64,000 nucleotides of DNA, from NCBI RefSeq assembly GCF_025833875.1, contig NZ_JAOYOD010000001.1, positions 2,728,001 to 2,792,000 of the forward strand, written 5' to 3'. Under the pieces are notes generated by a model. That model did not search any database and had not been told where the DNA came from. It was given only the letters and a program-made list of their open reading frames with translations. Positions 1 to 64,000 of the stretch are shown here, piece after piece. Position numbers and translations under genes: made by a program. Position 1 is the stretch's first letter. Each line of letters begins with the position of its first letter. The DNA comes from Reichenbachiella ulvae. GTDB taxonomy: Bacteria; Bacteroidota; Bacteroidia; Cytophagales; Cyclobacteriaceae.

Positions 1-34
1 TTGCGCCTCGAAAAAACCGCAACATAGAAAGACC

Positions 35-832
35 ATGATCAACACCCCTGCACAGATTGAGAGCGAAATTGCTGAATTAAGAACTACACTAAGCAACCAT
101 AAGCTTTATCAAATCCTGGACGATGTAGAGGACATCAAAGTCTTCATGGAAAACCACGTCTTTGCCGTTTGGGATTTCATGTCTTTGCTCAAGGCGCTTC
201 AGATAAAGTTAACCTGTGTGCAAACCCCATGGATACCCGCCAGCAGCCCGGTGGTGGCTCGTTTCATCAACGAAATCGTACATGGTGAAGAAAGCGACAT
301 CAACGAACGAGGTGAGCCCAAAAGTCACTACGAAATGTACCTGGATGCCATGCAACAGATGGGAGCCAGCACCTCCGAGATTCAAGCTTTCCTTCAACAC
401 CTGAGGGAAGGAAAAAGCATTGAAGAAGGGCTGAGTATGATCTCTATTGATCAAGCAACGACCGATTTTGTCCGATACACCTTTGACATCATTGCTACTG
501 GCCAAGTGCACAAGATAGCCTCTGCATTCACTTTCGGGCGTGAAGATGTGATTCCAGATATGTTCATCGAGATTCTGAAAAGTGCCGATTCAGACAATCA
601 ACAATACAACAAACTGGCCTATTACCTCGAGAGGCATATCGAATTAGATGGTGATGAGCATGGCCCCCTTTCACTTCAAATGATCTCCGAGCTTTGCGGT
701 GATGACGAGCAGAAATGGTCTGAAACACTAGCGGTCGCCAGAGAATCCCTGCAAAAAAGAATCGCCCTCTGGGACGGCATCACTGAGGCCATAGAAAAGA
801 ACAAAGATCAGCAGTCACTGGAATTGGCTTGA
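35..832 (+). CDS. DUF3050 family protein (heme-oxygenase-like fold)
   Basis: The 265-residue soluble, all-helical protein has no signal peptide. The stretch around residues 44-110 ([12 protein letters not shown], then a Cys-Val-x-x-Pro-Trp segment, RFINEIVxxEESD and [10 protein letters not shown]) is the hallmark I associate with DUF3050, a family placed in the heme-oxygenase/TenA-like helical fold. Several His and Glu residues in these motifs ([16 protein letters not shown]) could bind a metal or cofactor, but that is inference. The ATG at 35 opens the frame and the length fits the family. It stands alone, followed by a gene on the other strand, so neighbours give no clue. Biochemical function is unknown. 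Confidence 0.75.
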
Positions 833-872
833 CGAATGAATTCTACCCCCTTTTCAAATTGTAGTACCCTTA

Positions 873-1616
873 TCAATCCGCTTTCAACTCCGCCAGTTTC
901 TTTCGACCATAGCGACTGGCCAATGGCATGGCGATGGTGTAGAGAATATAAACGAAACCCGAGATCATGAAGGTGTATTTCCCTCCTACTCGAAAAAGGG
1001 CAATGAGTACCGATAGGAAGGGAATGACACCCGACGTAACATTCATGATGATTGAATTTTTGGTCAGGCGAATTTCCAATTCGGAGAGGTCGAGTATTTC
1101 TGCTCTATTCAAAGCTCTCTTGTTGAGCCATACAAAGACAAAGAAAATCGCACTTGCTCCCAGACCATAGATTACCATCAGTGTCGGCGTATCCTGTGGG
1201 GCGATTGTGTCTGTAAAAATATGATTCAACATGGCCTGATCCTGAGTCAATAAGGCTTGATACAAATTGATGAGCAATCTGAACATAAACTTGAGCGGGT
1301 AAGCATAGAAAAGCACCAAAAACATCAGCATGGTATTGATGGCAGTGGTCCCCGCATCACGCAATCCAAACCGGATAAAAAACAAGTAATGCTGGTACCA
1401 AATCCACATGAGAATCGCAATCGTACCAGCGAAGGGAAGTAGATCACGAGTAAACTCCATCAGCTCACTGAAATTACTCGGAGGGTCTGAGGACATCAAG
1501 AGTAGACCGATGGCTATAGCAAAAATGCCATCACTAAGAGATTCTATTCTGGTGTTCTCCAATCCACGGAGTGTGAATCCTACTTTCTCTTCGTGCTTCT
1601 TTATATTCTTTTTCAA
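873..1616 (-). CDS. TMEM175 / DUF1211 family membrane protein, putative potassium channel
   Basis: This 247-residue polytopic membrane protein has about six hydrophobic segments. Residues 20-42 (ENTRIESLSDGIFAIAIGLL) match the TMEM175 first helix, with its conserved R-x-x-x-(F/L)SDG-x-x-AIA pattern. In characterised bacterial members this helix lines a K+-conducting pore formed by a tetramer of six-TM subunits. The start must be TTG at 1616: the preceding in-frame codon is a stop and the next Met lies beyond the signature. The Phe usual before SDG is Leu here. It is convergent with the DUF3050 gene and appears monocistronic. Family assignment is good; channel activity is inferred. Confidence 0.75.
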   Translation of the reverse strand: MKKNIKKHEEKVGFTLRGLENTRIESLSDGIFAIAIGLLLMSSDPPSNFSELMEFTRDLLPFAGTIAILMWIWYQHYLFFIRFGLRDAGTTAINTMLMFLVLFYAYPLKFMFRLLINLYQALLTQDQAMLNHIFTDTIAPQDTPTLMVIYGLGASAIFFVFVWLNKRALNRAEILDLSELEIRLTKNSIIMNVTSGVIPFLSVLIALFRVGGKYTFMISGFVYILYTIAMPLASRYGRKKLAELKAD

Positions 1617-1799
1617 TTAGTTCCTGGCTTAGGTTTTACAATTATAATATTAATCATAATATGAGAAACGCTTCATAATAGATCTGAATGTATCCAGTTG
1701 AATCCCAACTATAACCATTGAAAAGCTACAAAACCCCTATTTTTTCATTACATTAGTATATTAAATCAAACTCAACTTAAACTTTTAATCATTCAAACC

Positions 1800-1964
1800 A
1801 TGACATCATTTACAGGAGGTATATTAATCATATTAGGTTTCATCATTTTGATAAAAGGATATCGGAGCATCAAACGAGTAAAAGAATTTAGCCTCATGAA
1901 TGGTGGCATGAGCTTGTTATATATAGCAACCAGCCTTATTCTTTTAGGCTTCTACATTCAGTAG
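1800..1964 (+). CDS. small two-helix membrane protein (54 aa), hypothetical
   Basis: An ATG at 1800 opens a 54-codon frame ending TAG at 1964. The product has two hydrophobic stretches (about residues 7-18 and 39-53) separated by a positively charged turn (KGYRSIKRVKEF), as expected for a helical-hairpin inner-membrane miniprotein. An AT-rich region of about 180 bp precedes it, enough for its own promoter. It lies between the TMEM175 gene and the histidine kinase gene. I do not recognise a family. The support is amphipathic organisation and a clean start, so it could be fortuitous. Confidence 0.45.
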   Translation: MTSFTGGILIILGFIILIKGYRSIKRVKEFSLMNGGMSLLYIATSLILLGFYIQ

Positions 1965-2185
1965 TCCGCTCCTCGCATCCAAAAAATAAGATGAACAAGT
2001 GATTCTTTCTGTAGCTTAAAAAAACTTCCTAAGAGTCTCCTAACAGGATTACTAAGAAAGCCTCGAAGGTCAAATGCATACGGCCTATTTCCTCCGTATT
2101 TCTCTTGGCATTCTGGAAAAAATCCAAGAACTTAATAGAGTCTTATTATAAGAGGCCTAGCCCAATTAAACACAAGCATGACCCA

Positions 2186-3535
2186 ATGTCCGAGACCAAA
2201 AGCAAGAAGGATTCTGAGCTCATAAAATTGCGCAATCAGATCAAAATGATCAATGAGATTGTTTCGTCAGACACCTATAATCTAGGAGATCGCTTCTTTG
2301 AAACCACAGTAAAAAAGTTAAATTCTTCTTTAGATGCAGATTATACCTTCATCGGAAAGGTAGATCCAGCTAGAATTGCCATTGAAACCATCGCCATTAC
2401 CGGCAAAGATCAATTACTTGATAATTTCACCTACTTGCTACACGATACACCTTGCGAAAACGTAGTAGGTCAAACTCCATGTTCCTACCCAGAAGGAATT
2501 ACTACTTTATTCCCTAAGGATCAATTGCTTATTGATATGGGTATCGAAGGATATGTTGGGGTTCCACTATATGATTCTAAATCTAACCCCACTGGCATCA
2601 TAGTCTGCCTTTATAAAAAACCAATAGAGGAAGTCTATGCAAAGGAATCTATTTTAATGATTTTCGCCTCTCGAGCTGGAGCTGAACTAGAACACATGAA
2701 ATTGTTTGGCGAATTAGAACAAAACAAAAAAGAGCTTGAAAAGAAGGTTTTTGAAAGAACTAAAGAACTGAAAAAAAAGAATGATGCGCTTCAAAAAGCC
2801 AATGAAGAATTAAAGTTTACGCTCCAGCAACTAAAAAGTGCCCAAACCCAGCTAGTTCAATCCGAAAAGATGGCTTCTCTGGGTGTTTTAACCTCAGGGG
2901 TAGCCCATGAAATCAACAATCCACTCAATTTTATTAGAGGTGGATATCTTGGGTTAAAAAAAGAATTGGACGTTTATCATAAGGATGAAACGATCAACAA
3001 GATGCTAGAATGTATTGGAACGGGCGTAGATAGAGCGACGGGTATAGTCAAAGGTCTAAACCAATTTAGCAGAAGCAATGACTCCCACGACGAACAGTGC
3101 GATTTACACACCATTCTGGACAACTGTCTGATCATGATGCAAAATCAATTGAAGCATTCAATAATAGTAGAAAAAAGATTCGCCAGCGAACCCATTTTTT
3201 TCAAGTCCAATGTAGGTCAGATGCATCAAGTATTCATCAACATTTTCACCAATGCCATTCAAGCCATTGACAAAAAGGGCTTAATTCAAATTAGCACAAG
3301 AGTCCACAAAAAAATGGCTGAAATAGAAATAATAGACAATGGATGTGGAATCGTCAAAGATAATCTTCCCAAGGTTACTGATCCATTTTTCACAACAAAG
3401 GAGGCGGGCATTGGTACTGGTCTTGGGCTTTCAATCACCTTATCAATCATTCAATCTCAAAATGGCAAACTAAAAATCGATTCGGAAGTAGGGCAAGGAA
3501 CCCGGGTTAATGTGAGCTTCCCAATGATAAAGTAG
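2186..3535 (+). CDS. GAF-domain sensor histidine kinase
   Basis: Cytoplasmic histidine kinase with no membrane segment. Numbering from an alternative TTG start at 2105 (476 aa), it has a basic N-terminus, a GAF-like sensor at about 45-200, a coiled coil (200-255), a HisKA dimerisation domain with the phospho-acceptor His268 in GVAHEINNPLNF, and a HATPase_c domain with N box (NIFTNAIQAID), G1 (DNGCGI), F box (DPFFTTK) and G2 (GTGLGLSI). All catalytic boxes look intact. I prefer the ATG at 2186 (449 aa); TTG would add 27 residues. No response regulator gene is adjacent, so it is an orphan kinase whose partner must be elsewhere. Confidence 0.88.
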   Translation: MSETKSKKDSELIKLRNQIKMINEIVSSDTYNLGDRFFETTVKKLNSSLDADYTFIGKVDPARIAIETIAITGKDQLLDNFTYLLHDTPCENVVGQTPCSYPEGITTLFPKDQLLIDMGIEGYVGVPLYDSKSNPTGIIVCLYKKPIEEVYAKESILMIFASRAGAELEHMKLFGELEQNKKELEKKVFERTKELKKKNDALQKANEELKFTLQQLKSAQTQLVQSEKMASLGVLTSGVAHEINNPLNFIRGGYLGLKKELDVYHKDETINKMLECIGTGVDRATGIVKGLNQFSRSNDSHDEQCDLHTILDNCLIMMQNQLKHSIIVEKRFASEPIFFKSNVGQMHQVFINIFTNAIQAIDKKGLIQISTRVHKKMAEIEIIDNGCGIVKDNLPKVTDPFFTTKEAGIGTGLGLSITLSIIQSQNGKLKIDSEVGQGTRVNVSFPMIK

Positions 3536-3717
3536 GCAGAGAGCAATCCATGCTCTATTTGGGCAAACAAGACTTTCTCGCCCACTAATGGGACTATTCA
3601 TTATGAAAATAACAGAACACTAATTGGCTCTTACTTTCCTCTCCTTCACAAAAAAAGCTTCCTCAGAAAAACAAAAGCGTTAATCCAAGGAAGCCTTTTA
3701 ACTATTTTCAGTATTGC

Positions 3718-5163
3718 TTACTTCTTTCCTTTATTCCCTTTTTCGTCTGAACCAGTCTCTTCTGTTGGTTCATCTGATTTACTTTCCTCCATCACCTCTT
3801 CAGCCATTTGGGTGATTTCCTCTGAGGATTTACCCTTCAGATATTCTGGCAGATCCATCCCCGCCATGTTGAACATCTCTTGCAACGGAGGCACAGATTT
3901 GTACAATCCGGAAATGAAGTTAGCTGTAGAAGTTTTTTCACCAGCACCATTGCCTCCATCCCAAACGGTGACTTTATCAATTTTGATGTTTTTGATGGCT
4001 TCTGTTTGCAGTCTTACCAATTCAGGCAGTTTGTCTGCTACCAGTAGCAAGACAGCGTCTTTGGAGTTATTACCCGCAGCATCCACAATCTGCTTCAGAC
4101 CTTGTGCTTGCTTGGTCAATACTTCATAGAGACCTTGTGCTTCCGCTTGCTTTTTGAATAGGATCGCATCTGCATCCCCTTTTGCTTTTCTACGGGTCAT
4201 TTCCGCTTCCGCCTCTGCAGCGATCTCCACTTTTTCTTTATCGATCTGCGCGGGCACAATGATATCTGCTGTTTGAGCCGCCTTGTCTCTGGTTGCTCTT
4301 GCATTTTCCGCAATTTGCTCTGCAGCATAGGCCTCTTCTAGCGCCTTGGCTGCTTGTACTTTCTCAGCTACTGTAGATATTTTCAAAGCCTCCGCTTCTT
4401 TTTCATTCCTCGAAGCATCAGACATAGCGACTTTGATCTTCGCCGTGTTTTCCCCTTCTACTGCGCGTGCATCAGCATCTGCCACCTGCACCCTTTGATC
4501 CTGGTGAGCATTGGCCTGACCGATAGCTCCATCTCTGTCTTTTTCTGCCACTGACTTCTTCGCGTCGTTGATGGCTTTCGCAGCTGCTTCCTTACCTAGC
4601 GCCTCGATATACCCAGATTCATCCTTGATATCCGTTACGTTCACGTTGATCAGCTTGAGACCAATCTTCTTCAATTCCGCCTCCACGTTGGATGCTACAT
4701 TGGCCAGAAATTTATCTCTGTTGCTATTGATCTCTTCGATATCCATGGTCGCTACAACCAATCTCAACTGACCGAAAATAATGTCCTTGGCCAGATCATG
4801 GATATTTTCCTGAGTCAGACCCAAAAGTCTCTCAGCAGCATTGTTCATGATGCCCGGCTCGGTAGAGATACCGACGGTGAAACGAGAAGGAACATCTACA
4901 CGGATGTTCTGCTTACTCAGTGCGTTGGTCAGCATTACTTCAATAGAGCTAGGTGTCAGATCCAGGAATTCATAACTCTGGAATACAGGCCAAATAAAGG
5001 CTGCTCCCCCATGGATACACCGAGCGGATCCTCCTCCGACCTTACCATAGACCACAAGGATTCTGTCCGAAGGACACCTCTTGTACCTTCTGAAAAAGGT
5101 AATTAAAACGATAAATACAAAGAGCGCCGCAATGGCGAGGGCTGGTAAAAATAAAACACTCAT
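3718..5163 (-). CDS. flotillin-like SPFH-domain membrane scaffold protein
   Basis: The 481-residue flotillin-type protein has an N-terminal hydrophobic anchor (residues 4-22), an SPFH/band-7 domain (about 30-205, with VDVPSRFTVGIST and ALGKEAAAKAINDAK), then a long Ala/Glu/Lys-rich coiled coil (205-345) typical of flotillins, and an acidic C-terminal tail. Flotillins oligomerise in ordered lipid domains and organise membrane proteins. It overlaps the upstream NfeD-type gene by 4 bp (ATGA), the conserved YuaF-YuaG-type arrangement, which strongly suggests a complex of the two. Length is typical of bacterial YuaG/FloT proteins. Confidence 0.9.
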   Translation of the reverse strand: MSVLFLPALAIAALFVFIVLITFFRRYKRCPSDRILVVYGKVGGGSARCIHGGAAFIWPVFQSYEFLDLTPSSIEVMLTNALSKQNIRVDVPSRFTVGISTEPGIMNNAAERLLGLTQENIHDLAKDIIFGQLRLVVATMDIEEINSNRDKFLANVASNVEAELKKIGLKLINVNVTDIKDESGYIEALGKEAAAKAINDAKKSVAEKDRDGAIGQANAHQDQRVQVADADARAVEGENTAKIKVAMSDASRNEKEAEALKISTVAEKVQAAKALEEAYAAEQIAENARATRDKAAQTADIIVPAQIDKEKVEIAAEAEAEMTRRKAKGDADAILFKKQAEAQGLYEVLTKQAQGLKQIVDAAGNNSKDAVLLLVADKLPELVRLQTEAIKNIKIDKVTVWDGGNGAGEKTSTANFISGLYKSVPPLQEMFNMAGMDLPEYLKGKSSEEITQMAEEVMEESKSDEPTEETGSDEKGNKGKK

Positions 5164-5747
5164 GATTTTGATTTTTCTACGATTAGTATGTTATTGTTGG
5201 CTATGGCTACTACTGTGATCACATTGCCGGGGATTAAGTCTTCTTCGTCATCGGTGATGGCTTCCAGTGTTCTCAGCGTTCCCTGCACCTGGATTTGCAC
5301 CTGACCGATATTGCCACGGCTTCCTTTGATGAGCATATATACCTCACCTATACCACCGATGGCATTTTTCATTTTTAGCGTTCCACTCTCATTGGCCCTA
5401 CCCAGGAAGTAAAAGATGCTACCCATAATCAGCATCATAATAATGCCTGATACCATAGAGATGGCAATGGATAAGCCGTTGCTCATTCCGGAATCCAGAC
5501 TGGCAATACCTGTCCATCCGAAAATGGTAAAAAAGGCAATTAGGTTTTTGAGGGTAAAAAACTGGAATCCAATCCCATCATCTGCCTCGATTTCCATATC
5601 CGTACTGCCATGGTGATCGATATCACCACCGAACATGGTCAGAATAAGCTGTAAGACAAAGAAGACGGTAAAGGGGATGGCTATACCCCAATAAATCTGC
5701 TCCAAGAGCTCAAGGGATTGCCACCATTCAGGAAAATTATCAAACAT
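5160..5747 (-). CDS. NfeD-like membrane protein with C-terminal OB fold (flotillin partner)
   Basis: Product of about 195 residues with hydrophobic segments near residues 18-38, 64-84 and 90-113 and a soluble C-terminal domain (about 125-195) of beta-strand character ending in IVEKSKS, as in the OB domain of NfeD proteins. NfeD1b-type proteins are co-transcribed with flotillins and are thought to be their membrane partners. The longer frame opens with TTG at 5774; the ATG at 5747 (MFDNFPEWW) fits better because it begins just before the first membrane segment. The stop overlaps the flotillin start by 4 bp, showing translational coupling. Confidence 0.82.
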   Translation of the reverse strand: MFDNFPEWWQSLELLEQIYWGIAIPFTVFFVLQLILTMFGGDIDHHGSTDMEIEADDGIGFQFFTLKNLIAFFTIFGWTGIASLDSGMSNGLSIAISMVSGIIMMLIMGSIFYFLGRANESGTLKMKNAIGGIGEVYMLIKGSRGNIGQVQIQVQGTLRTLEAITDDEEDLIPGNVITVVAIANNNILIVEKSKS

Positions 5748-5909
5748 GGAATGAGTCGGTTTTACGTGCCTCAAAATAGACTATTTCTTTGAAATATGGG
5801 ACACAGATCAAAGAAAAAATCTCACATACTGAGTATTAGTATTTTAGGAGATTGATTCTAAATATGTTAATATGTGGCTTTATAGACTTAATCAAATAAG
5901 AATCAACTC

Positions 5910-6380
5910 ATGCAAAAATTTATTCTAACTCTTTCATTGGCCGCATGCTGTCAATTGGCTTTAGCTCAGGATTTCAACCAAATTGCTAATTACAAATTTC
6001 AATCTGCTGAAGACTTTAAAACCCAAGAGCCTACGATCATTCAATGCGCTGAATTCTTATTGGGGACACCAGCTAGCCAACAAGAACCCCAAAGATTACT
6101 GGCTATTCAATTCATACTAAAATGGATGGAAGGAACACCAGACTACACTTTTGAAATAGGGCCAGAAGCGGCAGAATTAACCAAAGGAAATACAGAACTA
6201 TTATCCTTGTTTTTAGCCTCCATGTCGAAAGTCGTTTTAGAAAACAATGGTTCTTCGTTGACCAACGCGGAAGTTTATCAGCTGTCTGAAACCATGGTAG
6301 TGGACTATTGTGCAGATGAAAACAACAAGGTAAAACCTTCGAAAAAAATCAAACAGCTTTTAAAGAGTCAGAAGACCTAA
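5910..6380 (+). CDS. secreted protein of unknown function (156 aa)
   Basis: A clear Sec signal peptide (MQKFILTLSLAACCQLALA, cleavage before Gln-Asp) precedes a mature domain of about 137 residues that looks helical, with two Cys residues (IIQCAEF and VVDYCADE) that could form a disulfide. The body resembles small secreted proteins common next to other genes in Bacteroidetes, but I cannot name a family. It is monocistronic, convergent with the transglutaminase-like gene. Function unknown. Confidence 0.7.
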   Translation: MQKFILTLSLAACCQLALAQDFNQIANYKFQSAEDFKTQEPTIIQCAEFLLGTPASQQEPQRLLAIQFILKWMEGTPDYTFEIGPEAAELTKGNTELLSLFLASMSKVVLENNGSSLTNAEVYQLSETMVVDYCADENNKVKPSKKIKQLLKSQKT

Positions 6381-6425
6381 ACACTTACAAGATTAAGCAT
6401 CAAGGTCAAAAATGCATCCTTGTTT

Positions 6426-7220
6426 CTACACCTTATCCTCTATAGAAACTACATTGACACTTTGCTCCAAAGGATAGGAGGCTGGCCCGAATTGATTATA
6501 AATTGCCACGTCAGAAGAATCTCTCCCATAACCCACGGCCACATAGCCTCCTTTCGATTCGAGCTGAGTAGCATCAAAGGTGTACCACTTGCCATCGACA
6601 TAGGCCTCAAACCAGGCATGCATATCCATGGGCACTAATCCATGCAGATATCCCACCACCATTCGAGCTGGGATACTGATGCTCCTGCACAGTGCAATCC
6701 CTAAATGTGCTAAATCTCTACATACCCCATGCCCCTGCTGATTCACCTCTACCGCCGAAATAGGAAACGAACTACTCCCAGGCGTGTATTGTACATTATC
6801 GCGTAGATAAGACTCGATCGCCACCACCTGATCATATCCCGGGAGACAACCAGCCGTAATCGACATGGCCATTTGGTTGAACAGATCCGATTCGCAATAC
6901 CTACTCGGCAATAAAAAATGGAGCATCGTCTCAGGCAAATGCTGGATTTCTACAAAGGGCGCCCCAGGATTTTTTCGCACGAAATTATCCGTCTTCACAT
7001 CTGCATTCGTTGTGATCGAAAAATGTCCTGGTGAAGCTATCAGCTTTTGGCAAAGGTTGCCGTAGGCATCTGCATACTCCACTACATTCACCATAGGAGA
7101 CAGGTTGTACTCTTCTCTTGCCACCCATTGCTGGGCACCACTCCTTGGCCTCAGCATGAATATCAATACAGTTTGTACTTCAAAATAAAAACTAAGTGAA
7201 CAGCTTGTTCTTAACCACAT
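6426..7220 (-). CDS. transglutaminase-like cysteine peptidase-fold protein
   Basis: 264 residues with an N-terminal beta domain (1-110, [26 protein letters not shown]) followed by a transglutaminase-like core (115-225). The catalytic triad is visible: Cys167 in [11 protein letters not shown], His201 in DMHAWFEAY and Asp216 in FDATQ. Bacterial members act as proteases or protein-crosslinking or cleaving enzymes; substrates are rarely known. There is no obvious signal peptide, so it is probably cytoplasmic. It is a single gene, convergent with the secreted protein gene at 5910. The family call is strong; the reaction is not determined by sequence. Confidence 0.87.
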
Positions 7221-7463
7221 ATAGCGTCATTTGATTTAAATGATTCAGAAAACTAAAGCTAGGCTTATTTATATCAAATCAATGGAGAATTGAATAAAAC
7301 ATCTCCCTACTAATTGATGAAAAACCAGCTTAATTTACCTCGAAACTTGAATTTACCATATTGGAGAAGAAAATGTGAGAATCAGAATAGCCAATTCACC
7401 AGGTTCATTCTAATTTCACATTCAGTAAATAAGTCAAGTGCTAAATTTAACTTGAAAATCAAA

Positions 7464-8384
7464 ATGAGTACCATGCATTCCCAATTCACAAGAACCGAAG
7501 AAAACAACAATATCTGGCTGTCCCAAAAAAACAGTCCATCCCTCAGCATCAAGGACCAGGGCATCAACCCAACTGTACTCGCGACAGAAGCTGAAGTAGG
7601 CAAAGCCATGCTCAACGAGCTTTATAAAACTGCTGAAGCAAAAGAAGGTGATATCAACATCGCACTATTAGGTGGAAGAGGCGCTCAAGAACTGCACCGA
7701 TTATTAGGCGAACTCGCAAAATCGGGTGAAAAGGATGAATTACTGTCTCGATTGAACGTATTCACCCAAGATGCACTTGCCCCTATGGGTATGAACAACG
7801 GCTTCAGCTTTGTGAGAGATTTCGAGCGCATTTTAGGAGATGCCTTCTTCCAAAAGATCAAAAGCTTTACCCCTATGCAGACAGATACCGAAGATTTGGA
7901 ATCTGCATTGATTGAATATCTCACTAAACTAGAATCCCTGGGCGGTTTGGATATCTTTTTCATCGGTCATGGCCCTGAGGAAAATGAGGCTTCACACCTG
8001 GCTTACATCAAGCCTTTCTCCGGAGCGCAGCATGATCATTTGGCCGGAATCATTCCGATATCCAGTAGCATCTTAGAGCACCACATCAGCAAATTCAAAG
8101 CAGGTGGAAGTGTAGTGAGCGAAAGCGATGAAAAAGAATGTCGATCAGCGGAGTACATTCTGACCTTAGGACCAGCAGCCATTTTGCAAGCCAAAAAGAT
8201 CGTACAGTCAGTGGTGGATGCAGATACCGCTCCAGCCAAAATCAAGACCTATGCCAAAGTGCTGAATACTACTTTGAGTACTGACGTGGAAGAAGCCAAA
8301 CAACAGTTGAATGCTAACCCTGGACTATGGGTCAGACTGCACCCCAATACGCAATCATTCGTACTGCCTAGTTTAGGTCTGTAA
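7464..8384 (+). CDS. glucosamine-6-phosphate deaminase / 6-phosphogluconolactonase-fold protein
   Basis: From the ATG at 7464 the product is about 306 residues (MSTMHSQFTR). It shows a Rossmann-like sugar-phosphate isomerase layout: NIALLGGRGAQELHRLL (phosphate-loop region), then VFTQDALAPMG, GLDIFFIGHGPEENEASHLAY (equivalent to the D-x-x-x-x-G-x-G-x-D/E-G-H-x-A motif of NagB and Pgl), and a late ILTLGPAAILQAKKI. This supports the NagB/RpiA/CoA-transferase-like superfamily. It is longer and more divergent than NagB or Pgl, and the catalytic Asp of the DGH motif reads Glu-Asn-Glu-Ala-Ser-His here, so the activity is uncertain. An in-frame TTG/ATG at 7314/7317 would add 50 residues of low-complexity sequence; I reject that start. 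Confidence 0.65.
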   Translation: MSTMHSQFTRTEENNNIWLSQKNSPSLSIKDQGINPTVLATEAEVGKAMLNELYKTAEAKEGDINIALLGGRGAQELHRLLGELAKSGEKDELLSRLNVFTQDALAPMGMNNGFSFVRDFERILGDAFFQKIKSFTPMQTDTEDLESALIEYLTKLESLGGLDIFFIGHGPEENEASHLAYIKPFSGAQHDHLAGIIPISSSILEHHISKFKAGGSVVSESDEKECRSAEYILTLGPAAILQAKKIVQSVVDADTAPAKIKTYAKVLNTTLSTDVEEAKQQLNANPGLWVRLHPNTQSFVLPSLGL

Positions 8385-8400
8385 AAGCATGAAAAAGAGA

Positions 8401-8454
8401 CTGTTTCAAAAGGTTCAATGTGACAAACTCTATTTTTTGAACCTTTTGAGACAG
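8401..8454. terminator. strong bidirectional terminator hairpin
   Basis: Eighteen-base arms (8401-8418 and 8437-8454) pair with a single G:U and no gap across an 18-nt loop. It sits exactly between two convergent genes (ends 8384 and 8488) with T/A-rich flanks, so it probably terminates both. The arms are unusually long for a simple terminator, and the CTGT-TCAAAAGGTTC type of sequence resembles dispersed inverted repeats. Confidence 0.75.
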
Positions 8455-8487
8455 CTTCTTAAAATAAGTCTTTAAAAAGCATAGTGC

Positions 8488-8979
8488 TTATCTCAATCGA
8501 TCGGCAGACCTTACGAGTTGCTCATCCTTTCGGATAAAACGATTAGCCAATGCGTTGAACATCATCGCAGAGACGAACATATAGAAGCCAAAAAGGTAGT
8601 TGCCCTGCTCCATTGGTAAAATCTGCTTCTCTCCCTGAAAAATCAAATAAACTGCCAGTCCCAATGCGATCGCCATCAAAAGAGAATTCAATGCTCCCAA
8701 TTTGATTTGAAGCAAACGGTTGTTGAATTTGAAGATGGAAAACAAAGCCACACATGCGGCCAATAAGGCTACTGCTGCTATGTAGTAGGTAGGCTTTTGG
8801 GCAATGACTTGTTCCTCACCTGTATCAATGTCCACTTTTACATGGGTCATTTCTAAAGCAGTTAGGGTTAGTACTTCACTTTTTTCTGCATCTACCTTGT
8901 TCCATAGTGGGTAAAACACCAGTACCACCAAAGAAATGGCAGTAAAAAGTAAAAACACAGATTGTATTCTTTGTATCAT
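8488..8979 (-). CDS. DUF4293 family membrane protein
   Basis: 163-residue protein starting MIQRIQSVFLLFTAI, the characteristic opening of DUF4293, with four hydrophobic segments (about 5-25, 66-86, 94-114, 127-147). This family is nearly confined to Bacteroidetes and is an integral inner-membrane protein of unknown role. It lies downstream of folP-cdaA on the same strand with a 48-bp gap, so it may be read with them. No catalytic motifs are visible. Confidence 0.85.
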   Translation of the reverse strand: MIQRIQSVFLLFTAISLVVLVFYPLWNKVDAEKSEVLTLTALEMTHVKVDIDTGEEQVIAQKPTYYIAAVALLAACVALFSIFKFNNRLLQIKLGALNSLLMAIALGLAVYLIFQGEKQILPMEQGNYLFGFYMFVSAMMFNALANRFIRKDEQLVRSADRLR

Positions 8980-9027
8980 GATAATCGACTCTAAAAATTT
9001 TGCGCAAATCTAGGCAATGCCAGCCAA

Positions 9028-9927
9028 TTATGCATCTGTAGTAGAACTGATCTTAGAGGTAGCCTCAGCTTCTTTGATCAGTTTCTTTTTGGCCTCCTCG
9101 TTGCGTCGCTTGGCTTTTTTGTTATCCGACATCAGGTAGTCATAGATGCGGCTTTTCACTTCCTTGGTCGAGAGGTTATGCTCATAGCCGCCATTTCGTG
9201 CGATGGTCAGCTGACCCGTCTCTTCTGACACGATCACGACTAGAGAATCTGTATTCTCAGACATACCAATCGCGGCACGGTGTCTCAGCCCAAACATGGC
9301 AGGGATATCATCTCGCTCTGACACGGGTAGAATACATCTAGCTGCCACGATCTTGTTGTTATTGATGATAATGGCTCCATCGTGGAGCGGCGACAGTTTG
9401 TTGAAGATCGCTAGAATCAGTCGTTTGGATACGATTGCTTCCATCCTATCGCCCGAATCGGCAAAAAATTTAAGTTCTGAATCTTTAGAAAAAACAATCA
9501 AGGCACCAGTATTGGCACCACTCATGGTTTTGATTGCATCTATCAGTGGAGTAAGAATGGTCAGGTGACTTTCGTCAAACTTCTCTCTCCACAATTGCTT
9601 GAAGTTGTTGAACAAATTCCCCTCCTCGAAGATCGTGGTACGACCAATCAGCAACAGGAACTTTCTGATCTCCTGCTGAAACAGAATAATCACTGCGATG
9701 ACCCCAACGCCCATAAACTGACCAAGGATCAAACTCACCAACTCCATATTGGCAGCCTGCACCACCAGATAGATCAAGTAGAGCAATAAGAAACCAAGGA
9801 AAATTTTGATTGCCACACTCCCGCGCATCAGTTTGTACACCTGATACAGCAGTATAGTCACGAAGAATATATCGATCAGATCCACCCAACCGACTTCCAA
9901 AAATCCTATATGAAATCCTAAAATCAC
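9028..9927 (-). CDS. cdaA: diadenylate cyclase CdaA
   Basis: Makes the second messenger c-di-AMP from two ATP. The 299-residue protein has three N-terminal membrane helices (about 15-32, 40-58, 66-84) and a DisA_N cyclase domain at about 100-260, with the signature DGA at residues 183-185 and the RHR motif at 215-217, both needed for nucleotide binding and catalysis. A charged C-terminal tail (KKAKRRNEEAKKKLIKEAE) follows. The start is a GTG at 9927 directly after the folP stop codon with no spacer. No CdaR or GlmM gene is adjacent, unlike in Firmicutes. Confidence 0.95.
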   Translation of the reverse strand: MILGFHIGFLEVGWVDLIDIFFVTILLYQVYKLMRGSVAIKIFLGFLLLYLIYLVVQAANMELVSLILGQFMGVGVIAVIILFQQEIRKFLLLIGRTTIFEEGNLFNNFKQLWREKFDESHLTILTPLIDAIKTMSGANTGALIVFSKDSELKFFADSGDRMEAIVSKRLILAIFNKLSPLHDGAIIINNNKIVAARCILPVSERDDIPAMFGLRHRAAIGMSENTDSLVVIVSEETGQLTIARNGGYEHNLSTKEVKSRIYDYLMSDNKKAKRRNEEAKKKLIKEAEATSKISSTTDA

Positions 9928-10779
9928 TTAATCCTTTTTCTTTAATTGTTCGAACAGTGTCACTGTCTCTTTCGCCTCCTTCACATCATGCACGCGCAGA
10001 ATTGAAGCCCCTTTCATCAGACTCGCCATATTCAGAGCAGTAGTTCCATTGAGTGCTTCATCAGGCGTGCAATCCAGCGTTTTGAAAATCATCGACTTTC
10101 TCGACACCCCACTCAACATGGGCACATCCAGCATCCATAGCAGCTCCAATTTGGCCATCAACTCAAAATTTTGCTCTCGGGTCTTAGCAAAACCAAAACC
10201 CGGATCGATGATCAGATCCTTTACTCCCTTTCGTCTGAGCTGCGTGATCTTCAGGTTAAAATAATCAATAACATCGGAAACCAAATCCCCATAATCGGTC
10301 ATTTGCGACATAGTGCGTGGATTTCCTCGCATGTGCATCATGATATAGGGGATATTGAGCCGAATCACCAAATCGAACATGTCATCGTCTAGTTCACCTG
10401 CCGAAATATCATTGATGATGGCTGCCCCTTCCTGAACACAAGTCTCCGCGACTTCAGATCGAAAAGTATCAATCGAAATCACTGCCTCTGGAAACTCCTT
10501 CATGATTTGTACCACTGCCTGAGCAGCAGTCTGTTGCTCTTCTTCCAGTGCTATATCCTTGGCTCCCGGCCTGCTAGAGTAAGCGCCAATATCCAAAATA
10601 TCGGCTCCTTCGCTTAACATTTTTTCGGCCTTTTGCAGCAAATCCCTGTCAGTCTTGATTTTACCTCCATCATAAAATGAGTCTTGCGTTACATTCACAA
10701 TACCCATGATTTTAGGGATGGACAAATCCATCAATCGACCCTTTACATTTATAAACTTTGGAGTAGGTGTTGCAATCAA
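9928..10779 (-). CDS. folP: dihydropteroate synthase
   Basis: Condenses p-aminobenzoate with dihydropterin pyrophosphate in folate synthesis. The 283-residue TIM-barrel protein carries KIMGIVNVTQDSFYDGG (usual motif has Pro where this has Gln), ADILDIGAYSSRPGA, ISIDTF, INDISAG, DPGFGFAK and LSGVSRKS, covering the pterin and pABA sites. The only start upstream of the conserved FINVKGRLMDLS segment is a TTG at 10779; ATG at residue 17 would remove conserved sequence. It is the first gene of the folP-cdaA operon and is divergent from the DUF1599 gene with only about 45 bp between start codons. Confidence 0.95.
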   Translation of the reverse strand: MIATPTPKFINVKGRLMDLSIPKIMGIVNVTQDSFYDGGKIKTDRDLLQKAEKMLSEGADILDIGAYSSRPGAKDIALEEEQQTAAQAVVQIMKEFPEAVISIDTFRSEVAETCVQEGAAIINDISAGELDDDMFDLVIRLNIPYIMMHMRGNPRTMSQMTDYGDLVSDVIDYFNLKITQLRRKGVKDLIIDPGFGFAKTREQNFELMAKLELLWMLDVPMLSGVSRKSMIFKTLDCTPDEALNGTTALNMASLMKGASILRVHDVKEAKETVTLFEQLKKKD

Positions 10780-10824
10780 ATTGATTAATTTTAGCCGCTC
10801 AACACGGATGAAAACAGCAAATCA

Positions 10825-11373
10825 TTGGAAGAAAAAACTGTAAGCGAATATAGAGAAGTTATTAAGGCTTGTAAAGATATTTTCGAAAAGAAAACCAAGG
10901 ACTATGGCACTGCCTGGCGAATATTGAGGGCTTCTTCTCTTACCGACCAGATTTTTATCAAAGCCAAAAGGATTCGATCTATTCAGGAAAAGGGATCTCA
11001 AAAAGTAGAAGAAGACATCAGCGGTGAATTCATAGCCATCATCAACTACTGCATCATGGCCATCATCCAATTGGATTGGAAAGATGAAACCAAGCTAGAA
11101 ATCCCTTACAGCGAGTTGGAACCCCTCTATGACAAAATCGCCCACGATACCATGGAGCTGCTGATGAACAAGAATCATGACTATGGCGAAGCTTGGCGCG
11201 ACATGAGAGTTTCGTCCATGACCGACATCATTTTGATGAAAATACTACGGACTAAACAGATCGAAGACAATCAGGGCAAGACCCTAATCTCTGAAGGCGT
11301 AGATGCCAACTATCAGGACATGATCAATTATTCTGTATTTTGCCTCATCCTTATGGGCTTTACCCAATCATAA
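10825..11373 (+). CDS. DUF1599 (nucleotide-modification-associated) protein with tandem domain repeat
   Basis: 182 residues built from two homologous helical halves. Each carries K-x-x-DYG-x-AWR-x-x-R-x-SS-x-TD-x-I followed by K/R-R-x-x-x-I, at residues 24-54 and 116-146, and each ends in an INY helix (73-76 and 167-170). PF07659 is described as a nucleotide-modification-associated domain. The only available start is TTG at 10825, because an in-frame stop lies at 10792 and no ATG intervenes. It is followed after 46 bp by the DoxX-type gene, a pairing I recall as common in Bacteroidetes. Molecular role unknown. Confidence 0.85.
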   Translation: MEEKTVSEYREVIKACKDIFEKKTKDYGTAWRILRASSLTDQIFIKAKRIRSIQEKGSQKVEEDISGEFIAIINYCIMAIIQLDWKDETKLEIPYSELEPLYDKIAHDTMELLMNKNHDYGEAWRDMRVSSMTDIILMKILRTKQIEDNQGKTLISEGVDANYQDMINYSVFCLILMGFTQS

Positions 11374-11419
11374 CCTGAAGACTGGAAAGGCGTAATTAGG
11401 ATTTTAAACCACAAAGAAA

Positions 11420-12514
11420 ATGCTCAAACATCTCAATACCGTTTTAAGAGTTTTAGTCGGAGGCTTATTCATCTTCTCAGGACTGATCAAGGTCAATGAC
11501 CCAATAGGTACCTCCATCAAACTGGAAGAATACTTCGAGGTATTCTCTGTGGAGTTTGCTTCTTTCTTTCATTTGTTCGTACCTATAGCCCTGCCACTGG
11601 CAGTATTTTTAGTGGTACTAGAGGTCGTATTAGGAGTGGCGCTAATCATGGATTACAAACCCAAATGGACACAATACACCATTTTGGGCTTGATTGTATT
11701 TTTCACATTCCTAACTGGCTATTCGGCCATCACCAATACAGTTACTGACTGTGGTTGCTTTGGAGATGCCATCAAACTGACTCCATGGGAGTCTTTCACC
11801 AAGGACATTATCCTATTAGTGATGATCGTAGCGATCATTATCATCGACAAGAACAAGGAAGACCAGACCAAAGCACTGGGCCATGCAGTAATCGGAGCGA
11901 CTTCCGTTTTGAGTTTGATCCTTTCGGTCACCGCCATCAATCATTTACCTTTCATCGACTTCCGCGCTTACAAAGTGGGCGACAACATCCAAACGAATAT
12001 GCAGCCCTCTGAAGAATTCATCTATGAATATGTGGTGGAAAAAGATGGGAAAGAATACACCTTCAATGAATATCCTACCGACAAGTCATTCAAATTTGTC
12101 TCTATGACACACATCAACCCAGAGGCGAGTCCCAAGATTACTGACTTTGCCGTATGGAACGATGAGGGGGACTATACGCAGGAAGTGCTAACAGGCAACA
12201 AACTATTTTTGATATTGTACGATGTGAGCAAATCCGATACAGAAAGCCTGGGAGCCATCAATGAATTGATTCGGGCACTGGGAGGAAAATTAGAGATCTA
12301 TTCACTCACTGCATCTGCAGGCCCCACTTATGAGCAGTTTGCGGCAGAAAACCAATTGGAGATTCCCTATTACTACACAGACGCGACAGTTTTAAAGACG
12401 ATCACAAGGTCAAATCCAGGACTTTGGTTGCTACAAGACGGTACTGTCAAAGGAAAATGGCATTACAATGATGTGCCGAATTACAGCGAAGTGTTAGATT
12501 TGTTAAAGTTATAA
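11420..12514 (+). CDS. BT_3928-type DoxX family membrane protein
   Basis: 364 residues. Residues 1-170 form a four-helix DoxX/MauE-like membrane domain (RVLVGGLFIFSGLIKVNDPIGTSIKLEEYF, then GYSAITNTVTDCGCFGDAIKLTPWESF with a Cys-x-Cys pair). Residues 180-364 form a soluble domain with thioredoxin-like features (FLILYDVSKSDTESLGAINELI and a final GLWLLQDGTVKGKWHY) but no CxxC active site. This architecture is the BT_3928 family of Bacteroidetes. The Cys-Gly-Cys-Phe-Gly loop recalls MauE and vitamin-K-epoxide-type redox proteins, so a periplasmic thiol-redox role is plausible but inferred. It lies between the DUF1599 and M48 genes on the same strand. Confidence 0.82.
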   Translation: MLKHLNTVLRVLVGGLFIFSGLIKVNDPIGTSIKLEEYFEVFSVEFASFFHLFVPIALPLAVFLVVLEVVLGVALIMDYKPKWTQYTILGLIVFFTFLTGYSAITNTVTDCGCFGDAIKLTPWESFTKDIILLVMIVAIIIIDKNKEDQTKALGHAVIGATSVLSLILSVTAINHLPFIDFRAYKVGDNIQTNMQPSEEFIYEYVVEKDGKEYTFNEYPTDKSFKFVSMTHINPEASPKITDFAVWNDEGDYTQEVLTGNKLFLILYDVSKSDTESLGAINELIRALGGKLEIYSLTASAGPTYEQFAAENQLEIPYYYTDATVLKTITRSNPGLWLLQDGTVKGKWHYNDVPNYSEVLDLLKL

Positions 12515-12535
12515 AACCCTAAAACGTATATCAAG

Positions 12536-13357
12536 ATGAAAAGAGCTGCTACCCTCACCCTATTTTCCCTTTTGTTCATTGGCCTAGGAGCTTGTGACAA
12601 GAACAATAACATTTCACTCTTTTCTGTACAGGATGATATAGCCCTTGGAGCTCAAGTGGCTGCAGAAATCGCTTCTGATCCTGCCAACTACCCTTTGCTT
12701 CCAGAAGCTGGAAACGAGCAGGCCTACGCCTATATTCAGGCCATGACGGATGAGATCCTGAATTCAGGTGAGGTTCAGTATCGCAGCGAGTTTGCCTGGG
12801 AAGTGCACATCATCGAGGACGATGTCTTGAATGCCTTTTGTACACCGGGTGGTTATATCTATGTCTACACCGGTTTGATTAAATATCTGGACAATGTGGA
12901 TGACCTGGCAGGTGTGATGGGACACGAAATCGCTCATGCAGACCTAAGACATACCAGCCGTCAGATGCAAAACCAATATGGGATCAGCACGCTTTTGGCC
13001 ATCTTACTTGGTGACAATGCTGGTACATTAGAGCAAATAGCAGCTGATTTAGCAGGAAACGTAAGCGCACTTCAGTTCTCTAAGAAGTTTGAGGCTGAAT
13101 CAGATGATAAATCTGTTCTTTATTTGTCGGGCACCGAATTCGCTTGCAATGGAGCTGCTTCTTTCTTCGAAAAACTAGAAGCTGATGGTCAGGGAACTAC
13201 TTCAGGTTTAGAGGAATTTTTGAGTACGCACCCCTCTCCAGAAAATAGAATAGCCGACATCAATGCCGAGGCAAGTGAACTAGGTTGTAGCACTAGCTTG
13301 AGTCCAGACAATGTCAACAATATGACTTACGCCGAATTCCAGGCACTATTCCAATAA
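12536..13357 (+). CDS. M48 family metalloprotease, lipoprotein
   Basis: 273-residue lipoprotein with signal peptide and lipobox (LGLGAC, acylated Cys20). The zinc site HEIAH spans residues 130-134 (VMGHEIAHADLRHTS) and the third ligand is expected in EAESDDKSVLYLSG. This is the BepA/LoiP/YcaL-like minimal M48 type without TPRs, which degrades misfolded periplasmic or outer-membrane proteins. It starts 21 bp after the DoxX-type gene and probably shares its transcript; a 12-bp inverted repeat follows the stop. Confidence 0.92.
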   Translation: MKRAATLTLFSLLFIGLGACDKNNNISLFSVQDDIALGAQVAAEIASDPANYPLLPEAGNEQAYAYIQAMTDEILNSGEVQYRSEFAWEVHIIEDDVLNAFCTPGGYIYVYTGLIKYLDNVDDLAGVMGHEIAHADLRHTSRQMQNQYGISTLLAILLGDNAGTLEQIAADLAGNVSALQFSKKFEAESDDKSVLYLSGTEFACNGAASFFEKLEADGQGTTSGLEEFLSTHPSPENRIADINAEASELGCSTSLSPDNVNNMTYAEFQALFQ

Positions 13358-13373
13358 CAAACAAGAAATCACA

Positions 13374-13405
13374 TGTAATTAACTGGGACATCTCAGTTAA
13401 TTACA
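13374..13405 (+). terminator. perfect 12-bp inverted repeat after the M48 gene
   Basis: Arms 13374-13385 and 13394-13405 are perfectly complementary with an 8-nt loop, 16 bp after the M48 stop, followed by a T-rich stretch rather than a clean T run. It is probably the terminator of the DUF1599-DoxX-M48 transcript. Confidence 0.6.
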
Positions 13406-13463
13406 ATCGTATTTTCTTTGATCTATCAAAAAGATAGAGTAGATTCATAACGCAGCAGTAATT

Positions 13464-13484
13464 AACCTGTCAGATGGACAGGTT
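13464..13484 (+). promoter_or_regulatory. leader hairpin upstream of the 13531 gene
   Basis: Arms 13464-13471 and 13477-13484 form a perfect 8-bp stem with a 5-nt loop about 45 bp before the start codon at 13531. There is no T run, so it is more likely a leader RNA structure (stability or translation control) than a terminator. Role inferred. Confidence 0.35.
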
Positions 13485-13530
13485 GGAGATTCGAGGAAAT
13501 TAGTTTTTAACCTAAACTAATAACCCAATT

Positions 13531-14139
13531 ATGAACCACTCTATTAACAATCTCCTGACCACTAGCGAGATGGCAGTCATCAATGCCATGCACAATCCTC
13601 AAATCACTGAAGCACTCACTTCTTTTGGTTTGCAAAAAGACTCTCTCATTAAAGGGCAAAAACTGATAGAAAAAGCCCAAAAACTCAACAGTGAGGTAAA
13701 AGAAACTCAGGAAGAACTCAAACTGACTCACCTACGCAATTTATTTCTCCGTCATACCAAGCTCGCCCGGATGATATTCATCACTGATGAAAACGCATGG
13801 GCCAAGCTAGGCCTCAATGGAGCGAGAAAGCAAAGCAAAAAAGCCTGGCTAAAACAAGCCATGACTTTCTACACCACCCTACTCAATGACAAGAAGTACA
13901 TCCTTTCGATGTTTCGATTTGGGGTGAGACAGGATCAACTCATACAGATACTAAGCGAAATCGGTAATTTGGAAAACAAGTTCAAATCAGAAACCATGCA
14001 AGACGAATCTGAAGATCGAGATATCGCCATAGACGAATTGCAAGATTGGATGACTGAGTTTATCGAAACTGCACGTGAGGCCCTAAAACAAAATCCCCAT
14101 CAACTAAAAGCCCTGGGGATGGAAGTATATGCAGAATAG
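13531..14139 (+). CDS. hypothetical helical cytoplasmic protein (202 aa)
   Basis: No signal peptide or membrane segment. The protein is predicted to be almost entirely helical, with a charged segment at about 45-75 (IEKAQKLNSEVKETQEELKLTHLRN) that could be a coiled coil. The middle contains WAKLGLNGARKQSKKAWLKQAMTFYTTLLNDKKY. I do not recognise a family; similar helical proteins of this length are frequent orphans in Cytophagales. It has its own leader hairpin and its own terminator, so it is monocistronic. Confidence 0.65.
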   Translation: MNHSINNLLTTSEMAVINAMHNPQITEALTSFGLQKDSLIKGQKLIEKAQKLNSEVKETQEELKLTHLRNLFLRHTKLARMIFITDENAWAKLGLNGARKQSKKAWLKQAMTFYTTLLNDKKYILSMFRFGVRQDQLIQILSEIGNLENKFKSETMQDESEDRDIAIDELQDWMTEFIETAREALKQNPHQLKALGMEVYAE

Positions 14140-14169
14140 TCAATAGTAATGTCTTTCATAATAGTAAGG

Positions 14170-14203
14170 ATGGACCTAATCGCTTTATTAGGTCCATTTC
14201 TTT
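14170..14203. terminator. bidirectional terminator
   Basis: Perfect 11-bp stem (14170-14180 with 14187-14197), six-base loop, then a TTCTTT run. It lies between convergent genes ending at 14139 and 14207 and can serve both. Confidence 0.85.
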
Positions 14204-14206
14204 ATA

Positions 14207-14779
14207 TCATTTCATAGCGGACACGATAATTTGATCCAGATAGATACTACCATCTCCTACATGATGAAATTTGCCCTGAACATAAGATTCAGACTCCAAT
14301 GTAGGATACAGCTCATTACACACCTCAGCATCACAGGCAATAGGCACCTCAGACAGAAGTTGATACCCCTCCTCAATATGTAATTGAACAAAGCTCTCAG
14401 ATGAATAATCAACATTCTTCAGCCCAATTTCAAATGACACATTGGATTCTACCGGTGTTTTAGAAATCAATTCCTTCAATTTATAGCGTCTGCTCGAACC
14501 GTCAGCTGGAGGGTCATTTACTTTGATCACCTCCACTTTTACATCATAGACATAGCCCCATTCATAATCAAGGCCTTCTATCGGGTCGTATCGATAGCTC
14601 CAGTTGTCACTTCCTATCTGCTCATCTATCTGCACCCTATAGACCAACTGTAAGCCCTCTCCAGAAGCCACGGTTTGATAGTGATCTATGCGCACTTGTT
14701 CTTCTCTGAGAAAATTTTCCTCCTCGCACGAGGCAAATATCAAGGGCAGCGCAATCCAAAGCAGTTGAAGTCTTTTCAT
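14207..14779 (-). CDS. hypothetical lipoprotein (190 aa)
   Basis: Signal peptide with a lipobox (LIFASC, acylated Cys18 followed by Glu-Glu-Glu, a Bacteroidetes-style acidic start that can favour surface export). The remainder is beta-rich with no motif I can name; two Cys (IACDAEVCNELY) may form a disulfide. It is convergent with the 13531 gene and divergent from the FMN reductase gene. Function unknown. Confidence 0.65.
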   Translation of the reverse strand: MKRLQLLWIALPLIFASCEEENFLREEQVRIDHYQTVASGEGLQLVYRVQIDEQIGSDNWSYRYDPIEGLDYEWGYVYDVKVEVIKVNDPPADGSSRRYKLKELISKTPVESNVSFEIGLKNVDYSSESFVQLHIEEGYQLLSEVPIACDAEVCNELYPTLESESYVQGKFHHVGDGSIYLDQIIVSAMK

Positions 14780-14933
14780 GATTTATTCCATTTGTTCAAC
14801 GCTAAGACACCCATGCTTGCAGAAAAGTTGGACAGGTATCGATAAAAACAATGGTGCAATAGCTAAGAATCATGACAGGGTTTGGAATCGAAAGGCAAAG
14901 CTTTGTTTATTTGCGGCAAAAGGAATTACATCT

Positions 14934-15455
14934 ATGATCACAATCATCAGCGGCACCAACAGAAAAAATGCAGTTTCGCTCAAAATTGCTCACATCTATC
15001 AGAGCATCCTAAGAGAAAAAGGAGAAGAAGCTGAGATATTGAATTTGGAAGACCTGCCGCATGACTTCATAGAAACCGCCCTGTACGAAAATTCAGGAAA
15101 GAACAAAGACTTCAATCCCTACCGTCAGCAGATCAAAGATTCCAAGAAAATGGTTTTTGTGGTACCTGAGTACAATGGCTCCTTTCCTGGGGTGCTCAAA
15201 GCCTTCATCGATGGGATGCAATATCCTCATGCCTTTCGAAACAAAAAGGCGGCACTGGTAGGTCTATCCTCTGGCATCCAGGGAGCAGGTCTGGCCCTGT
15301 CTCACCTGACAGACATCTTCAACTACTGTGGCATGCATGTCCTGGCCCAAAAGCCCAAACTCTACCACATCGAAAAGAACCTCTCGGAAAACAAACTCTC
15401 AGAGCTCTATCACGGCTTGCTCGAGGAACAAGTGGAGCAGTTGCTGGAGTTCTAG
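14934..15455 (+). CDS. NADPH-dependent FMN reductase family protein
   Basis: 173 residues from the ATG at 14934. Flavodoxin-like fold: MITIISGTNRKNAVSLKIA (FMN phosphate loop S/T-G-T-x-R-x-x-S), then KMVFVVPEYNGSFPGVLKAFIDGM, the diagnostic P-E-Y-N-x-S-x-P-x-x-L-K motif of the NADPH-dependent FMN/quinone/azo-reductase family, and KKAALVGLSSGIQGAG. It probably reduces flavin or quinone-like substrates in the cytoplasm. The frame is open back to 14778, but the upstream 52 codons show no conserved sequence. A possible Bacteroidetes promoter (TTTG at 14881 and a -7-like element ending in TTTG at 14913) fits a short leader before 14934. Confidence 0.88.
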   Translation: MITIISGTNRKNAVSLKIAHIYQSILREKGEEAEILNLEDLPHDFIETALYENSGKNKDFNPYRQQIKDSKKMVFVVPEYNGSFPGVLKAFIDGMQYPHAFRNKKAALVGLSSGIQGAGLALSHLTDIFNYCGMHVLAQKPKLYHIEKNLSENKLSELYHGLLEEQVEQLLEF

Positions 15456-15657
15456 CAACTGGATTATCACAATCGCTTTCCTAACAGTTGTTAGTATCGA
15501 AAACTGTTGCAATGACACGGTTAGTTTTGACCAACTGTCACGTTGATTTCTGTCTTATATCAGGAAACAGCGAATAAGTATTTCTCTTTTTCGCACACAC
15601 CGATTTAATCCTAATATTCGCAGTGAACTAAGTAGTAACTCACGAATATTATTGACA

Positions 15658-17010
15658 ATGAAGAGAAAAATTGTAGTAACGACACTGTTGCTTGGGTGGG
15701 CAACTGTGAGCGTAGCAGCAGACACACCCGACCCCACATTTTCATTTCCTATCAACATCGATCACGTCTGGGTATTGTTATCCGCAGCATTGGTATTTTT
15801 TATGCAGGCGGGATTCAAGGCATTTGAAGTGGGGATGGTCAGGCATGAACATGGAAATGCCGTGGCAATCAAAAACATCATCGACTGGATCATCGGAAGT
15901 TTGATCTTCCTTTTTCTGGGCTTTGGTGTCATGTTTGGTAAGTCATCGTATGGCATCATCGGTACGGATCTATTCTTTGGGATGGGGATTCAGGACAACC
16001 CTGATGGCTCGCCACTGGGATCGATCTTTTTCCTATTCCAGATTGCCTTTGCCACTACGGCATTGACGATCGTATCTGGTGCCATGTCGGAGCGTACGGG
16101 ATTCATCCCCTACATGACTGCTTCAGCATTGGTGGCACTATTGATCTATCCGGTGTTTGGACATTGGGCATGGGGCAACTTGTTTTATGCTGACAATCCG
16201 GCCTGGTTGGCAGATTTGGGATTCATCGATTTTGCCGGATCGACGGTGGTACACTCTATCGGTGCCTGGGTGGCTCTGGTAGGGATTTGGAAAATCGGCC
16301 CCAGACTGGGCAGATTCGATGAAAATGGAAACCCCGTTGCTTTCAAAGCATCAAGCTATGCCTATAGCGTAATGGGACTTTTGATCCTATGGCTGGGTTG
16401 GTGGGGATTCAATGGCGGTAGCCAACTCGCTCTAGACGGTGCAGTAGGTGAGATCATCCTCAACACCAACATAGCAGGAGCAGCGGCAGGTCTTGTGGCC
16501 TTTTTCCACTGCTATTGGTTTCAGAAACGCGAAGACCTCTACCCTAAATTTTTGGGTGGGATCATCGGAGGGCTAGTCGCCATCACGGCATGTTGCTCGA
16601 TGGTCAGTCACCTCGGTGCTCTGGCAGTAGGGCTAACTGCCGGACTCATTCATAACTATGCTTATGATTTAATTCTATACAAATGCAAACTGGACGATCC
16701 AGTAGGTGCCATCCCTGTCCACGGTTTTTGTGGGGTATGGGGCACACTCTGTGTCGCGTTGTTTGGGCAGCTCTCTCCTGAGACTTCCCGATTGACCCAG
16801 TTTGGCATCCAACTCCTTGGGTGTGGGGTAGCCTTTGGCTTCACCACGATTGTTTCTTATGTGATGTTCTCTGTTTTGGAAAAAACAGTCGGACTGCGTG
16901 TTTCTCCTGAAGAGGAAAAAACAGGCATCATCATAGGCGGAGAAGTAGCCGCAGAGGAAGAAGAGGAAATCGGCATGTCAGAAGCCGAATTGTTAGAGTT
17001 AATGAAATAA
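15658..17010 (+). CDS. amt: ammonium transporter
   Basis: Amt/Mep/Rh channel for ammonium uptake, about 450 residues with a signal sequence (cleavage after SVAA) and 11 predicted helices. The twin pore histidines are present: His199 in STVVHSIGAW and His355 in PVHGFCGVWG. The C-terminal tail is acidic (EVAAEEEEEIGMSEAELLELM). ATG at 15658 is preferred over the in-frame TTG at 15652. No glnK/PII gene follows, unlike most amt loci; instead a 67-residue ORF lies 12 bp downstream. I see no sigma-54 promoter in the 200-bp upstream gap. Confidence 0.95.
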   Translation: MKRKIVVTTLLLGWATVSVAADTPDPTFSFPINIDHVWVLLSAALVFFMQAGFKAFEVGMVRHEHGNAVAIKNIIDWIIGSLIFLFLGFGVMFGKSSYGIIGTDLFFGMGIQDNPDGSPLGSIFFLFQIAFATTALTIVSGAMSERTGFIPYMTASALVALLIYPVFGHWAWGNLFYADNPAWLADLGFIDFAGSTVVHSIGAWVALVGIWKIGPRLGRFDENGNPVAFKASSYAYSVMGLLILWLGWWGFNGGSQLALDGAVGEIILNTNIAGAAAGLVAFFHCYWFQKREDLYPKFLGGIIGGLVAITACCSMVSHLGALAVGLTAGLIHNYAYDLILYKCKLDDPVGAIPVHGFCGVWGTLCVALFGQLSPETSRLTQFGIQLLGCGVAFGFTTIVSYVMFSVLEKTVGLRVSPEEEKTGIIIGGEVAAEEEEEIGMSEAELLELMK

Positions 17011-17021
17011 GACAAAGTATT

Positions 17022-17225
17022 ATGACCGTACACCAAATATCAATAAAAGTAAAAACCGGATACAACTTGATCAGCGTTGAAAAATATCGGGAAATCAGAC
17101 CTCTGGATCGGGTACACCTGATCTCAGAAAAGAAAGTGAAATTTCTGGATGTCGAGGGGAACCCAATACCTACCCTGAGAGCGATCAAGGACATCAATCA
17201 GCATGTAATGAGCCAACAGGCGTAA
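17022..17225 (+). CDS. small hypothetical protein downstream of amt (67 aa)
   Basis: Starts 12 bp after the amt stop and is followed after about 16 bp by a clear terminator, so it is very likely the second gene of the amt transcript. The sequence (MTVHQISIKVKTGYNLISVEK, KVKFLDVEGNPIPTLRAIKDI) suggests a small mixed alpha/beta protein with basic and hydrophobic strands. It is too short for PII and lacks a T-loop. Function unknown. Confidence 0.6.
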   Translation: MTVHQISIKVKTGYNLISVEKYREIRPLDRVHLISEKKVKFLDVEGNPIPTLRAIKDINQHVMSQQA

Positions 17226-17241
17226 TGAATAAATAAGTGAT

Positions 17242-17273
17242 CCAGCATCCATCTCGGGTGCTGGATTTTTTTT
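17242..17273 (+). terminator. rho-independent terminator of the amt operon
   Basis: Arms 17242-17250 and 17256-17264 (9 bp with one G:U-type pair), 5-nt loop, then eight T residues from 17266. It also lies 3 bp before the end of the convergent MepB gene. Confidence 0.9.
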
Positions 17274-17275
17274 AC

Positions 17276-17761
17276 TCAGGCCTTAAACAACTCCCTCACC
17301 CTACTCAAGTCCTCTCCCATTTCGAAGAAATAGTTCAGTTGCCAGCGCTGGGTGCCTATGGCCTGAGGATTGGTCGCTGTATCCCATACGGGATAGACTC
17401 TAAATCCACGTTTGCCCTCCCTGCGAGGGGTCGACACCAGACCTTTAGCGATCAACACCGACTTAGGAAAAACAAACTGCCCCAATCGATCTCCAGACCG
17501 AACGGTTATGATATAATAGTCAAAGTCATCCGCTTCGTGGAATGGCTCGATCGGCCCAGGAGCAGGACGCTTCCAAAAGGTCACAAACTGACCTGGCTTC
17601 TTAGGTGTCTCCTTTGCACTTCGGCTAATGATCTTCTTACCATTCAGCTGATAACGGCAAGCCTCATAGTCCTGACTTTCGGTCTCTGCCTGATAGTTTG
17701 TCACCTCCATCCGCAGTGGGGCGTAGACTTTCTCTTTTATTAAACCCAGGTCTTCATTCAT
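17276..17761 (-). CDS. MepB family protein
   Basis: 161 residues. Segments EACRYQLNGKKIISRSAKETPKKPGQFVTFWKR, FDYYIITVRSGDRLGQFVFPKSVLIAKGLVS and KRGFRVYPVWD match the MepB family, first named from the staphylococcal mepRAB locus but widespread as a single gene. There is no signal peptide or membrane segment. The fold and function are uncharacterised, possibly restriction-endonuclease-like. No efflux pump or MarR gene is beside it here. Confidence 0.85.
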   Translation of the reverse strand: MNEDLGLIKEKVYAPLRMEVTNYQAETESQDYEACRYQLNGKKIISRSAKETPKKPGQFVTFWKRPAPGPIEPFHEADDFDYYIITVRSGDRLGQFVFPKSVLIAKGLVSTPRREGKRGFRVYPVWDTATNPQAIGTQRWQLNYFFEMGEDLSRVRELFKA

Positions 17762-18173
17762 TACTCGTATTTAATCTGTTGATATCTACTAGCCATTGAA
17801 TCATCGCAACATTAGACAGCATCATTTCTTCGCTCAATATTAGCGGTATTTCTATAAGCGATGGCAAATGAAAAAAATCGGCAGCAAGCCATCGCATGGT
17901 GTAGCAAGCTTCACGCAGATTGCAGGAAGCAATTTAGGATGTAGCAAGTCTCCTGCAAATTGCAGGAAGCCTGCTATGATAAATCGGCCCGTGCAATTTG
18001 TAGGGCCCTTGCTACGGCATGAAATCCTTCGCCACAAATTGCAGCGGCCTTGCTAGAACATGTAATCCGTTGCTGCCATTTGCGGCGGGGTTGCTAGGGG
18101 GTGTCAAGAGTGCTTCAGTTGTGGTTTCGCCTCTTCAGAGCATATAGGGAAGATTAGAGTTGTGGAAGTAGGT
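17762..18173. other. 412-bp gene-free gap holding a 20-bp repeat array
   Basis: No credible ORF. The left part contains the promoter side of mepB; most of the rest is the repeat array described separately. Short open frames across the array (for example 17868-18056) follow from its composition and do not look coding. Confidence 0.7.
17881..18100. repeat. degenerate 20-bp-period (40-bp palindromic) tandem array
   Basis: About eleven 20-bp units run in register without insertions or deletions. Pairs of units make 40-bp blocks (clearest at 17901-17940 and 17941-17980), each an imperfect palindrome centred on a GCAAATTGC-like core with arms TAGCAAG...CTTGCTA, so each block could fold as a REP-like hairpin. 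Later blocks (17981-18100) are more diverged. Twenty is not a multiple of three, which argues against a coding origin. Confidence 0.75.
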
Positions 18174-18758
18174 TCACTTCAACATCAGCCAATACCTTAG
18201 CTCTAGTTCACGCTTTCTTTCCAGTCGCAGTAGTAATAGACTTTCATCTTGCATTAGCGATTCGGTGTAGCAGTCAGCAATCAATTGTGATCTAAACTCA
18301 CAATTCAATGCTTTGAAACGAATGAAATCTCGAAGCAAGTTTTGCATATCTAAGCTATCTGTCCAATAGTGTTCTATCCCTATACTCGCGAAATTACATT
18401 CTGAGTTATAGTTTAAATCAAACACCTCTCGTCCCTGATTATACCCAAGAATATCAAAGTCATAACCACAAAAGAGCACATCATCAGAAGGCCTAAAATT
18501 CAAAGTAGCAAAGGCTCCATTGATCTGCTCTCTGGATTCTGTAAAAAAATACATATTGGATTCATAGCAGAATACCGGCCCTATCCCCTCATTCGGCAAC
18601 TCCTCTTCAAAAAATCCCTTGTGAAGAAAAACCAGAGAGTCTGAAGACAGAAAAAGACTATCCAGATTCAATTGAGCCGAGACATAATACCGACCTAAGG
18701 ATAAGAGAAGAATTAAGAGATGAATCACTTTGACCGATAAATATTTATTTTTCTTCAT
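18174..18758 (-). CDS. hypothetical secreted protein (194 aa)
   Basis: Signal peptide (residues 8-28, cleavage after YVSA) and a mature part containing several Cys (VFCYESN, DVLFCGYDF, SECNFASIG, ALNCEFRS, ADCYTES) suggestive of disulfides in the periplasm or outside. I recognise no family. Its start overlaps the end of the upstream membrane-protein gene by 14 bp, so the two form an operon and may act together. Confidence 0.6.
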   Translation of the reverse strand: MKKNKYLSVKVIHLLILLLSLGRYYVSAQLNLDSLFLSSDSLVFLHKGFFEEELPNEGIGPVFCYESNMYFFTESREQINGAFATLNFRPSDDVLFCGYDFDILGYNQGREVFDLNYNSECNFASIGIEHYWTDSLDMQNLLRDFIRFKALNCEFRSQLIADCYTESLMQDESLLLLRLERKRELELRYWLMLK

Positions 18759-19356
18759 TCACTTCCACTTTTTCAATTACGGCTAATTGATTCAGTTTTG
18801 TTAAAAGCTCTTCCCTCTTTTTGGATTCTCCTAGTAATATTCTTTGACCACCCGAGATGAGAAATGCGCGGTAAAGTTCATACCTTATGACACTCGATGA
18901 ACCCCTGGAGCTAACCCTTTGACTGACTTGAGTCGAACTTAATTCTAATTTCTCAACCCTATCAAAACTTTCAACTTCCTTAGAGAAGGTAGACATGTTA
19001 CTTACTGTTCTTTTTCTGATATCAAGTTTTCTTTGAACCGGCCGAAAAACAAGAATCAATGAGAGGGAAACCACTATAACTACCAACCCAACTACCCAAT
19101 TGGATGTCAAGGTAAACAATCCAACAGCCAAACATGCATACCCAACATATCTCAGCTGGGGCAATTCGTCTTCATCAGTAGGAAATATTAGCTTGCTCAC
19201 TGCAGTATCTACTGATTGTTTGGGTTCTCGCGCCTCATTACCAAGCAATTCGCGTGCTGCCTCTAAGGCTTGATCAGAATATTGTCCTGAGTTATCAAGA
19301 ATTTGCTGTAGTTCTGCGTTTGACTTGTTCTTAAACTTCTCTAAAAAAATATTCAT
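18745..19356 (-). CDS. hypothetical membrane protein (203 aa)
   Basis: An N-terminal charged region (LEKFKNKSNAELQQILDNSGQYSDQALEAARELLG) looks like the short amphipathic helix repeat seen in some Bacteroidetes membrane proteins. Two adjacent membrane helices follow at about 66-105, then a soluble C-terminal domain with beta character. No catalytic motif. It overlaps the secreted protein gene downstream by 14 bp. Function unknown. Confidence 0.6.
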   Translation of the reverse strand: MNIFLEKFKNKSNAELQQILDNSGQYSDQALEAARELLGNEAREPKQSVDTAVSKLIFPTDEDELPQLRYVGYACLAVGLFTLTSNWVVGLVVIVVSLSLILVFRPVQRKLDIRKRTVSNMSTFSKEVESFDRVEKLELSSTQVSQRVSSRGSSSVIRYELYRAFLISGGQRILLGESKKREELLTKLNQLAVIEKVEVNEEK

Positions 19357-19426
19357 TAGGCTAGTATTACATCAATCTATATGCTGACTTCAAGATAAAG
19401 AAAACCTTCAATTCTTTAAATCTAAT

Positions 19427-19553
19427 TTACCCCTTCCGCCTTCGGCACCTTCCCGAGGGAAGGATTGAGCAGATACATTTGCAGCTTAAAATCCATGCAG
19501 CAAATCCAATCCGCAGTAATCCCCTCCTCGGAGGGGACATAGGGGTGGGTTCA
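19427..19553. repeat. Bacteroidetes-type inverted-repeat element remnant
   Basis: Contains two compact hairpins, one around CCTTCCCGAGGGAAGG (19448-19463) and one around CCCCTCCTCGGAGGGG (19520-19535), joined by about 55 bp and ending with the phrase ATAGGGGTGGGTT that I recall from dispersed intergenic elements in Bacteroidetes genomes. The right end abuts the topB stop codon. No coding capacity is left. Confidence 0.5.
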
Positions 19554-21848
19554 CCTCGATATGATCTCCAAAACCAATTCCTTGGTCAGCTTCTGGCCAT
19601 TGGCCTGGGCCTTGATCTGATCGAAGGGAAACTTGAAATCACAGCCTTCCTTCCAGCGCGAACAGCCATAGGCCGTCTTGCCACGGATCAACTCGCCCTC
19701 TTTGCATTTGGGGCAATTCGGCATATCAGAGGCTTTCTTCTTCGGCTTGGATTTACTCTCAAACTCCACGACACAATCGCCGTTCAATTTGACGATTCCC
19801 TCCCCTTTCTCACCATTGATCATGAAGCCTTTGATCTTGGTAGTCGCTCCTTTCTCGACCAGTCGCAGCAACTGCTTTTCGGTCAGCTTCTTCTCCAGGA
19901 TCACAAAAGGCATACGAAAATCACATCCTGCCTTCCAGTCGCTACAGCCATAAAACTCCTTGCCTTTGAGGATTCGGCCCTTTTGACATTTGGGACAGGC
20001 ATGACCGATCAGAGTTTTGCTTGTTGCCGCTGCTTTTTTAGGCTTAGGAGCACCTCCCAAGGATAGTCTGGGCTTGCCCGTCTCACTGCGCACCTCATAC
20101 ACCAGATCATCCACCATCTTTTTCATGTTGTGAATGAACTGCCCAGCACCAAATTCGCCATCTTCGATCTCCTTGAGTTTCTTCTCCCAGTGTCCGGTAA
20201 GCTCGGCTGATTTCAGCAGTTGATTTTCGATCGTACCGATCAACTGAATCCCCATGTCTGTGGGTATGATATTCTTTTTTTGACGGACTGCATACTTGCG
20301 CTTGAACAAAGTCTCGATGATGTTCGCACGAGTAGAAGGACGACCGATACCATTCGCTTTCATCAAATCGCGCAGCTCTTCGTCCTCCACATTCTTGCCA
20401 GCAGTCTCCATGGCACGCAGTAGGGTCGCCTCGGTGTAGTTCTTGGGTGGCTTGGTTGTTTTCTCCGTAAAGGACGGCTCGTGCGGCCCCTGCTCCCCTA
20501 TCTCAAATGAAGGCAGAATGCTTTCTTCCTCCTCTTTATTTTCCTCATCGTCCTTTTTCTTCTTCTCCTTTGGGAAAAGCACACGCCAACCTTCTTTCAG
20601 TATTTCCTTTCCATTCGCATGAAACTTTACCCCCTCTACTTCTGCACTGACTTGCGTCTTGGCCACTTCACAGTCGGGATAGAAAACCGCCAAAAACCGT
20701 CTGGCAATGGCGTCATACACACGCTGCTCGTCTGGACTGAGGTGCTGCTCCTCACCTGTAGGGATGATAGCATGGTGATCCGTCACCTTGTTGTCATTAA
20801 AGACCTTTTTGGATTTTGGAATTTTACCTGCCAGTATACTCACTGTATATTTTGAATAGGTCCCCATGCCCTTGAGAATACCCGGTACTTTGGGATACAT
20901 ATCATTAGGGAGGAAAGTCGTATCCACACGAGGATAGGTCACTACTTTTCGTTCGTACAGCCCCTGCACCAACTTGAGCGTGGACTCTGCCGTGAAGCCA
21001 AATTTATTGTTGCAATGCACCTGTAGAGCCGTCAGGTCAAAGAGCTTGGGCGCATATTCCTTTCCCTCCTTTTTCTGGACATCAGTGATCAGCAGATCTT
21101 TGTCTAACACCTGATTCAGAAGCTTTTCGCCATCCTCCTTCTTCAAGAATTTTCCTTCCGAACTATTGAATTTGGTATCCCGATAGATCGTCTGCAATTC
21201 CCAATAGGGCTGAGGTTGGAAGTTGACGATCTCCAAATGGCGATTGACCAGCATGGCTAAGGTTGGCGTCTGCACCCGACCGATGGACAGCACTTGCTTA
21301 GATGCGCCGTACTTCAGCGTATAGAGCCGCGTCGCGTTCATCCCGAGCAACCAGTCACCAATCGCCCGCGAGCTACCGGCATAGTACAGATTATCAAATT
21401 CTTCTGCAGGTTTTAGGGAATCAAAACCTGCCTTGATCGCCTCGGTAGTCAGTGAAGATATCCAAAGCCGCTTGACTTCACCTTGATAGTTGGCTTGTTT
21501 CAAGACCCATCGTTGGATTAGTTCTCCCTCTTGCCCGGCATCCCCGCAGTTGATCACCAGCGAGGCATTCTCAAAGAGCTTTTCTATGATGGCATATTGC
21601 TTTTGCACACCCGCATCGTCCATCACCTTCGTCTCGAATCGCTCCGGCAGCATAGGTAGGGTATTGAAGTCCCAGTATTTCCAGTGAGGCTTGTAATCTT
21701 CGGGAGGGTAAAGCGTGCAAAAATGCCCAAATGTCCAGGTCACCTGATAGCCATTGCCCTCATAGTAGCCATCCTTTCGATCCGTCGCACCGATGACCTG
21801 GGCGATCTCCTTGGCTACACTGGGTTTCTCTGCAATACAAACTTTCAT
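19551..21848 (-). CDS. topB: DNA topoisomerase III
   Basis: Type IA topoisomerase of 765 residues from the ATG at 21848 (a TTG two codons upstream is less likely). The Toprim domain carries CIAEKPSVAKEIA and CGDAGQEGELI (the D-x-x-x-E-G-E metal-binding variant usual in Bacteroidetes). The DNA-nicking tyrosine is Tyr305 in VVTYPRVDT, preceded by SIGRVQTPTLAMLV. The C-terminus has two CPKC...GCxxW...GCDFxxPF units (about 640-680 and 725-755), each followed by a small alpha/beta topo C-terminal repeat. Likely role: decatenation and recombination-intermediate resolution. No plasmid or conjugation genes surround it. Confidence 0.95.
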   Translation of the reverse strand: MKVCIAEKPSVAKEIAQVIGATDRKDGYYEGNGYQVTWTFGHFCTLYPPEDYKPHWKYWDFNTLPMLPERFETKVMDDAGVQKQYAIIEKLFENASLVINCGDAGQEGELIQRWVLKQANYQGEVKRLWISSLTTEAIKAGFDSLKPAEEFDNLYYAGSSRAIGDWLLGMNATRLYTLKYGASKQVLSIGRVQTPTLAMLVNRHLEIVNFQPQPYWELQTIYRDTKFNSSEGKFLKKEDGEKLLNQVLDKDLLITDVQKKEGKEYAPKLFDLTALQVHCNNKFGFTAESTLKLVQGLYERKVVTYPRVDTTFLPNDMYPKVPGILKGMGTYSKYTVSILAGKIPKSKKVFNDNKVTDHHAIIPTGEEQHLSPDEQRVYDAIARRFLAVFYPDCEVAKTQVSAEVEGVKFHANGKEILKEGWRVLFPKEKKKKDDEENKEEEESILPSFEIGEQGPHEPSFTEKTTKPPKNYTEATLLRAMETAGKNVEDEELRDLMKANGIGRPSTRANIIETLFKRKYAVRQKKNIIPTDMGIQLIGTIENQLLKSAELTGHWEKKLKEIEDGEFGAGQFIHNMKKMVDDLVYEVRSETGKPRLSLGGAPKPKKAAATSKTLIGHACPKCQKGRILKGKEFYGCSDWKAGCDFRMPFVILEKKLTEKQLLRLVEKGATTKIKGFMINGEKGEGIVKLNGDCVVEFESKSKPKKKASDMPNCPKCKEGELIRGKTAYGCSRWKEGCDFKFPFDQIKAQANGQKLTKELVLEIISR

Positions 21849-21887
21849 AGGCAATCAGGCAATTTACGAATGAATAAAATCAACCGA

Positions 21888-22367
21888 TCATCCACAACAT
21901 TTCTTATACTTTTTTCCACTTCCACAGGGACAGGGATCGTTGCGCGAAACCTTCTTTACCAATGGCACCTCCTGTGGATTGATCTGCCCATCGACATAGT
22001 ACCATTTTCCGTTTTCTTTGATGAAATTAGATCGCTCGTGATGAATATGCTTCTGACCTTTCACATCCTCAAAATAAGCCTTGAACTCCACGATCCCTCG
22101 GTCATCGTTGATGCGACCATGCTCCACACTCACGATCTCAAGCTGGGTCCATTGATTCTCTCGCCCCCAGTTCTCCAGGTCCTCCTTGTTGTATTTGCTT
22201 CGCGTGCGACTGTGAGTGGTAGCCATCAGGTATTCGCCATCGACGCATGTATAGGCGCTATATCGCGATCTCATTAGAGCCAACGCAGTAGGCGCAGACT
22301 GCTCCGCAATCACAGACTCACAGCATTCTTCATAGCTTTTACCAGAACAACAAGGGCATTTTTGCAT
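21888..22367 (-). CDS. YchJ family protein with terminal SEC-C zinc motifs
   Basis: About 159 residues from the ATG at 22367 (MQKCPCCSG). A degenerate SEC-C-like motif sits at the N-terminus ([13 protein letters not shown]), then the YchJ-type NTF2-like core ([35 protein letters not shown]), and a full SEC-C motif at the C-terminus ([17 protein letters not shown]). SEC-C binds zinc and often contacts protein partners such as SecB or ribosomes. It is the last leftward gene before the pigment operon end. Function is not established for this family. Confidence 0.9.
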
Positions 22368-22437
22368 GGTTTCCTTTTTGATGGATCGCAAAGATATCCC
22401 ATGTTCCTAAAGCAGAAAGAGAAATCTTATGTAATGA

Positions 22438-23589
22438 TCAGCCCTTCTTAAATGGCTTTAAAATCAAATAGGTGATCAAAGTTCCAAGACCTCCTGCGAG
22501 GACAGAAAACAAAACTGAACCAATCACATATTGAACCAATTGCTCGTAGATCGAATCCATATTGAGGTGCTTAAAATCCTCAAACCTGACTGGGTCAGCG
22601 ACAAAGGGGGCTCCACATAGGAAACTAACAAATATGATAATCGGCACCATGGGGGGAATGCTGATATTGGAAAAGAACAGCACGATAATTCGGTTCAACT
22701 TGAAAACACTGGCAATCCCAAATGCCACCAACATCTGAAAACCCCAAACCGGAAAGATGCCAAAAAACAATCCTAACCCCACAGAAAAGGCCATCTTGCC
22801 GGGACTGTCCTTGTGTTTCTTAAACTCTTCTTTGATTTTCTTTCGTGAGTTCTTGACCGAAAAGCGCATGATCATCAGTCTTGGCAAAAAGAAAATCAAA
22901 GCCAAAAAGACCAAAAAGGTATTGAGCACAGAGATTCTAGCAAAATCCCGCACCATTCTAAAATGCGTGATGCGATCCTCTTCATATTTCACACTGACAG
23001 GCACCGGCACAAACTGTACATTGGACCATGCCAGGCGAACAATCACTTCTATCTCAAATTCAAATTTGGAAGTGATCCATTTCTTTTTGCTGATTGGCTC
23101 TAGAGGGTAAGCTCGGTAGCCTGTCTGGGTATCAGGTAAGGAGATCCCTGTTTCCGCCCAAAACCAAAAGTTAGAGAATTTGTTTCCGAAGCTACTCTTG
23201 CTGGGCACATCTGCCTGAGCCATATTTCTAGATCCCATGATCACTGCACCGGGATTCTCGCCAATGGCCTTCAGTAACTTAGGTAGATCATCCGGATCGT
23301 GCTGCCCATCCGAATCTATGGTGATGGCATAGTCATATCCCAGTTCGATCGCTCGATCAAAGCCATTTCTTAACGCCACTCCTTTGCCCTGATTCACCTC
23401 ATGGGTCAAGATTTCGAACTCAGGAAATTCTTTTAATATCTCAGGCGTATCATCCGTAGCGCCATCGTTGATCACGATGACATTATCGGTGTACATACTC
23501 AGCTTTTCGAGCACCGGTCGGATCTTCGGACCATTGTTGTAGGTAGGAACTAAAACGCAATATGTCAGCGTATCTACCTCAGGCTGCAT
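22438..23589 (-). CDS. glycosyltransferase family 2 fused to DUF2062
   Basis: 383 residues: an N-terminal GT-A domain (about 8-225) with VLVPTYNNG, VIVINDGATDD, KGVALRNGFD, the metal-binding DSDGQHDPDD and TGYRAYPLE; then membrane helices and a DUF2062 domain (about 260-383, SVGLGLFFGIFPVWGFQML). The dolichol-phosphate-mannose-synthase-like catalytic part suggests transfer of a sugar to a lipid or to the polyene. It is the last gene of the pigment operon and overlaps the preceding dehydratase by 11 bp. This fusion recurs in aryl-polyene and flexirubin loci of Bacteroidetes. Confidence 0.88.
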   Translation of the reverse strand: MQPEVDTLTYCVLVPTYNNGPKIRPVLEKLSMYTDNVIVINDGATDDTPEILKEFPEFEILTHEVNQGKGVALRNGFDRAIELGYDYAITIDSDGQHDPDDLPKLLKAIGENPGAVIMGSRNMAQADVPSKSSFGNKFSNFWFWAETGISLPDTQTGYRAYPLEPISKKKWITSKFEFEIEVIVRLAWSNVQFVPVPVSVKYEEDRITHFRMVRDFARISVLNTFLVFLALIFFLPRLMIMRFSVKNSRKKIKEEFKKHKDSPGKMAFSVGLGLFFGIFPVWGFQMLVAFGIASVFKLNRIIVLFFSNISIPPMVPIIIFVSFLCGAPFVADPVRFEDFKHLNMDSIYEQLVQYVIGSVLFSVLAGGLGTLITYLILKPFKKG

Positions 23590-23959
23590 CGAAGGTCGCT
23601 TGCTGTTTGAACATGATATCCTCGCCTTCTTTTGCTTTAAGACTTGCCTTCACTTTTAGCCCCTCTTCCGATTCTGCACAGTTGAAACTCAAGACCAGCT
23701 CAGGAGTAGCAGTAGGATCGATCATTCGGAGAAACTTCACATTGGCGGCTTTTTGCAGCTTCACTTTCTTACCAGTAGCTTTTTCTATGGCTCGTCTTAA
23801 AATCTCCATAGTCACCACACCCGGTAAAACCGGCTGCTGAGGAAAGTGTCCTTTGAAAACTTCATGGGCTGAATCGATAGTCAGAGCAATCTCATACTGC
23901 CCTTCCGACTCCACCAACTCTCCAAAGGATATTAGCTTTTCAAAATTTTCTTTATTCAT
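23579..23959 (-). CDS. hotdog-fold 3-hydroxyacyl-ACP dehydratase (FabZ-like)
   Basis: 126-residue single hotdog domain with HEVFKGHFPQQPVLPGVVTMEIL, the FabA/FabZ H-F-P-x-x-P-V-x-P-G-V catalytic motif including the active His and the central helix, though the usual catalytic Asp/Glu in the helix appears as Glu in TMEILRRA. Likely removes water after each ketoreduction during polyene growth, possibly as half of a heterodimer with the second dehydratase (29790-30221), as described for ApeI/ApeP. Coupled to the GT2 gene by an 11-bp overlap. Confidence 0.8.
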   Translation of the reverse strand: MNKENFEKLISFGELVESEGQYEIALTIDSAHEVFKGHFPQQPVLPGVVTMEILRRAIEKATGKKVKLQKAANVKFLRMIDPTATPELVLSFNCAESEEGLKVKASLKAKEGEDIMFKQQATFDAA

Positions 23960-23967
23960 GGCGATAA

Positions 23968-24588
23968 TTATTCGGTAAAAACGGTTGCATCTGTCAGCGT
24001 ATTCAGCTGATGATTCGAAAATTGAATCCGTCGAAAATCCGTTTCTGTCTCAAAGAAAACCAATTCTTTCAAGAGGAGCGACTCTTCATCAAACTTCAGA
24101 CTTACTTTTTCGAACATGCGTTTCATGGTCTTCTTCGTTGGTAGCAGGTCTACCTCCACTACTCCATTAGCAAACCCAATATTCACATCAAAATCTCCAC
24201 TCTGCAAAATCGAACCATCCATGGTAGTAAGCAAGAACCTTTTAAAACCTGCAATCTGCGGGCTATTGAGTGGAATGTTCTTTTTCTTTCCACCTTCCAT
24301 TTTATAGGCTTCATCACTTTTGATCACAAAAGCATAAGCTTCAGGTGACTTTTGATCCCACTTCATCACTCCAGGTTTCATGAAGTAAAATTGACCACTA
24401 GCTTCCATGGTTTCATCTAGAAATGAAAACTCCTGTTCCTGATCAAAATCACTCACTATTGATGTCGTCTTCGCATTGAAAGCTTCCAATCGAGAAAGAA
24501 ACTTCTCTACTCTATCCTGCGCTTCAACCTCTACTGTCAGGCAAATGATTGCCAACCCAAGCATCAAGCTGTATATCCTCTTTTTCAT
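23968..24588 (-). CDS. LolA-like periplasmic lipoprotein/lipid carrier
   Basis: 206 residues from the ATG at 24588 (MKKRIYS), with signal peptide (cleavage after VEA). Mature sequence DFDQEQEFSFLDETMEASGQFYFMKPGVMKWDQKSPEAYAFVIKSDEAYKM has the LolA/LppX beta-sheet pattern (F-x-Q-x-x-x, G-x-F-x-x-x-x-P-x-x-x-R/K-W). In aryl-polyene loci a LolA-like protein is thought to shuttle the lipidic pigment across the periplasm. The longer frame to 24648 would bury the signal peptide behind 20 residues, so it is rejected. Confidence 0.85.
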   Translation of the reverse strand: MKKRIYSLMLGLAIICLTVEVEAQDRVEKFLSRLEAFNAKTTSIVSDFDQEQEFSFLDETMEASGQFYFMKPGVMKWDQKSPEAYAFVIKSDEAYKMEGGKKKNIPLNSPQIAGFKRFLLTTMDGSILQSGDFDVNIGFANGVVEVDLLPTKKTMKRMFEKVSLKFDEESLLLKELVFFETETDFRRIQFSNHQLNTLTDATVFTE

Positions 24589-24598
24589 ATTCGTTCTG

Positions 24599-25342
24599 TT
24601 ATTGAGACAAAACACCAAATTCCATACCTCTTTTTCGAATTCCATCAATCAACTCTGGCAAAGCCTCACAAGTACTCTTGACTCGCTCGTGCATCAGCAC
24701 GATATCCCCGGGTTTCGTTTGAGTAATCACCTTTTGCACCTTCAAAGAATCAAAATCATAAGCTGTATCATAGGTACGTAGCGACCAACCAATCATTTGC
24801 AGCCCGCGCTTCTTGATCACCTGAGCGACATTCGGGTTGGTGACACCAAATGGAGGTCTAAAATAGACTTCCTCCTTTCCACTCAAGTCAGTTAGTAGAT
24901 TTTGTGCCCGCATAATATCTTTATCCAGGGCTGACCCAAACTTAAATCCAAATGCCGGTTCGTGCAGATAGGTGTGCCCACCTACCATATGTCCTTCTGC
25001 GATGATTCTTTTGACTAACTCGGGATGAGCCTCTACATTTTTACCGATCAGGAAAAACATGGCCTTGACTTGTTTCTCTTTTAGGATGTCTAAAGTCAAG
25101 GGAGTGAGCTCTGGGTGCGGCCCATCATCAAAGGTCAACATGACCCGATCACTAGCCACATGATTTTGTGCCTTCACAAAAAAATTGACCCCTGGCATCA
25201 TAGACATGGCGAACAAAAACAGGGAATAAACGAAAATCAAGATGAATGGCGAGGCATAGGAGCTCATTCCTCTGGCCACCATGATCCAAAGTCCTAATTC
25301 AAGAAGTAAAAAAATGATTAAGCTCCAATGAAATTTAGACAC
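24599..25342 (-). CDS. membrane-anchored polysaccharide deacetylase
   Basis: 247 residues with two N-terminal hydrophobic segments (5-23, 29-48) and a NodB-type carbohydrate esterase family 4 domain (about 66-245): TFDDGPHPELT (metal Asp), HTYLH (the H-x-x-x-H metal ligands), RPPFGVTNPNV and IVLMHE. All catalytic residues for Zn-dependent N- or O-deacetylation are visible. The start is a GTG at 25342, overlapping the CLF gene by 8 bp. Its role in a pigment locus is unclear; it may act on the sugar or acyl part of the final lipid. Confidence 0.87.
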   Translation of the reverse strand: MSKFHWSLIIFLLLELGLWIMVARGMSSYASPFILIFVYSLFLFAMSMMPGVNFFVKAQNHVASDRVMLTFDDGPHPELTPLTLDILKEKQVKAMFFLIGKNVEAHPELVKRIIAEGHMVGGHTYLHEPAFGFKFGSALDKDIMRAQNLLTDLSGKEEVYFRPPFGVTNPNVAQVIKKRGLQMIGWSLRTYDTAYDFDSLKVQKVITQTKPGDIVLMHERVKSTCEALPELIDGIRKRGMEFGVLSQ

Positions 25343-26273
25343 GTCTGAGAAGGGTCAGTCCAGTATATTGCGCATTGCTCAAGTTGATCACTACTGAGAA
25401 ATCACCTGCTTTCCCCTCATTCTTCAACTTGTCGTAGGCAAGGTGAAATCCAAATGCCGAACTACTAAAGTATCGGCCTATCCATTGCGTATATAGCTGA
25501 TGATTGATATCCAGATCTGCTTCTTGTACCTCGTTCAAGCCTACAAAATTACCAATACTGTCATCGACACGCAGGTCATGCGCCTGTAGCAAGGCCTCCA
25601 GCTCTACTTCAATCTTCGAAGTAGAAACAATCTTTACATCAGCTACTTCGATTCCTGCATCGGACTCATCCTTCAGCACGAAGAAACTACAACCTTCAGC
25701 CAGTTCGTTTCGCATGTCTTCAGGCCAATCTACCGCTTTAGCCAGCTCGTCTAGCACATCTATTTTTTCGTCTACTCCGCCTAGCATTACTGCCTGATCA
25801 CCTTCTTTGATTCGAAGCATAGCGTCCATCAGTGCATATTCGAAGGACAGTCCCTTCTGCACGTGTGTCATATTGTAGCGCTGGTTCTTCAGTTGCAATG
25901 CAATCTGACCAGAGACTGAGTTGTGGCCCGATTGGATGAAAGACAGTGGAGGAATCAAACTCCCCTCCTCGGCAAGAATTGAGGATTTCAAAAACTTTTC
26001 AGTATCCATCAAACAGCCCAATCCAGAACCTACGATGATCGCTCCCAAATCTTCCACTCCAGCCTGCTGCATGCATGCCTGACTGGAAGCCAAAGACATT
26101 TTCATCATTTTAGAAGCCCTTCTGATCATAGCTGGAGGGATAAAGTCCTTGTAATTGGGTTCTAGAAGTGCCAAATCATTGGCCTTCCCAATTTTCAGCT
26201 CATATAAATTTTCGTTGAGAAAACTTGGCTGACAGGTGATCGATACCGCGGATTGGATGAATACTTTTCTCAT
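25335..26273 (-). CDS. ketosynthase chain-length-factor-like protein (no active Cys)
   Basis: 312 residues, thiolase fold, shorter than a full KS (about 400). The nucleophile elbow reads NMTHVQKGLSFEYALMDAM, so the catalytic Cys position is Gln139, as in chain-length factors of type II polyketide synthases. The C-terminal catalytic His motifs are also absent. It directly follows a complete KS (ATGA overlap), which argues that the two make a KS-CLF heterodimer like ApeO/ApeC in the E. coli aryl-polyene system, setting polyene length. Confidence in the CLF idea is good; the exact alignment is by eye. Confidence 0.78.
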   Translation of the reverse strand: MRKVFIQSAVSITCQPSFLNENLYELKIGKANDLALLEPNYKDFIPPAMIRRASKMMKMSLASSQACMQQAGVEDLGAIIVGSGLGCLMDTEKFLKSSILAEEGSLIPPLSFIQSGHNSVSGQIALQLKNQRYNMTHVQKGLSFEYALMDAMLRIKEGDQAVMLGGVDEKIDVLDELAKAVDWPEDMRNELAEGCSFFVLKDESDAGIEVADVKIVSTSKIEVELEALLQAHDLRVDDSIGNFVGLNEVQEADLDINHQLYTQWIGRYFSSSAFGFHLAYDKLKNEGKAGDFSVVINLSNAQYTGLTLLRRV

Positions 26274-27448
26274 GCTTTTGTAAAGATCAAAGAAGTACTA
26301 TTGCCTCCGAAACCGAAGGAGTTAGACATGACCGCATTAATTTCTTTGTTTTCCCATTCAGTAGTTGGTGTTCGTTCGCTACTGGTCATTTTATCCTTCC
26401 AGTGCAGATTAGGAAACACACAACCATTTTGAATACTCATGATCGAGTAGACTGCTTCTACTCCACCAGCAGCTGCCAATGTATGACCTGTATAAGCCTT
26501 GGTAGAACTAAAGGAAAGATCCAGATCACCAAATACACGATCAATCGCACTCAGTTCCGAATTGTCATTATTTTTCGTGGCAGTGCCATGGGCATTGAGA
26601 TAGTCGATATCTGCAGCTTGCAGACCTGCTAGCTTTAGCGACTCCTGCATCGCCAGATAGGCACCATTCCCCTCTGGGGAAGTGCCGGTCTGATGGTAGG
26701 CATCGTTGGTATTAGCCCAGCCTTTACAGACACCCATTTTTTTATTCCCTGAAGCTGCCAGACTTTTTTCATTTTCCAGCAGTAGAAACCCTGCACCCTC
26801 ACCCAGATTCAGTCCCACCCGGTTTTCATCAAATGGTCTGCAATACTCCGTATCATAGATCATGAGTGACCCAAATCCATCGACGGTAAAATCTGTCAAT
26901 GCATCTGTACCTCCAACCACGACTCGATCCAGCATACCTGCCTTGATCATTCTAGCGCCAAGCATGATAGCATTGGCTGCCGAAGAACAGGCCGTGCTCA
27001 AGGTATTCACGTAATGAGTGATACCCAGCAGCTGCGCCACCATATCAGTGACTGTCCCCAGATCATGAGTTAATAAGTTTCGTATTTGAGTGGGATCCTG
27101 ACGCATGTAGAGGGATTGAAAATGTCTTTCACTCAAATCCATGCCTCCGGTCGTGGTTCCATTGATGAAGCCAGTTCGCAAATCTTGGTCTAGGTCCGTT
27201 TCGGCTATGGCCTCCTTGCAGGCTAGCATCGCGATCAAGCCAGTACGTGGCACCTGCGCCTCTGCATCTAATCCAAGCAAAGTCTTCAGCTCCTCGTCAG
27301 ACTTGAGTAGTCCTCCTTTCAGCTTAGGCCCTTTGTTTGTTTTGAAAAGAGTCACACCTGTTTTGGCTGCCTTTAGGGCACGTAGATTTTCTTCTACGCC
27401 TATCCCAAGGGCAGTCACCACTCCCATACCGGTCACGAATGCTTCCAT
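26270..27448 (-). CDS. beta-ketoacyl-ACP synthase (condensing KS of the KS-CLF pair)
   Basis: 392 residues, FabF-like. The catalytic triad is intact: Cys154 in TLSTACSSAANA, His in NAHGTATKNND and His in TKAYTGHTLAAAGGVE; the GFGGNST motif closes the fold. It should catalyse decarboxylative condensation of malonyl-ACP with the growing aryl-polyenyl-ACP. Start ATG at 27448 overlaps the stop of the ACP gene by one base, and the stop overlaps the CLF start by four, so ACP-KS-CLF are translationally coupled. Confidence 0.92.
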   Translation of the reverse strand: MEAFVTGMGVVTALGIGVEENLRALKAAKTGVTLFKTNKGPKLKGGLLKSDEELKTLLGLDAEAQVPRTGLIAMLACKEAIAETDLDQDLRTGFINGTTTGGMDLSERHFQSLYMRQDPTQIRNLLTHDLGTVTDMVAQLLGITHYVNTLSTACSSAANAIMLGARMIKAGMLDRVVVGGTDALTDFTVDGFGSLMIYDTEYCRPFDENRVGLNLGEGAGFLLLENEKSLAASGNKKMGVCKGWANTNDAYHQTGTSPEGNGAYLAMQESLKLAGLQAADIDYLNAHGTATKNNDNSELSAIDRVFGDLDLSFSSTKAYTGHTLAAAGGVEAVYSIMSIQNGCVFPNLHWKDKMTSSERTPTTEWENKEINAVMSNSFGFGGNSTSLIFTKA

Positions 27449-27699
27449 CAATTCTTATTTGCCTCGATGTATTTGGCTAGTGTTTCTATTGAATAAAAAA
27501 TATCTCTTGCCTCTTCTGGATTGCCTACTTTCAATCCATAGTTGTTGTCCAGAATCACGATGATCTCTAGCGCGTCGATAGAGTCAAGTCCCAAACCATC
27601 ACCAAACAATGGCTCATCATCTTTGATGTCCGCCGGGGTTACCTCTTCCAGGTTTAGCTGTTCGATCAGCTTTTCTTTTAATTCTTGTTTTAACTCCAT
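27448..27699 (-). CDS. acyl carrier protein
   Basis: 83-residue ACP with the phosphopantetheine Ser in LGLDSIDALEIIV, preceded by the acidic helix I/loop (EEVTPADIKDDEPLFGDG). It carries acyl intermediates for the adjacent KS-CLF. The AcpS-type transferase at 49202 is the obvious activating enzyme. It differs in sequence from the second ACP in this operon (31084-31332), so starter and extender carriers may be specialised. Stop overlaps the KS start by one base. Confidence 0.92.
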   Translation of the reverse strand: MELKQELKEKLIEQLNLEEVTPADIKDDEPLFGDGLGLDSIDALEIIVILDNNYGLKVGNPEEARDIFYSIETLAKYIEANKN

Positions 27700-27710
27700 T
27701 ATGCTCTCTT

Positions 27711-28268
27711 TTACTCCTTTGCTACGAAATATAGCTCTAACTCAAACGCTTCTTCCAAGACTTCCACCCAGCCTCCCAGCACGGCTTCAGCCTTATTTTG
27801 TGCCACTAGCACTTGATTGGTTTTCATCCAGCGATCCTGATCAAACTGATCCGCCAGAGTGAATAAATTTTCTCCATACCACTTGTTGCGAATCGCTATT
27901 TCACCCAACACAATATTAGGCAAAGTGTAGACAAAATTCGCTGGGCTGGCAGCCTTTCCCTCATTGATATTTTGCTGATGAACCCAGTCCGTATCCAAAC
28001 TGGCCGATGCATTCTGAAAGTGAAGGGCGATCGCATCATCTTGATAGGATTCAAGATCGTGCTCCTGTTTCAGAAGCTCCACCCCTATTACTCCTAACTT
28101 AGATAAATTATCCATTTTATGGAACTTGGGATAGCTCATATTTAATGAATGATAGAATGCCGACATCAATCCTTTGAGCGTACCATCATTCTCAGGCAAT
28201 GGCTGTGACTTGCCATTGATTTCGAAGAGGTCCTTCTTTATTACTATAGAACTAATTGCTTTCAACAT
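27711..28268 (-). CDS. reduced ketosynthase-like protein of the pigment operon (185 aa)
   Basis: 185 residues with no signal peptide. Its middle (SPANFVYTLPNIVLGEIAIRNKWYGENLF) resembles the S-P-x-x-F-x-x-x-x-x-N-x-x-x-G segment of the small KS-like N-terminal domain family (Ketoacyl-synt_2) found in aryl-polyene loci, but the protein is far too short for a full thiolase fold and has no catalytic Cys. It lies between a KS and an ACP with overlaps or gaps under 15 bp on both sides. It may be a structural subunit of the condensing complex; this is inference. Confidence 0.5.
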   Translation of the reverse strand: MLKAISSIVIKKDLFEINGKSQPLPENDGTLKGLMSAFYHSLNMSYPKFHKMDNLSKLGVIGVELLKQEHDLESYQDDAIALHFQNASASLDTDWVHQQNINEGKAASPANFVYTLPNIVLGEIAIRNKWYGENLFTLADQFDQDRWMKTNQVLVAQNKAEAVLGGWVEVLEEAFELELYFVAKE

Positions 28269-29365
28269 TCAACCTTTCTTATCACAGCAGCAGCATTACA
28301 TCCCCCAAATCCCGAAGTGGTCTTTAGTATGGTATTTAGCTGCATTGCTTTATTTTCTGTTAAGACATTGATTTTTTCTGTAGTACCTGGGCTTTCACAC
28401 CCCTTGGTAGCCAACATCTCGTTGTTATCCATGGATTGCATGCACATCACAAGCTCTAGCAGACCTGCTGCTCCGAGTGTATGCCCAAAATAGCCTTTCA
28501 TGCTGTTGACAGGCTGCTTGGTTAGCCCCATTCGATGAAAAGCAATGGACTCCATGTCATCATTGTAGCGAGTAGCCGTACCATGGGCCGAGATCGCATC
28601 GATCTGTCCCACTTGCAGAGCCGACTGCTTTAGTGCCTTGGTTATGGATCTATAAAGCCCTTCTCCAGTACGGGAGGGTCCTGAGATGTGGTTGGCATCA
28701 TTGGCACTCGCTCCACCTAATACTTCTTTGGGGCAAGCCATAAAATCTTTTTTATCTCCTGTCACCACTGCCGTAGCAATCGCTTCACCCAGAGACAGCC
28801 CATTTCTATTGGCATCAAATGGCTTACATTCCCTGTCACTCAATGCCATAAAGGACTCGAATCCTCTACAAGTAAATTCAGAGAACACATCCGCCCCAAT
28901 GACCATTACCTTGTCATAATTGTTGGTCGCTATATAATCATGGGCCATAACTACCCCAAGCAAGCCAGATATACAAGCATTGGACACCACCTCGATATCC
29001 ATCTGAATATCCAGTTTGGACGCCACGACTTCAGCTACAAACTGGGGTCTTACCTCCTTGCTTAATCCGGCTGCTAATCGATCGACATCACCTTTCGTAG
29101 TACAAAATATCATCAACCACTTCCCTTCCAAATCATTCATTCTGGATAAGGAGTATTGACAACTCTGAAGGACCAGAGACTCTAATTTGGTAAGGCCTTT
29201 TTCAAGATTATAATCTTCTATTATACCAAAAGGAATGTTAGAAGGGGCATGATCGTAGTGTTCATGCTTTTTCAAACCGGAGATGCCCTGCTGTGCCTTT
29301 GCAAAATTGACATGGGCACCTACTCCCAGCGGAGAGATGATATGTTCGGCTCCTATATAACTCAT
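28262..29365 (-). CDS. beta-ketoacyl-ACP synthase (second KS)
   Basis: 367 residues from the ATG at 29365, which overlaps the thioesterase stop (ATGA). Active Cys131 in VVSNACISGLLG, His in SAHGTATRYNDD, and His in KGYFGHTLGAAGLLE are present, with GFGGCNAA near the end. It is shorter than FabF and its N-terminal third is diverged, but the full Cys-His-His set suggests activity, perhaps in a first condensation or a specialised elongation. A TTG-like start further upstream would overlap the thioesterase by 34 bp and is less likely. Confidence 0.87.
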   Translation of the reverse strand: MSYIGAEHIISPLGVGAHVNFAKAQQGISGLKKHEHYDHAPSNIPFGIIEDYNLEKGLTKLESLVLQSCQYSLSRMNDLEGKWLMIFCTTKGDVDRLAAGLSKEVRPQFVAEVVASKLDIQMDIEVVSNACISGLLGVVMAHDYIATNNYDKVMVIGADVFSEFTCRGFESFMALSDRECKPFDANRNGLSLGEAIATAVVTGDKKDFMACPKEVLGGASANDANHISGPSRTGEGLYRSITKALKQSALQVGQIDAISAHGTATRYNDDMESIAFHRMGLTKQPVNSMKGYFGHTLGAAGLLELVMCMQSMDNNEMLATKGCESPGTTEKINVLTENKAMQLNTILKTTSGFGGCNAAAVIRKVEC

Positions 29366-29790
29366 CCTTCTTTCCAATCTGCTTGATTCATCCATTCGGT
29401 ATAAAACTCCGGATAGGATAATTCCAACTCTCTAGATTTGGCATGGAGAAACACCTGCTCAGTTTTCCCAATACAGCTTACCTGTCCGTTTTCCAGATTG
29501 ATTACTTCATATTCATGGATCAGTTTGGCGGATCTTGATTTGATCAATCTGCATCTAATCTCCAAGTTCTCACCAAATGTAAGTGGCGACTTGTAGTTGA
29601 TGTCTGCATGTACAATCGGAACAAAATACCCATTGTTTGCTATATCCATATAGGACATCCCGATGCTCTCACCTAGTTTTTCTCTGCCATCTTCAAAATA
29701 CTTCAAATAGTTGCCGTGCCAAACGACACCCATGGCATCCACTTCAGAAAATCTCGCTCTTACAGATATGCTTACTTCCAGATACTCCAT
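29362..29790 (-). CDS. acyl-CoA/ACP thioesterase (4-hydroxybenzoyl-CoA thioesterase-like)
   Basis: 142-residue hotdog protein from the ATG at 29790. VRARFSEVDAMGVVWHGNYLKYFEDGREKLGE is the hallmark of the YbgC/4HBT branch, with the catalytic Asp in the EVDAMG turn. In aryl-polyene loci this position is taken by ApeK-type thioesterases, thought to edit or release acyl-ACPs. The start overlaps the dehydratase stop by one base and its stop overlaps the KS start. Confidence 0.87.
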   Translation of the reverse strand: MEYLEVSISVRARFSEVDAMGVVWHGNYLKYFEDGREKLGESIGMSYMDIANNGYFVPIVHADINYKSPLTFGENLEIRCRLIKSRSAKLIHEYEVINLENGQVSCIGKTEQVFLHAKSRELELSYPEFYTEWMNQADWKEG

Positions 29791-30221
29791 TAGTCTTCTT
29801 GCTGAATGAGGATTTTCATCTCGCAAGAAATCAAATCCTGATTTCCTACTTTGCTACTACCTGAGATAATAGTTACATTCATCACATCATTCTTTATGGT
29901 TACGGTGGTTTCTATTTGTGCGCCGATTGGTGGCAGGTCAGTTACTTCTACTTTGCTCACACCCCCGATGAACCCAACAGGCACAGGGATATTCCTTAAA
30001 TGACACTCATATCCGACCTTGGCAGCAGCCGTTTGGGCAATATTTTCGATCAGTCCTGATTCAGTCAATTTCCCATCCAGCACAAACATATTATTCTCGC
30101 TCACCTCCAGACGAGAAACAATTTCTTTTTCTCCACAGCTGATCACCTCGTCTATCATGACGATCGGAGCTTTTTGTGGTATATAGTCGGTAATATTTTC
30201 TCGGTCGATTAGTGCTTTCAT
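29790..30221 (-). CDS. ApeI/ApeP-like beta-hydroxyacyl-ACP dehydratase
   Basis: 143 residues with IPQKAPIVMIDEVISCGEKEIVSRLEV and GLIENIAQTAAAKVGYE, then PVGFIGGVSKVEV. This is the hotdog dehydratase pattern of aryl-polyene systems (YiiM-like position of the catalytic helix, E-x-x-A-Q). The usual first-half catalytic His is replaced in a segment reading ENNMFVLDGKLTESG, so it may need the second dehydratase (23579-23959) as partner. It overlaps the acyltransferase stop by four bases. Confidence 0.8.
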   Translation of the reverse strand: MKALIDRENITDYIPQKAPIVMIDEVISCGEKEIVSRLEVSENNMFVLDGKLTESGLIENIAQTAAAKVGYECHLRNIPVPVGFIGGVSKVEVTDLPPIGAQIETTVTIKNDVMNVTIISGSSKVGNQDLISCEMKILIQQED

Positions 30222-31084
30222 TCGTGATGAAAAAAGTTATAGTAATTAAACCAATGATCGGGTTTTTCCCTCACCTTTTGTTCCAAAATGTCGGCGAAGC
30301 TTTGCCCAATGGCTTGGGGGTCCTTTCTATCCGCATCGGTAAAGTGAGCTGAAAAGAAGTAGTGAAAATCGCTTTTCTTGTGTGCAAAAACAAACGCAAA
30401 TGGAGATTTCAATTTTGAAATCAACTGAAACGGTCCTAATGGAAACAGAGCCTTCTGTCCAAAAAAGTCTAAATCCAGTGTAGGTGCTCCTGGCAAAAAT
30501 CGATCTGCATGCAGGCACAATACCTCCCCATTTTTGAGCGCATTGTAGATTTTGATCAAATGCCCCAGATCGTTATTCTGTGTTATGATTTCGTAATTCT
30601 GAACTCCCTGGCTAGCCAGATAATCTTTGATCTTTTCATGTTCATTGTCAAACATGAGAATGTTGATCTTTCGGTTGATCCCATCTAGTAACTGACCTGC
30701 TATATCCCAATTGCCATAGTGACCCGAAACCAAGATGAGCCCATTACCTTCATTGGCCAACTCTATGAGTTTGCTTTCACCACTGTTAGAATAGCTATAC
30801 AAAGACTTGTTCCCTGCCGAAAAGGCAATTTTGTCTAGCAAGGATTGGGCTAAATTCAGGAAATTATTTCTGACAATAGGCTTGGCTTCCTTTTTGGACA
30901 ACTTCAATGCCTTTGTGTAGAATGAAATAAGAGCTTCCTTTGGGGCTGACCCGAATAGATAGTAATAATAAGATACCCCTCTAAGTAATAAGTAGGCGGC
31001 TTTTATATTTACAAATTTCAGTGTCCATACAATAATACGGTACCCCAAAAGGGTACCTCTAGTACGTCCTGTCCATTTGCTCAT
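30218..31084 (-). CDS. LpxL/HtrB-type acyltransferase
   Basis: 288 residues, one N-terminal hydrophobic segment, and the lysophospholipid/lipid-A acyltransferase signature H-x4-D in SGHYGNWDIAGQLL (about residues 120-135), followed by CLHADRFLPGAPTLDLDFFGQKALFPLGPF. Enzymes of this type in aryl-polyene clusters are proposed to transfer the polyene acyl chain to a glycolipid or dialkylresorcinol partner in the membrane. The start overlaps the ACP stop by one base, suggesting that ACP delivers its acyl group. Confidence 0.88.
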   Translation of the reverse strand: MSKWTGRTRGTLLGYRIIVWTLKFVNIKAAYLLLRGVSYYYYLFGSAPKEALISFYTKALKLSKKEAKPIVRNNFLNLAQSLLDKIAFSAGNKSLYSYSNSGESKLIELANEGNGLILVSGHYGNWDIAGQLLDGINRKINILMFDNEHEKIKDYLASQGVQNYEIITQNNDLGHLIKIYNALKNGEVLCLHADRFLPGAPTLDLDFFGQKALFPLGPFQLISKLKSPFAFVFAHKKSDFHYFFSAHFTDADRKDPQAIGQSFADILEQKVREKPDHWFNYYNFFHHE

Positions 31085-31332
31085 TAGGCATGCTCGTGCT
31101 TATTGACGATGAAATCGTAAAAGTCATTGAGTGTAGAAATAGACTTAAAGTCCTCTCCAGTCACTTTAAAACCAAAATGACTTTCGATTACCACCACCAA
31201 ATCCACATAGTCCAGACTGTCCAAATCCAGCGTTTCATGAAGCACACCGTTAGGATCGAGAGATTCCACCTCCACTTCAAATTCCTCCGCCAAAAATCCG
31301 TTCACCGTTTCAACTACTTCTTCTCTAGTCAT
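31084..31332 (-). CDS. acyl carrier protein
   Basis: 82 residues from the ATG at 31332 (MTREEVVETVNGFLAEEF). The phosphopantetheine Ser is in ETLDLDSLDYVDLVV; the acidic helix II is typical for KS and acyltransferase docking. A longer frame to 31374 lies inside the KS gene and is rejected. It overlaps the KS end by 8 bp and the acyltransferase start by one base, so KS-ACP-acyltransferase are translated together. Confidence 0.92.
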   Translation of the reverse strand: MTREEVVETVNGFLAEEFEVEVESLDPNGVLHETLDLDSLDYVDLVVVIESHFGFKVTGEDFKSISTLNDFYDFIVNKHEHA

Positions 31333-32539
31333 AATTCTTAATGATAAGGGTTGAATTCGTGCCCCCAAACCCAAAAGAGTTAGAAGCTATCGTATCCAAA
31401 TTCGACTTTTTTGATTCTGCAATAATATTAAGATTTCGGGATACTTCATCGGGATTCTCAAAATTGATGTTTGGAGCGATAAAGGAATTGCGCATCATGA
31501 TCATACTGTACACTATTTCGCTAGCTCCTGCCATCCAGCATTCATGCCCAGTCATAGATTTGGTAGAACTCACTGGAGTTTTCCCTCCAAAAACGTCGAG
31601 AATAGCCTGAGCCTCAAACATATCCCCCTTAGGAGTGGATGTGGCATGCGCATTGACATAATCCACCTCGCTTGCCTTGATGCCCGCCATTTTGAGTGCA
31701 CGGGTAATAGAATCTACCTGACCTTCGGTATTTGGATTAGAAATATGATCGCCGTTGGACGAAAAACCATACCCTGTAATCTCACCGAGTATGGTAGCGC
31801 CTCTGCGCTGTGCCGATTCCAATGATTCAATGATTACTGTAGCAGCTCCTCCACTGGTGATCAAACCATCTCTATCCTTATCAAAGGGACGTGAGGATTT
31901 AGCTGGATCATCTTCCCGAGTAGAGAACACGCCCAAACCATCGAAGCTACCAAAAGCATACATATTCACTTCCTGAGCTCCTCCACAGATAATCATGTCT
32001 TCTAGTCCAGACTTAATCATATGATACCCCACACCAATCGCATGCGAACCTGAAGCACAGGCAGCACTAATCGTAAAGTTGATCCCGCGCAATCTGAAGA
32101 TGGTAGCCAGGTTCATATTAACAGTCGAGTTCATAGATTGAAAAATCGATCCAGAACCCACCAGCATGGTATCTTTCTTTTCGCGAATCACATCTACTGC
32201 ATCGATCACAGCCCCTGCTGTAGAATCATTACCAAAAAGGATTCCCGCACGATTTTGATCTAAATAATCCTGGCTTACCCCTGCCATATCTAATGCTTCT
32301 TTGGTAGAAACATAGGCATACTTGGCTTCTTCCGACATGCCTAAACGGGCTCTTCTAGGTAAGTCTTTTTTCAAATCTGGTTCTGACACGATACCTGTCA
32401 AACAAGACCGATAGCCAAATTCTCTTCTTTCCAGATCAAGTCCTATTCCACTCTTTCCTTGCCTGAGGGAATCAGTTACTTCATCTACATTTTTGCCAAT
32501 GCAGGAATAAACACCGTATCCTGTTATTACGACTCTCAT
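31325..32539 (-). CDS. beta-ketoacyl-ACP synthase I/II (first KS)
   Basis: 404 residues, FabB/FabF type. Catalytic Cys161 in FTISAACASGSHAIG, His in NAHATSTPKGD, and His in KSMTGHECWMAGASE; GFGGTNS near the C-terminus. The segment order and length are canonical. It follows the ketoreductase by four bases and precedes ACP. It probably does elongation from malonyl-ACP; of the three KSs it is the closest to housekeeping fatty-acid enzymes and may supply the fatty or starter moiety. Confidence 0.92.
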   Translation of the reverse strand: MRVVITGYGVYSCIGKNVDEVTDSLRQGKSGIGLDLERREFGYRSCLTGIVSEPDLKKDLPRRARLGMSEEAKYAYVSTKEALDMAGVSQDYLDQNRAGILFGNDSTAGAVIDAVDVIREKKDTMLVGSGSIFQSMNSTVNMNLATIFRLRGINFTISAACASGSHAIGVGYHMIKSGLEDMIICGGAQEVNMYAFGSFDGLGVFSTREDDPAKSSRPFDKDRDGLITSGGAATVIIESLESAQRRGATILGEITGYGFSSNGDHISNPNTEGQVDSITRALKMAGIKASEVDYVNAHATSTPKGDMFEAQAILDVFGGKTPVSSTKSMTGHECWMAGASEIVYSMIMMRNSFIAPNINFENPDEVSRNLNIIAESKKSNLDTIASNSFGFGGTNSTLIIKNYD

Positions 32540-32543
32540 ATTA

Positions 32544-33278
32544 TTATGAATACAATCCTCCGTTGATATTGATTACTTCACCCGTAATGTAGCTAGCTTT
32601 AGGCGAGGCAAGAAAGGAAACGAGATCGGCTACTTCCTGAGCCGAACCAAAACGATTCATTGGTACCAATTTCTTCAATTCATCCTCATTCAAATCCTGA
32701 GTCATATCACTGGTGATAAATCCAGGAGCTACTGCATTAACAGTTATTTTTCTTTTGGCCAATTCTTGAGACAATGCTTTAGTTGCCGCTATCATTCCAC
32801 CTTTTGCAGCAGAATAATTGACTTGACCTGGCACCCCTTTCAATCCTGAAAGTGAAGCCATATTAATGATTCGCCCAGCGCGATTTCTCACAAAATGCTG
32901 AAGCAAATGACGTGTCACATTATACATACCTTTTAGGCTAGTCTGTACTACGTCATCAAAATCCTTTTCTTCCATGAAAACCATGAGGTTGTCTCTCGTA
33001 ATACCTGCATTATTTACAAGTACCTCTACTTTAGACTCCTTATTGTTGGCCAACCAGTCGCTCAACGTCTTTTCAACTTCAGCATGATCCTGCACCTGAA
33101 ACTTCAGCAATTCGGCTGTACCTCCTACTTCTTCTATTTGCTTTTTGGTTTCTTCTGCAGCGCTATCATTGGAGGCATAGTTGATGAGTATATGCAAGCC
33201 AAGATCAGCTGCTAAAGTCACAGCCACTGCTCTACCTATACCTCTAGAACCACCGGTTACTAATGCACACTTTCTCAA
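32544..33278 (-). CDS. 3-oxoacyl-ACP reductase (FabG-like SDR)
   Basis: 244-residue short-chain dehydrogenase: cofactor loop TGGSRGIGRAV, NNAG at about residue 93, catalytic Ser in INMASLSG, Tyr/Lys in YSAAKGG and a C-terminal FITGEV-type SYITGEVININGG. NADPH-dependent reduction of beta-ketoacyl-ACP in each polyene cycle. The start must be a TTG at 33278 overlapping the ammonia-lyase stop (TTGA), as no ATG precedes the Rossmann motif. It is the only ketoreductase in the operon. Confidence 0.93.
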   Translation of the reverse strand: MRKCALVTGGSRGIGRAVAVTLAADLGLHILINYASNDSAAEETKKQIEEVGGTAELLKFQVQDHAEVEKTLSDWLANNKESKVEVLVNNAGITRDNLMVFMEEKDFDDVVQTSLKGMYNVTRHLLQHFVRNRAGRIINMASLSGLKGVPGQVNYSAAKGGMIAATKALSQELAKRKITVNAVAPGFITSDMTQDLNEDELKKLVPMNRFGSAQEVADLVSFLASPKASYITGEVININGGLYS

Positions 33279-34804
33279 AATAAATTCTTTTCTGCGTTCA
33301 ATAATTTTTTCTTCAACTTCATCTGATGCGGATGAAGCGCAATGTCTTGTTTCAAAGTTGGCACGATCTCCCTTACAAAGTTGTAAAACTCTCTTGTGGA
33401 TGAGGCCTTTTGATCAATCTTATTGCTCAAATCAATGGCCTGTGCAATTGAAATTGTCAATATGGTCAACACCTCAAATGCATTGTCTATGACCTTTTGA
33501 GTCATCACTGCCGCATTTGTACCCATACTCACGATATCCTGATTGTCCCCATTGTTTGGAATACTATGGATATACATTGGCATGGACAAGGTTTGGTTCT
33601 CAGCTGTTGTCGACACAGCTGTAAATTGCATACCCTGAAGACCAAAATTAAACCCTAACTTTTCCATATTCAGGAATGGAGGGAATATCTGATTCAATTT
33701 AGAATGCATCAGGAAGTTCAATTGACGTTCCATCAACATAGTCAGTTTGGTCACTGCGATTTTTAATTTATCCATTTCCAGAGCAATATAGTCGCCATGG
33801 AAATTCCCACCGTGATAGACATTTTTAGTATCCATGCAAATGATAGGATTATCGTTTGCTGAATTCACTTCGTCCTCTACGATTTGCTTACAATATTCAT
33901 AGGTTTCCAATACTGGACCTATCACTTGCGGCACACATCTAAGTGAGTAGTACTCCTGAACTTTTTCAGAAAAATACTCCTGCCCCTCGATATGCTCTTC
34001 GTTGAACAGGTGAGCATTTCTTTGTTTTAGAACACTACCATCCTTCACCAAGTCGCGCATGATACTGGCCACTTTTTGTTGGCCTTTGTGCAGCTTCGAG
34101 TTGTTGAGCTCTGACGAGAAAGAGTCATCGTATGAAGACGTCAACTCATTCATAATAGAGGAAGCATGAATGGCCCAACCGATCAACTTCTTCGCTTTGA
34201 TCAAATTGACTGCCGCAATCCCGGACATACATGACGTACCATTGATCGCACCCAGACCATCTCTCAGCATCAGCTTGGCCGGCTCTATCCCTTCAGCCTT
34301 AAGGGCTACAGCAGTATCCACCACTTCGCCTTTGTAATAAACCTGCCCGTGACCAATCAAGGTGTGAGCCACATGAGCCAATTGAAGTAAGTCACCACTG
34401 GCTCCTACTCCACCATGGGTTGGAATACAAGAGATGATGTCTTTTTCCAAAAACTTCTCCAAAGTTTCCAGGTACTGTAGACTAGAGCCTGAATACCCTA
34501 ATGCCAAGGTATTGAGGCGGCAAACCATCACGATTCGCGCATACTCTTCGGAGATGTATTCTCCCGTGCCATTACAGTGGCTATGTATCAGATTGTATTG
34601 AAGTTCTTCTAGTTTATCATCAGAGATTCGATATTGAGCCATTGGCCCAAATCCTGTGTTAATCCCATAAATGACTTTATTTTTAGAAAACTCTTTAAGA
34701 AAATCGTAAGAATTTTGAATTTTCTCTTTTTGCTCTGAACTTAAACGATAGCTATCTTTTCTATCGAATATTTCTTCTATTTTTTCAATTGTAAGTCTTC
34801 CCAA
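33275..34804 (-). CDS. aromatic amino acid ammonia-lyase (HAL/TAL/PAL family), probable tyrosine ammonia-lyase
   Basis: 509 residues. The MIO-forming Ala-Ser-Gly is residues 135-137 in THGGVGASGDLLQLAHV; GINTGFG (about 47-53), NGTSCMSG and the QDIVSMG segment complete the active site. It eliminates ammonia from His, Tyr or Phe; in a polyene locus the expected product is 4-coumarate as chain starter. The selectivity loop reads LIHSHCNG (His74-Ser75-His76), so the key pair is Ser-His, the pair I associate with histidine lyases. First gene of the operon, starting with TTG directly after an in-frame stop; no ATG is available nearby. Confidence 0.88.
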   Translation of the reverse strand: MGRLTIEKIEEIFDRKDSYRLSSEQKEKIQNSYDFLKEFSKNKVIYGINTGFGPMAQYRISDDKLEELQYNLIHSHCNGTGEYISEEYARIVMVCRLNTLALGYSGSSLQYLETLEKFLEKDIISCIPTHGGVGASGDLLQLAHVAHTLIGHGQVYYKGEVVDTAVALKAEGIEPAKLMLRDGLGAINGTSCMSGIAAVNLIKAKKLIGWAIHASSIMNELTSSYDDSFSSELNNSKLHKGQQKVASIMRDLVKDGSVLKQRNAHLFNEEHIEGQEYFSEKVQEYYSLRCVPQVIGPVLETYEYCKQIVEDEVNSANDNPIICMDTKNVYHGGNFHGDYIALEMDKLKIAVTKLTMLMERQLNFLMHSKLNQIFPPFLNMEKLGFNFGLQGMQFTAVSTTAENQTLSMPMYIHSIPNNGDNQDIVSMGTNAAVMTQKVIDNAFEVLTILTISIAQAIDLSNKIDQKASSTREFYNFVREIVPTLKQDIALHPHQMKLKKKLLNAEKNLF

Positions 34805-34963
34805 CTATCGTAAATTTTACCAACGATTTGAACATATTTTTTGTCAACCCACAAATCTAATGATTTAATTGGCAGGTCCTAGTTTCACCTTTCCAATTCT
34901 GAAATTTCCACTGCGATCCTTTAATATTGCCACAGATTAAACCTTAAGAACAAGCATAGATTC
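34805..34963. promoter_or_regulatory. divergent promoter region of the two pigment operons
   Basis: The 159-bp AT-rich gap between the ammonia-lyase start (leftward) and the MMPL fusion start (rightward) is the only place for both promoters. Bacteroidetes-type TTTG and TA-rich elements occur on both strands, but I cannot fix a -33/-7 pair with proper spacing. Confidence 0.5.
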
Positions 34964-37900
34964 ATGCGCTTCAACCGTCTCCCTATATTCGTTTTGATCC
35001 TCGGTATTTTTTTCGGAGGTCTATACGCATTGCTGAATGTGAAAATTAATGAAAACCTCGACGAAACTCTACCCAATCAAAAAGGTTTTTCTACCCTTCA
35101 GTCCTGGATGGACAAACAAAAGAACCTGGTTGTTTTTTCATTGAAACTAGACCCTACTAATTCATTGGAAGAGGTAGAAACGAAAGCTGACTCTTTGAAA
35201 TCAATCCTTCAGAAGAGCCAATTGGTTGAATCAATTCAGTATAAAAATGACATAGATCCACAGCAGTTTTTCAACCTGATCTATGACAACCTCCCCATCT
35301 ACCTGGAGGAGAAGGACTATAATCAATTAGACAGCTTGCTAAAGCCTGAAACAATGGCCAGCAAGCTACAGGCCAACAAAAAAACGCTGCTCTCACCAGA
35401 GGGTATTGGCCAGAGAAAAAGACTCCTCGATGATCCACTTGGCTTTTCGAACCTCGCATTTAAGGGGTTCAGTAAAATGCAAATGACCGAAGAGATCATT
35501 CAAAATGGCGGGTATTTCTTATCAAAGGATCGCAGCAAATTGTTGATCAAAGCCCGAGTCAATTTCGATATTGCCAACAGTGAGGCCAATCGCATGGCTA
35601 CTGAAAAGATGGATCAGATTGTAAATGAATGGAACAACAATCTATCGAATGCTGAACTGGATTATTTTGGCACATTCCTGATCGCAGATGTCAATGCCCG
35701 GCAAATCCAAAAAGACGTACGTGTAACGGTATCCATTGCTGTCTCTGCCATTTTGCTTCTCTTGATTTATTACTATCGCAGATGGGTTATTTTGGCTTTT
35801 TTCCTCGTCCCAGGTTTGTTCGGGGTATTAACAGCTGCTTTACTTATTTATTTACTGCAGGGGCAGATTTCTGGATTGGCACTGGCTGCCAGCGCCATTG
35901 TTTTTGGGATAGTGGCTGACTACTCTTTCCACTTTTTTACCCATTTCAAGGAGAATGGGGATGCCATCAAAAGTAGAAACGAAATTATGTTTCCGCTCTT
36001 GATCAGCGGAGGAACAACCATTGTAGCTTTTCTATCCCTGTATTTTGCAGACTCTAAAACACTCAAGGATTTTGGCCTTTTCACCTCTTTCAGTTTAGCA
36101 GGCACCTTGTTTTTTATTTTGGCTGGATTGCCATATATCCTTCGAATTTTCGAAAAGAAAATCTCTTTTGCCTCGGACAATCTACTGGATAAATGGGTTG
36201 ATAAAATCAAGATTGGAAAAACCACTCCAGGCAAATGGACCATGCTGGGCTTTTTGGCACTTTCAGCATTGATGCTCTATTTCGGTATGGATGTACAGTT
36301 CGAAAACGATCTGCGTAAGATCAATTACTATCCCGAATCGCTGCAAGAAAGAGAGCAATCCATCCAAAATATAGATCCAGAAACAGAACAGCGCATTACT
36401 ATTTTAGCAAGAGCTACTAAAGACAAAAGCGCAGAACATGTAAATGAGCGATTGAATCGAAAACTCGATTCGCTACATGCGTCTGGAAAGATCAAAAACT
36501 TCTTTTCTGTTGCTCCTATTTTAATCTCAGCTGAAGAGCAGAAAAAACGAATTGAACGCTGGAATGATTACTGGAAGGGTAAACGAGACACTTTCCTTTC
36601 CAGCTTTGAGAAAGTAGCACTCGAGCAAAACTGGAAACCAGGTTATTTCAAAAACTTCTATCAGCTGATCGAAGAGAATGCCGATTCAGCTGACATTTAT
36701 TCATTCATTGATCAAAGTCAGAATCTCAGTGATCTGACGGTCAGATCAGACGAAGGAGTCAACATCCTCAGCACTTTAATTTGTCCTATTCAGGAGAGTA
36801 GCTCCATCAAGGATCAACTGGCACAAACTCCCGGCATAGTAGTGATAGATAATGCCAGCGTAGTGGCCCGAATTGTAGAAAGTGTCAAAGACGATTTCAA
36901 CTTCCTTCTGATTTATGCGAGCGCAGCGGTTTTCATCGCCTTCCTATTGATATATGGCAACCTGGAGTTGACTTTAATTTCATTCATCCCGATGATCCTT
37001 AGTTGGGTGTGGGTGCTGGGTACTGCGGCTTTGTTGGACATCAAATTCAACTTCATCAATATTATCCTTACTACTTTCATCTTCGGTTTAGGAGACGACT
37101 TTAGCATATTCGTGACTGATGGATTGCTTCATAGATACAAGTACCGCAAGGAGGTAATTGGACAATACAAAACAGGAATCATACTCTCCTCAATATCGAC
37201 TGTGATAGGCACAGGAGTACTGATCTTTGCTAAACATCCGGCTCTGCAGTCCATCGCGGTATTAAGTGTGATAGGGATCATTATCATTGTCCCGATTACC
37301 TTTTTCATACAGCCCGTGCTGTTCAGATTACTGATTATTAACAGGACAGAAAAAGGGAAACCTCCTTACTCTATCGGCAATATTCTCTTTAGTACTTGGG
37401 GTTATGGTATGTTCATACTAGGAAGTTTATTTAGTGTATTTCTCAACTACCTGCTTAGAATCAGCCCCCTTTCTACTCAAAGAAAAAAGCATTTGACCCA
37501 TCGCGTGCTGCAGGTCGTATCAGGCTTCCAATTAGATATTCTTTGGAAAACCAAAAAGCGATATGTGGGAATGGAAAATCTTGATTTTTCCTCTCCCTCA
37601 ATCATCATTGCTAATCATAGCTCATTTTTTGACATCTTGGCACTTGTCAGACTTCACCCTAAGCTCGTACTGGTAGTCAACGAGTGGGTTTACAAATCGC
37701 CGCTTTTTGGGCCTGCCATCCGATATGCAGATTACATCCCCTCTTTCAAAAACATGGAGGAAGAAATTCCTAAAATGAAGGAACTGGTGGAGAAGGGATA
37801 CAGCATCGCAATCTACCCGGAAGGAAAGCGATCCGTAGACGGGAAGCTCACAAGATTTCATAAAGGAGCCTTTTATCTGGCCGAAGAATTAAAACTAGAC

Positions 37901-38773
37901 ATAACACCTATCATCCTTTACGGTCATGGATATGTAATGCCCAAGCATGAGTACTACTTCAAAAGTGCCCCATGCGACACGGTCGTCTTGCCTCGAATCA
38001 AATATGGTGATTTGACATTTGGTGAAGGCTACAGACAGAGAACCAAAAAGATTTCTGCTTACTTCAAGTCCGAATTCAACAAATACAAGGAAAGTGAATT
38101 TTGTATGCAGCATGCTTATGCAGCGCTGATCTATAGCTTCTATTATAAGAGTCCAATTCTGCCCTGGTACTTTAGAGTGAAATGGAAGTTTGAGAAGAAA
38201 AACTACGAAAACTACCACCAACTCATAGGCACGGGATCAAAAAAAATCTATGATCTCGGCTGTGGCTATGGCTACCTGAGCTATTTCCTCTGGTTGAGAA
38301 ATGAAGATAGAGAAATCATCGGACTCGACTATGACGAAGAAAAAGTCGCATTGGCAGCCAACAGTTATTTGAAAAACGATCAAATCAACTTCATCAGCGG
38401 CAAAGCAGAAGAATTGGAAATCAAAGATGCAGACGCCATAGTTTTGGCAGATGTGCTTCACTATTTAAATCCAGAAAAGCAACTCCAGTTATTGAGCAAT
38501 TGTCATCAGGGATTGAAAGAGAATGGACTCATTTTGATCAGAGACGGAGTATTAGATCAAGAAGACAAACATGAATGGACCAAAAAATCAGAAAAGTGGT
38601 CTACTCAGCTCATCAAGTTCAACAAAACTGATGGGGATCTGCACTTCATCAGTCAGGAGACGATCGAGACGTGGGCGAAGGACTATGGCTATGAATTGAG
38701 TATCGACCCTCAATCAGACAAGTCTTCTAATATGCTTTTCATTCTCAATAAAACCGCATTAGAGCGAGATTAA
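34964..38773 (+). CDS. MMPL/RND exporter fused to PlsC-like acyltransferase and SAM methyltransferase
   Basis: A 1269-residue, three-part protein. Residues 1-800: an RND/MMPL-type transporter with TM1 (7-24), two large periplasmic loops, and two membrane bundles (about 255-395 and 645-790; GDDFSIFVTDG in the second). Residues 870-1060: a glycerolipid acyltransferase domain with NHSSFFD (His885) and YPEGKRS. Residues 1075-1265: a class I methyltransferase with DLGCGYG (Asp1097) and LADVLHYLNPEKQ. The exporter probably moves the acyl pigment or its lipid out of the inner membrane; the fused enzymes could make and modify the cargo. No frameshift is needed to read through. Confidence 0.9.
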   Translation: MRFNRLPIFVLILGIFFGGLYALLNVKINENLDETLPNQKGFSTLQSWMDKQKNLVVFSLKLDPTNSLEEVETKADSLKSILQKSQLVESIQYKNDIDPQQFFNLIYDNLPIYLEEKDYNQLDSLLKPETMASKLQANKKTLLSPEGIGQRKRLLDDPLGFSNLAFKGFSKMQMTEEIIQNGGYFLSKDRSKLLIKARVNFDIANSEANRMATEKMDQIVNEWNNNLSNAELDYFGTFLIADVNARQIQKDVRVTVSIAVSAILLLLIYYYRRWVILAFFLVPGLFGVLTAALLIYLLQGQISGLALAASAIVFGIVADYSFHFFTHFKENGDAIKSRNEIMFPLLISGGTTIVAFLSLYFADSKTLKDFGLFTSFSLAGTLFFILAGLPYILRIFEKKISFASDNLLDKWVDKIKIGKTTPGKWTMLGFLALSALMLYFGMDVQFENDLRKINYYPESLQEREQSIQNIDPETEQRITILARATKDKSAEHVNERLNRKLDSLHASGKIKNFFSVAPILISAEEQKKRIERWNDYWKGKRDTFLSSFEKVALEQNWKPGYFKNFYQLIEENADSADIYSFIDQSQNLSDLTVRSDEGVNILSTLICPIQESSSIKDQLAQTPGIVVIDNASVVARIVESVKDDFNFLLIYASAAVFIAFLLIYGNLELTLISFIPMILSWVWVLGTAALLDIKFNFINIILTTFIFGLGDDFSIFVTDGLLHRYKYRKEVIGQYKTGIILSSISTVIGTGVLIFAKHPALQSIAVLSVIGIIIIVPITFFIQPVLFRLLIINRTEKGKPPYSIGNILFSTWGYGMFILGSLFSVFLNYLLRISPLSTQRKKHLTHRVLQVVSGFQLDILWKTKKRYVGMENLDFSSPSIIIANHSSFFDILALVRLHPKLVLVVNEWVYKSPLFGPAIRYADYIPSFKNMEEEIPKMKELVEKGYSIAIYPEGKRSVDGKLTRFHKGAFYLAEELKLDITPIILYGHGYVMPKHEYYFKSAPCDTVVLPRIKYGDLTFGEGYRQRTKKISAYFKSEFNKYKESEFCMQHAYAALIYSFYYKSPILPWYFRVKWKFEKKNYENYHQLIGTGSKKIYDLGCGYGYLSYFLWLRNEDREIIGLDYDEEKVALAANSYLKNDQINFISGKAEELEIKDADAIVLADVLHYLNPEKQLQLLSNCHQGLKENGLILIRDGVLDQEDKHEWTKKSEKWSTQLIKFNKTDGDLHFISQETIETWAKDYGYELSIDPQSDKSSNMLFILNKTALERD

Positions 38774-38824
38774 AACCAGATTAAAATTGTCGGGTTGGTC
38801 AAAAAGCCATTACTTTTAACATCA

Positions 38825-38866
38825 ATAGTATTACTATCATTGAGAAATCGGTTGTAGTATTGCTAT
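38825..38866 (+). promoter_or_regulatory. candidate TetR operator pair
   Basis: Two copies of the 13-bp element RTAGTATTRCTAT sit at 38825-38837 (a perfect palindrome, ATAGTA-T-TACTAT) and 38854-38866 (11 of 13 identical), 29 bp apart centre to centre, and the second touches the GTG start of the tetR-type gene. This is the expected layout for autorepression. No experimental support. Confidence 0.55.
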
Positions 38867-39577
38867 GTGTTAGATATCTCACTAGTCATAGAGGAAAAGT
38901 ACTTCAACAAAGATCCACAATCAACAGATCTAGGAAGGAGTATTATATCTGCCAGCATCGAGCTGATGGACGAGTTGGGGTTCGAACATTTTACTTTTAA
39001 GAAATTAGCGACCAAAATTCAGTCGACGGAAGCCTCGGTGTATCGCTACTTCGACAACAAACTGAAACTGCTACTCTATCTCACCAATTGGTATTGGGCA
39101 TGGCTGGAGTATCAGATTGATTACAACACACATCACTTGTCCAATCCTGATGAAAAATTGAAAATCATCATAAAAATCATCAGTCAATCACAGTCAGCAA
39201 TAGAGCAAGTGAATCTGCCAGGTGCAGAAACCTCAGTCCTACGAAGAATCGTGATGAGTGAGTCCGACAAGACTTATCTCAACAAACAAGTAGACCAGAA
39301 CAATCATCAAGGGTTATTCAGAGGGTTCAAAAAGCTATGTAACAAAATCGCTACGGTGATTTCTGAATTGGACCCAGATTACAAATATCCACATGCATTG
39401 GGCAGTAGCATTTTGGAAGCCTCTCATCAACAGGCTTTTTTTGCACAGCACTTACCATCTATTACAGATGTGTCCATGGACAAAAAAGAAGGTCTTAACA
39501 CCCAGGTTTGTGATTTCATAGAAGACTTGGCATTTAAAGTACTCAGCAGCAAAACCAATCCAACGGAGAAAGCATAA
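38867..39577 (+). CDS. TetR-type transcriptional regulator
   Basis: 236 residues with an N-terminal helix-turn-helix (about 22-70: IISASIELMDELGFEHFTFKKLATKIQSTEASVYRYFDNKLKLLLYL, displayed in two parts here as the classic TetR motif ending YRYF-x-x-K) and an all-helical ligand domain. The start is a GTG at 38867. It lies 5 bp before the ABC exporter gene, and the repeats at 38825-38866 are a likely operator, so it probably controls the tetR-ABC-HlyD-TolC operon. The ligand is unknown; a pigment intermediate or toxic phenolic acid is plausible. Confidence 0.87.
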   Translation: MLDISLVIEEKYFNKDPQSTDLGRSIISASIELMDELGFEHFTFKKLATKIQSTEASVYRYFDNKLKLLLYLTNWYWAWLEYQIDYNTHHLSNPDEKLKIIIKIISQSQSAIEQVNLPGAETSVLRRIVMSESDKTYLNKQVDQNNHQGLFRGFKKLCNKIATVISELDPDYKYPHALGSSILEASHQQAFFAQHLPSITDVSMDKKEGLNTQVCDFIEDLAFKVLSSKTNPTEKA

Positions 39578-39582
39578 GAAAA

Positions 39583-41304
39583 ATGAACGGAAACAAATCC
39601 ATATACGAAGGCAAACTCACCCCATTCAAGCGGCTTTTCAATATGCTTACGCTAGACAAGAGTGAGATATTTATCATCTATGCCTATGCCATTTTCAATG
39701 GACTCATCAACCTGACCCTGCCATTAGGTGTTCAGGCAATCATCGGTTTTGTGATAAGTGCAGAATACTCTGCGTCATTAGGTATTTTGATATTTATAGT
39801 AGTGGTCGGGGTAGCTGCTGCCGGTATTATTCAAATTTTGCAATTGTCATTAACGGAACTTTTGCAACGAAGAATATTCACTCGCTCCTCCTTCGAGTTT
39901 GCTTATCGAATCCCACGATTCAAAATGGAATCCATTTCCAGTTTTTATGCGCCGGAGTTGATGAACCGCTTCTTTGATACTTTAAATATTCAAAAAGGGC
40001 TATCTAAAATCCTGATCGATGTATCCAGTTCTACACTGCAGATCGTATTTGGGATGCTGCTACTTTCGCTATACCACCCCTTCTTCGTATTTTTTGGTAT
40101 CGTTCTACTGGGTCTCATTACCATTATCTTTATAGTGACAGGACCAAAAGGGCTAAAAACCAGTATTCTCGAATCGAAATACAAATATCAGGTAGCACAC
40201 TGGCTAGAAGAACTGGCTCGTGTGATGGGCACCTTCAAACTTGCAGGAAAAACCGACCTTCCTATTAGGAAAATGAATGAATATGTAGGCAACTACCTGA
40301 AATTCAGAAAGCAACACTTCAACATCCTCATCCTTCAGTTTTCAAACATCGTAGGATTCAAAACCGTGATTACGGCAGGTCTATTGATTTTGGGTAGTGC
40401 TCTGGTCATCAACCAGGAGATCAACCTGGGGCAGTTTGTAGCATCTGAGATCATCATTCTTTTGGTTTTAAGTTCAGTTGAAAAACTCATCCTAAGCATG
40501 GAAACAGTGTACGATGTACTGACAGGAATCGAAAAGTTAGGTCAGGTAACAGATATCGAAATGGAAAGTGACGAAGGGTTGGATTTGGAAGCCATCACCA
40601 AAGGAAAGAAAATATCGGTGGAACTGTCAGATCTCAGTTTCACATATCCATCAGATACCAAACCCGCCATCCAAAACCTGAACCTGAAGGTCGAAGGTGG
40701 AGAAAAAGTGGCCATCACTGGGATAAACGAATCTGGTAAGTCTACACTAATCGCTCTGATTTCAGGACTTTACAGTCACTATCAGGGCTCTATATTATTC
40801 AATGGAGTACCACTCAACAATATTAGCATCATGAGCTTCCGATCTGTAATCGGAGACAATCTAGGCATGCAGGATTTGTTCTTTGGTACGCTGGAAGAAA
40901 ACATCACTGTAGGAAAAGAGGAGATAGAAATAGAAGACATTCTTTGGGCCATCGAAAAGGTAGGACTAAATAACTATTTCAAAGGCTTATCCAAAGGCCT
41001 CAACACCATGATACAACCAGAAGGGCAAGGACTCTCTTCGAGTATAAGACAAAAAATCATTTTGGCCCGAACCATAGCCGAACGACCAAAAATCATTGTG
41101 ATGGATAAAACATTACAGGGACTAGAGTTCGAAGACCGCAAGCAGATCAGTCAGATTTTAACCTCACCGGATCAGCCCTGGACTTTGCTAGCCGTGACCA
41201 GCGACCCACTCATGATGGATGGCTGTGACAAAATCGTAACCCTGGAAAAAGGAACAGTAGTGGATATCAAAACTCAAAAACCTTCAAACCAAAAAAGGAG
41301 ATAG
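39583..41304 (+). CDS. ABC exporter half-transporter with degenerate ATPase motifs
   Basis: 573 residues: a six-helix membrane domain (about 25-310) and a nucleotide-binding domain (345-565). Walker A is intact (GINESGKST, 380-388), but the signature motif reads LSSSI (484-488) instead of LSGGQ, Walker B is followed by Lys509 where the catalytic Glu is expected (IIVMDKTLQG), and the switch His is replaced by Ser540 (AVTSDP). It lies in an operon with a HlyD adaptor and TolC-type channel, like type I secretion. Whether it still hydrolyses ATP is doubtful. No N-terminal C39 peptidase domain. Confidence 0.87.
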   Translation: MNGNKSIYEGKLTPFKRLFNMLTLDKSEIFIIYAYAIFNGLINLTLPLGVQAIIGFVISAEYSASLGILIFIVVVGVAAAGIIQILQLSLTELLQRRIFTRSSFEFAYRIPRFKMESISSFYAPELMNRFFDTLNIQKGLSKILIDVSSSTLQIVFGMLLLSLYHPFFVFFGIVLLGLITIIFIVTGPKGLKTSILESKYKYQVAHWLEELARVMGTFKLAGKTDLPIRKMNEYVGNYLKFRKQHFNILILQFSNIVGFKTVITAGLLILGSALVINQEINLGQFVASEIIILLVLSSVEKLILSMETVYDVLTGIEKLGQVTDIEMESDEGLDLEAITKGKKISVELSDLSFTYPSDTKPAIQNLNLKVEGGEKVAITGINESGKSTLIALISGLYSHYQGSILFNGVPLNNISIMSFRSVIGDNLGMQDLFFGTLEENITVGKEEIEIEDILWAIEKVGLNNYFKGLSKGLNTMIQPEGQGLSSSIRQKIILARTIAERPKIIVMDKTLQGLEFEDRKQISQILTSPDQPWTLLAVTSDPLMMDGCDKIVTLEKGTVVDIKTQKPSNQKRR

Positions 41305-41305
41305 T

Positions 41306-42667
41306 ATGCTTAATATTTCGCACAATTCGATCGACAGAGAAGAAATACTAAAGGATCAATCCTCCTATCAGGATGTGATGAAATCCAAGGCATCCAAATC
41401 TTTGGTTCGCCTACTCACCGCATTGTTTCTAATAGGATTCATCCTGTTATTCTTTCCATGGACTCAAAATATCAGAGCCAGAGGCACACTCACTACCTTG
41501 CGACCTGAAAATCGAGAGCAGGAGATTCATTCAGTGATCTCAGGACGAGTGGAAAAATGGTATGTCCGAGAAGGTCAATTTGTAAGCAAAGGAGATACGA
41601 TCATATTTATATCTGAGATGAAATCTGAGTACCTGGATCCTGACTTGATTCAGAAATCTCAAAATCAAGCTGATGCCAAAGGAGCCTCAGTCAAATCTTA
41701 TGATGACAAAGCAGACGCACTGAGAAGACAAATTACCGCACTTCAAAACAATAGAAAATTAAAACTAAAGCAGGCCAAAAACTACCTGAATCAAAACAGG
41801 TTGAAGGTCAATTCTGATAGTATAGAATATCAAACTGCATTGGTCAATCTGGATATCGCTCAGAAGCAATTTGCCCGTCAAGAGAAATTGTACGAGCAAG
41901 GACTGAAGTCTTTGACCGAACTGGAAGCCAGAAAACAAAAGCTTCAAGAGGCTGTAAACAAGAGCAACTATTACCAAAACAAATGGTTTACCAGTCAGAA
42001 TCAGTTGATCAATGCGGAACTGAACATCAATACGATCGAAGGAGAATTTCAGGAAAAAATCGCCAAGGCTCAATCTGATTTACAATCTGCCATTTCCAAA
42101 TCACTAGAAGCCGTAAGTGACTTCAACAAACTTTCGATCCAACAATCCAACTATTCCAGAAGATCGGGATTTTACCACATCACAGCTCCTCAAGATGGCT
42201 ATGTGACCAAAGCAATCACAACAGGTATCGGCGAAACGGTAAAAGAAGGGGATGCCATCTTTAGTTTCATCCCTGCTAACTATGACCTGGCCGTGCAGTT
42301 ATATATCCGACCGATAGATCTTCCATTGATCCATGAAGGTCGCAAGGTTCAAATCCAGTTCGATGGATGGCCAGCTTTAGTATTTAGCGGATGGCCAAAC
42401 CTTTCCTTTGGTACTTACAGAGGAACGGTAGTCGCTTATGACAAGGCTGCTTCAGCCAATGGAGAATTCAGAGTACTGGTAGCACCAGACCCTGAATCAC
42501 CAGAATGGCCAAAACTTCTACGCATTGGTTCTGGCGCTTATGGTATCGCCTTGTTGAAAAACGTACCTATCTGGTATGAACTCTGGCGAAATCTAAATGG
42601 CTTCCCTCCAGATTTTTATACCAACGAAGATTTGAAAAAAATGAAAGCAAAAGGTCAAGTAAAATGA
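41306..42667 (+). CDS. HlyD-family periplasmic adaptor
   Basis: 453 residues with a single N-terminal membrane helix (about 34-52), a biotinyl-lipoyl-like half (REQEIHSVISGRVEKWYVREGQFVSKGDTI), a long alpha-helical hairpin with high Gln/Lys/Asn content (about 105-280), the second lipoyl half (FYHITAPQDGYVTKAITTGIGETVKEGDAIF), and a beta-barrel domain. It links the ABC half-transporter to the TolC-type channel. The start is one base after the ABC stop and the stop overlaps the TolC-type start. Confidence 0.9.
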   Translation: MLNISHNSIDREEILKDQSSYQDVMKSKASKSLVRLLTALFLIGFILLFFPWTQNIRARGTLTTLRPENREQEIHSVISGRVEKWYVREGQFVSKGDTIIFISEMKSEYLDPDLIQKSQNQADAKGASVKSYDDKADALRRQITALQNNRKLKLKQAKNYLNQNRLKVNSDSIEYQTALVNLDIAQKQFARQEKLYEQGLKSLTELEARKQKLQEAVNKSNYYQNKWFTSQNQLINAELNINTIEGEFQEKIAKAQSDLQSAISKSLEAVSDFNKLSIQQSNYSRRSGFYHITAPQDGYVTKAITTGIGETVKEGDAIFSFIPANYDLAVQLYIRPIDLPLIHEGRKVQIQFDGWPALVFSGWPNLSFGTYRGTVVAYDKAASANGEFRVLVAPDPESPEWPKLLRIGSGAYGIALLKNVPIWYELWRNLNGFPPDFYTNEDLKKMKAKGQVK

Positions 42668-44073
42668 TGAGAGTCAGCAAATATATTGTCATCATCGCTC
42701 TGTCATTCTACTCCTTTGGCTCAAGGGCTCAGGATGATGGAAACACTCTTACCCTGGAGGAGTTTTACCAACTGGTGGGCGACTTCCACCCGGTCGCTCA
42801 ACAGGCGATACTGTTGCAAGCCCGGGGCGAGTTAGCTGTGAAACAGGCCAGAGGACAATTCGATCCAAAGCTAAAATCCCAATTCAACAACAAAGAATAT
42901 GGTGGAAAGGACTATTACAGTCTATGGAATAGCTACTTGGAAATGCCTACGCTTCTCAATGTAGACCTAAAGGCGGGCTATGAAAGAAACAATGGAACTT
43001 ATCTCAACCCAGAACACAACGTACCCACAGACGGCCTTTACTACGCAGGGATTTCTGTTCCTTTAGGTCAGGGATTGATTCACAACCCAAGGAAAATCAA
43101 CCTTCAAAAAAGCCGTTTTGAAGAACAACAGTTTATCAATGAGTCTGTTTTGGTCATGAACAACCTACTCTTTGACGCTAACTATGCCTACTGGTGGTGG
43201 TTCGAATACTTCCAAAAGTACTCGGTGATCGAGAATAGTCTGACACTGATGCTCGAACGCTATGATGGAATCAAACAGTCTGTAGCCAATGGAGAGAGTG
43301 CTGCCATTGACTCTGTCGAAACACTGATTCAAGTTCAGAAATGGAGAAATTCTTACAGAGACACTGAGCTTTCGCTACAAAACAGCTCTTTGTACATGTC
43401 TAACTACATATGGTCCGACAGTCTGGATATAGCTTATTTCCATCCGTCCACGACCGCTCCTCTTACCACACCTGATTATGTAGAGATCGAGGACCAAATT
43501 CTGGCTGCTCATCCAGAACTCAAAAAACTATCCATCAAAAACGAAATGCTGGAACTGGACAGAAAGTTGAGCGTTGAGCAGATCAAACCTGTATTGGATG
43601 TCAACTACAACTTTTTGCTCTATCAGCAAGATGATGAATACAACAACTATTTTAACAACAACTATAAAGTAGGTGTCGAATTTGAGTTCCCGCTACTTAT
43701 CCGTAAGGAAAGAGCCAAACTGCAAGCGACCAAGTTGAAAATTCAGGAAAATGAATATAAGATCGACGAAAAGACACGTCAAACCCTAAATAAGGTAAGG
43801 CAATCTTACAACAAGGTATTAACGCTGCGTCAGATGATCGATCAGCAAGAACAAATTCTGGCCAACTACCAGAGACTCTTGAGAGCCGAGCAAACCAAAT
43901 TTGAAAATGGAGAAAGTTCAGTATTCCTGCTCAATAGCCGCGAAAACAAAAAGCTTGAAAGTGAACTCAAGCTTATTGAATTGCGTGCTAAATATGGTCA
44001 GTCGATTGGTGAATTGAAATGGGCCGCAGGTGTGCTACACCAGGAAGTATCAGTGGTGTCGTCAGAGGAATAA
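42664..44073 (+). CDS. TolC-like outer-membrane efflux protein
   Basis: 469 residues with a signal peptide (cleavage after SRA), two tandem OEP halves (LTLEEFYQLVGDFHPVAQQAILLQARGELAVKQARGQFDPKL and a second DEKTRQTLNKVRQSYNKVLTLRQ half) and the coiled-coil repeats that form the periplasmic tunnel. It completes the tripartite exporter with the ABC and HlyD genes. ATG at 42664 overlaps the HlyD stop, showing tight coupling. Confidence 0.9.
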   Translation: MMRVSKYIVIIALSFYSFGSRAQDDGNTLTLEEFYQLVGDFHPVAQQAILLQARGELAVKQARGQFDPKLKSQFNNKEYGGKDYYSLWNSYLEMPTLLNVDLKAGYERNNGTYLNPEHNVPTDGLYYAGISVPLGQGLIHNPRKINLQKSRFEEQQFINESVLVMNNLLFDANYAYWWWFEYFQKYSVIENSLTLMLERYDGIKQSVANGESAAIDSVETLIQVQKWRNSYRDTELSLQNSSLYMSNYIWSDSLDIAYFHPSTTAPLTTPDYVEIEDQILAAHPELKKLSIKNEMLELDRKLSVEQIKPVLDVNYNFLLYQQDDEYNNYFNNNYKVGVEFEFPLLIRKERAKLQATKLKIQENEYKIDEKTRQTLNKVRQSYNKVLTLRQMIDQQEQILANYQRLLRAEQTKFENGESSVFLLNSRENKKLESELKLIELRAKYGQSIGELKWAAGVLHQEVSVVSSEE

Positions 44074-44075
44074 TC

Positions 44076-44447
44076 TCAGTCCATTTCTACCAGATACTCC
44101 CCCGGCACCTTGCCGCTGAATTTGAGGATAAGGTCGTGTTCTTCAGGAACGATTCCATCATAGGCCTCAGCGACTCTACGCATCAGGTCCAAAAAGAAGG
44201 GCATGTGTTCATCCCTACTTAAAGTTTGGAATATTCTCACATTTTTAAAGAAGACAATCTGTGGATCCATATCCAATTCCATGGCAGAGTCAAAAGACAA
44301 TTTTATCTCTTTGGCCCATTCGTCTTCCTGAACTATTCTTTCTAATTCGTCGAGCTCTTCTTGTTGGACTTCTCCATCCGCCATTGCCAGAGCGTAGAGT
44401 ATTTTGCCAAATACGTTAAGGGTAATTTCATCGGGTTTAGTGGTCAT
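44076..44447 (-). CDS. TerB-like helical protein
   Basis: 123 residues, all-helical. KILYALAMADGEVQQEELDELERIV near the N-terminus is the TerB/DjlA-like motif (A-x-A-D-G-x-x-x-x-x-E), whose acidic residues bind metal in characterised members. No signal peptide. It is convergent with the TolC-type gene, with stop codons only 2 bp apart. The role is unknown and unlikely to be tied to the pigment locus. Confidence 0.72.
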   Translation of the reverse strand: MTTKPDEITLNVFGKILYALAMADGEVQQEELDELERIVQEDEWAKEIKLSFDSAMELDMDPQIVFFKNVRIFQTLSRDEHMPFFLDLMRRVAEAYDGIVPEEHDLILKFSGKVPGEYLVEMD

Positions 44448-44684
44448 CTTTCTATGTGTTCATGCGTTTAATAATCTCCATAAAGGAGTGAGGGTATCTA
44501 ATCAGCCTGGAGCTGACAATCACATTTTACTATCCTGCTGAAGGGAAAAAATGTACGTAGCTAAAAATTCCAAAGTAGGGATTTACCTTTAGAGGAATTT
44601 AGCGAAAATTTTTGTCTTGAGCAATTTATTACACATGTATAAATGATATAATCATATGACAATAATCATAGCATCTGATGAAAC

Positions 44685-44726
44685 AAAAAAAGCCTTGACA
44701 AACACACGTCTGTCAAGGCTTTTTTA
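44685..44726. terminator. strong bidirectional terminator
   Basis: A perfect 10-bp stem (44691-44700 with 44711-44720), 10-nt loop, A-run on the left and T-run on the right, so it can stop transcripts in both directions. It lies 18 bp past the end of the oxidoreductase gene (45980 to 44745). Confidence 0.92.
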
Positions 44727-44744
44727 CTGATTTTTCTTTACCCT

Positions 44745-45980
44745 CTATTTTTCCAAAAGTGTCGCTTGCTCTTCCATACCAACCACATGAGCTACCGTCT
44801 TAATTAGCTTCTTGTTTCGCTTCACAAATGGATTACTCATATCCCAAACGTATCCAGCCAATATAGAAGTGATTTGCTTCTTGATTTCCAACTTGATATC
44901 CGAATGGAAGAAAATCTTTTGTAAATCTCCATTGTACCAGGTTTCTACTACTGCTCTGAACACCTCACTGGCTTGTTTCATATGGGCTACATATTCCATT
45001 TCCCAATCAGGCTTTCCCCCATTCAATTCACGTTCGATCAGTTTGGCACTTTTGATAGCAGACTCAGTAGCAATCGCCACCCCTGAAGAAAATACCGGAT
45101 CGATAAAACCAGTGGTATTACCTGCCAGTGCAAATCGGTGTCCGTATAGTTTGGTAGCAGAATTGGTGTAATCATTCGCACCACGTACATCATACAAAAA
45201 TTCTTTCCCCTCGAATCGCTCAACGAAATGATCTGACTGAGCCATCATTTTTCTGAATAGCTCATTGTTATCTTCTGCCGGTAGGTCGAACCATTTTTTG
45301 TTCCCGACAAAACCCAAAGAAGTGTTGCCATTCGAGAAAGGAATCACCCAATACCACAAATCCTGCTGTAGCACTTCGAAAGTAATCCTCATAGGACGTT
45401 TGTAGGGAGATCGATCTTCCTCTTTTACCTGAGTGAAAAGTGATCTTCTGTTGGTCGCCTGATACTCCACATCAAAATTCAGCATCTTGGCCAGCACACC
45501 TGCATTGCCGCTAGAGTCTAACACATAGCGAAACTCCTCGGTGCTCACGCTTCCCTGCTCATCGATATCGGCTACCACTTTATCTTCTTGAAAGTCAATT
45601 TTAGAAATGACCGTTTCATATTTGAATTCCGCACCTTTCTTTTCGGCTTCTTTAGCCAGAATGTGATCAAACTCATCGCGTGGTACTTGCCAGGTCCAAG
45701 TCCACCCAGGTGTAAAATTCTCATCAAAGGAAATATCCATTTCCTGATCTTTTCGCACGAACAGCGCTCCAGACTTTACTTCAAAATTGGCCGCTTCTAA
45801 GGCTTCCAGCATTCCTACCTCTTTGAAATGCTCCATACTCAGTGGCAATAAACTTTCGCCAATGGTAAAACGGGGAAACTTAGATTTTTCAACCACCGTC
45901 ACACTAAAACCTTGATTCACCAAATAAGCCGCCGCTACACTCCCTGCAGGTCCTGCTCCAATCACCAATACATCCTTCAT
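44745..45980 (-). CDS. FAD-dependent oxidoreductase resembling flavin-dependent halogenases
   Basis: 411 residues. N-terminal FAD site VIGAGPAGSVAAAYL (6-20), ESLLP (42-46), then two features of the FADH2-dependent halogenase group: Lys69 in FEVKSGALF, where the halogen-carrying Lys lies, and WYWVIP (209-214), the W-x-W-x-I-P motif that separates halogenases from monooxygenases. LAGNTTGFIDPVFSSG (about 290-305) closes the FAD site. Known flexirubins include chlorinated members, so ring halogenation is an attractive role; a hydroxylase or reductase is the alternative. It has its own strong terminator and is divergent from the methyltransferase gene. Confidence 0.82.
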   Translation of the reverse strand: MKDVLVIGAGPAGSVAAAYLVNQGFSVTVVEKSKFPRFTIGESLLPLSMEHFKEVGMLEALEAANFEVKSGALFVRKDQEMDISFDENFTPGWTWTWQVPRDEFDHILAKEAEKKGAEFKYETVISKIDFQEDKVVADIDEQGSVSTEEFRYVLDSSGNAGVLAKMLNFDVEYQATNRRSLFTQVKEEDRSPYKRPMRITFEVLQQDLWYWVIPFSNGNTSLGFVGNKKWFDLPAEDNNELFRKMMAQSDHFVERFEGKEFLYDVRGANDYTNSATKLYGHRFALAGNTTGFIDPVFSSGVAIATESAIKSAKLIERELNGGKPDWEMEYVAHMKQASEVFRAVVETWYNGDLQKIFFHSDIKLEIKKQITSILAGYVWDMSNPFVKRNKKLIKTVAHVVGMEEQATLLEK

Positions 45981-46281
45981 AGATTTGTTGAATTATTATT
46001 TTGAGACCAAATGGCTGATTCGTGACTCTCCTTATTTTGGTTCACATTCTTGTAAACCGTCCCTATAGGATCAATTAGTCTCTTAATTGAATTCAAAAAT
46101 AATAAGATTTGAAATAACGCTCCTCGCTCTAATAGTACTTTTAATGCAACATAAAAACAAAACATCAAATCCATGCACATTAGAATCTGATTAAAATTCT
46201 CTTTAATAAATAAATTTTAGCGCTTTCCTTATTTACTTGTGCTTTCATTTTCTATTAATAGGATTTATCAATCAAAAAAGC
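45981..46281. promoter_or_regulatory. AT-rich divergent promoter gap between oxidoreductase and methyltransferase genes
   Basis: A 301-bp AT-rich region between divergent starts. It must hold promoters for both genes; I see no repeat, palindrome or credible small gene. An open frame at 45977-46180 has no protein-like features. Confidence 0.5.
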
Positions 46282-47340
46282 ATGAACAAACAGAAACTCT
46301 CAGCCATTGACGCAAAATTTGAAGCACAAAAAATCGCTTTTGCGCCATTGACCTTTCAGGCGATTAGAGCCATGAAAAATTTGGGAGTGATGGAAAACAT
46401 CCGCAGCAGCCAAGGCCAGGCCACCAAGGAGTCGATCATGGCCGATCTGGATCTGGATGACTATACGGTCGAAATACTACTCGACACAGCAGAAGTCATG
46501 AATGTAATAGAGGTCGAGGACGGACGAATACAGCTCAGCAAAATTGGATACTTCCTATTAAGAGACGAGCTCACACGAGTCAATATGAATTTCTCCCATG
46601 ATGTATGCTACAATGGTTCTGCATTTTTGGAAGATTCTCTAAAACAGGGGAAGCCCTCAGGTCTGAAAGTATTTGGCAGCTGGCCTACCGTCTACGAAGC
46701 GCTGGCCCATCTAGAAGACGATGTGAGAAAATCCTGGTTGGAGTTCGATCATTTCTACTCTCAGGATGCTTTTGACTCTGCTTTGAAAATAGTTTTTGAA
46801 AAGAAGCCGAAAACACTATTTGACATTGGTGGCAATACGGGAAAATGGTCGTTCAAATGCTGTGATTACGATGAAAACGTAAAGATTAAAATCCTGGATC
46901 TACCAGGACAGATCGAAATGGCCAAAGCGAATGTGCTAAAAAAAGGATTGGAGCACAGGATTGAATTTCATCCAATGAACATTCTCGATCCAGAACATGC
47001 CATTCCAAAAGGTGCAGATATCATATGGATGAGTCAGTTTCTGGATTGCTTTTCCAAAGAGCAAATCATTGATATACTATCTAAATGCAAAGAGGCTGCT
47101 GATGCTGACACTTCTATATTTATCATGGAGCCTTTCATTGACAATCAACCCTATGAAGCCGCTAGCTATTCACTCGCTGCTACCTCACTTTATTTCAGCT
47201 GCATCGCCAATGGCAACAGCAAGATGTACAAGCTACCTCAGTTTGAAAGCATGATCGACCAGGCTGGTTTAAAAATCATCAACACGCATCTTCTGATGGA
47301 AGACAATTTCCACACCATTATAGAGTGTAAAAAGGCATAG
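46282..47340 (+). CDS. O-methyltransferase (Methyltransf_2 type)
   Basis: 352 residues from the ATG at 46282 (MNKQKLSAIDAKFEAQK). An N-terminal winged-helix dimerisation part (about 20-85, APLTFQAIRAMKNLGVMENI; VEILLDTAEVMNVIEVEDG) precedes a SAM-binding domain with TLFDIGGNTGKWS (about 195-207), ILDLPGQIEMAK and MSQFLDCFSKEQ. The family methylates phenolic hydroxyls, including polyketide and hydroxyneurosporene-type substrates, so it is a good candidate for methylating the polyene ring. The longer frame to 46237 is rejected (a hydrophobic leader unlike the family). Confidence 0.85.
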   Translation: MNKQKLSAIDAKFEAQKIAFAPLTFQAIRAMKNLGVMENIRSSQGQATKESIMADLDLDDYTVEILLDTAEVMNVIEVEDGRIQLSKIGYFLLRDELTRVNMNFSHDVCYNGSAFLEDSLKQGKPSGLKVFGSWPTVYEALAHLEDDVRKSWLEFDHFYSQDAFDSALKIVFEKKPKTLFDIGGNTGKWSFKCCDYDENVKIKILDLPGQIEMAKANVLKKGLEHRIEFHPMNILDPEHAIPKGADIIWMSQFLDCFSKEQIIDILSKCKEAADADTSIFIMEPFIDNQPYEAASYSLAATSLYFSCIANGNSKMYKLPQFESMIDQAGLKIINTHLLMEDNFHTIIECKKA

Positions 47341-47552
47341 CAGCTGCGTGTACAGCAGGTTTAGTCTGTAACCATCATGTGTCGGAAAGCTACCCTTTCT
47401 TAGCTTGCCTTCACACAAAGCCTTGTGAGCAGCTAGACATATCTGACTTTTAGATTAATTTCGAGCCACGGGTTGGATTCGTCCATGTAAACCCTCACCG
47501 CATGAAGTCATACCGAAGACTTCAGGTATAGAACCGAGTCTCATTGTCTAAT

Positions 47553-49205
47553 ATGAAAAAACGCTACATCACCCTCATCATTCTCGCTTCTTTGTTACTG
47601 ATAGGAGCCGTCTATTTTGTGATGAGAGTGGTCTACCCTGCCCCAGAGACAGGTGAAAGCGAAATCACAGCTGACCAGATGGTGGTAGTAGCAGAAAACC
47701 ATTACCAGCTGGGCAATAGCTGGATTCGTCAAAACGAAAACGGCAATTGGGAAAGCTACATAGAAGGCAATGCCTACGATCGTGGCAGAACCATGGGCAT
47801 TCTACACAAGCAGCTGATCCAAAATCAAGAACAAATCTTCGTGGATGAAATCAACACCAATGTACCCTCCTGGTTCTTGAGAAAAGTACTCTTATTAGGT
47901 ATCGCCTGGTTCAATAGAGACCTGGATGAGTACATACCGCTAGAATATCGACAAGAAATATACGGTGTATCGGAGTTCTTTTCGGACGAGTATGATTTCA
48001 TCGGCCCCAAATTCAACCGCATCGTCAACTATCACGCAGCACATGATATCGGGCATGCCGTTCAAAATATGCATTTAGTTGGCTGCACCTCTGTTGGAAT
48101 CTGGAACTTCAGTGACAGCACCCAGCTCATGATGTCGGGTCGCAATTTCGATTTCTATTTCGGGGATGACTTTGCCAAGGACAAAATCGTTTTGCTTTGT
48201 AATCCTGACCAGGGCTATCAGTATCTATCAGTCACCTGGGGAGGCTTCTGCGGAGTGGTATCTGGTATGAACGAAAAAGGGCTCAGCATTACCCTCAACT
48301 CTGCCAAATCTGAGATCCCAAGCCAGTCAGGGACTCCCGTTTCGATTATCGCCAGAGACATCTTGCAGTATGCTTCCAATATAGCCGAGGCAAAAGCCAT
48401 TGCAGAAAAGTATGACAGCTTTGTGTCCGAACTCTTTACGATCTCCTCTCTGGAGGATGAAAAAATGATGGTGATAGAAAAGTCCCCAGAGCGTACAGGC
48501 TACTATTACCCAAAGGATGACACACTGGTAGTGGCCAACCACTATCAAAGTCCGGAAATGAAAGACCTACCGATCAATCTAGACCATTTGGCCACTTCTG
48601 AATCGGAAGACCGCTTTCTGAGAACTGAGCAGCTTTGCACCCGAATCGACTCTACCTCGCCTGACAACATTGCCAAAATACTGAGAAACCAAAAGGGCAT
48701 CGATGGCAAAGACCTGGGGATAGGAAATCCAAAAGCCATCAACCAACTGCTGGCTCATCATGCGGTGATTTTCGACAATGTAGAAAAGCGCGTTTGGGTA
48801 TCGAACTACCCCTTTCAGGAAAATGTATTTGATGCCTATGATCTGGATGATTTCGATCTATGGAAAGGAAACGCCTTGGGCGTTAGCATAGATTCTTTGC
48901 AGTTGGCGCCTGACAGCTTCTACCAAAGTACGGATTTTCAGACTTTCGAAAAATTCAAATCCCTGAAAGCTGAATTGATCTCTGCGACACAAGAAGAAAA
49001 ACCACTCAGCGAGGAGCAGCTAGCAGCGTTCGAAAACAGTAACCCCATGTACTACGAAACCCACCGTCTGCTAGGCAACTACCATGCAGCTCTTGGCAAC
49101 AAAGAAAAAGCCATTGCACAATACCAAAAGGCACTGCAGTTGGATATCGCCTACATGGAGGACAAGGTTTTTATCGAAGAGCAAATCAAAAGCCTTCAGC
49201 AATGA
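47553..49205 (+). CDS. C45-type Ntn-hydrolase (acyltransferase/autopeptidase) with C-terminal TPR
   Basis: About 550 residues: an N-terminal membrane anchor (residues 5-26), then a peptidase C45/acyl-CoA:6-aminopenicillanate-acyltransferase-like domain with nucleophile Cys178 in HLVGCTSVGIWN (numbered from ATG 47553), GRNFDFYFG, SVTWGGFCGVVSGMNEKGLSIT, and TPR-like helices at the end (THRLLGNYHAALGNKEKAIAQYQKALQLD). Ntn hydrolases of this group cleave themselves before Cys and use it as nucleophile. Inside this locus it may transfer or cleave the acyl chain. An in-frame TTG lies 9 bp upstream. The stop overlaps the acpS start by 4 bp. Confidence 0.82.
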   Translation: MKKRYITLIILASLLLIGAVYFVMRVVYPAPETGESEITADQMVVVAENHYQLGNSWIRQNENGNWESYIEGNAYDRGRTMGILHKQLIQNQEQIFVDEINTNVPSWFLRKVLLLGIAWFNRDLDEYIPLEYRQEIYGVSEFFSDEYDFIGPKFNRIVNYHAAHDIGHAVQNMHLVGCTSVGIWNFSDSTQLMMSGRNFDFYFGDDFAKDKIVLLCNPDQGYQYLSVTWGGFCGVVSGMNEKGLSITLNSAKSEIPSQSGTPVSIIARDILQYASNIAEAKAIAEKYDSFVSELFTISSLEDEKMMVIEKSPERTGYYYPKDDTLVVANHYQSPEMKDLPINLDHLATSESEDRFLRTEQLCTRIDSTSPDNIAKILRNQKGIDGKDLGIGNPKAINQLLAHHAVIFDNVEKRVWVSNYPFQENVFDAYDLDDFDLWKGNALGVSIDSLQLAPDSFYQSTDFQTFEKFKSLKAELISATQEEKPLSEEQLAAFENSNPMYYETHRLLGNYHAALGNKEKAIAQYQKALQLDIAYMEDKVFIEEQIKSLQQ

Positions 49206-49573
49206 TTCATGGCATAGGTACGGATATCGCAGAAACGGCTCGTTTCAAGAAGAAACTGAAGAATCAAAAATTCCTTGATTTGGTCTTCAGTCCTGAAGAA
49301 CAACAATACTGCATGTCTCAAGGACATCCCGAACAGCATCTGGCCGCACGATTTGCAGCCAAGGAATCCTATATGAAGGCCCTGGGTACGGGTTGGGCAC
49401 AGGGAGCCGATTTTAAGGAAATCGAAGTGGCCCACAATGAAGAGGGAGCTCCTATCATCCAACTACATGGAGCAACCCAATCATATTTTGATAAATCAGA
49501 ACTGAAAGACATATTTGTATCCATAAGCCATACCGCCGAATATGCGGTCGCTTATGTGACCATAACCAAGTAG
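49202..49573 (+). CDS. acpS: holo-ACP synthase (4'-phosphopantetheinyl transferase, AcpS type)
   Basis: Attaches phosphopantetheine to the two ACPs of the cluster. 123 residues with the AcpS metal site Asp8 (GIGTDIAETARF) and FAAKES (Glu55), followed by a typical ISHTAEYAVAYV end. AcpS enzymes are about 120-125 aa trimers, so the length is canonical. It may be the genome's housekeeping copy or dedicated to the cluster; its position between the C45 and ligase genes with overlaps suggests dedicated use. Confidence 0.9.
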   Translation: MIHGIGTDIAETARFKKKLKNQKFLDLVFSPEEQQYCMSQGHPEQHLAARFAAKESYMKALGTGWAQGADFKEIEVAHNEEGAPIIQLHGATQSYFDKSELKDIFVSISHTAEYAVAYVTITK

Positions 49574-49579
49574 GCAAAC

Positions 49580-50875
49580 GTGGAGATAGAACAGGACTAT
49601 TCGAGTTTAGAAAACATCAAAAAACTGCAGAACGAGCAGTTTCTTTCCCATTTGACATACATCCGGGAAAACTCAAAATACTATCAAAAGAAGTTCGCAA
49701 AATCAGGATTGGATTGGCAGAACATCAAGAGCCTGGAGGACATCCATCTGCTCCCTGTCACTACCAAAGAAGAGGTGGAAATGTACAATCTGGAATTCCA
49801 GACAGTGAGCAATCAGGACATCATCGAGTATGTTACTACCTCCGGGACATTGGGTGATCCTATCAGCATAGGCCTCACCAGAGAGGACCAGAAAAGACTG
49901 GAATGGAATGAGCGTAGATCCCTGGAGATGTGCGGTATCACTGCCCATGATGTAATACAGATCACCACTACACTAGACAAACGGTTCATGGCTGGAATGG
50001 CCTACTACCTGGGAGCCACGGCTCTGGGTGCTGCAGTGATTCGATCAGGCATAGGAGATCCGGACTTTCAGCTGGACAACATAAAAAGATTCAAACCCAC
50101 CGTGCTCGTGGCAGTCCCTTCTTTTGCCTACAAGTTTGGCAACTATCTGCTGGGCAAGGGCATAGACCCCAAAACCACTTCAATCAAAAAAATTGTATGC
50201 ATCGGGGAGCCGATCAAGGACGAGGAATTCGAACCGAATACGCTGAATGAAAAACTAAGTGAGATCTGGGATGTAGAGTTGTACTCTACCTATGCCAGTA
50301 CAGAGATGGCCACCGCTTTTACCGAATGTAAGGAAGGAAAAGGAGGGCACCTGTTGCCAGAGCTGATTCACATAGAGATACTGGACGAAAACAATCAACC
50401 TGTACCCCATGGACAGGTGGGTGAAGTGACGGTGACTCCTTTTGGGATCAAGGGCATGCCACTGCTCAGATTCAAAACAGGTGACCTGGCCCGAGTACAT
50501 TCGGACGCTTGTAGCTGCGGTCGCAATACCCTCCGACTGGGGCCGATCGAAGGACGAAAAGGTCAGATGATCAAATGGAAAGGCACAACGCTTTTTCCCC
50601 AGCAGATCGAAAACGTATTGAACCATATCTCTGAGATTGACAACTATATCATCGAACTATCTCTGGATGACTTGGGGCTGGACAAACTCAAAGTGATCCT
50701 ACCTGACCATCTGGATCAGGGGATCATAGATCGTGCCCAGAGACTACTCCAGCAACGATTAAGAGTCAATCCAATACTGGAACAAAATACGGCTGCTTAT
50801 ATTTCCAGCGAGATACTCCCGAAAGGCAGTAGAAAACCCCGCAGATTCGTGGACAAAAGAGAGGCAATTAAGTGA
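49580..50875 (+). CDS. AMP-dependent aryl-acid ligase (phenylacetate-CoA-ligase-like)
   Basis: 431 residues, adenylate-forming. The P-loop TTSGTLGDPI spans about 86-95; YSTYASTEMAT (about 235) and KTGDLARVH (about 303) are the A5 and A7 motifs; the C-terminal KGSRKPRRFVD carries the A10-type Lys region. PaaK-like size. It should activate an aryl acrylic acid such as coumarate and load it on CoA or ACP. The start is a GTG at 49580, 6 bp after acpS, and the stop overlaps the next GTG (GTGA). Confidence 0.88.
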   Translation: MEIEQDYSSLENIKKLQNEQFLSHLTYIRENSKYYQKKFAKSGLDWQNIKSLEDIHLLPVTTKEEVEMYNLEFQTVSNQDIIEYVTTSGTLGDPISIGLTREDQKRLEWNERRSLEMCGITAHDVIQITTTLDKRFMAGMAYYLGATALGAAVIRSGIGDPDFQLDNIKRFKPTVLVAVPSFAYKFGNYLLGKGIDPKTTSIKKIVCIGEPIKDEEFEPNTLNEKLSEIWDVELYSTYASTEMATAFTECKEGKGGHLLPELIHIEILDENNQPVPHGQVGEVTVTPFGIKGMPLLRFKTGDLARVHSDACSCGRNTLRLGPIEGRKGQMIKWKGTTLFPQQIENVLNHISEIDNYIIELSLDDLGLDKLKVILPDHLDQGIIDRAQRLLQQRLRVNPILEQNTAAYISSEILPKGSRKPRRFVDKREAIK

Positions 50876-52398
50876 AAAAGATAGACGACAAATACGAGGT
50901 AGTAATCATAGGATCAGGCATGGGCGGATTGGCCTGTGGACTGATGCTGGCCATGGAAGGCAAATCCGTTTGTATCCTGGAGAAAAACGCTCAGATCGGC
51001 GGTACTTTGCAGACCTTCAAGCGTGATGGGGGCAAATTCGATACCGGCGTGCACTATGTTGGTGGTCTGGAGGAAGGACAGCCTCTTTATCCCTACTTCA
51101 AGTATCTGGACATCTTCAAGGATGTCGACATCATGAAGCTGGACGAAAACGGCTATGACATCATCACCTTCGCTGGAGACGACAACCAGTATCCGCATGC
51201 GCAAGGCTATGATAATTTCAAAAACCAATTGCTCCAATTCTTCCCCGACGAAGAGGCCAACCTGGATCGATATATTCACGACATCAAGGAGCTTTGTAAG
51301 AAATTTGCCCTCTACAACATCTACGACCTGCCCGAAAAGAGCAATGAGCTAGAGTACATGTACACCGGGGCTAGCGAAAAAATCAACAGCTATACCTCCA
51401 ATGAAAAGCTTCAAAAAGTACTGGCAGGCTCTAACCTCCTCTATGCAGGAGAGGAAAACAAAACGCCATTTTATGTACATGCACTGATCATCAACTCATA
51501 TATGATGAGTGCCTACAAATTCCACAAGGGCGGGAGTCAGATCAGCCGCTCGCTCAACTATTCGATCAAAGACCGAGGTGGCAACATCGTAAGAAATGCA
51601 GAGGTCACCTCTATCAATCACAATGAAAGAACTGTAGAGAGTGTGACCCTGGCAGATGGACGTACCATCAAAGGGGACATTTTCATCTCCAACGTACACC
51701 CATCAGAAACCATCAAACTGATGGATCAGTCCCTGATGCGAAAATCCTATACTTCCAGAATCGCGAGCCTGGAAAACACTGTATCCGTTTTCACCCTGTA
51801 TCTGGTATTGAAGCCTGAAACAGTGAAATATGTCAACTCAAACTTTTACAACTTCAGTCAGGAGAAGGTCTGGGGTCTGACCGATTACAAACTCGACGAC
51901 TGGGGCAAAGACATCGCGATCTTCTATTTGCCAGACGAGAAAAAACCAGAATATGCCGGCGTGATCACGGTGATGGCTTACATGAAAATGGATGAAGTTC
52001 AGCCCTGGATCGAAACCTACAACACCACGCTTCAGGTGAGTGATCGATCGGAGAGTTACCAGGATTTCAAAGAACGAAAGGCTCAAATCTTACTCAAAAG
52101 ATTAGAGAACTATATGCCTGGTATCAACAAGCATATCAAGAGCTACCATACCTCTACCCCACTGACCCAGCGGGACTATCTGAATACGACGGATGGTTCG
52201 CTCTATGGGATCTCTCGCGATCACAACTTCCCGCTGAAGTCACAGATCAACACCCGCACGAAAATGAAAAACATGTTTTTCACCGGGCAGAACATCATCC
52301 TCCACGGCGTACTGGGCGCTACGATCAGTTCTGTGGTCACTTGTACCGAAATTTTGGGGAGAGATTATTTACTCAAAAAAATCAAATCTGTTTTGTAA
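50872..52398 (+). CDS. CrtI-type FAD-dependent desaturase/isomerase
   Basis: 508 residues. VVIIGSGMGGLACGLMLAMEGKSVCILEKNAQIGGTLQTF gives the FAD fold shared by phytoene desaturases and carotenoid isomerases; the middle HKGGSQISRSLNYSIKDRGGNIVRNAEVTSI is the substrate-pocket strand; GQNIILHGVLGATISS closes the FAD site. The family could desaturate or isomerise the polyene chain or oxidise the ring. No carotenoid genes are in the window, so a carotenoid role is less likely. GTG start overlaps the ligase stop. Confidence 0.87.
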   Translation: MKKIDDKYEVVIIGSGMGGLACGLMLAMEGKSVCILEKNAQIGGTLQTFKRDGGKFDTGVHYVGGLEEGQPLYPYFKYLDIFKDVDIMKLDENGYDIITFAGDDNQYPHAQGYDNFKNQLLQFFPDEEANLDRYIHDIKELCKKFALYNIYDLPEKSNELEYMYTGASEKINSYTSNEKLQKVLAGSNLLYAGEENKTPFYVHALIINSYMMSAYKFHKGGSQISRSLNYSIKDRGGNIVRNAEVTSINHNERTVESVTLADGRTIKGDIFISNVHPSETIKLMDQSLMRKSYTSRIASLENTVSVFTLYLVLKPETVKYVNSNFYNFSQEKVWGLTDYKLDDWGKDIAIFYLPDEKKPEYAGVITVMAYMKMDEVQPWIETYNTTLQVSDRSESYQDFKERKAQILLKRLENYMPGINKHIKSYHTSTPLTQRDYLNTTDGSLYGISRDHNFPLKSQINTRTKMKNMFFTGQNIILHGVLGATISSVVTCTEILGRDYLLKKIKSVL

Positions 52399-52407
52399 GT
52401 TGCATTC

Positions 52408-53418
52408 ATGACGGGGAGGAGATTTTTTAAGCTAAAAAAGAAGAAGCGCAAAGAACCAGGCACACTGATTCTAGGTGTACATGGTTTAGGCAACAAGCCT
52501 CCGCACCCTATGATCAAGCTTTGGTGGAAAAAATCCATCATCGAGGGTCTGAAGAAAGTAGAGGGATCCAAAAAGCATTTTCATTTTGAGATGGTGTACT
52601 GGGCAGACATCATGTATCCCTATCCGCTGAACCCGCGGATCAAGGACCCGGATCATGAGCTGCATATCGAGGAGCCCTATATCCCCGAGCCGATCCCCAC
52701 TCCCAAAATCCGATACACACCCTGGCATCTGGCTAAAATCACTTTTGATAAGATCAAGGAAATAGCCTTCCTCAGCAAAAATGGTCTGGCCAACTATCGC
52801 TTGCCTTTCAATTTTGTCGTCAAAAAATCCTTTAGAGACCTGGCGGCATATTATGACGAAGAGCAAAGCAAGGCGGAATTTTTGGATCAATTGCCGGTCA
52901 AAAAACTGATTCGCAATCGACTCAGAAGATTCCTATACAAGCACCGCAACAAACGAATACTGATCGTAGCACACTCCATGGGATCCATCATCACCTACGA
53001 TGTATTATGGCTCCTACAAAACATCTACGAAATAGACACTTTCATCTCGATGGGCTCACCACTTGGGCTCCCCTTGATCAGAGAGAATATCGCGAGGGAT
53101 CACAAATTCAAATATGAAGAAGGAGACTTACTGCCTACACCAGAAAACATCAAGCACTGGTTCAACCTCTCGGACAAGGAAGATCACTTTGCGGTATTCG
53201 ACGAGCTGGCACAATTCTTCGCCTCCAACTCCAACCATGTCGCCCCTACCGATATGCTGGTAGACAATGACTACAAAAACTGGGTGACTGCCAATGCCCA
53301 CAAGTCCTTTGGCTACCTGCGCACCCCCGAGATGGGCAAAATCATATCGGACTTCCTCAACAAGAAACCCGAAACCATCTGGGAAAAAGCCAGGAAGCTA
53401 TTGAAGAGGAAGAAGTAG
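52408..53418 (+). CDS. alpha/beta-hydrolase-like protein
   Basis: 336 residues, cytoplasmic by sequence, with ILGVHGLGNKPP (oxyanion-hole region), ILIVAHSMGSIITYDVLWLL (nucleophile elbow A-x-S-x-G around Ser190), and a candidate catalytic His late in the chain (HKSFGYL). The insert YPYPLNPRIKDPDHELHIEEPYIPEPIPTP is Pro-rich and unusual. Probably an esterase or lipase. It begins 9 bp after the desaturase gene, so it is the last gene of this operon, perhaps hydrolysing a pigment ester or a lipid donor. Confidence 0.75.
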   Translation: MTGRRFFKLKKKKRKEPGTLILGVHGLGNKPPHPMIKLWWKKSIIEGLKKVEGSKKHFHFEMVYWADIMYPYPLNPRIKDPDHELHIEEPYIPEPIPTPKIRYTPWHLAKITFDKIKEIAFLSKNGLANYRLPFNFVVKKSFRDLAAYYDEEQSKAEFLDQLPVKKLIRNRLRRFLYKHRNKRILIVAHSMGSIITYDVLWLLQNIYEIDTFISMGSPLGLPLIRENIARDHKFKYEEGDLLPTPENIKHWFNLSDKEDHFAVFDELAQFFASNSNHVAPTDMLVDNDYKNWVTANAHKSFGYLRTPEMGKIISDFLNKKPETIWEKARKLLKRKK

Positions 53419-53598
53419 TTTGGGTTTTTGCTATATAGGCTGTTACACACAGTTGTATTTCAGGAAGTCCCTAATCTTAGTTTGTTTCATGCAGAAAATA
53501 CCTCGCTTTCTTGGCGGCTGATAAGCGGGATATTGAGCAAATTTTTGGCAAATGGCTAAGCAAGGCCATGCGCTATATAGTCTGTTATCTCTCGTTTC
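53419..53598. other. intergenic segment bounded by a 16-bp direct repeat
   Basis: A 16-bp element (GCTATATAG-K-CTGTTA) occurs at 53430-53445 and 53572-53587, differing at one base, so a segment of about 157 bp is bounded by direct repeats. No gene seen. Each copy ends in TGTTA, similar to the GTTA ends of the attC-like repeats further right. Confidence 0.5.
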
Positions 53599-54489
53599 TC
53601 ACTTCTCAATTGTCCTAAATACGAGTTGAGAGTTCCAAGTAGTGTTAGTTAAAGTCAGTTCATCATCTTGGATGTCAAATGAAATGGTATCGTTATCCAG
53701 GAAACCAATAAAATCACTTTCATAATCCATTTCCCATTGCGATCCACCTGCTCTTGTGGTTGCAATTGATCCAGTAATGAATTTGTTATTTTCAAGAATC
53801 TGAGGTTTTAGACTAAATGAATTGATTGGTCCTTTTCCTTGAAAATATGCAATGGAATTCTCTGCTGAATACTCAGTTATTTTGATTCGTGATTCCGTTC
53901 CACATGGCGGATACGAATACGAGCCGTCTGGGTTTTTGAAACCAGTTAGCCCCCAATTATTGAATAGCGATATTGAGTCAGGCTGTTGGAAGGGAAGCTC
54001 GGGTGCGCAGAATAATTCTGACAAGGTAAAATCATTGAATTGTCCGTCAGTTAACTCGTAATAAATATCATGTTCAGGATAGTCAAAAATGCAATTGAAA
54101 GTTCCCGAAAAAACCCTGTTAATCGTATCAAACTCTGTTAAATGAAATTCTCCACTCGTAGCAAATGGGCCAACTCCCTGTCCTCCAATCCATCTGTACA
54201 ATTGAATACTACTTTTGTTGTTAAGATTATCAATGGAGTTGACTCCAATTTCGGGGTTAAGTATTGTGAAGAAAATCTGGAATTTTTCGTCATTACCTAC
54301 TCTGTCGATTGTGTCAATTGCTCCAAACCCTAGCCTTCCATTATAGTATGAAGCAGAACCACTTCGATCTGGGGTGAAAAGTTCACCATTGATGAGCACC
54401 GAGAATGGTTCTTCAGAAAGTGTTGGCTCATCAGTAGAATCACAACCAATAATAATAGAAATTAGGAAAAGCAGTTTAATGAACTTCAT
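53599..54489 (-). CDS. hypothetical lipoprotein, candidate cassette gene
   Basis: 296 residues from the ATG at 54489 (MKFIKLLFLISIIIGC), lipobox LIGC-type with acylated Cys16 followed by Asp-Ser-Thr-Asp-Glu. The rest is beta-rich with repeated Asp/Asn-Gly turns and four Cys (CNCIFDY, ELFCAPELP, SYPPCGTE), resembling a secreted beta-sandwich; no family recognised. ATG sits 14 bp after the attC-like GTTA end at 54502. The 60-base extension to 54549 would read through that repeat and is rejected. Confidence 0.6.
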   Translation of the reverse strand: MKFIKLLFLISIIIGCDSTDEPTLSEEPFSVLINGELFTPDRSGSASYYNGRLGFGAIDTIDRVGNDEKFQIFFTILNPEIGVNSIDNLNNKSSIQLYRWIGGQGVGPFATSGEFHLTEFDTINRVFSGTFNCIFDYPEHDIYYELTDGQFNDFTLSELFCAPELPFQQPDSISLFNNWGLTGFKNPDGSYSYPPCGTESRIKITEYSAENSIAYFQGKGPINSFSLKPQILENNKFITGSIATTRAGGSQWEMDYESDFIGFLDNDTISFDIQDDELTLTNTTWNSQLVFRTIEK

Positions 54490-54501
54490 GCTTATGAGAG
54501 G

Positions 54502-54730
54502 TAACGCCTGCGTATGGTGCGTGTGCGTGTCGTTTGATAATACAGCCAAAGTAGTGAAAATCTGCCGAACCTACTAGCGAACCGGTAAGAGCTACATTCC
54601 GCCGATCTTCCGATGCGGCGAACTGATCTCACTATATGCAGAGAAGTAAATTCCGCCGGCAGATGCACGGGTTCGTTCCGCCGAAACTGGCTAAATGCTC
54701 AGTTCGCACATGCACTATCACGCCATGTTA
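54502..54730 (-). repeat. attC-like imperfect inverted repeat
   Basis: 26-nt ends at 54502-54527 and 54705-54730 are imperfectly inverted (12 of 14 identical in the inner part), terminating in TAAC/GTTA on both sides. On the minus strand it runs from ATCTAAC, 5 bp after the stop of the upstream lipoprotein gene, to GCGTTA, 14 bp before the next start. The interior holds further hairpin-prone CCGCCG motifs (54599-54620, 54656-54690). The layout resembles integron attC sites, but 229 bp is longer than usual. Confidence 0.5.
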
Positions 54731-54737
54731 GATGTTT

Positions 54738-55280
54738 TTACTGTAATTCTTCTATGTCTTCAAATACAAGTTGACCGTTCAAAATGGAATCAATTCTCAA
54801 TTGCCATCTCATTTGTTGCAGAGTGTCTCGGCTATGTTTCGTATCTGCGTCGTACATCAGTTGAACTTCATGTGATTTAGAAGACATTTTATTGGTAAGT
54901 TCTGTTGATTCATCCCAATCAAGATGGTTCTGTCGAATCAGTCTGTTAGTTTCGTTGGCAAAAATCAAGTGTAGGTTCGCATGATATACTTCATGGTTTA
55001 GAACTCTAGCATTGTTTCTCGTACTGTCAAACCATGAATTGTAACGGTCGATTACTGCCTTAACCACTGGTCTTCCGTTCTGCTGTTCGATAGCCAAACC
55101 TGCAAATAGCCATGCATCAAATTCTCGACCTTCTGGAGATGGAGCTTCAGCCTGAAAATCGTCAACTGACAGTTTGGAGTATTTCCTCCAAGTCTTAAAC
55201 TGATCTTCATCCAAAGAACAACCAGCTAGGCTGAGAAATAGTGCTTGAATCGTTAAGAATCTTAGGCTAAGTAGTTTCAT
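54738..55280 (-). CDS. putative zinc metalloprotease lipoprotein (DUF922-like), candidate cassette gene
   Basis: 180 residues with lipobox LAGC (acylated Cys21). VLNHEVYHANLHLIF contains an H-E-x-x-H zinc motif (His-Glu-Val-Tyr-His), and the flanking layout (W-x-x-Y-x-x-L-x-x-x-D-F near the start; QLMYDADTKHS and QMRWQLRID near the end) fits the DUF922 family of putative secreted metalloproteases. The gene is flanked by inverted ATGTTAGATG copies (10 bp) at 54725 and 55303, as in a mobile cassette. Substrate unknown. Confidence 0.68.
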   Translation of the reverse strand: MKLLSLRFLTIQALFLSLAGCSLDEDQFKTWRKYSKLSVDDFQAEAPSPEGREFDAWLFAGLAIEQQNGRPVVKAVIDRYNSWFDSTRNNARVLNHEVYHANLHLIFANETNRLIRQNHLDWDESTELTNKMSSKSHEVQLMYDADTKHSRDTLQQMRWQLRIDSILNGQLVFEDIEELQ

Positions 55281-55461
55281 CAGGGAAAAATTACATCTAA
55301 CATTTCTAAATCACGCACAGTGCGTGATATATCTGCAATATAACACAACCCCAATTTTACTTAGTTTCCAAGGCTAATATTCTTACTACCCATCGATTTG
55401 CTTTCCTGCCCGAGCGCTCTGCATTACTCGCCAACTGAGAGACTCAGATGCCCCACCCAGA

Positions 55462-55818
55462 TGCTTGACCTGCCAGGTGATTTGTATAGGTGGCTCACTG
55501 TGATGTTTGGCCTGCCGTTGTTCTTGTAAGGATTGTCACCTTTCATGACTGACTTGCCGATCGCTTTGTATTGGGTGCCGATGGTATTGTAATACCTGCC
55601 AACCCTTTTGTAGCAGGTGTCGGGGGCTTTGTATTCCTTCCCCATCCAAATGTTTGACTTACCGACCAATTTGTATCGATCCCCATAGTCCTTGTATCGC
55701 TTGTCACTCCCTTTGTATGGCCTACCGACCTGATTGTACCGGGTGCCAGGGGCCTTGTATCGCTTACCACCCCTTTTGTAATGGCCGCCGGAGGCTTTGT
55801 AACTCCTATAGCGCTATA
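55462..55818. repeat. 21-bp-period degenerate tandem array
   Basis: Seventeen units with a (T)TGTA core spaced at exactly 21 bp without any indel (cores at 55483, 55525, 55567, 55588, 55609, 55630, 55672, 55693, 55714, 55735, 55756, 55777 and 55798, with weaker cores at 55462, 55504, 55546 and 55651). The other positions vary strongly between units but keep a pyrimidine/purine pattern (CxxxCC, RCCxxxRGxC). Several reading frames stay open on both strands. Confidence 0.88.
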
Positions 55819-55963
55819 TGCTTATTCTCCCTTTTCTATCCAGTAAAAATGATCATATAGCTTTCACAAATCAGAATTAGTCTTTCCCCTAAAAAGTCAA
55901 AATCATGCACCTTTGAACCGCACAATAAGGATCATTCTATATTTCTGGGGGATGACGAAAAAC

Positions 55964-56072
55964 TTCGACATTCGGTGTTCAATATTCGACATTTATAATT
56001 GATTATTTTGATGCTCATTTAATGCGCTACAAAACAGAAAATCAAAAATGTAAAAGGTAAAATCTAAAATTT
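55964..56072. repeat. two short heptamer tandem arrays
   Basis: 55964-55991 reads as four 7-bp units of TTCRNNR type; 56031-56072 reads as six AAAANNN units. Both have exact 7-bp periodicity and A/T bias. They look like slippage-generated, decaying microsatellites. Confidence 0.6.
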
Positions 56073-56191
56073 AGTAACTCCCTAACTTTAGTGACTGATT
56101 CTTGATTTTTCCAAATCCCGTACTTTACAGTACTGATCCGAAATACGGACTGATCCGGAAGAGTCAGTAGTAATTGGATTTACAAAACCCT

Positions 56192-56233
56192 ATAAAAAAG
56201 AAAAGCTGCTCATCCCGTCCGGACCAGCAGCTT
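56192..56233 (-). terminator. terminator-like hairpin on the minus strand
   Basis: 8-bp stem (56203-56210 with 56226-56233), 15-nt loop, then a T-rich run (TTTTCTTTTTT) on the minus strand at 56202-56192. No gene ends nearby, so it may be a second terminator for the CHRD-like transcript or end a non-coding RNA. Confidence 0.45.
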
Positions 56234-56446
56234 AAGCATGATTATGAAAGACTAAATTACTATTCTATTTCAGTGGCCGAGTGTTTCATCGGCGAGTAGT
56301 TCTTTGTGATTAACTACGATACAATTATAGCACAGCAAACCCCTTGCCAAAAGACGATTTCGGTGAACTTCATTTTTATTCCGGTGAAGTGTAGCATTTA
56401 CACTTTCAACAAAAACAGCCTATACGTGCTCCTATCCCCTATAATT

Positions 56447-56473
56447 GAAAAAGAGCCCCAAAAATGGGGCTCT
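56447..56473 (-). terminator. terminator of the CHRD-like gene
   Basis: Perfect 8-bp stem (56452-56459 with 56466-56473), 6-nt loop and a T run on the minus strand, 45 bp after the stop at 56518. Confidence 0.85.
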
Positions 56474-56517
56474 AAACTCAACCTGTTCCATGAGAACAGA
56501 ATTAACCAACTAAGTTC

Positions 56518-57501
56518 TTATCTCGCGAAAGATCCTAAAATCACATAAGTAGTAGGATCAGTCGTGGTGATGGTTTGCAAGGGATCGTGCACTACGAAGA
56601 ATGCCTCATAGCTAGTCGTCAGGTCTGTGTAAGAATAGGTGCTGATTTGAGAACCTCTGGCTGTCATACCATTGCCCATGATCATCTGTACAAATACATC
56701 AGAATTAGGAGATTCGATATATGGAGTACCATTTGGTGTCTCTGCTGGATCAGCTGCATCATGTGAGTGCGTATGATACGTTTCGCCATCCATCGTATTC
56801 ATGATATCTACTGTCACTCTTGACTGACCCTCAGCCAATTCTTGTACAGTAATCATCGCGCTCAGGTTATCTGCATGATTGCCACTGTAGGCATAGGCTT
56901 CTGCCACCTGGCCTGTATTGAAGTCATAGCTGAAACTCATCGATTCATACGCTGGCATAGCTTGCTCTCTGGCGAAAGACCCTACGATCAAATAAGTAGA
57001 GATATCAGCGGTGTTGATATCCTGCAAGGGATCATGCACCACCAAAAAGCCTTCGTACGAAGAAGTGATTTCCTCATAGCTCATTTCGGTCATCTGTGAT
57101 ACCGTCACAGTCCCTCCGTTACCAGCAGCCATCTGAACCAATAGATCTGAATTAGGCGACTCGTTGTATGGAGTACCATTCGGAGTAGAGGCAGGATCAG
57201 CTGCATCATGCGCATGGACAGGATACATCTCGCCATCCACTGTATTCATCAGCATGACGGTCACCATTGTTCCGCCATCCATTTCTTCTAACATCAACTG
57301 TGCAGACAAGGTCGCGTCGTGCATTCCATCATAAGGGGCGCTCGCTACGGTCTGTCCATTGTGAAAAGCATAATCGTATTTCATCGACATCATCTCTCCA
57401 TCCGTTCCATCGTCTTCGCTACATGATACCAGGCCAACAAAGGCAACTCCCAGCATCAGTACATTCCATATTCTCGGTAGATAATTTTTAGTATTTAGCA
57501 T
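56518..57501 (-). CDS. lipoprotein with two tandem CHRD-like domains
   Basis: About 327 residues from the ATG at 57501 (MLNTKNYLPRIW). Lipobox GLVSC, then two homologous repeats (about 40-185 and 190-327). Each has DYxFxxGQ...ATLSA/NLSA, an M-N-T-x-DGE-x-Y-x-x-H-x-HDAADPAxTPNGTPYxESPNSD block and a VVHDPLQxIxTxD ending in ILGSFAR or IVGSFAR. The His-rich H-x-HDAAD and the VVHDP motif look like the metal sites of CHRD/Cu-Zn SOD-like folds. It is probably cell-surface or periplasmic; the repeats suggest a recent duplication. Confidence 0.75.
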   Translation of the reverse strand: MLNTKNYLPRIWNVLMLGVAFVGLVSCSEDDGTDGEMMSMKYDYAFHNGQTVASAPYDGMHDATLSAQLMLEEMDGGTMVTVMLMNTVDGEMYPVHAHDAADPASTPNGTPYNESPNSDLLVQMAAGNGGTVTVSQMTEMSYEEITSSYEGFLVVHDPLQDINTADISTYLIVGSFAREQAMPAYESMSFSYDFNTGQVAEAYAYSGNHADNLSAMITVQELAEGQSRVTVDIMNTMDGETYHTHSHDAADPAETPNGTPYIESPNSDVFVQMIMGNGMTARGSQISTYSYTDLTTSYEAFFVVHDPLQTITTTDPTTYVILGSFAR

Positions 57502-57801
57502 TTTTCTAATATTTGATTTTACTTTTTCAATTACACTCATACCTACGAGAGCCCTTCACCAGCTGGATTTATGGGATTCAAAAAAAGATTTACTTTTTCT
57601 TCAAAAACCGTCTCATCTCACAATTGAGATGGTTTTTTACCCGAAAGTTTTTCATGGTTGAATGTGAATTATCAGGACCGACGGTCACCAGATAGGTCTT
57701 AGGCAGCCAACAGACATTTGCGATTGCCCCCTAGGTTTATCATGAAATTCTGACCTATATTTCGACAAGAAATACCATTAACAATTATCCCAATACCTAA
57801 A
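57502..57801. other. 300-bp leader gap with a terminator-like hairpin
   Basis: Between divergent genes. A 10-bp stem (57606-57615 with 57625-57634) followed by six T on the plus strand and by a T run on the minus strand lies 105 bp upstream of the CHRD-like start. It could be an attenuator in that gene's leader or end an unseen transcript. Otherwise nothing seen. Confidence 0.5.
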
Positions 57802-58332
57802 ATGTACGACCGAATTTTTCAATTCTTGAATCGCTTTTTCAAGACCTCTACTATATTCAAATGGATGTTCAACATTGCGCCGATGTACCGTAGGAGCTGT
57901 GGACGGTTAACCTATGTTTCAGACGATATCTTACGAGTAGATGTGAAGCTCCCGCTGACCTATCGTAACCGTAACTATGTCGGGACCATGTTTGGAGGCA
58001 GTTTATTTTCGGCTACTGATCCTATCTATATGATTCAGTTGCTACAGATATTGGGCAAAGACTATGTGGTCTGGGACAAGAGATCTACCATACATTTTAT
58101 CCGACCTGCTCATGCAGATGCATGGGCTTGTTTCAAATTTAGCCAGGAGGAGATCGATCAGATCAAATCAGATGTATCTGAAAAAGGAGAAATCGACATT
58201 GTGAAAAAGGTTCAAATCACCGATGCCCGTAAAAAAGAAATGGTCTTCTCCGAAGTGGAAAAGACCATCTATATAAGTTCTAAATCTTTCTTTAAAGAAA
58301 AACGCCGAAAGCGTCAGAAACTCAAAAGCTAA
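57802..58332 (+). CDS. DUF4442 hotdog-fold protein
   Basis: 176 residues. NRNYVGTMFGGSLFSATDPIYMIQLLQILGKDYVVWDKRSTIHFIRPAHADAWA is the DUF4442 hotdog signature (N-H-x-x-T-M-F-G-x-x-L-F pattern), a family related to acyl-CoA thioesterases whose substrates are largely unknown. The basic C-terminal tail (KEKRRKRQKLKS) may contact membranes or RNA. It is convergent with the 58333 gene; stops are adjacent. Confidence 0.85.
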   Translation: MYDRIFQFLNRFFKTSTIFKWMFNIAPMYRRSCGRLTYVSDDILRVDVKLPLTYRNRNYVGTMFGGSLFSATDPIYMIQLLQILGKDYVVWDKRSTIHFIRPAHADAWACFKFSQEEIDQIKSDVSEKGEIDIVKKVQITDARKKEMVFSEVEKTIYISSKSFFKEKRRKRQKLKS

Positions 58333-58809
58333 TTACTTAGCTTGAGTGGCATCTGCGGCCTGACTTACTGCACCTGTGGTACCCGTTAGGCTCACGCCTC
58401 TTTCTTCTGCTCTATTTTCCAACTTCTTCATCACACGTTTTAGATCGTGGTGAAAGATCGCTGTAAACCCTACTTCACCTTCCACAACGACAAAGATTGA
58501 CCTGCCATCTCTCGAGGCAATATCCATTCCTTTTCTGGTTTCAGAAGTTCCTTTTGGCAATTCACAGATCTTGTCAAAGTACTGCATGTCCTCATAAACC
58601 TCTGCAATTTCACCGCTGCTGACGGTCAGAAGATAAAACATCTCCTCGTACTTCATTTCTTTAGAATATACATGGTAAACTACCTCACCACTTTCCTTGG
58701 TATACTCTTCTAATTCTACATTTGTGCTTTTCCAAAGTGTTTCTCTCTGTGCACTGGCCGTCATTACTGTGACGGTTAGAATGGCTAATACTAAAGCTAC
58801 TTTTCTCAT
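58333..58809 (-). CDS. hypothetical secreted protein (158 aa)
   Basis: Signal peptide (MRKVALVLAILTVTVMTASA, cleavage before Gln-Arg) and a soluble alpha/beta domain with YHVYSKEMKYEEMFYLLTVSSGEIAEVYEDM. The C-terminus is Ala/Thr-rich. I do not recognise a family. The gene stands alone, convergent with DUF4442. Confidence 0.62.
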   Translation of the reverse strand: MRKVALVLAILTVTVMTASAQRETLWKSTNVELEEYTKESGEVVYHVYSKEMKYEEMFYLLTVSSGEIAEVYEDMQYFDKICELPKGTSETRKGMDIASRDGRSIFVVVEGEVGFTAIFHHDLKRVMKKLENRAEERGVSLTGTTGAVSQAADATQAK

Positions 58810-59014
58810 TTTAATGACATTTAATCCCTAGCACAAAGAGAGTCAAAGCTTTATCATCATCAAAAAAGTAAACTCTTAAATAAAAAAATAGGTATATCTA
58901 CTTATTAAATAGCGTATACAGCTTATTTCAAGCATTCTCAGTTCAAATTACTCCTAGCCAATCGTGTACTTTCATCGTTTTTTTATACCAACAGCACCCT
59001 TGATAATAGCAGCA

Positions 59015-60916
59015 TCAAAGGGTCTCTGACAACCATCGAAAAAACTCCCTCTGCCAGACGATTCCATTCTGTGCAGTCAGCACCCAGTGGTTCTCATTTG
59101 GCAGATAAAGCAATCGACTTTTGATCCCTTTCAGCTGAGCAGCCTGGAAAGCTTCTAAGCCCTGACCAATAGGCACTCGATAATCCTTACCTCCCTGCAC
59201 GATCATAATCGGCGTATCCCATTTCTCTACAAAATTGATTGGATTGAATTCATCATAGGTTCTTTGGGCAGCTTCATTATCCTTTTCCCAATATGGTCCA
59301 CCCAGATCCCAGTTCACAAAGAACATTTCTTCGGTAGTACCATACATACTGCGCCAGTTAAAGATGCCATCATGTGCAATGAAACTCTTGAACCTACCCT
59401 CATGGATTCCGGCCAGATAAAACACGGAATAGCCACCATAACTAGCACCCACAGCTCCCAATCGATCGGTATCTACATAAGGCTCCTTGGCCACATCATC
59501 TATAGCCGATAGATAGTCCTGCATATTTTGTCCTCCGTAATCCTTGCTGATTTGCTCATTCCATTCTACTCCATGACCCGGCATGCCTCGACGATTTGGA
59601 GCTACTACGATATAGCCATTGGCTGCCATCAGTTGAAAATTCCAACGAACAGAATAAAACTGACTCAAGGCTCCCTGAGGACCTCCCTGGCAATACAGCA
59701 GCGTTGGGTATTTTTTGGTAGGATCAAAATTTGGCGGATATATCACCCAGGTGACCATGTCCTTACCATCAGTTGTTTTGACCATTCGCTTGTCAACTTT
59801 GCTCATCGCGATAGAGGCATAGGCCTCATCATTCACATGGGTCAGCTGCTTCATTTTCCCATCCTTCAGATTAACTGTAAAGAGCTCCGTCGAATGATTC
59901 ATGTCTCTACGACCCACGACCATCACATCTCCAGACTGCCCTGCAATATTGACTACATCGAACTGCCCATTAGTAATCTGACGAACCGTAGGCTGCTTCT
60001 TGGACTTACCAGGAAAATCAACCACAAACAATTGCTGTGTCCCACCTACTGGAGCCACGAAATAGATATACTTCCCTTTTTCTCCCCAGAAGAAACTATT
60101 GACTGTACCATCCCAGTTCTCTGTGAGGTTGAACTTTCCTCCTCTGTATAAAACTACAATATCATTCTTGTCCGACTCATAGCCATCTCGCTTCATACTC
60201 AGCCAGGCTAATACGCCTTTTGGACTGTACGCGGGACTATTGTCATATCCCATCATTCCTTTGGTCAGATTGATAGTCGTTTGAGAGTTTAAATCATAAA
60301 CAAAAATGTCCGTATTGGTACTCTTTGCGTAGGCCGACCCTACCTTCGTTTTGGTCACATACAGCACTTGGTGACTTCTCGGATTCCATATATAATCTTC
60401 CTCCCCGCCGAACGGCATAGTAGGACAGTGAAATAATTTATTGGCCATGATATCGGTCTCCTCTCCCGTTTCGAGGTTGGTCATGATCACGTGGTTGTAA
60501 CTACCATCCGCCCAGGTATCCCAATGTCTATACATCAGGTCATCGTAGATCTGGGCCTCTGATTCTTCCAAATCGGGATAATAGTCGCTTCCATATACAT
60601 TCGCAACCTTCACTGGCCTATGGCTCAATTTGTATTTCCCATCTCTAGAATAATTCGGATTTTCTATCAATTCATAGGGATCTGAAATCTCCTTAGGCTC
60701 GCCACCAGTTATGGGAATAGAGTAATATTGAGTCGATTTATTGTTCTGATCCACGCTGTAGCTGGTCACCGCATATACCACCTGCTGACCATCCTCCGAA
60801 AGACCTGCCGGACTTACCCTGCCCAGCTCCCAAAGAAGCTCTGGGGTCATGACAGATTGGGCATTTAAGCCAAATGACAATAAGACAAATAGAAATAAAT
60901 AGCTGAATTTTCTCAT
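59015..60916 (-). CDS. S9 family prolyl-oligopeptidase-like peptidase
   Basis: 633 residues with a signal peptide (cleavage after LNA), a WD40-like beta-propeller of PD40 repeats (about 25-380), and an alpha/beta-hydrolase peptidase domain (about 390-633). The nucleophile is in GAVGASYGGYSVFY (G-x-S-x-G-G), the acid in VQGGKDYRVPIGQ and the His in NENHWVL. Typical of periplasmic dipeptidyl aminopeptidase/acylaminoacyl peptidase of Bacteroidetes, which trims short peptides for uptake. Monocistronic by spacing. Confidence 0.92.
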   Translation of the reverse strand: MRKFSYLFLFVLLSFGLNAQSVMTPELLWELGRVSPAGLSEDGQQVVYAVTSYSVDQNNKSTQYYSIPITGGEPKEISDPYELIENPNYSRDGKYKLSHRPVKVANVYGSDYYPDLEESEAQIYDDLMYRHWDTWADGSYNHVIMTNLETGEETDIMANKLFHCPTMPFGGEEDYIWNPRSHQVLYVTKTKVGSAYAKSTNTDIFVYDLNSQTTINLTKGMMGYDNSPAYSPKGVLAWLSMKRDGYESDKNDIVVLYRGGKFNLTENWDGTVNSFFWGEKGKYIYFVAPVGGTQQLFVVDFPGKSKKQPTVRQITNGQFDVVNIAGQSGDVMVVGRRDMNHSTELFTVNLKDGKMKQLTHVNDEAYASIAMSKVDKRMVKTTDGKDMVTWVIYPPNFDPTKKYPTLLYCQGGPQGALSQFYSVRWNFQLMAANGYIVVAPNRRGMPGHGVEWNEQISKDYGGQNMQDYLSAIDDVAKEPYVDTDRLGAVGASYGGYSVFYLAGIHEGRFKSFIAHDGIFNWRSMYGTTEEMFFVNWDLGGPYWEKDNEAAQRTYDEFNPINFVEKWDTPIMIVQGGKDYRVPIGQGLEAFQAAQLKGIKSRLLYLPNENHWVLTAQNGIVWQREFFRWLSETL

Positions 60917-61016
60917 GGGTCAATTGAATATGTTTGGGCAATCAATATACTAAAAATACCGTTGCTCGACTTAATTAAATCCACTGACGGTTGGTTTCAA
61001 TGATGGGGCTTACCAA

Positions 61017-61823
61017 TTAATCAGGCAGTAAAAAATCACCCGTATGCACTACTACCGCAGTACTGGTTATTTGCAACTCGTCTGCCGAAGCAATAAAGAG
61101 TTCCATATACCCTCCTCTGGCAGAGGACTGATATGCTTTCATGTTCACTTTCGCCAATTTATCGCCCCAATATTTAGCCAGCACCGTATGGGCCGCACCT
61201 GTCACCGGGTCTTCATTGCCCCCAGACCATGGCCAAAAATACCTGGAATAAAAGTCATAGATATGATCACCTGAGGAGGTAACGATGAGCCCACTAATGC
61301 TGTCATGACTTTTCTTCAAGGCAACAAAATCAGGATCTAGCTCTTTCAATCGTTCTGCAGATTCCATTTCGATCAAAAGCATATTCGTCTCGCGACAATG
61401 CCTCACGTCTATCAGATTAATATCCCCCAAAGCATCAATCATCGCCTTTGGTGCATCAGCTGGCTGTGTTTCATAAAGTGGAAATTTCATCATCACCTGA
61501 TTGTCTCGCTTATAGCATTTTAGCATCAACCCTTCGATCGTCTTAAATGCCACTTCATCCATTTGTTTGGTCGTGAATAGCATCTTGGCAGAAGCCAAAG
61601 TCGCATGCCCACAGAGTGGAATTTCCTTGAATGGAGAGAAAAATCGGATGTCATAATATCCATCCTGTGGAATCAAAAAAGCAGTTTCTGACAGGTTGAA
61701 TTCCTGAGCAATTTGCTGCATCATCAATTCGTCCAGAGTCTCCTTCAACTGACATACAGCCGCGGGATTACCGCTAAAGGGATGATTCGTAAAAGAATCG
61801 AGCGTATAGGTTTTTATTTTCAT
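61017..61823 (-). CDS. PhzF family isomerase/epimerase-like protein
   Basis: 268 residues. FTNHPFSGNPAAVCQL, NLSETAFL (catalytic Glu equivalent at about 46), PLCGHATLASA and GGNEDPVTGAAH are the PhzF signatures of the diaminopimelate-epimerase fold. PhzF itself isomerises a phenazine precursor, but most members are general isomerases of unknown substrate, and no other phenazine genes are present. Possibly translated with the NTF2-like gene upstream (10 bp apart). Confidence 0.9.
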   Translation of the reverse strand: MKIKTYTLDSFTNHPFSGNPAAVCQLKETLDELMMQQIAQEFNLSETAFLIPQDGYYDIRFFSPFKEIPLCGHATLASAKMLFTTKQMDEVAFKTIEGLMLKCYKRDNQVMMKFPLYETQPADAPKAMIDALGDINLIDVRHCRETNMLLIEMESAERLKELDPDFVALKKSHDSISGLIVTSSGDHIYDFYSRYFWPWSGGNEDPVTGAAHTVLAKYWGDKLAKVNMKAYQSSARGGYMELFIASADELQITSTAVVVHTGDFLLPD

Positions 61824-61832
61824 AGTATCGGT

Positions 61833-62360
61833 TTAGCGTTTGTCCTTTATCAACTTACCTACTGACAATTGATCCTCGAGGTTTCCAAAAAAATAGTCCT
61901 GTTGATCATACATATCTGCTCGATCATAAATCAATACTCCTTTGGATAGCTTCCCCTCCACTACCAGGAAAGCATTGCTCAATAGTAGTGTAACTGGCGT
62001 CAGACTATCTGCCTGATAATTAATTCTGGCCACCGACCATTTTCCTATCCAGTTGCCAAAGAGCGTATCAGTTGGGATGGAAAGGCCCGAAAGCTGAGAA
62101 TGTTCAAACTCAATAGACTTGATATAATTGGCAGTATTTGCCTTCCAGTTGTCAATAAACTGCTTCTTGCTGATGGTATCGCCTATAGCAGGACCTACCA
62201 ATATAAAATCGTCCTTGGTCAGCGAATCAAGCACCGCAAAATTCTTCTCTTCTATCGCCTCAGTAAAAGCCTCAACTACTTGAATATCTGATTGAGTAAA
62301 TACGTCTCCACTACAGGAAAACAGAATCAGCGACAAGAATAACACATGGGTATATTTCAT
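61833..62360 (-). CDS. NTF2/SnoaL-like lipoprotein
   Basis: About 175 residues from the ATG at 62360 (MKYTHVLFLSLILFSC), lipobox LFSC with acylated Cys16. The mature domain (about 24-150: VEAFTEAIEEKNFAVLDSLTKDDFILVG, SKKQFIDNWKANT, GNWIGKWSVARI) has the cone-shaped NTF2-like pattern, a fold used for ligand binding or small isomerases. The longer frame to 62438 overlaps the end of the upstream enzyme gene and would bury the signal peptide, so it is rejected. Confidence 0.75.
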   Translation of the reverse strand: MKYTHVLFLSLILFSCSGDVFTQSDIQVVEAFTEAIEEKNFAVLDSLTKDDFILVGPAIGDTISKKQFIDNWKANTANYIKSIEFEHSQLSGLSIPTDTLFGNWIGKWSVARINYQADSLTPVTLLLSNAFLVVEGKLSKGVLIYDRADMYDQQDYFFGNLEDQLSVGKLIKDKR

Positions 62361-62376
62361 AGATAAACTTGGTTTG

Positions 62377-63753
62377 TTAATTAGTAAGCGACACCAGCAA
62401 ATCGGATTGTGTGATGATATGAACCCGATTGTTCTCATCTCTGACGAGTAGTGCCTTGGAATCTTTGTTGAGCAAAGTCGACATCACATCCACAGTCGTG
62501 TCCATGGCAATAAAATTAAAACTTCCATCCATGATTTCCGAGACAGGCTGCTCTCTAAGCTCTGGTTTTTCAATCAAATTTTTCAATATTTTGGAATCAG
62601 AAACACTCCCAACGAACTGATCCCCATCTACGACAGGTGCCTGATCGATTCCATGGGTATTCATCTGAGCAATGGCTTCTCCAATGCTGCTTTTAGAGGG
62701 CAGCACAAAAAGTTCATTGTCCTCTGACCTCTGACTTACGATCTGCCGAGCGGTCGCAAAATTCCTACCCTCCAAAAAACCGTGATCTTTCATCCAATTG
62801 TCATTATAGACCTTTCCGAGATATCGCGTGCCATGGTCCGGCATGATGATGACCATCACATCATCATCAGTTAGATGCTCTTTGGCATACTCCAGAGCCC
62901 CATGCACAGCAGAGCCACATGACCAACCCACAAACATCCCCTCTTCACGAGCCAAACGACGGGTCATGATCGCTCCATCTTTGTCTGTCACCTTCACAAA
63001 ATGATCAATCAGATCGAACTCTACATTTTTGGGCAAAATATCCTCTCCTATTCCTTCCGTCAGATACGGATATATTTCATTTTGATCGAACTGACCGGTT
63101 TCCTTATATTTCTTAAACACCGATCCATAGGTATCAATCCCCACCGTCACAACCTCTGGATTGTGCTCCTTCAGATATTGCGAAACACCGCACATCGACC
63201 CTCCTGTCCCCACTCCTGCAGCATAGTGGGTGATTTTTCCATCCGTATCTCTCCAAATTTCCGGACCCGTACTTTCATAGTGAGCCAGCTTATTGGACAG
63301 GTTATCATATTGATTAGGATAGAAAGAATTCGGGATATCCTGATTCAGCTTTTTCGCTACGGAATAATAAGATCGTGGATCATCCGAAGATACGTTGGTG
63401 GGGCACACATAGACCTCCGCTCCCACTGCTTTTAGTATGTCTATCTTTTCCTGACTCTGTTTGTCAGCTAAGGTAAAAATGCATTTGTAGCCTTTAGCAA
63501 TAGCCGCAAGTGCAAGTCCCATACCGGTATTGCCAGAAGTACCTTCTATGATCGTACCGCCGGGCTTTAATAAGCCCTCCTTTTCTGCATCTTCAATCAT
63601 TTTCAGTGCCATACGGTCCTTCATCGAATTCCCAGGATTGAAGTATTCCAGCTTGACCAGAATAGTCCCGGGTATTCCTTTCGTCACATGACTGAGCTTA
63701 ACCAAAGGAGTATCTCCTATGGTTTCAATAATAGAGTTATAGTATTTCATCAT
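62377..63753 (-). CDS. cystathionine beta-synthase / cysteine synthase with C-terminal CBS pair
   Basis: About 458 residues from the ATG at 63753 or 63750 (an in-frame upstream start at 63804 adds 17 unlikely residues). The PLP-dependent fold-type II core has ETIGDTPLVKL, the PLP Lys in PGNSMKDRMA, GTSGNTGMGLALAA and GVGTGGSMCG; residues about 345-458 form a CBS-domain pair (MNTHGIDQAPVVDGDQFVGSVSDSKIL; DTTVDVMSTLLNKD). Makes cystathionine from serine and homocysteine, or cysteine from O-acetylserine, with regulation through the CBS pair. Bacterial CBS lacks the haem domain, as here. Confidence 0.9.
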   Translation of the reverse strand: MMKYYNSIIETIGDTPLVKLSHVTKGIPGTILVKLEYFNPGNSMKDRMALKMIEDAEKEGLLKPGGTIIEGTSGNTGMGLALAAIAKGYKCIFTLADKQSQEKIDILKAVGAEVYVCPTNVSSDDPRSYYSVAKKLNQDIPNSFYPNQYDNLSNKLAHYESTGPEIWRDTDGKITHYAAGVGTGGSMCGVSQYLKEHNPEVVTVGIDTYGSVFKKYKETGQFDQNEIYPYLTEGIGEDILPKNVEFDLIDHFVKVTDKDGAIMTRRLAREEGMFVGWSCGSAVHGALEYAKEHLTDDDVMVIIMPDHGTRYLGKVYNDNWMKDHGFLEGRNFATARQIVSQRSEDNELFVLPSKSSIGEAIAQMNTHGIDQAPVVDGDQFVGSVSDSKILKNLIEKPELREQPVSEIMDGSFNFIAMDTTVDVMSTLLNKDSKALLVRDENNRVHIITQSDLLVSLTN

Positions 63754-63850
63754 CTTGGGTTTGTTGTCTTCTCTAAAAATAAGAAGATATTCCTCAATAG
63801 GCACCCAAGAAAAGGAGAGTATTAAAAGAAAGGTTTATTAGCTACTTAGA

Positions 63851-64000
63851 TCAGGGATATTGAACGTAAGATTCCTGAACTCTTTTTCCGTCCTGGACAT
63901 ATTCTACGCTCAAATACTCAGAAGTCAGTTCTGTAATCTCCATCCTATTGATATCAGACAAAACCTCATCTGTAAACACCACCCCATTTTCAAATACGCC
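63851..64000 (-). CDS. 3' end of an unidentified gene (partial)
   Basis: On the minus strand, an open frame runs from the window edge to a TGA at 63851-63853, giving the last 49 residues of a protein (GVFENGVVFTDEVLSDINRM then EITELTSEYLSVEYVQDGK). The pattern of alternating beta strands and charged turns looks protein-like, but the fragment is too short to name. The start lies outside the window. Confidence 0.5.
   Translation of the reverse strand, partial: GVFENGVVFTDEVLSDINRMEITELTSEYLSVEYVQDGKRVQESYVQYP

Follow-up and report, generated by a model that had tools for sequence, protein, structure and literature searches.

A 31-kb locus of the Reichenbachiella ulvae chromosome, at positions 22438–53418 of the window, carries genes for an aryl polyene pigment, and raises the questions of what that pigment is and which of the genes belong to its pathway. 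The window is the whole stretch of 64,000 nucleotides that was analysed, corresponding to bases 2,728,001–2,792,000 of a 5,495,834-base contig in a genome of 5.56 Mb and 12 contigs. The genome of R. ulvae ABR2-5T has been described as 12 contigs and 5.5 Mb, with an antiSMASH arylpolyene cluster, most similar to that for flexirubin, at 2,734,426–2,780,398, and the strain as orange and positive in the flexirubin alkali colour test (PMC10752948). The published endpoint at 2,780,398 is position 52398 of the window, the last base of the CrtI-like gene described below, and from this tight match of cluster coordinates we infer that the pigment test of ABR2-5T can be carried over to the window. Two of the checks proposed in the initial annotation, antiSMASH and a KOH-type colour shift, are therefore already in print for the matching strain, the published call covering the locus and the colour test being positive (PMC10752948). 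In the published work on flexirubin or aryl polyenes of Reichenbachiella that we consulted we found no gene-level account of the locus.

The locus very probably encodes the polyene half of a flexirubin pathway

Sixteen ORFs on the minus strand, with start codons assigned mechanically from the ORF list, run from 34804 down to 22438 with overlaps of at most 50 bases and gaps of at most 11, in agreement with the 16-gene operon of the initial annotation. Pfam families were found for 14 of the 16; the scan gave none for the ORFs at 27711–28268 and 29790–30221. In the order of the operon the genes are:

33275–34804, minus: FlxA, tyrosine ammonia-lyase (TAL; NF053541; MIO motif ASG at residue 135; SH motif of the HAL kind)
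32544–33278, minus: ketoreductase, FlxB by order (PF00106; Y-x3-K)
31325–32539, minus: ketosynthase KSa, FlxC by order (Pfam; Cys-His-His in alignment)
31084–31374, minus: acyl carrier protein 1 (PF00550; DSL)
30218–31084, minus: lipid A-type acyltransferase (PF03279)
29790–30221, minus: FabZ-like dehydratase, weak match (NF000582, 30.4 bits, E 3e-7, cut-off 113)
29362–29826, minus: hot-dog thioesterase (PF13279)
28262–29395, minus: ketosynthase KSb, FlxI by order (Pfam; Cys-His-His in alignment)
27711–28268, minus: half ketosynthase/chain-length-factor-like protein of 185 aa without the cysteine, FlxL by order
27448–27699, minus: acyl carrier protein 2 (PF00550)
26270–27451, minus: ketosynthase KSc, FlxN by order (Pfam; Cys-His-His in alignment)
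25335–26273, minus: short degenerate ketosynthase, CLF-like, without catalytic Cys, FlxO by order (PF13723; alignment)
24599–25342, minus: polysaccharide deacetylase-like protein (PF01522)
23968–24648, minus: LolA-like carrier (PF03548)
23579–23959, minus: FabA/ApeI-like dehydratase (PF07977 above cut-off; PF22818 under cut-off)
22438–23589, minus: GT2 + DUF2062 glycosyltransferase (PF00535, PF09835)

A search for solved-structure relatives of the short ketosynthase (25335–26273) gave 0 matches. To the left of the operon's end lie YchJ and topoisomerase genes (Pfam). Divergent from the operon is a fusion gene, in which Pfam recognises the MMPL, acyltransferase and methyltransferase domains:

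34964–38773, plus: trifunctional MMPL transporter/acyltransferase/methyltransferase (Pfam)

The fusion has 2133 relatives at an E value of 0.001, with like domains in the 120 matches listed. For the third block, Pfam likewise returned every family that had been named for it, from the halogenase-like FAD protein and the C45/AAT protein to the AMP ligase and the hydrolase:

44076–44447, minus: putative ORF of 123 aa (no Pfam family)
44745–45980, minus: flavin-dependent halogenase-like protein (PF04820; 3nix, 384 bits)
46237–47340, plus: O-methyltransferase-type methyltransferase (PF00891, PF21212)
47544–49205, plus: C45 autoproteolytic acyltransferase/hydrolase, FlxW by order (NF040521, 191.9 against a cut-off of 85)
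49202–49573, plus: AcpS-type phosphopantetheinyl transferase, FlxX by order (PF01648)
49580–50875, plus: FlxY, 4-coumarate-CoA ligase (NF053551)
50872–52398, plus: CrtI/CrtISO-like FAD oxidoreductase, FlxV by order (TIGR02733, 113.8 bits, and TIGR02730, 97.3 bits, both under cut-off)
52408–53418, plus: alpha/beta hydrolase, LCAT/PGAP1-like (PF02450, 22.6 against a cut-off of 21)

FlxA exceeds the cut-off of its profile (NF053541, 763.6 bits against 700), as does FlxY (NF053551, 556.9 against 520), and the type II KS, KR, DH and ACP genes for polyene synthesis stand in an order conserved in Bacteroidota loci, in congeners and in family members. Together with the antiSMASH call and the positive pigment test in print, these scores and the synteny uphold the assignment to a flexirubin-type pigment. 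We consider it very likely that the flexirubin pathway is encoded at two loci, with the polyene (flx) half in the window and the dialkylresorcinol (dar) half elsewhere in the chromosome.

Some features of the region vary or stand apart. The 123-aa ORF, passed over in the initial annotation, adjoins the methyltransferase or the FAD gene in Reichenbachiella agariperforans and in the congener G459, irrespective of the ABC operon discussed below; by eye, the interval between this ORF and the FAD gene (44448–44744) holds a hairpin with matching arms and with A and T runs outside, resembling a bidirectional terminator. The FAD and methyltransferase genes are arranged in different orders among Reichenbachiella (R. 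ulvae, L015 and L016), and no methyltransferase of the 46237–47340 type was found in the flx stretch of R. faecimaris that was examined. A promoter scan of 18001–58000 with a Bacteroidota consensus returned 1 site against 3.3 expected.

The third block is ordinary flx content

Window proteins were compared by tblastn (E 1e-4, more than 40% of the query) with 80 named loci found to carry the fusion, the best 80 of 408. Two of these loci (L062 and L065) seem to come from one species, and since the loci span at most 10 kb on each side of the fusion, some less, the counts for the third block are lower bounds. In these best 80 of 408, KSa and KSc were each present in 64 loci, the 185-aa protein in 61, TAL in 37 and LolA in 15; the CrtI-like gene was present in at least 73, the FAD protein in at least 64, C45 in at least 42, FlxY in at least 37, the methyltransferase in at least 34 and AcpS in at least 30. 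In the 64 loci longer than 23 kb, the gene recognised first after the fusion was CrtI-like in 60, FAD in 2, TetR in 1 and none in 1, and in R. faecimaris the FAD gene follows the fusion directly. This wide occurrence indicates that, except for the hydrolase, the third block is ordinary flx content. An AAT-type acyltransferase and a ligase were already among the aryl polyene genes described from Flavobacteriia (PMC5932025).

The notion of an unusually complete tailoring set is not supported by the comparison with the 80 named loci (best of 408): Algoriphagus, Dyadobacter, Crocinitomix, Chitinophaga and Ohtaekwangia have largely the same genes, and the DAR half is absent from the locus. The flx cluster of R. 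ulvae is an ordinary, already reported flexirubin cluster, routine in itself. As for the LCAT-like hydrolase (52408–53418), a 79% identical counterpart adjoins the CrtI gene in G459, and none was found in the best 80 of 408 named loci with their flanks of at most 10 kb on each side; we are unsure of its place in the pathway.

DarH, rather than C45, follows the dialkylresorcinol genes

The annotated ORFs of the 31-kb locus include no dialkylresorcinol genes, an absence that the initial annotation does not mention, and none are required there, as flx and dar are also split in Chitinophaga pinensis. In the same genome, 2.7 Mb from flx, we found DarA at 5,454,041 and DarH at 5,456,520, with DarB between them; DarH scores 461.5 bits against a cut-off of 300, and darA and darB are named by homology. 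The dar locus occupies 5.4517–5.462 Mb (L013:15692–18944 and L014:1–6075) and holds a halogenase-like FAD gene, DarA, DarB, a 133-aa protein, DarH, an ABC-2 ATPase and permease and two KS-like genes, in an order that is the same in G459. Gene identities, gene order, conservation and the split between two loci are here direct observations. The dar genes at 5.454–5.457 Mb fit the antiSMASH resorcinol cluster published for ABR2-5T, which ends at 5,481,028 and has a printed start, 5,934,952, that exceeds this end (PMC10752948). A ketosynthase in a 2415-codon open frame at 5,365,149 of the same genome fits the published type I PKS cluster at 5,338,720–5,385,913 (PMC10752948).

The distribution of these genes was followed in a set of 70 genomes (15 fusion-positive genomes of the family set, 46 fusion-positive rows, with G239, G091, G249 and lower rows omitted, and another 9 from among the 80 named loci), reduced to 69 distinct fusion-bearing genomes because G493 repeats G465; most of those with DarA were searched for the fusion, DarA, DarH, C45 and ABC alone, and an absence in a draft genome may reflect gaps. 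DarA was present in 55 of the 69. DarH (above 400 bits, a weak match of 154.7 bits in G455 being left out) accompanied it in 54 of the 55, the exception being G155, and occurred in 0 of the 14 genomes without DarA. C45 was found in 68 of the 69, that is, in 54 of 55 with DarA and in 14 of 14 without, with G024 the sole genome lacking a match. TAL and KS genes flank the fusion in 13 of the 14 genomes without DarA, the contig of the remaining one (G415) being too short to judge.

FlxW has been proposed to link the polyene to the resorcinol (PMC3992019). If FlxW is C45, its retention where dar is absent speaks against that role, and because DarH tracks DarA while C45 does not, the distribution suggests that DarH is the better candidate for forming the resorcinol ester. 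The C45 protein has an N-terminal hydrophobic segment and a C-terminal TPR region; a hydrophobic N-terminus is shared by 51 of 51 homologues, a GC[TS][ST] pattern occurs in 36 of the 51, and Cys181 is invariant in 13 aligned sequences. With an N-terminus so conserved, the protein is probably membrane-anchored and acts outside the cytoplasm. Its solved-structure relatives were TPR designs only and gave no role. Earlier work gave the name darE to a BtrH-like gene and noted that polyene clusters occur both with dar and without it (PMC3949708); modestly new is the co-distribution of DarA, DarH and C45 in 69 fusion-bearing genomes, which allows the ester-forming step to be assigned in a testable way.

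Neither R. faecimaris nor Algoriphagus aquimarinus gave a match to DarA or DarH, and R. faecimaris has been described as beige and negative for flexirubin (PMC10752948, citing older literature). That a species with flx and without dar is negative suggests that the flx set alone may not predict a positive flexirubin test. On a further reading, which we hold to be less likely than not, flx may be a free-standing pathway in which C45, outside the cytoplasm, attaches the aryl polyene to an acceptor other than a dialkylresorcinol, with dar and DarH as a flexirubin-making add-on and ABC-HlyD-TolC sets near flx as optional exporters. If so, the 14 of 69 genomes without dar, including R. faecimaris, would be expected to produce an aryl polyene lipid, as yet uncharacterised, to which the alkali test is blind.

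The ABC operon is probably a lineage-specific insertion

The initial annotation had also tentatively drawn an exporter operon into the pathway. Its composition agrees with Pfam, which finds TetR, ABC, HlyD and OEP/TolC genes in a plus-strand run 3′ of the fusion (38867–44073):

38867–39577, plus: TetR
39583–41304, plus: ABC exporter
41306–42667, plus: HlyD
42664–44073, plus: TolC

Its place in the core pathway did not survive comparison. Each of the four genes was found in 1 of the best 80 of 408 named loci, that of R. agariperforans (L015), where the operon sits at the same place as in R. ulvae. G459 has an flx locus in the same order without the operon and carries the four genes at 4.45 Mb, 1.3 Mb from its fusion at 3.15 Mb. 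All four are present, with ABC 65–78% identical, in three genomes (G421, G451 and G439) that gave no match to the fusion at E 1e-60; in the family set ABC was matched in 82 of 98 genomes and the fusion in 15 of 98; and 43 of the 69 fusion-bearing genomes gave no ABC match at E 1e-60. We conclude that the operon probably moved in as an insertion within the R. ulvae/R. agariperforans lineage. G+C content differs little between the ABC operon (0.417), the fusion (0.412), block 1 (0.431) and block 3 (0.447) and gives no foreign signature.

The operon might instead be a working accessory part that in some lineages exports either the pigment itself or an intermediate, as could be read from its identical site in the two Reichenbachiella. 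In 4 of the 40 genomes with both genes (from searches at an ABC threshold of 1e-60 and at a stricter one of 1e-155), ABC and the fusion lie less than 20 kb apart: G000 and G487, which are one lineage, G348, with the full operon 7.4 kb past the flx block, and G536, where ABC, HlyD and TolC genes lie together 10.5 kb from the fusion. Without the two Reichenbachiella this gives 2 observed against 0.31 expected within 20 kb (P of 2 or more, 0.04), but the 20-kb limit was picked post hoc, all 40 genomes were taken as complete, and P is 0.13 at 40 kb. In addition, G131 has a full operon about 21 kb from DarA and G466 one about 31 kb from C45, and these four distant genomes make an accessory role possible. 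Against it, besides the rarity of the operon in the named loci, its absence from so many fusion-bearing genomes and its presence without the fusion, ABC and the fusion share a contig but are separated by more than 300 kb in 7 of the other 36 genomes, while 29 have them on different contigs (placement in G491 aside), where the distance is not readable; the set in G536 has no TetR match nearby and its ABC lies in a 757-codon frame. We regard an accessory role as unlikely and the insertion as the better reading.

The product is very probably a flexirubin and possibly chlorinated

The locus itself has no dar genes, the 185-aa protein (27711–28268) has an ApeC-like fold according to alignment-based structure prediction, and DarA is missing from 14 of the 69 fusion-bearing genomes, all of which could fit a non-flexirubin aryl polyene of the ApeA-R type without dialkylresorcinol. 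Yet the genome has its own DarA, DarB and DarH, the strain was positive in the published pigment test (PMC10752948), and ApeA-R systems start from 4-HBA and have no ammonia-lyase, whereas here the starter enzyme is TAL, encoded by the first gene of the operon. Such a product is highly improbable, which leaves the flexirubin assignment in place.

Chlorination of that flexirubin is a separate matter, raised by the description of the gene at 44745–45980 as halogenase-like. Lys69 of its product, which we take to be the putative active-site lysine of flavin-dependent halogenases, is conserved in 75 of 75 aligned sequences, and CmlS and ChlB4 are among its solved relatives; a second halogenase-like gene lies at the dar locus, and chlorinated flexirubins are known from the literature. 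On the other hand, the protein scores 176.5 bits against a CmlS cut-off of 900, and the gene also occurs in loci of Chitinophaga species (C. pinensis being outside the set compared), while the published flexirubin of C. pinensis is C43H54O4, with no chlorine. The name holds as far as the conserved lysine goes; that the protein is a true halogenase and the pigment chlorinated is possible but doubtful.

Proposed pathway

Tyrosine would be converted to 4-coumarate by FlxA and activated by FlxY, as published for the C. pinensis enzymes. According to a KEGG analysis (PMC10752948, section 3.5) none of six Reichenbachiella strains makes tyrosine, although this is the starting compound of flexirubin. 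The AcpS-type enzyme would prime the acyl carrier proteins that receive the activated 4-coumarate, and the aryl polyene would be extended by three intact ketosynthases with one or two CLF-like partners, the ketoreductase and two dehydratases. Methyltransferases may methylate the ring, and transport to the outer membrane may fall to the MMPL fusion and the LolA-like protein. The dialkylresorcinol would come from the dar locus, 2.7 Mb away, and the ester be formed probably by DarH, with C45, probably membrane-anchored, most likely catalysing an acyl transfer or a hydrolysis that flx pathways share. TetR-ABC-HlyD-TolC would be an independent exporter inserted in the R. ulvae/R. agariperforans lineage. 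We infer this order of steps, as we do the roles of C45, the CrtI-like and halogenase-like proteins, GT2 and DarH.

Comparison with known systems

Among the closest relatives of the locus are those of R. agariperforans and G459, with the operon order of R. ulvae and, in R. agariperforans, the ABC operon in place. C. pinensis DSM 2588 resembles R. ulvae in its TAL, 4-coumarate-CoA ligase, five KS-like proteins, KR, dehydratases, deacetylase, LolA, GT and exporter and in a separate dar locus; its account also names a phospholipid/glycerol acyltransferase (PMC3992019). Chitinophaga loci related to that of C. pinensis have a block order unlike that of R. ulvae, and R. ulvae, unlike C. pinensis, has the ABC operon and the LCAT-like hydrolase. 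Flavobacterium johnsoniae shares the ammonia-lyase, ligase, AAT/C45, GT2, LolA, ACPs, synthases, thioesterase and dar genes, all in one 37-kb cluster that includes dar (PMC3992019, PMC5932025), whereas in R. ulvae flx and dar are split. The ApeA-R system of Escherichia coli is like R. ulvae in its type II KS/CLF, two ACPs, KR, two dehydratases, RND exporter, LolA-like protein and acyl- and glycosyltransferases, and differs in its 4-HBA starter, supplied via ApeH, and in a gene table that lists neither an ammonia-lyase nor a dialkylresorcinol gene (PMC8253772).
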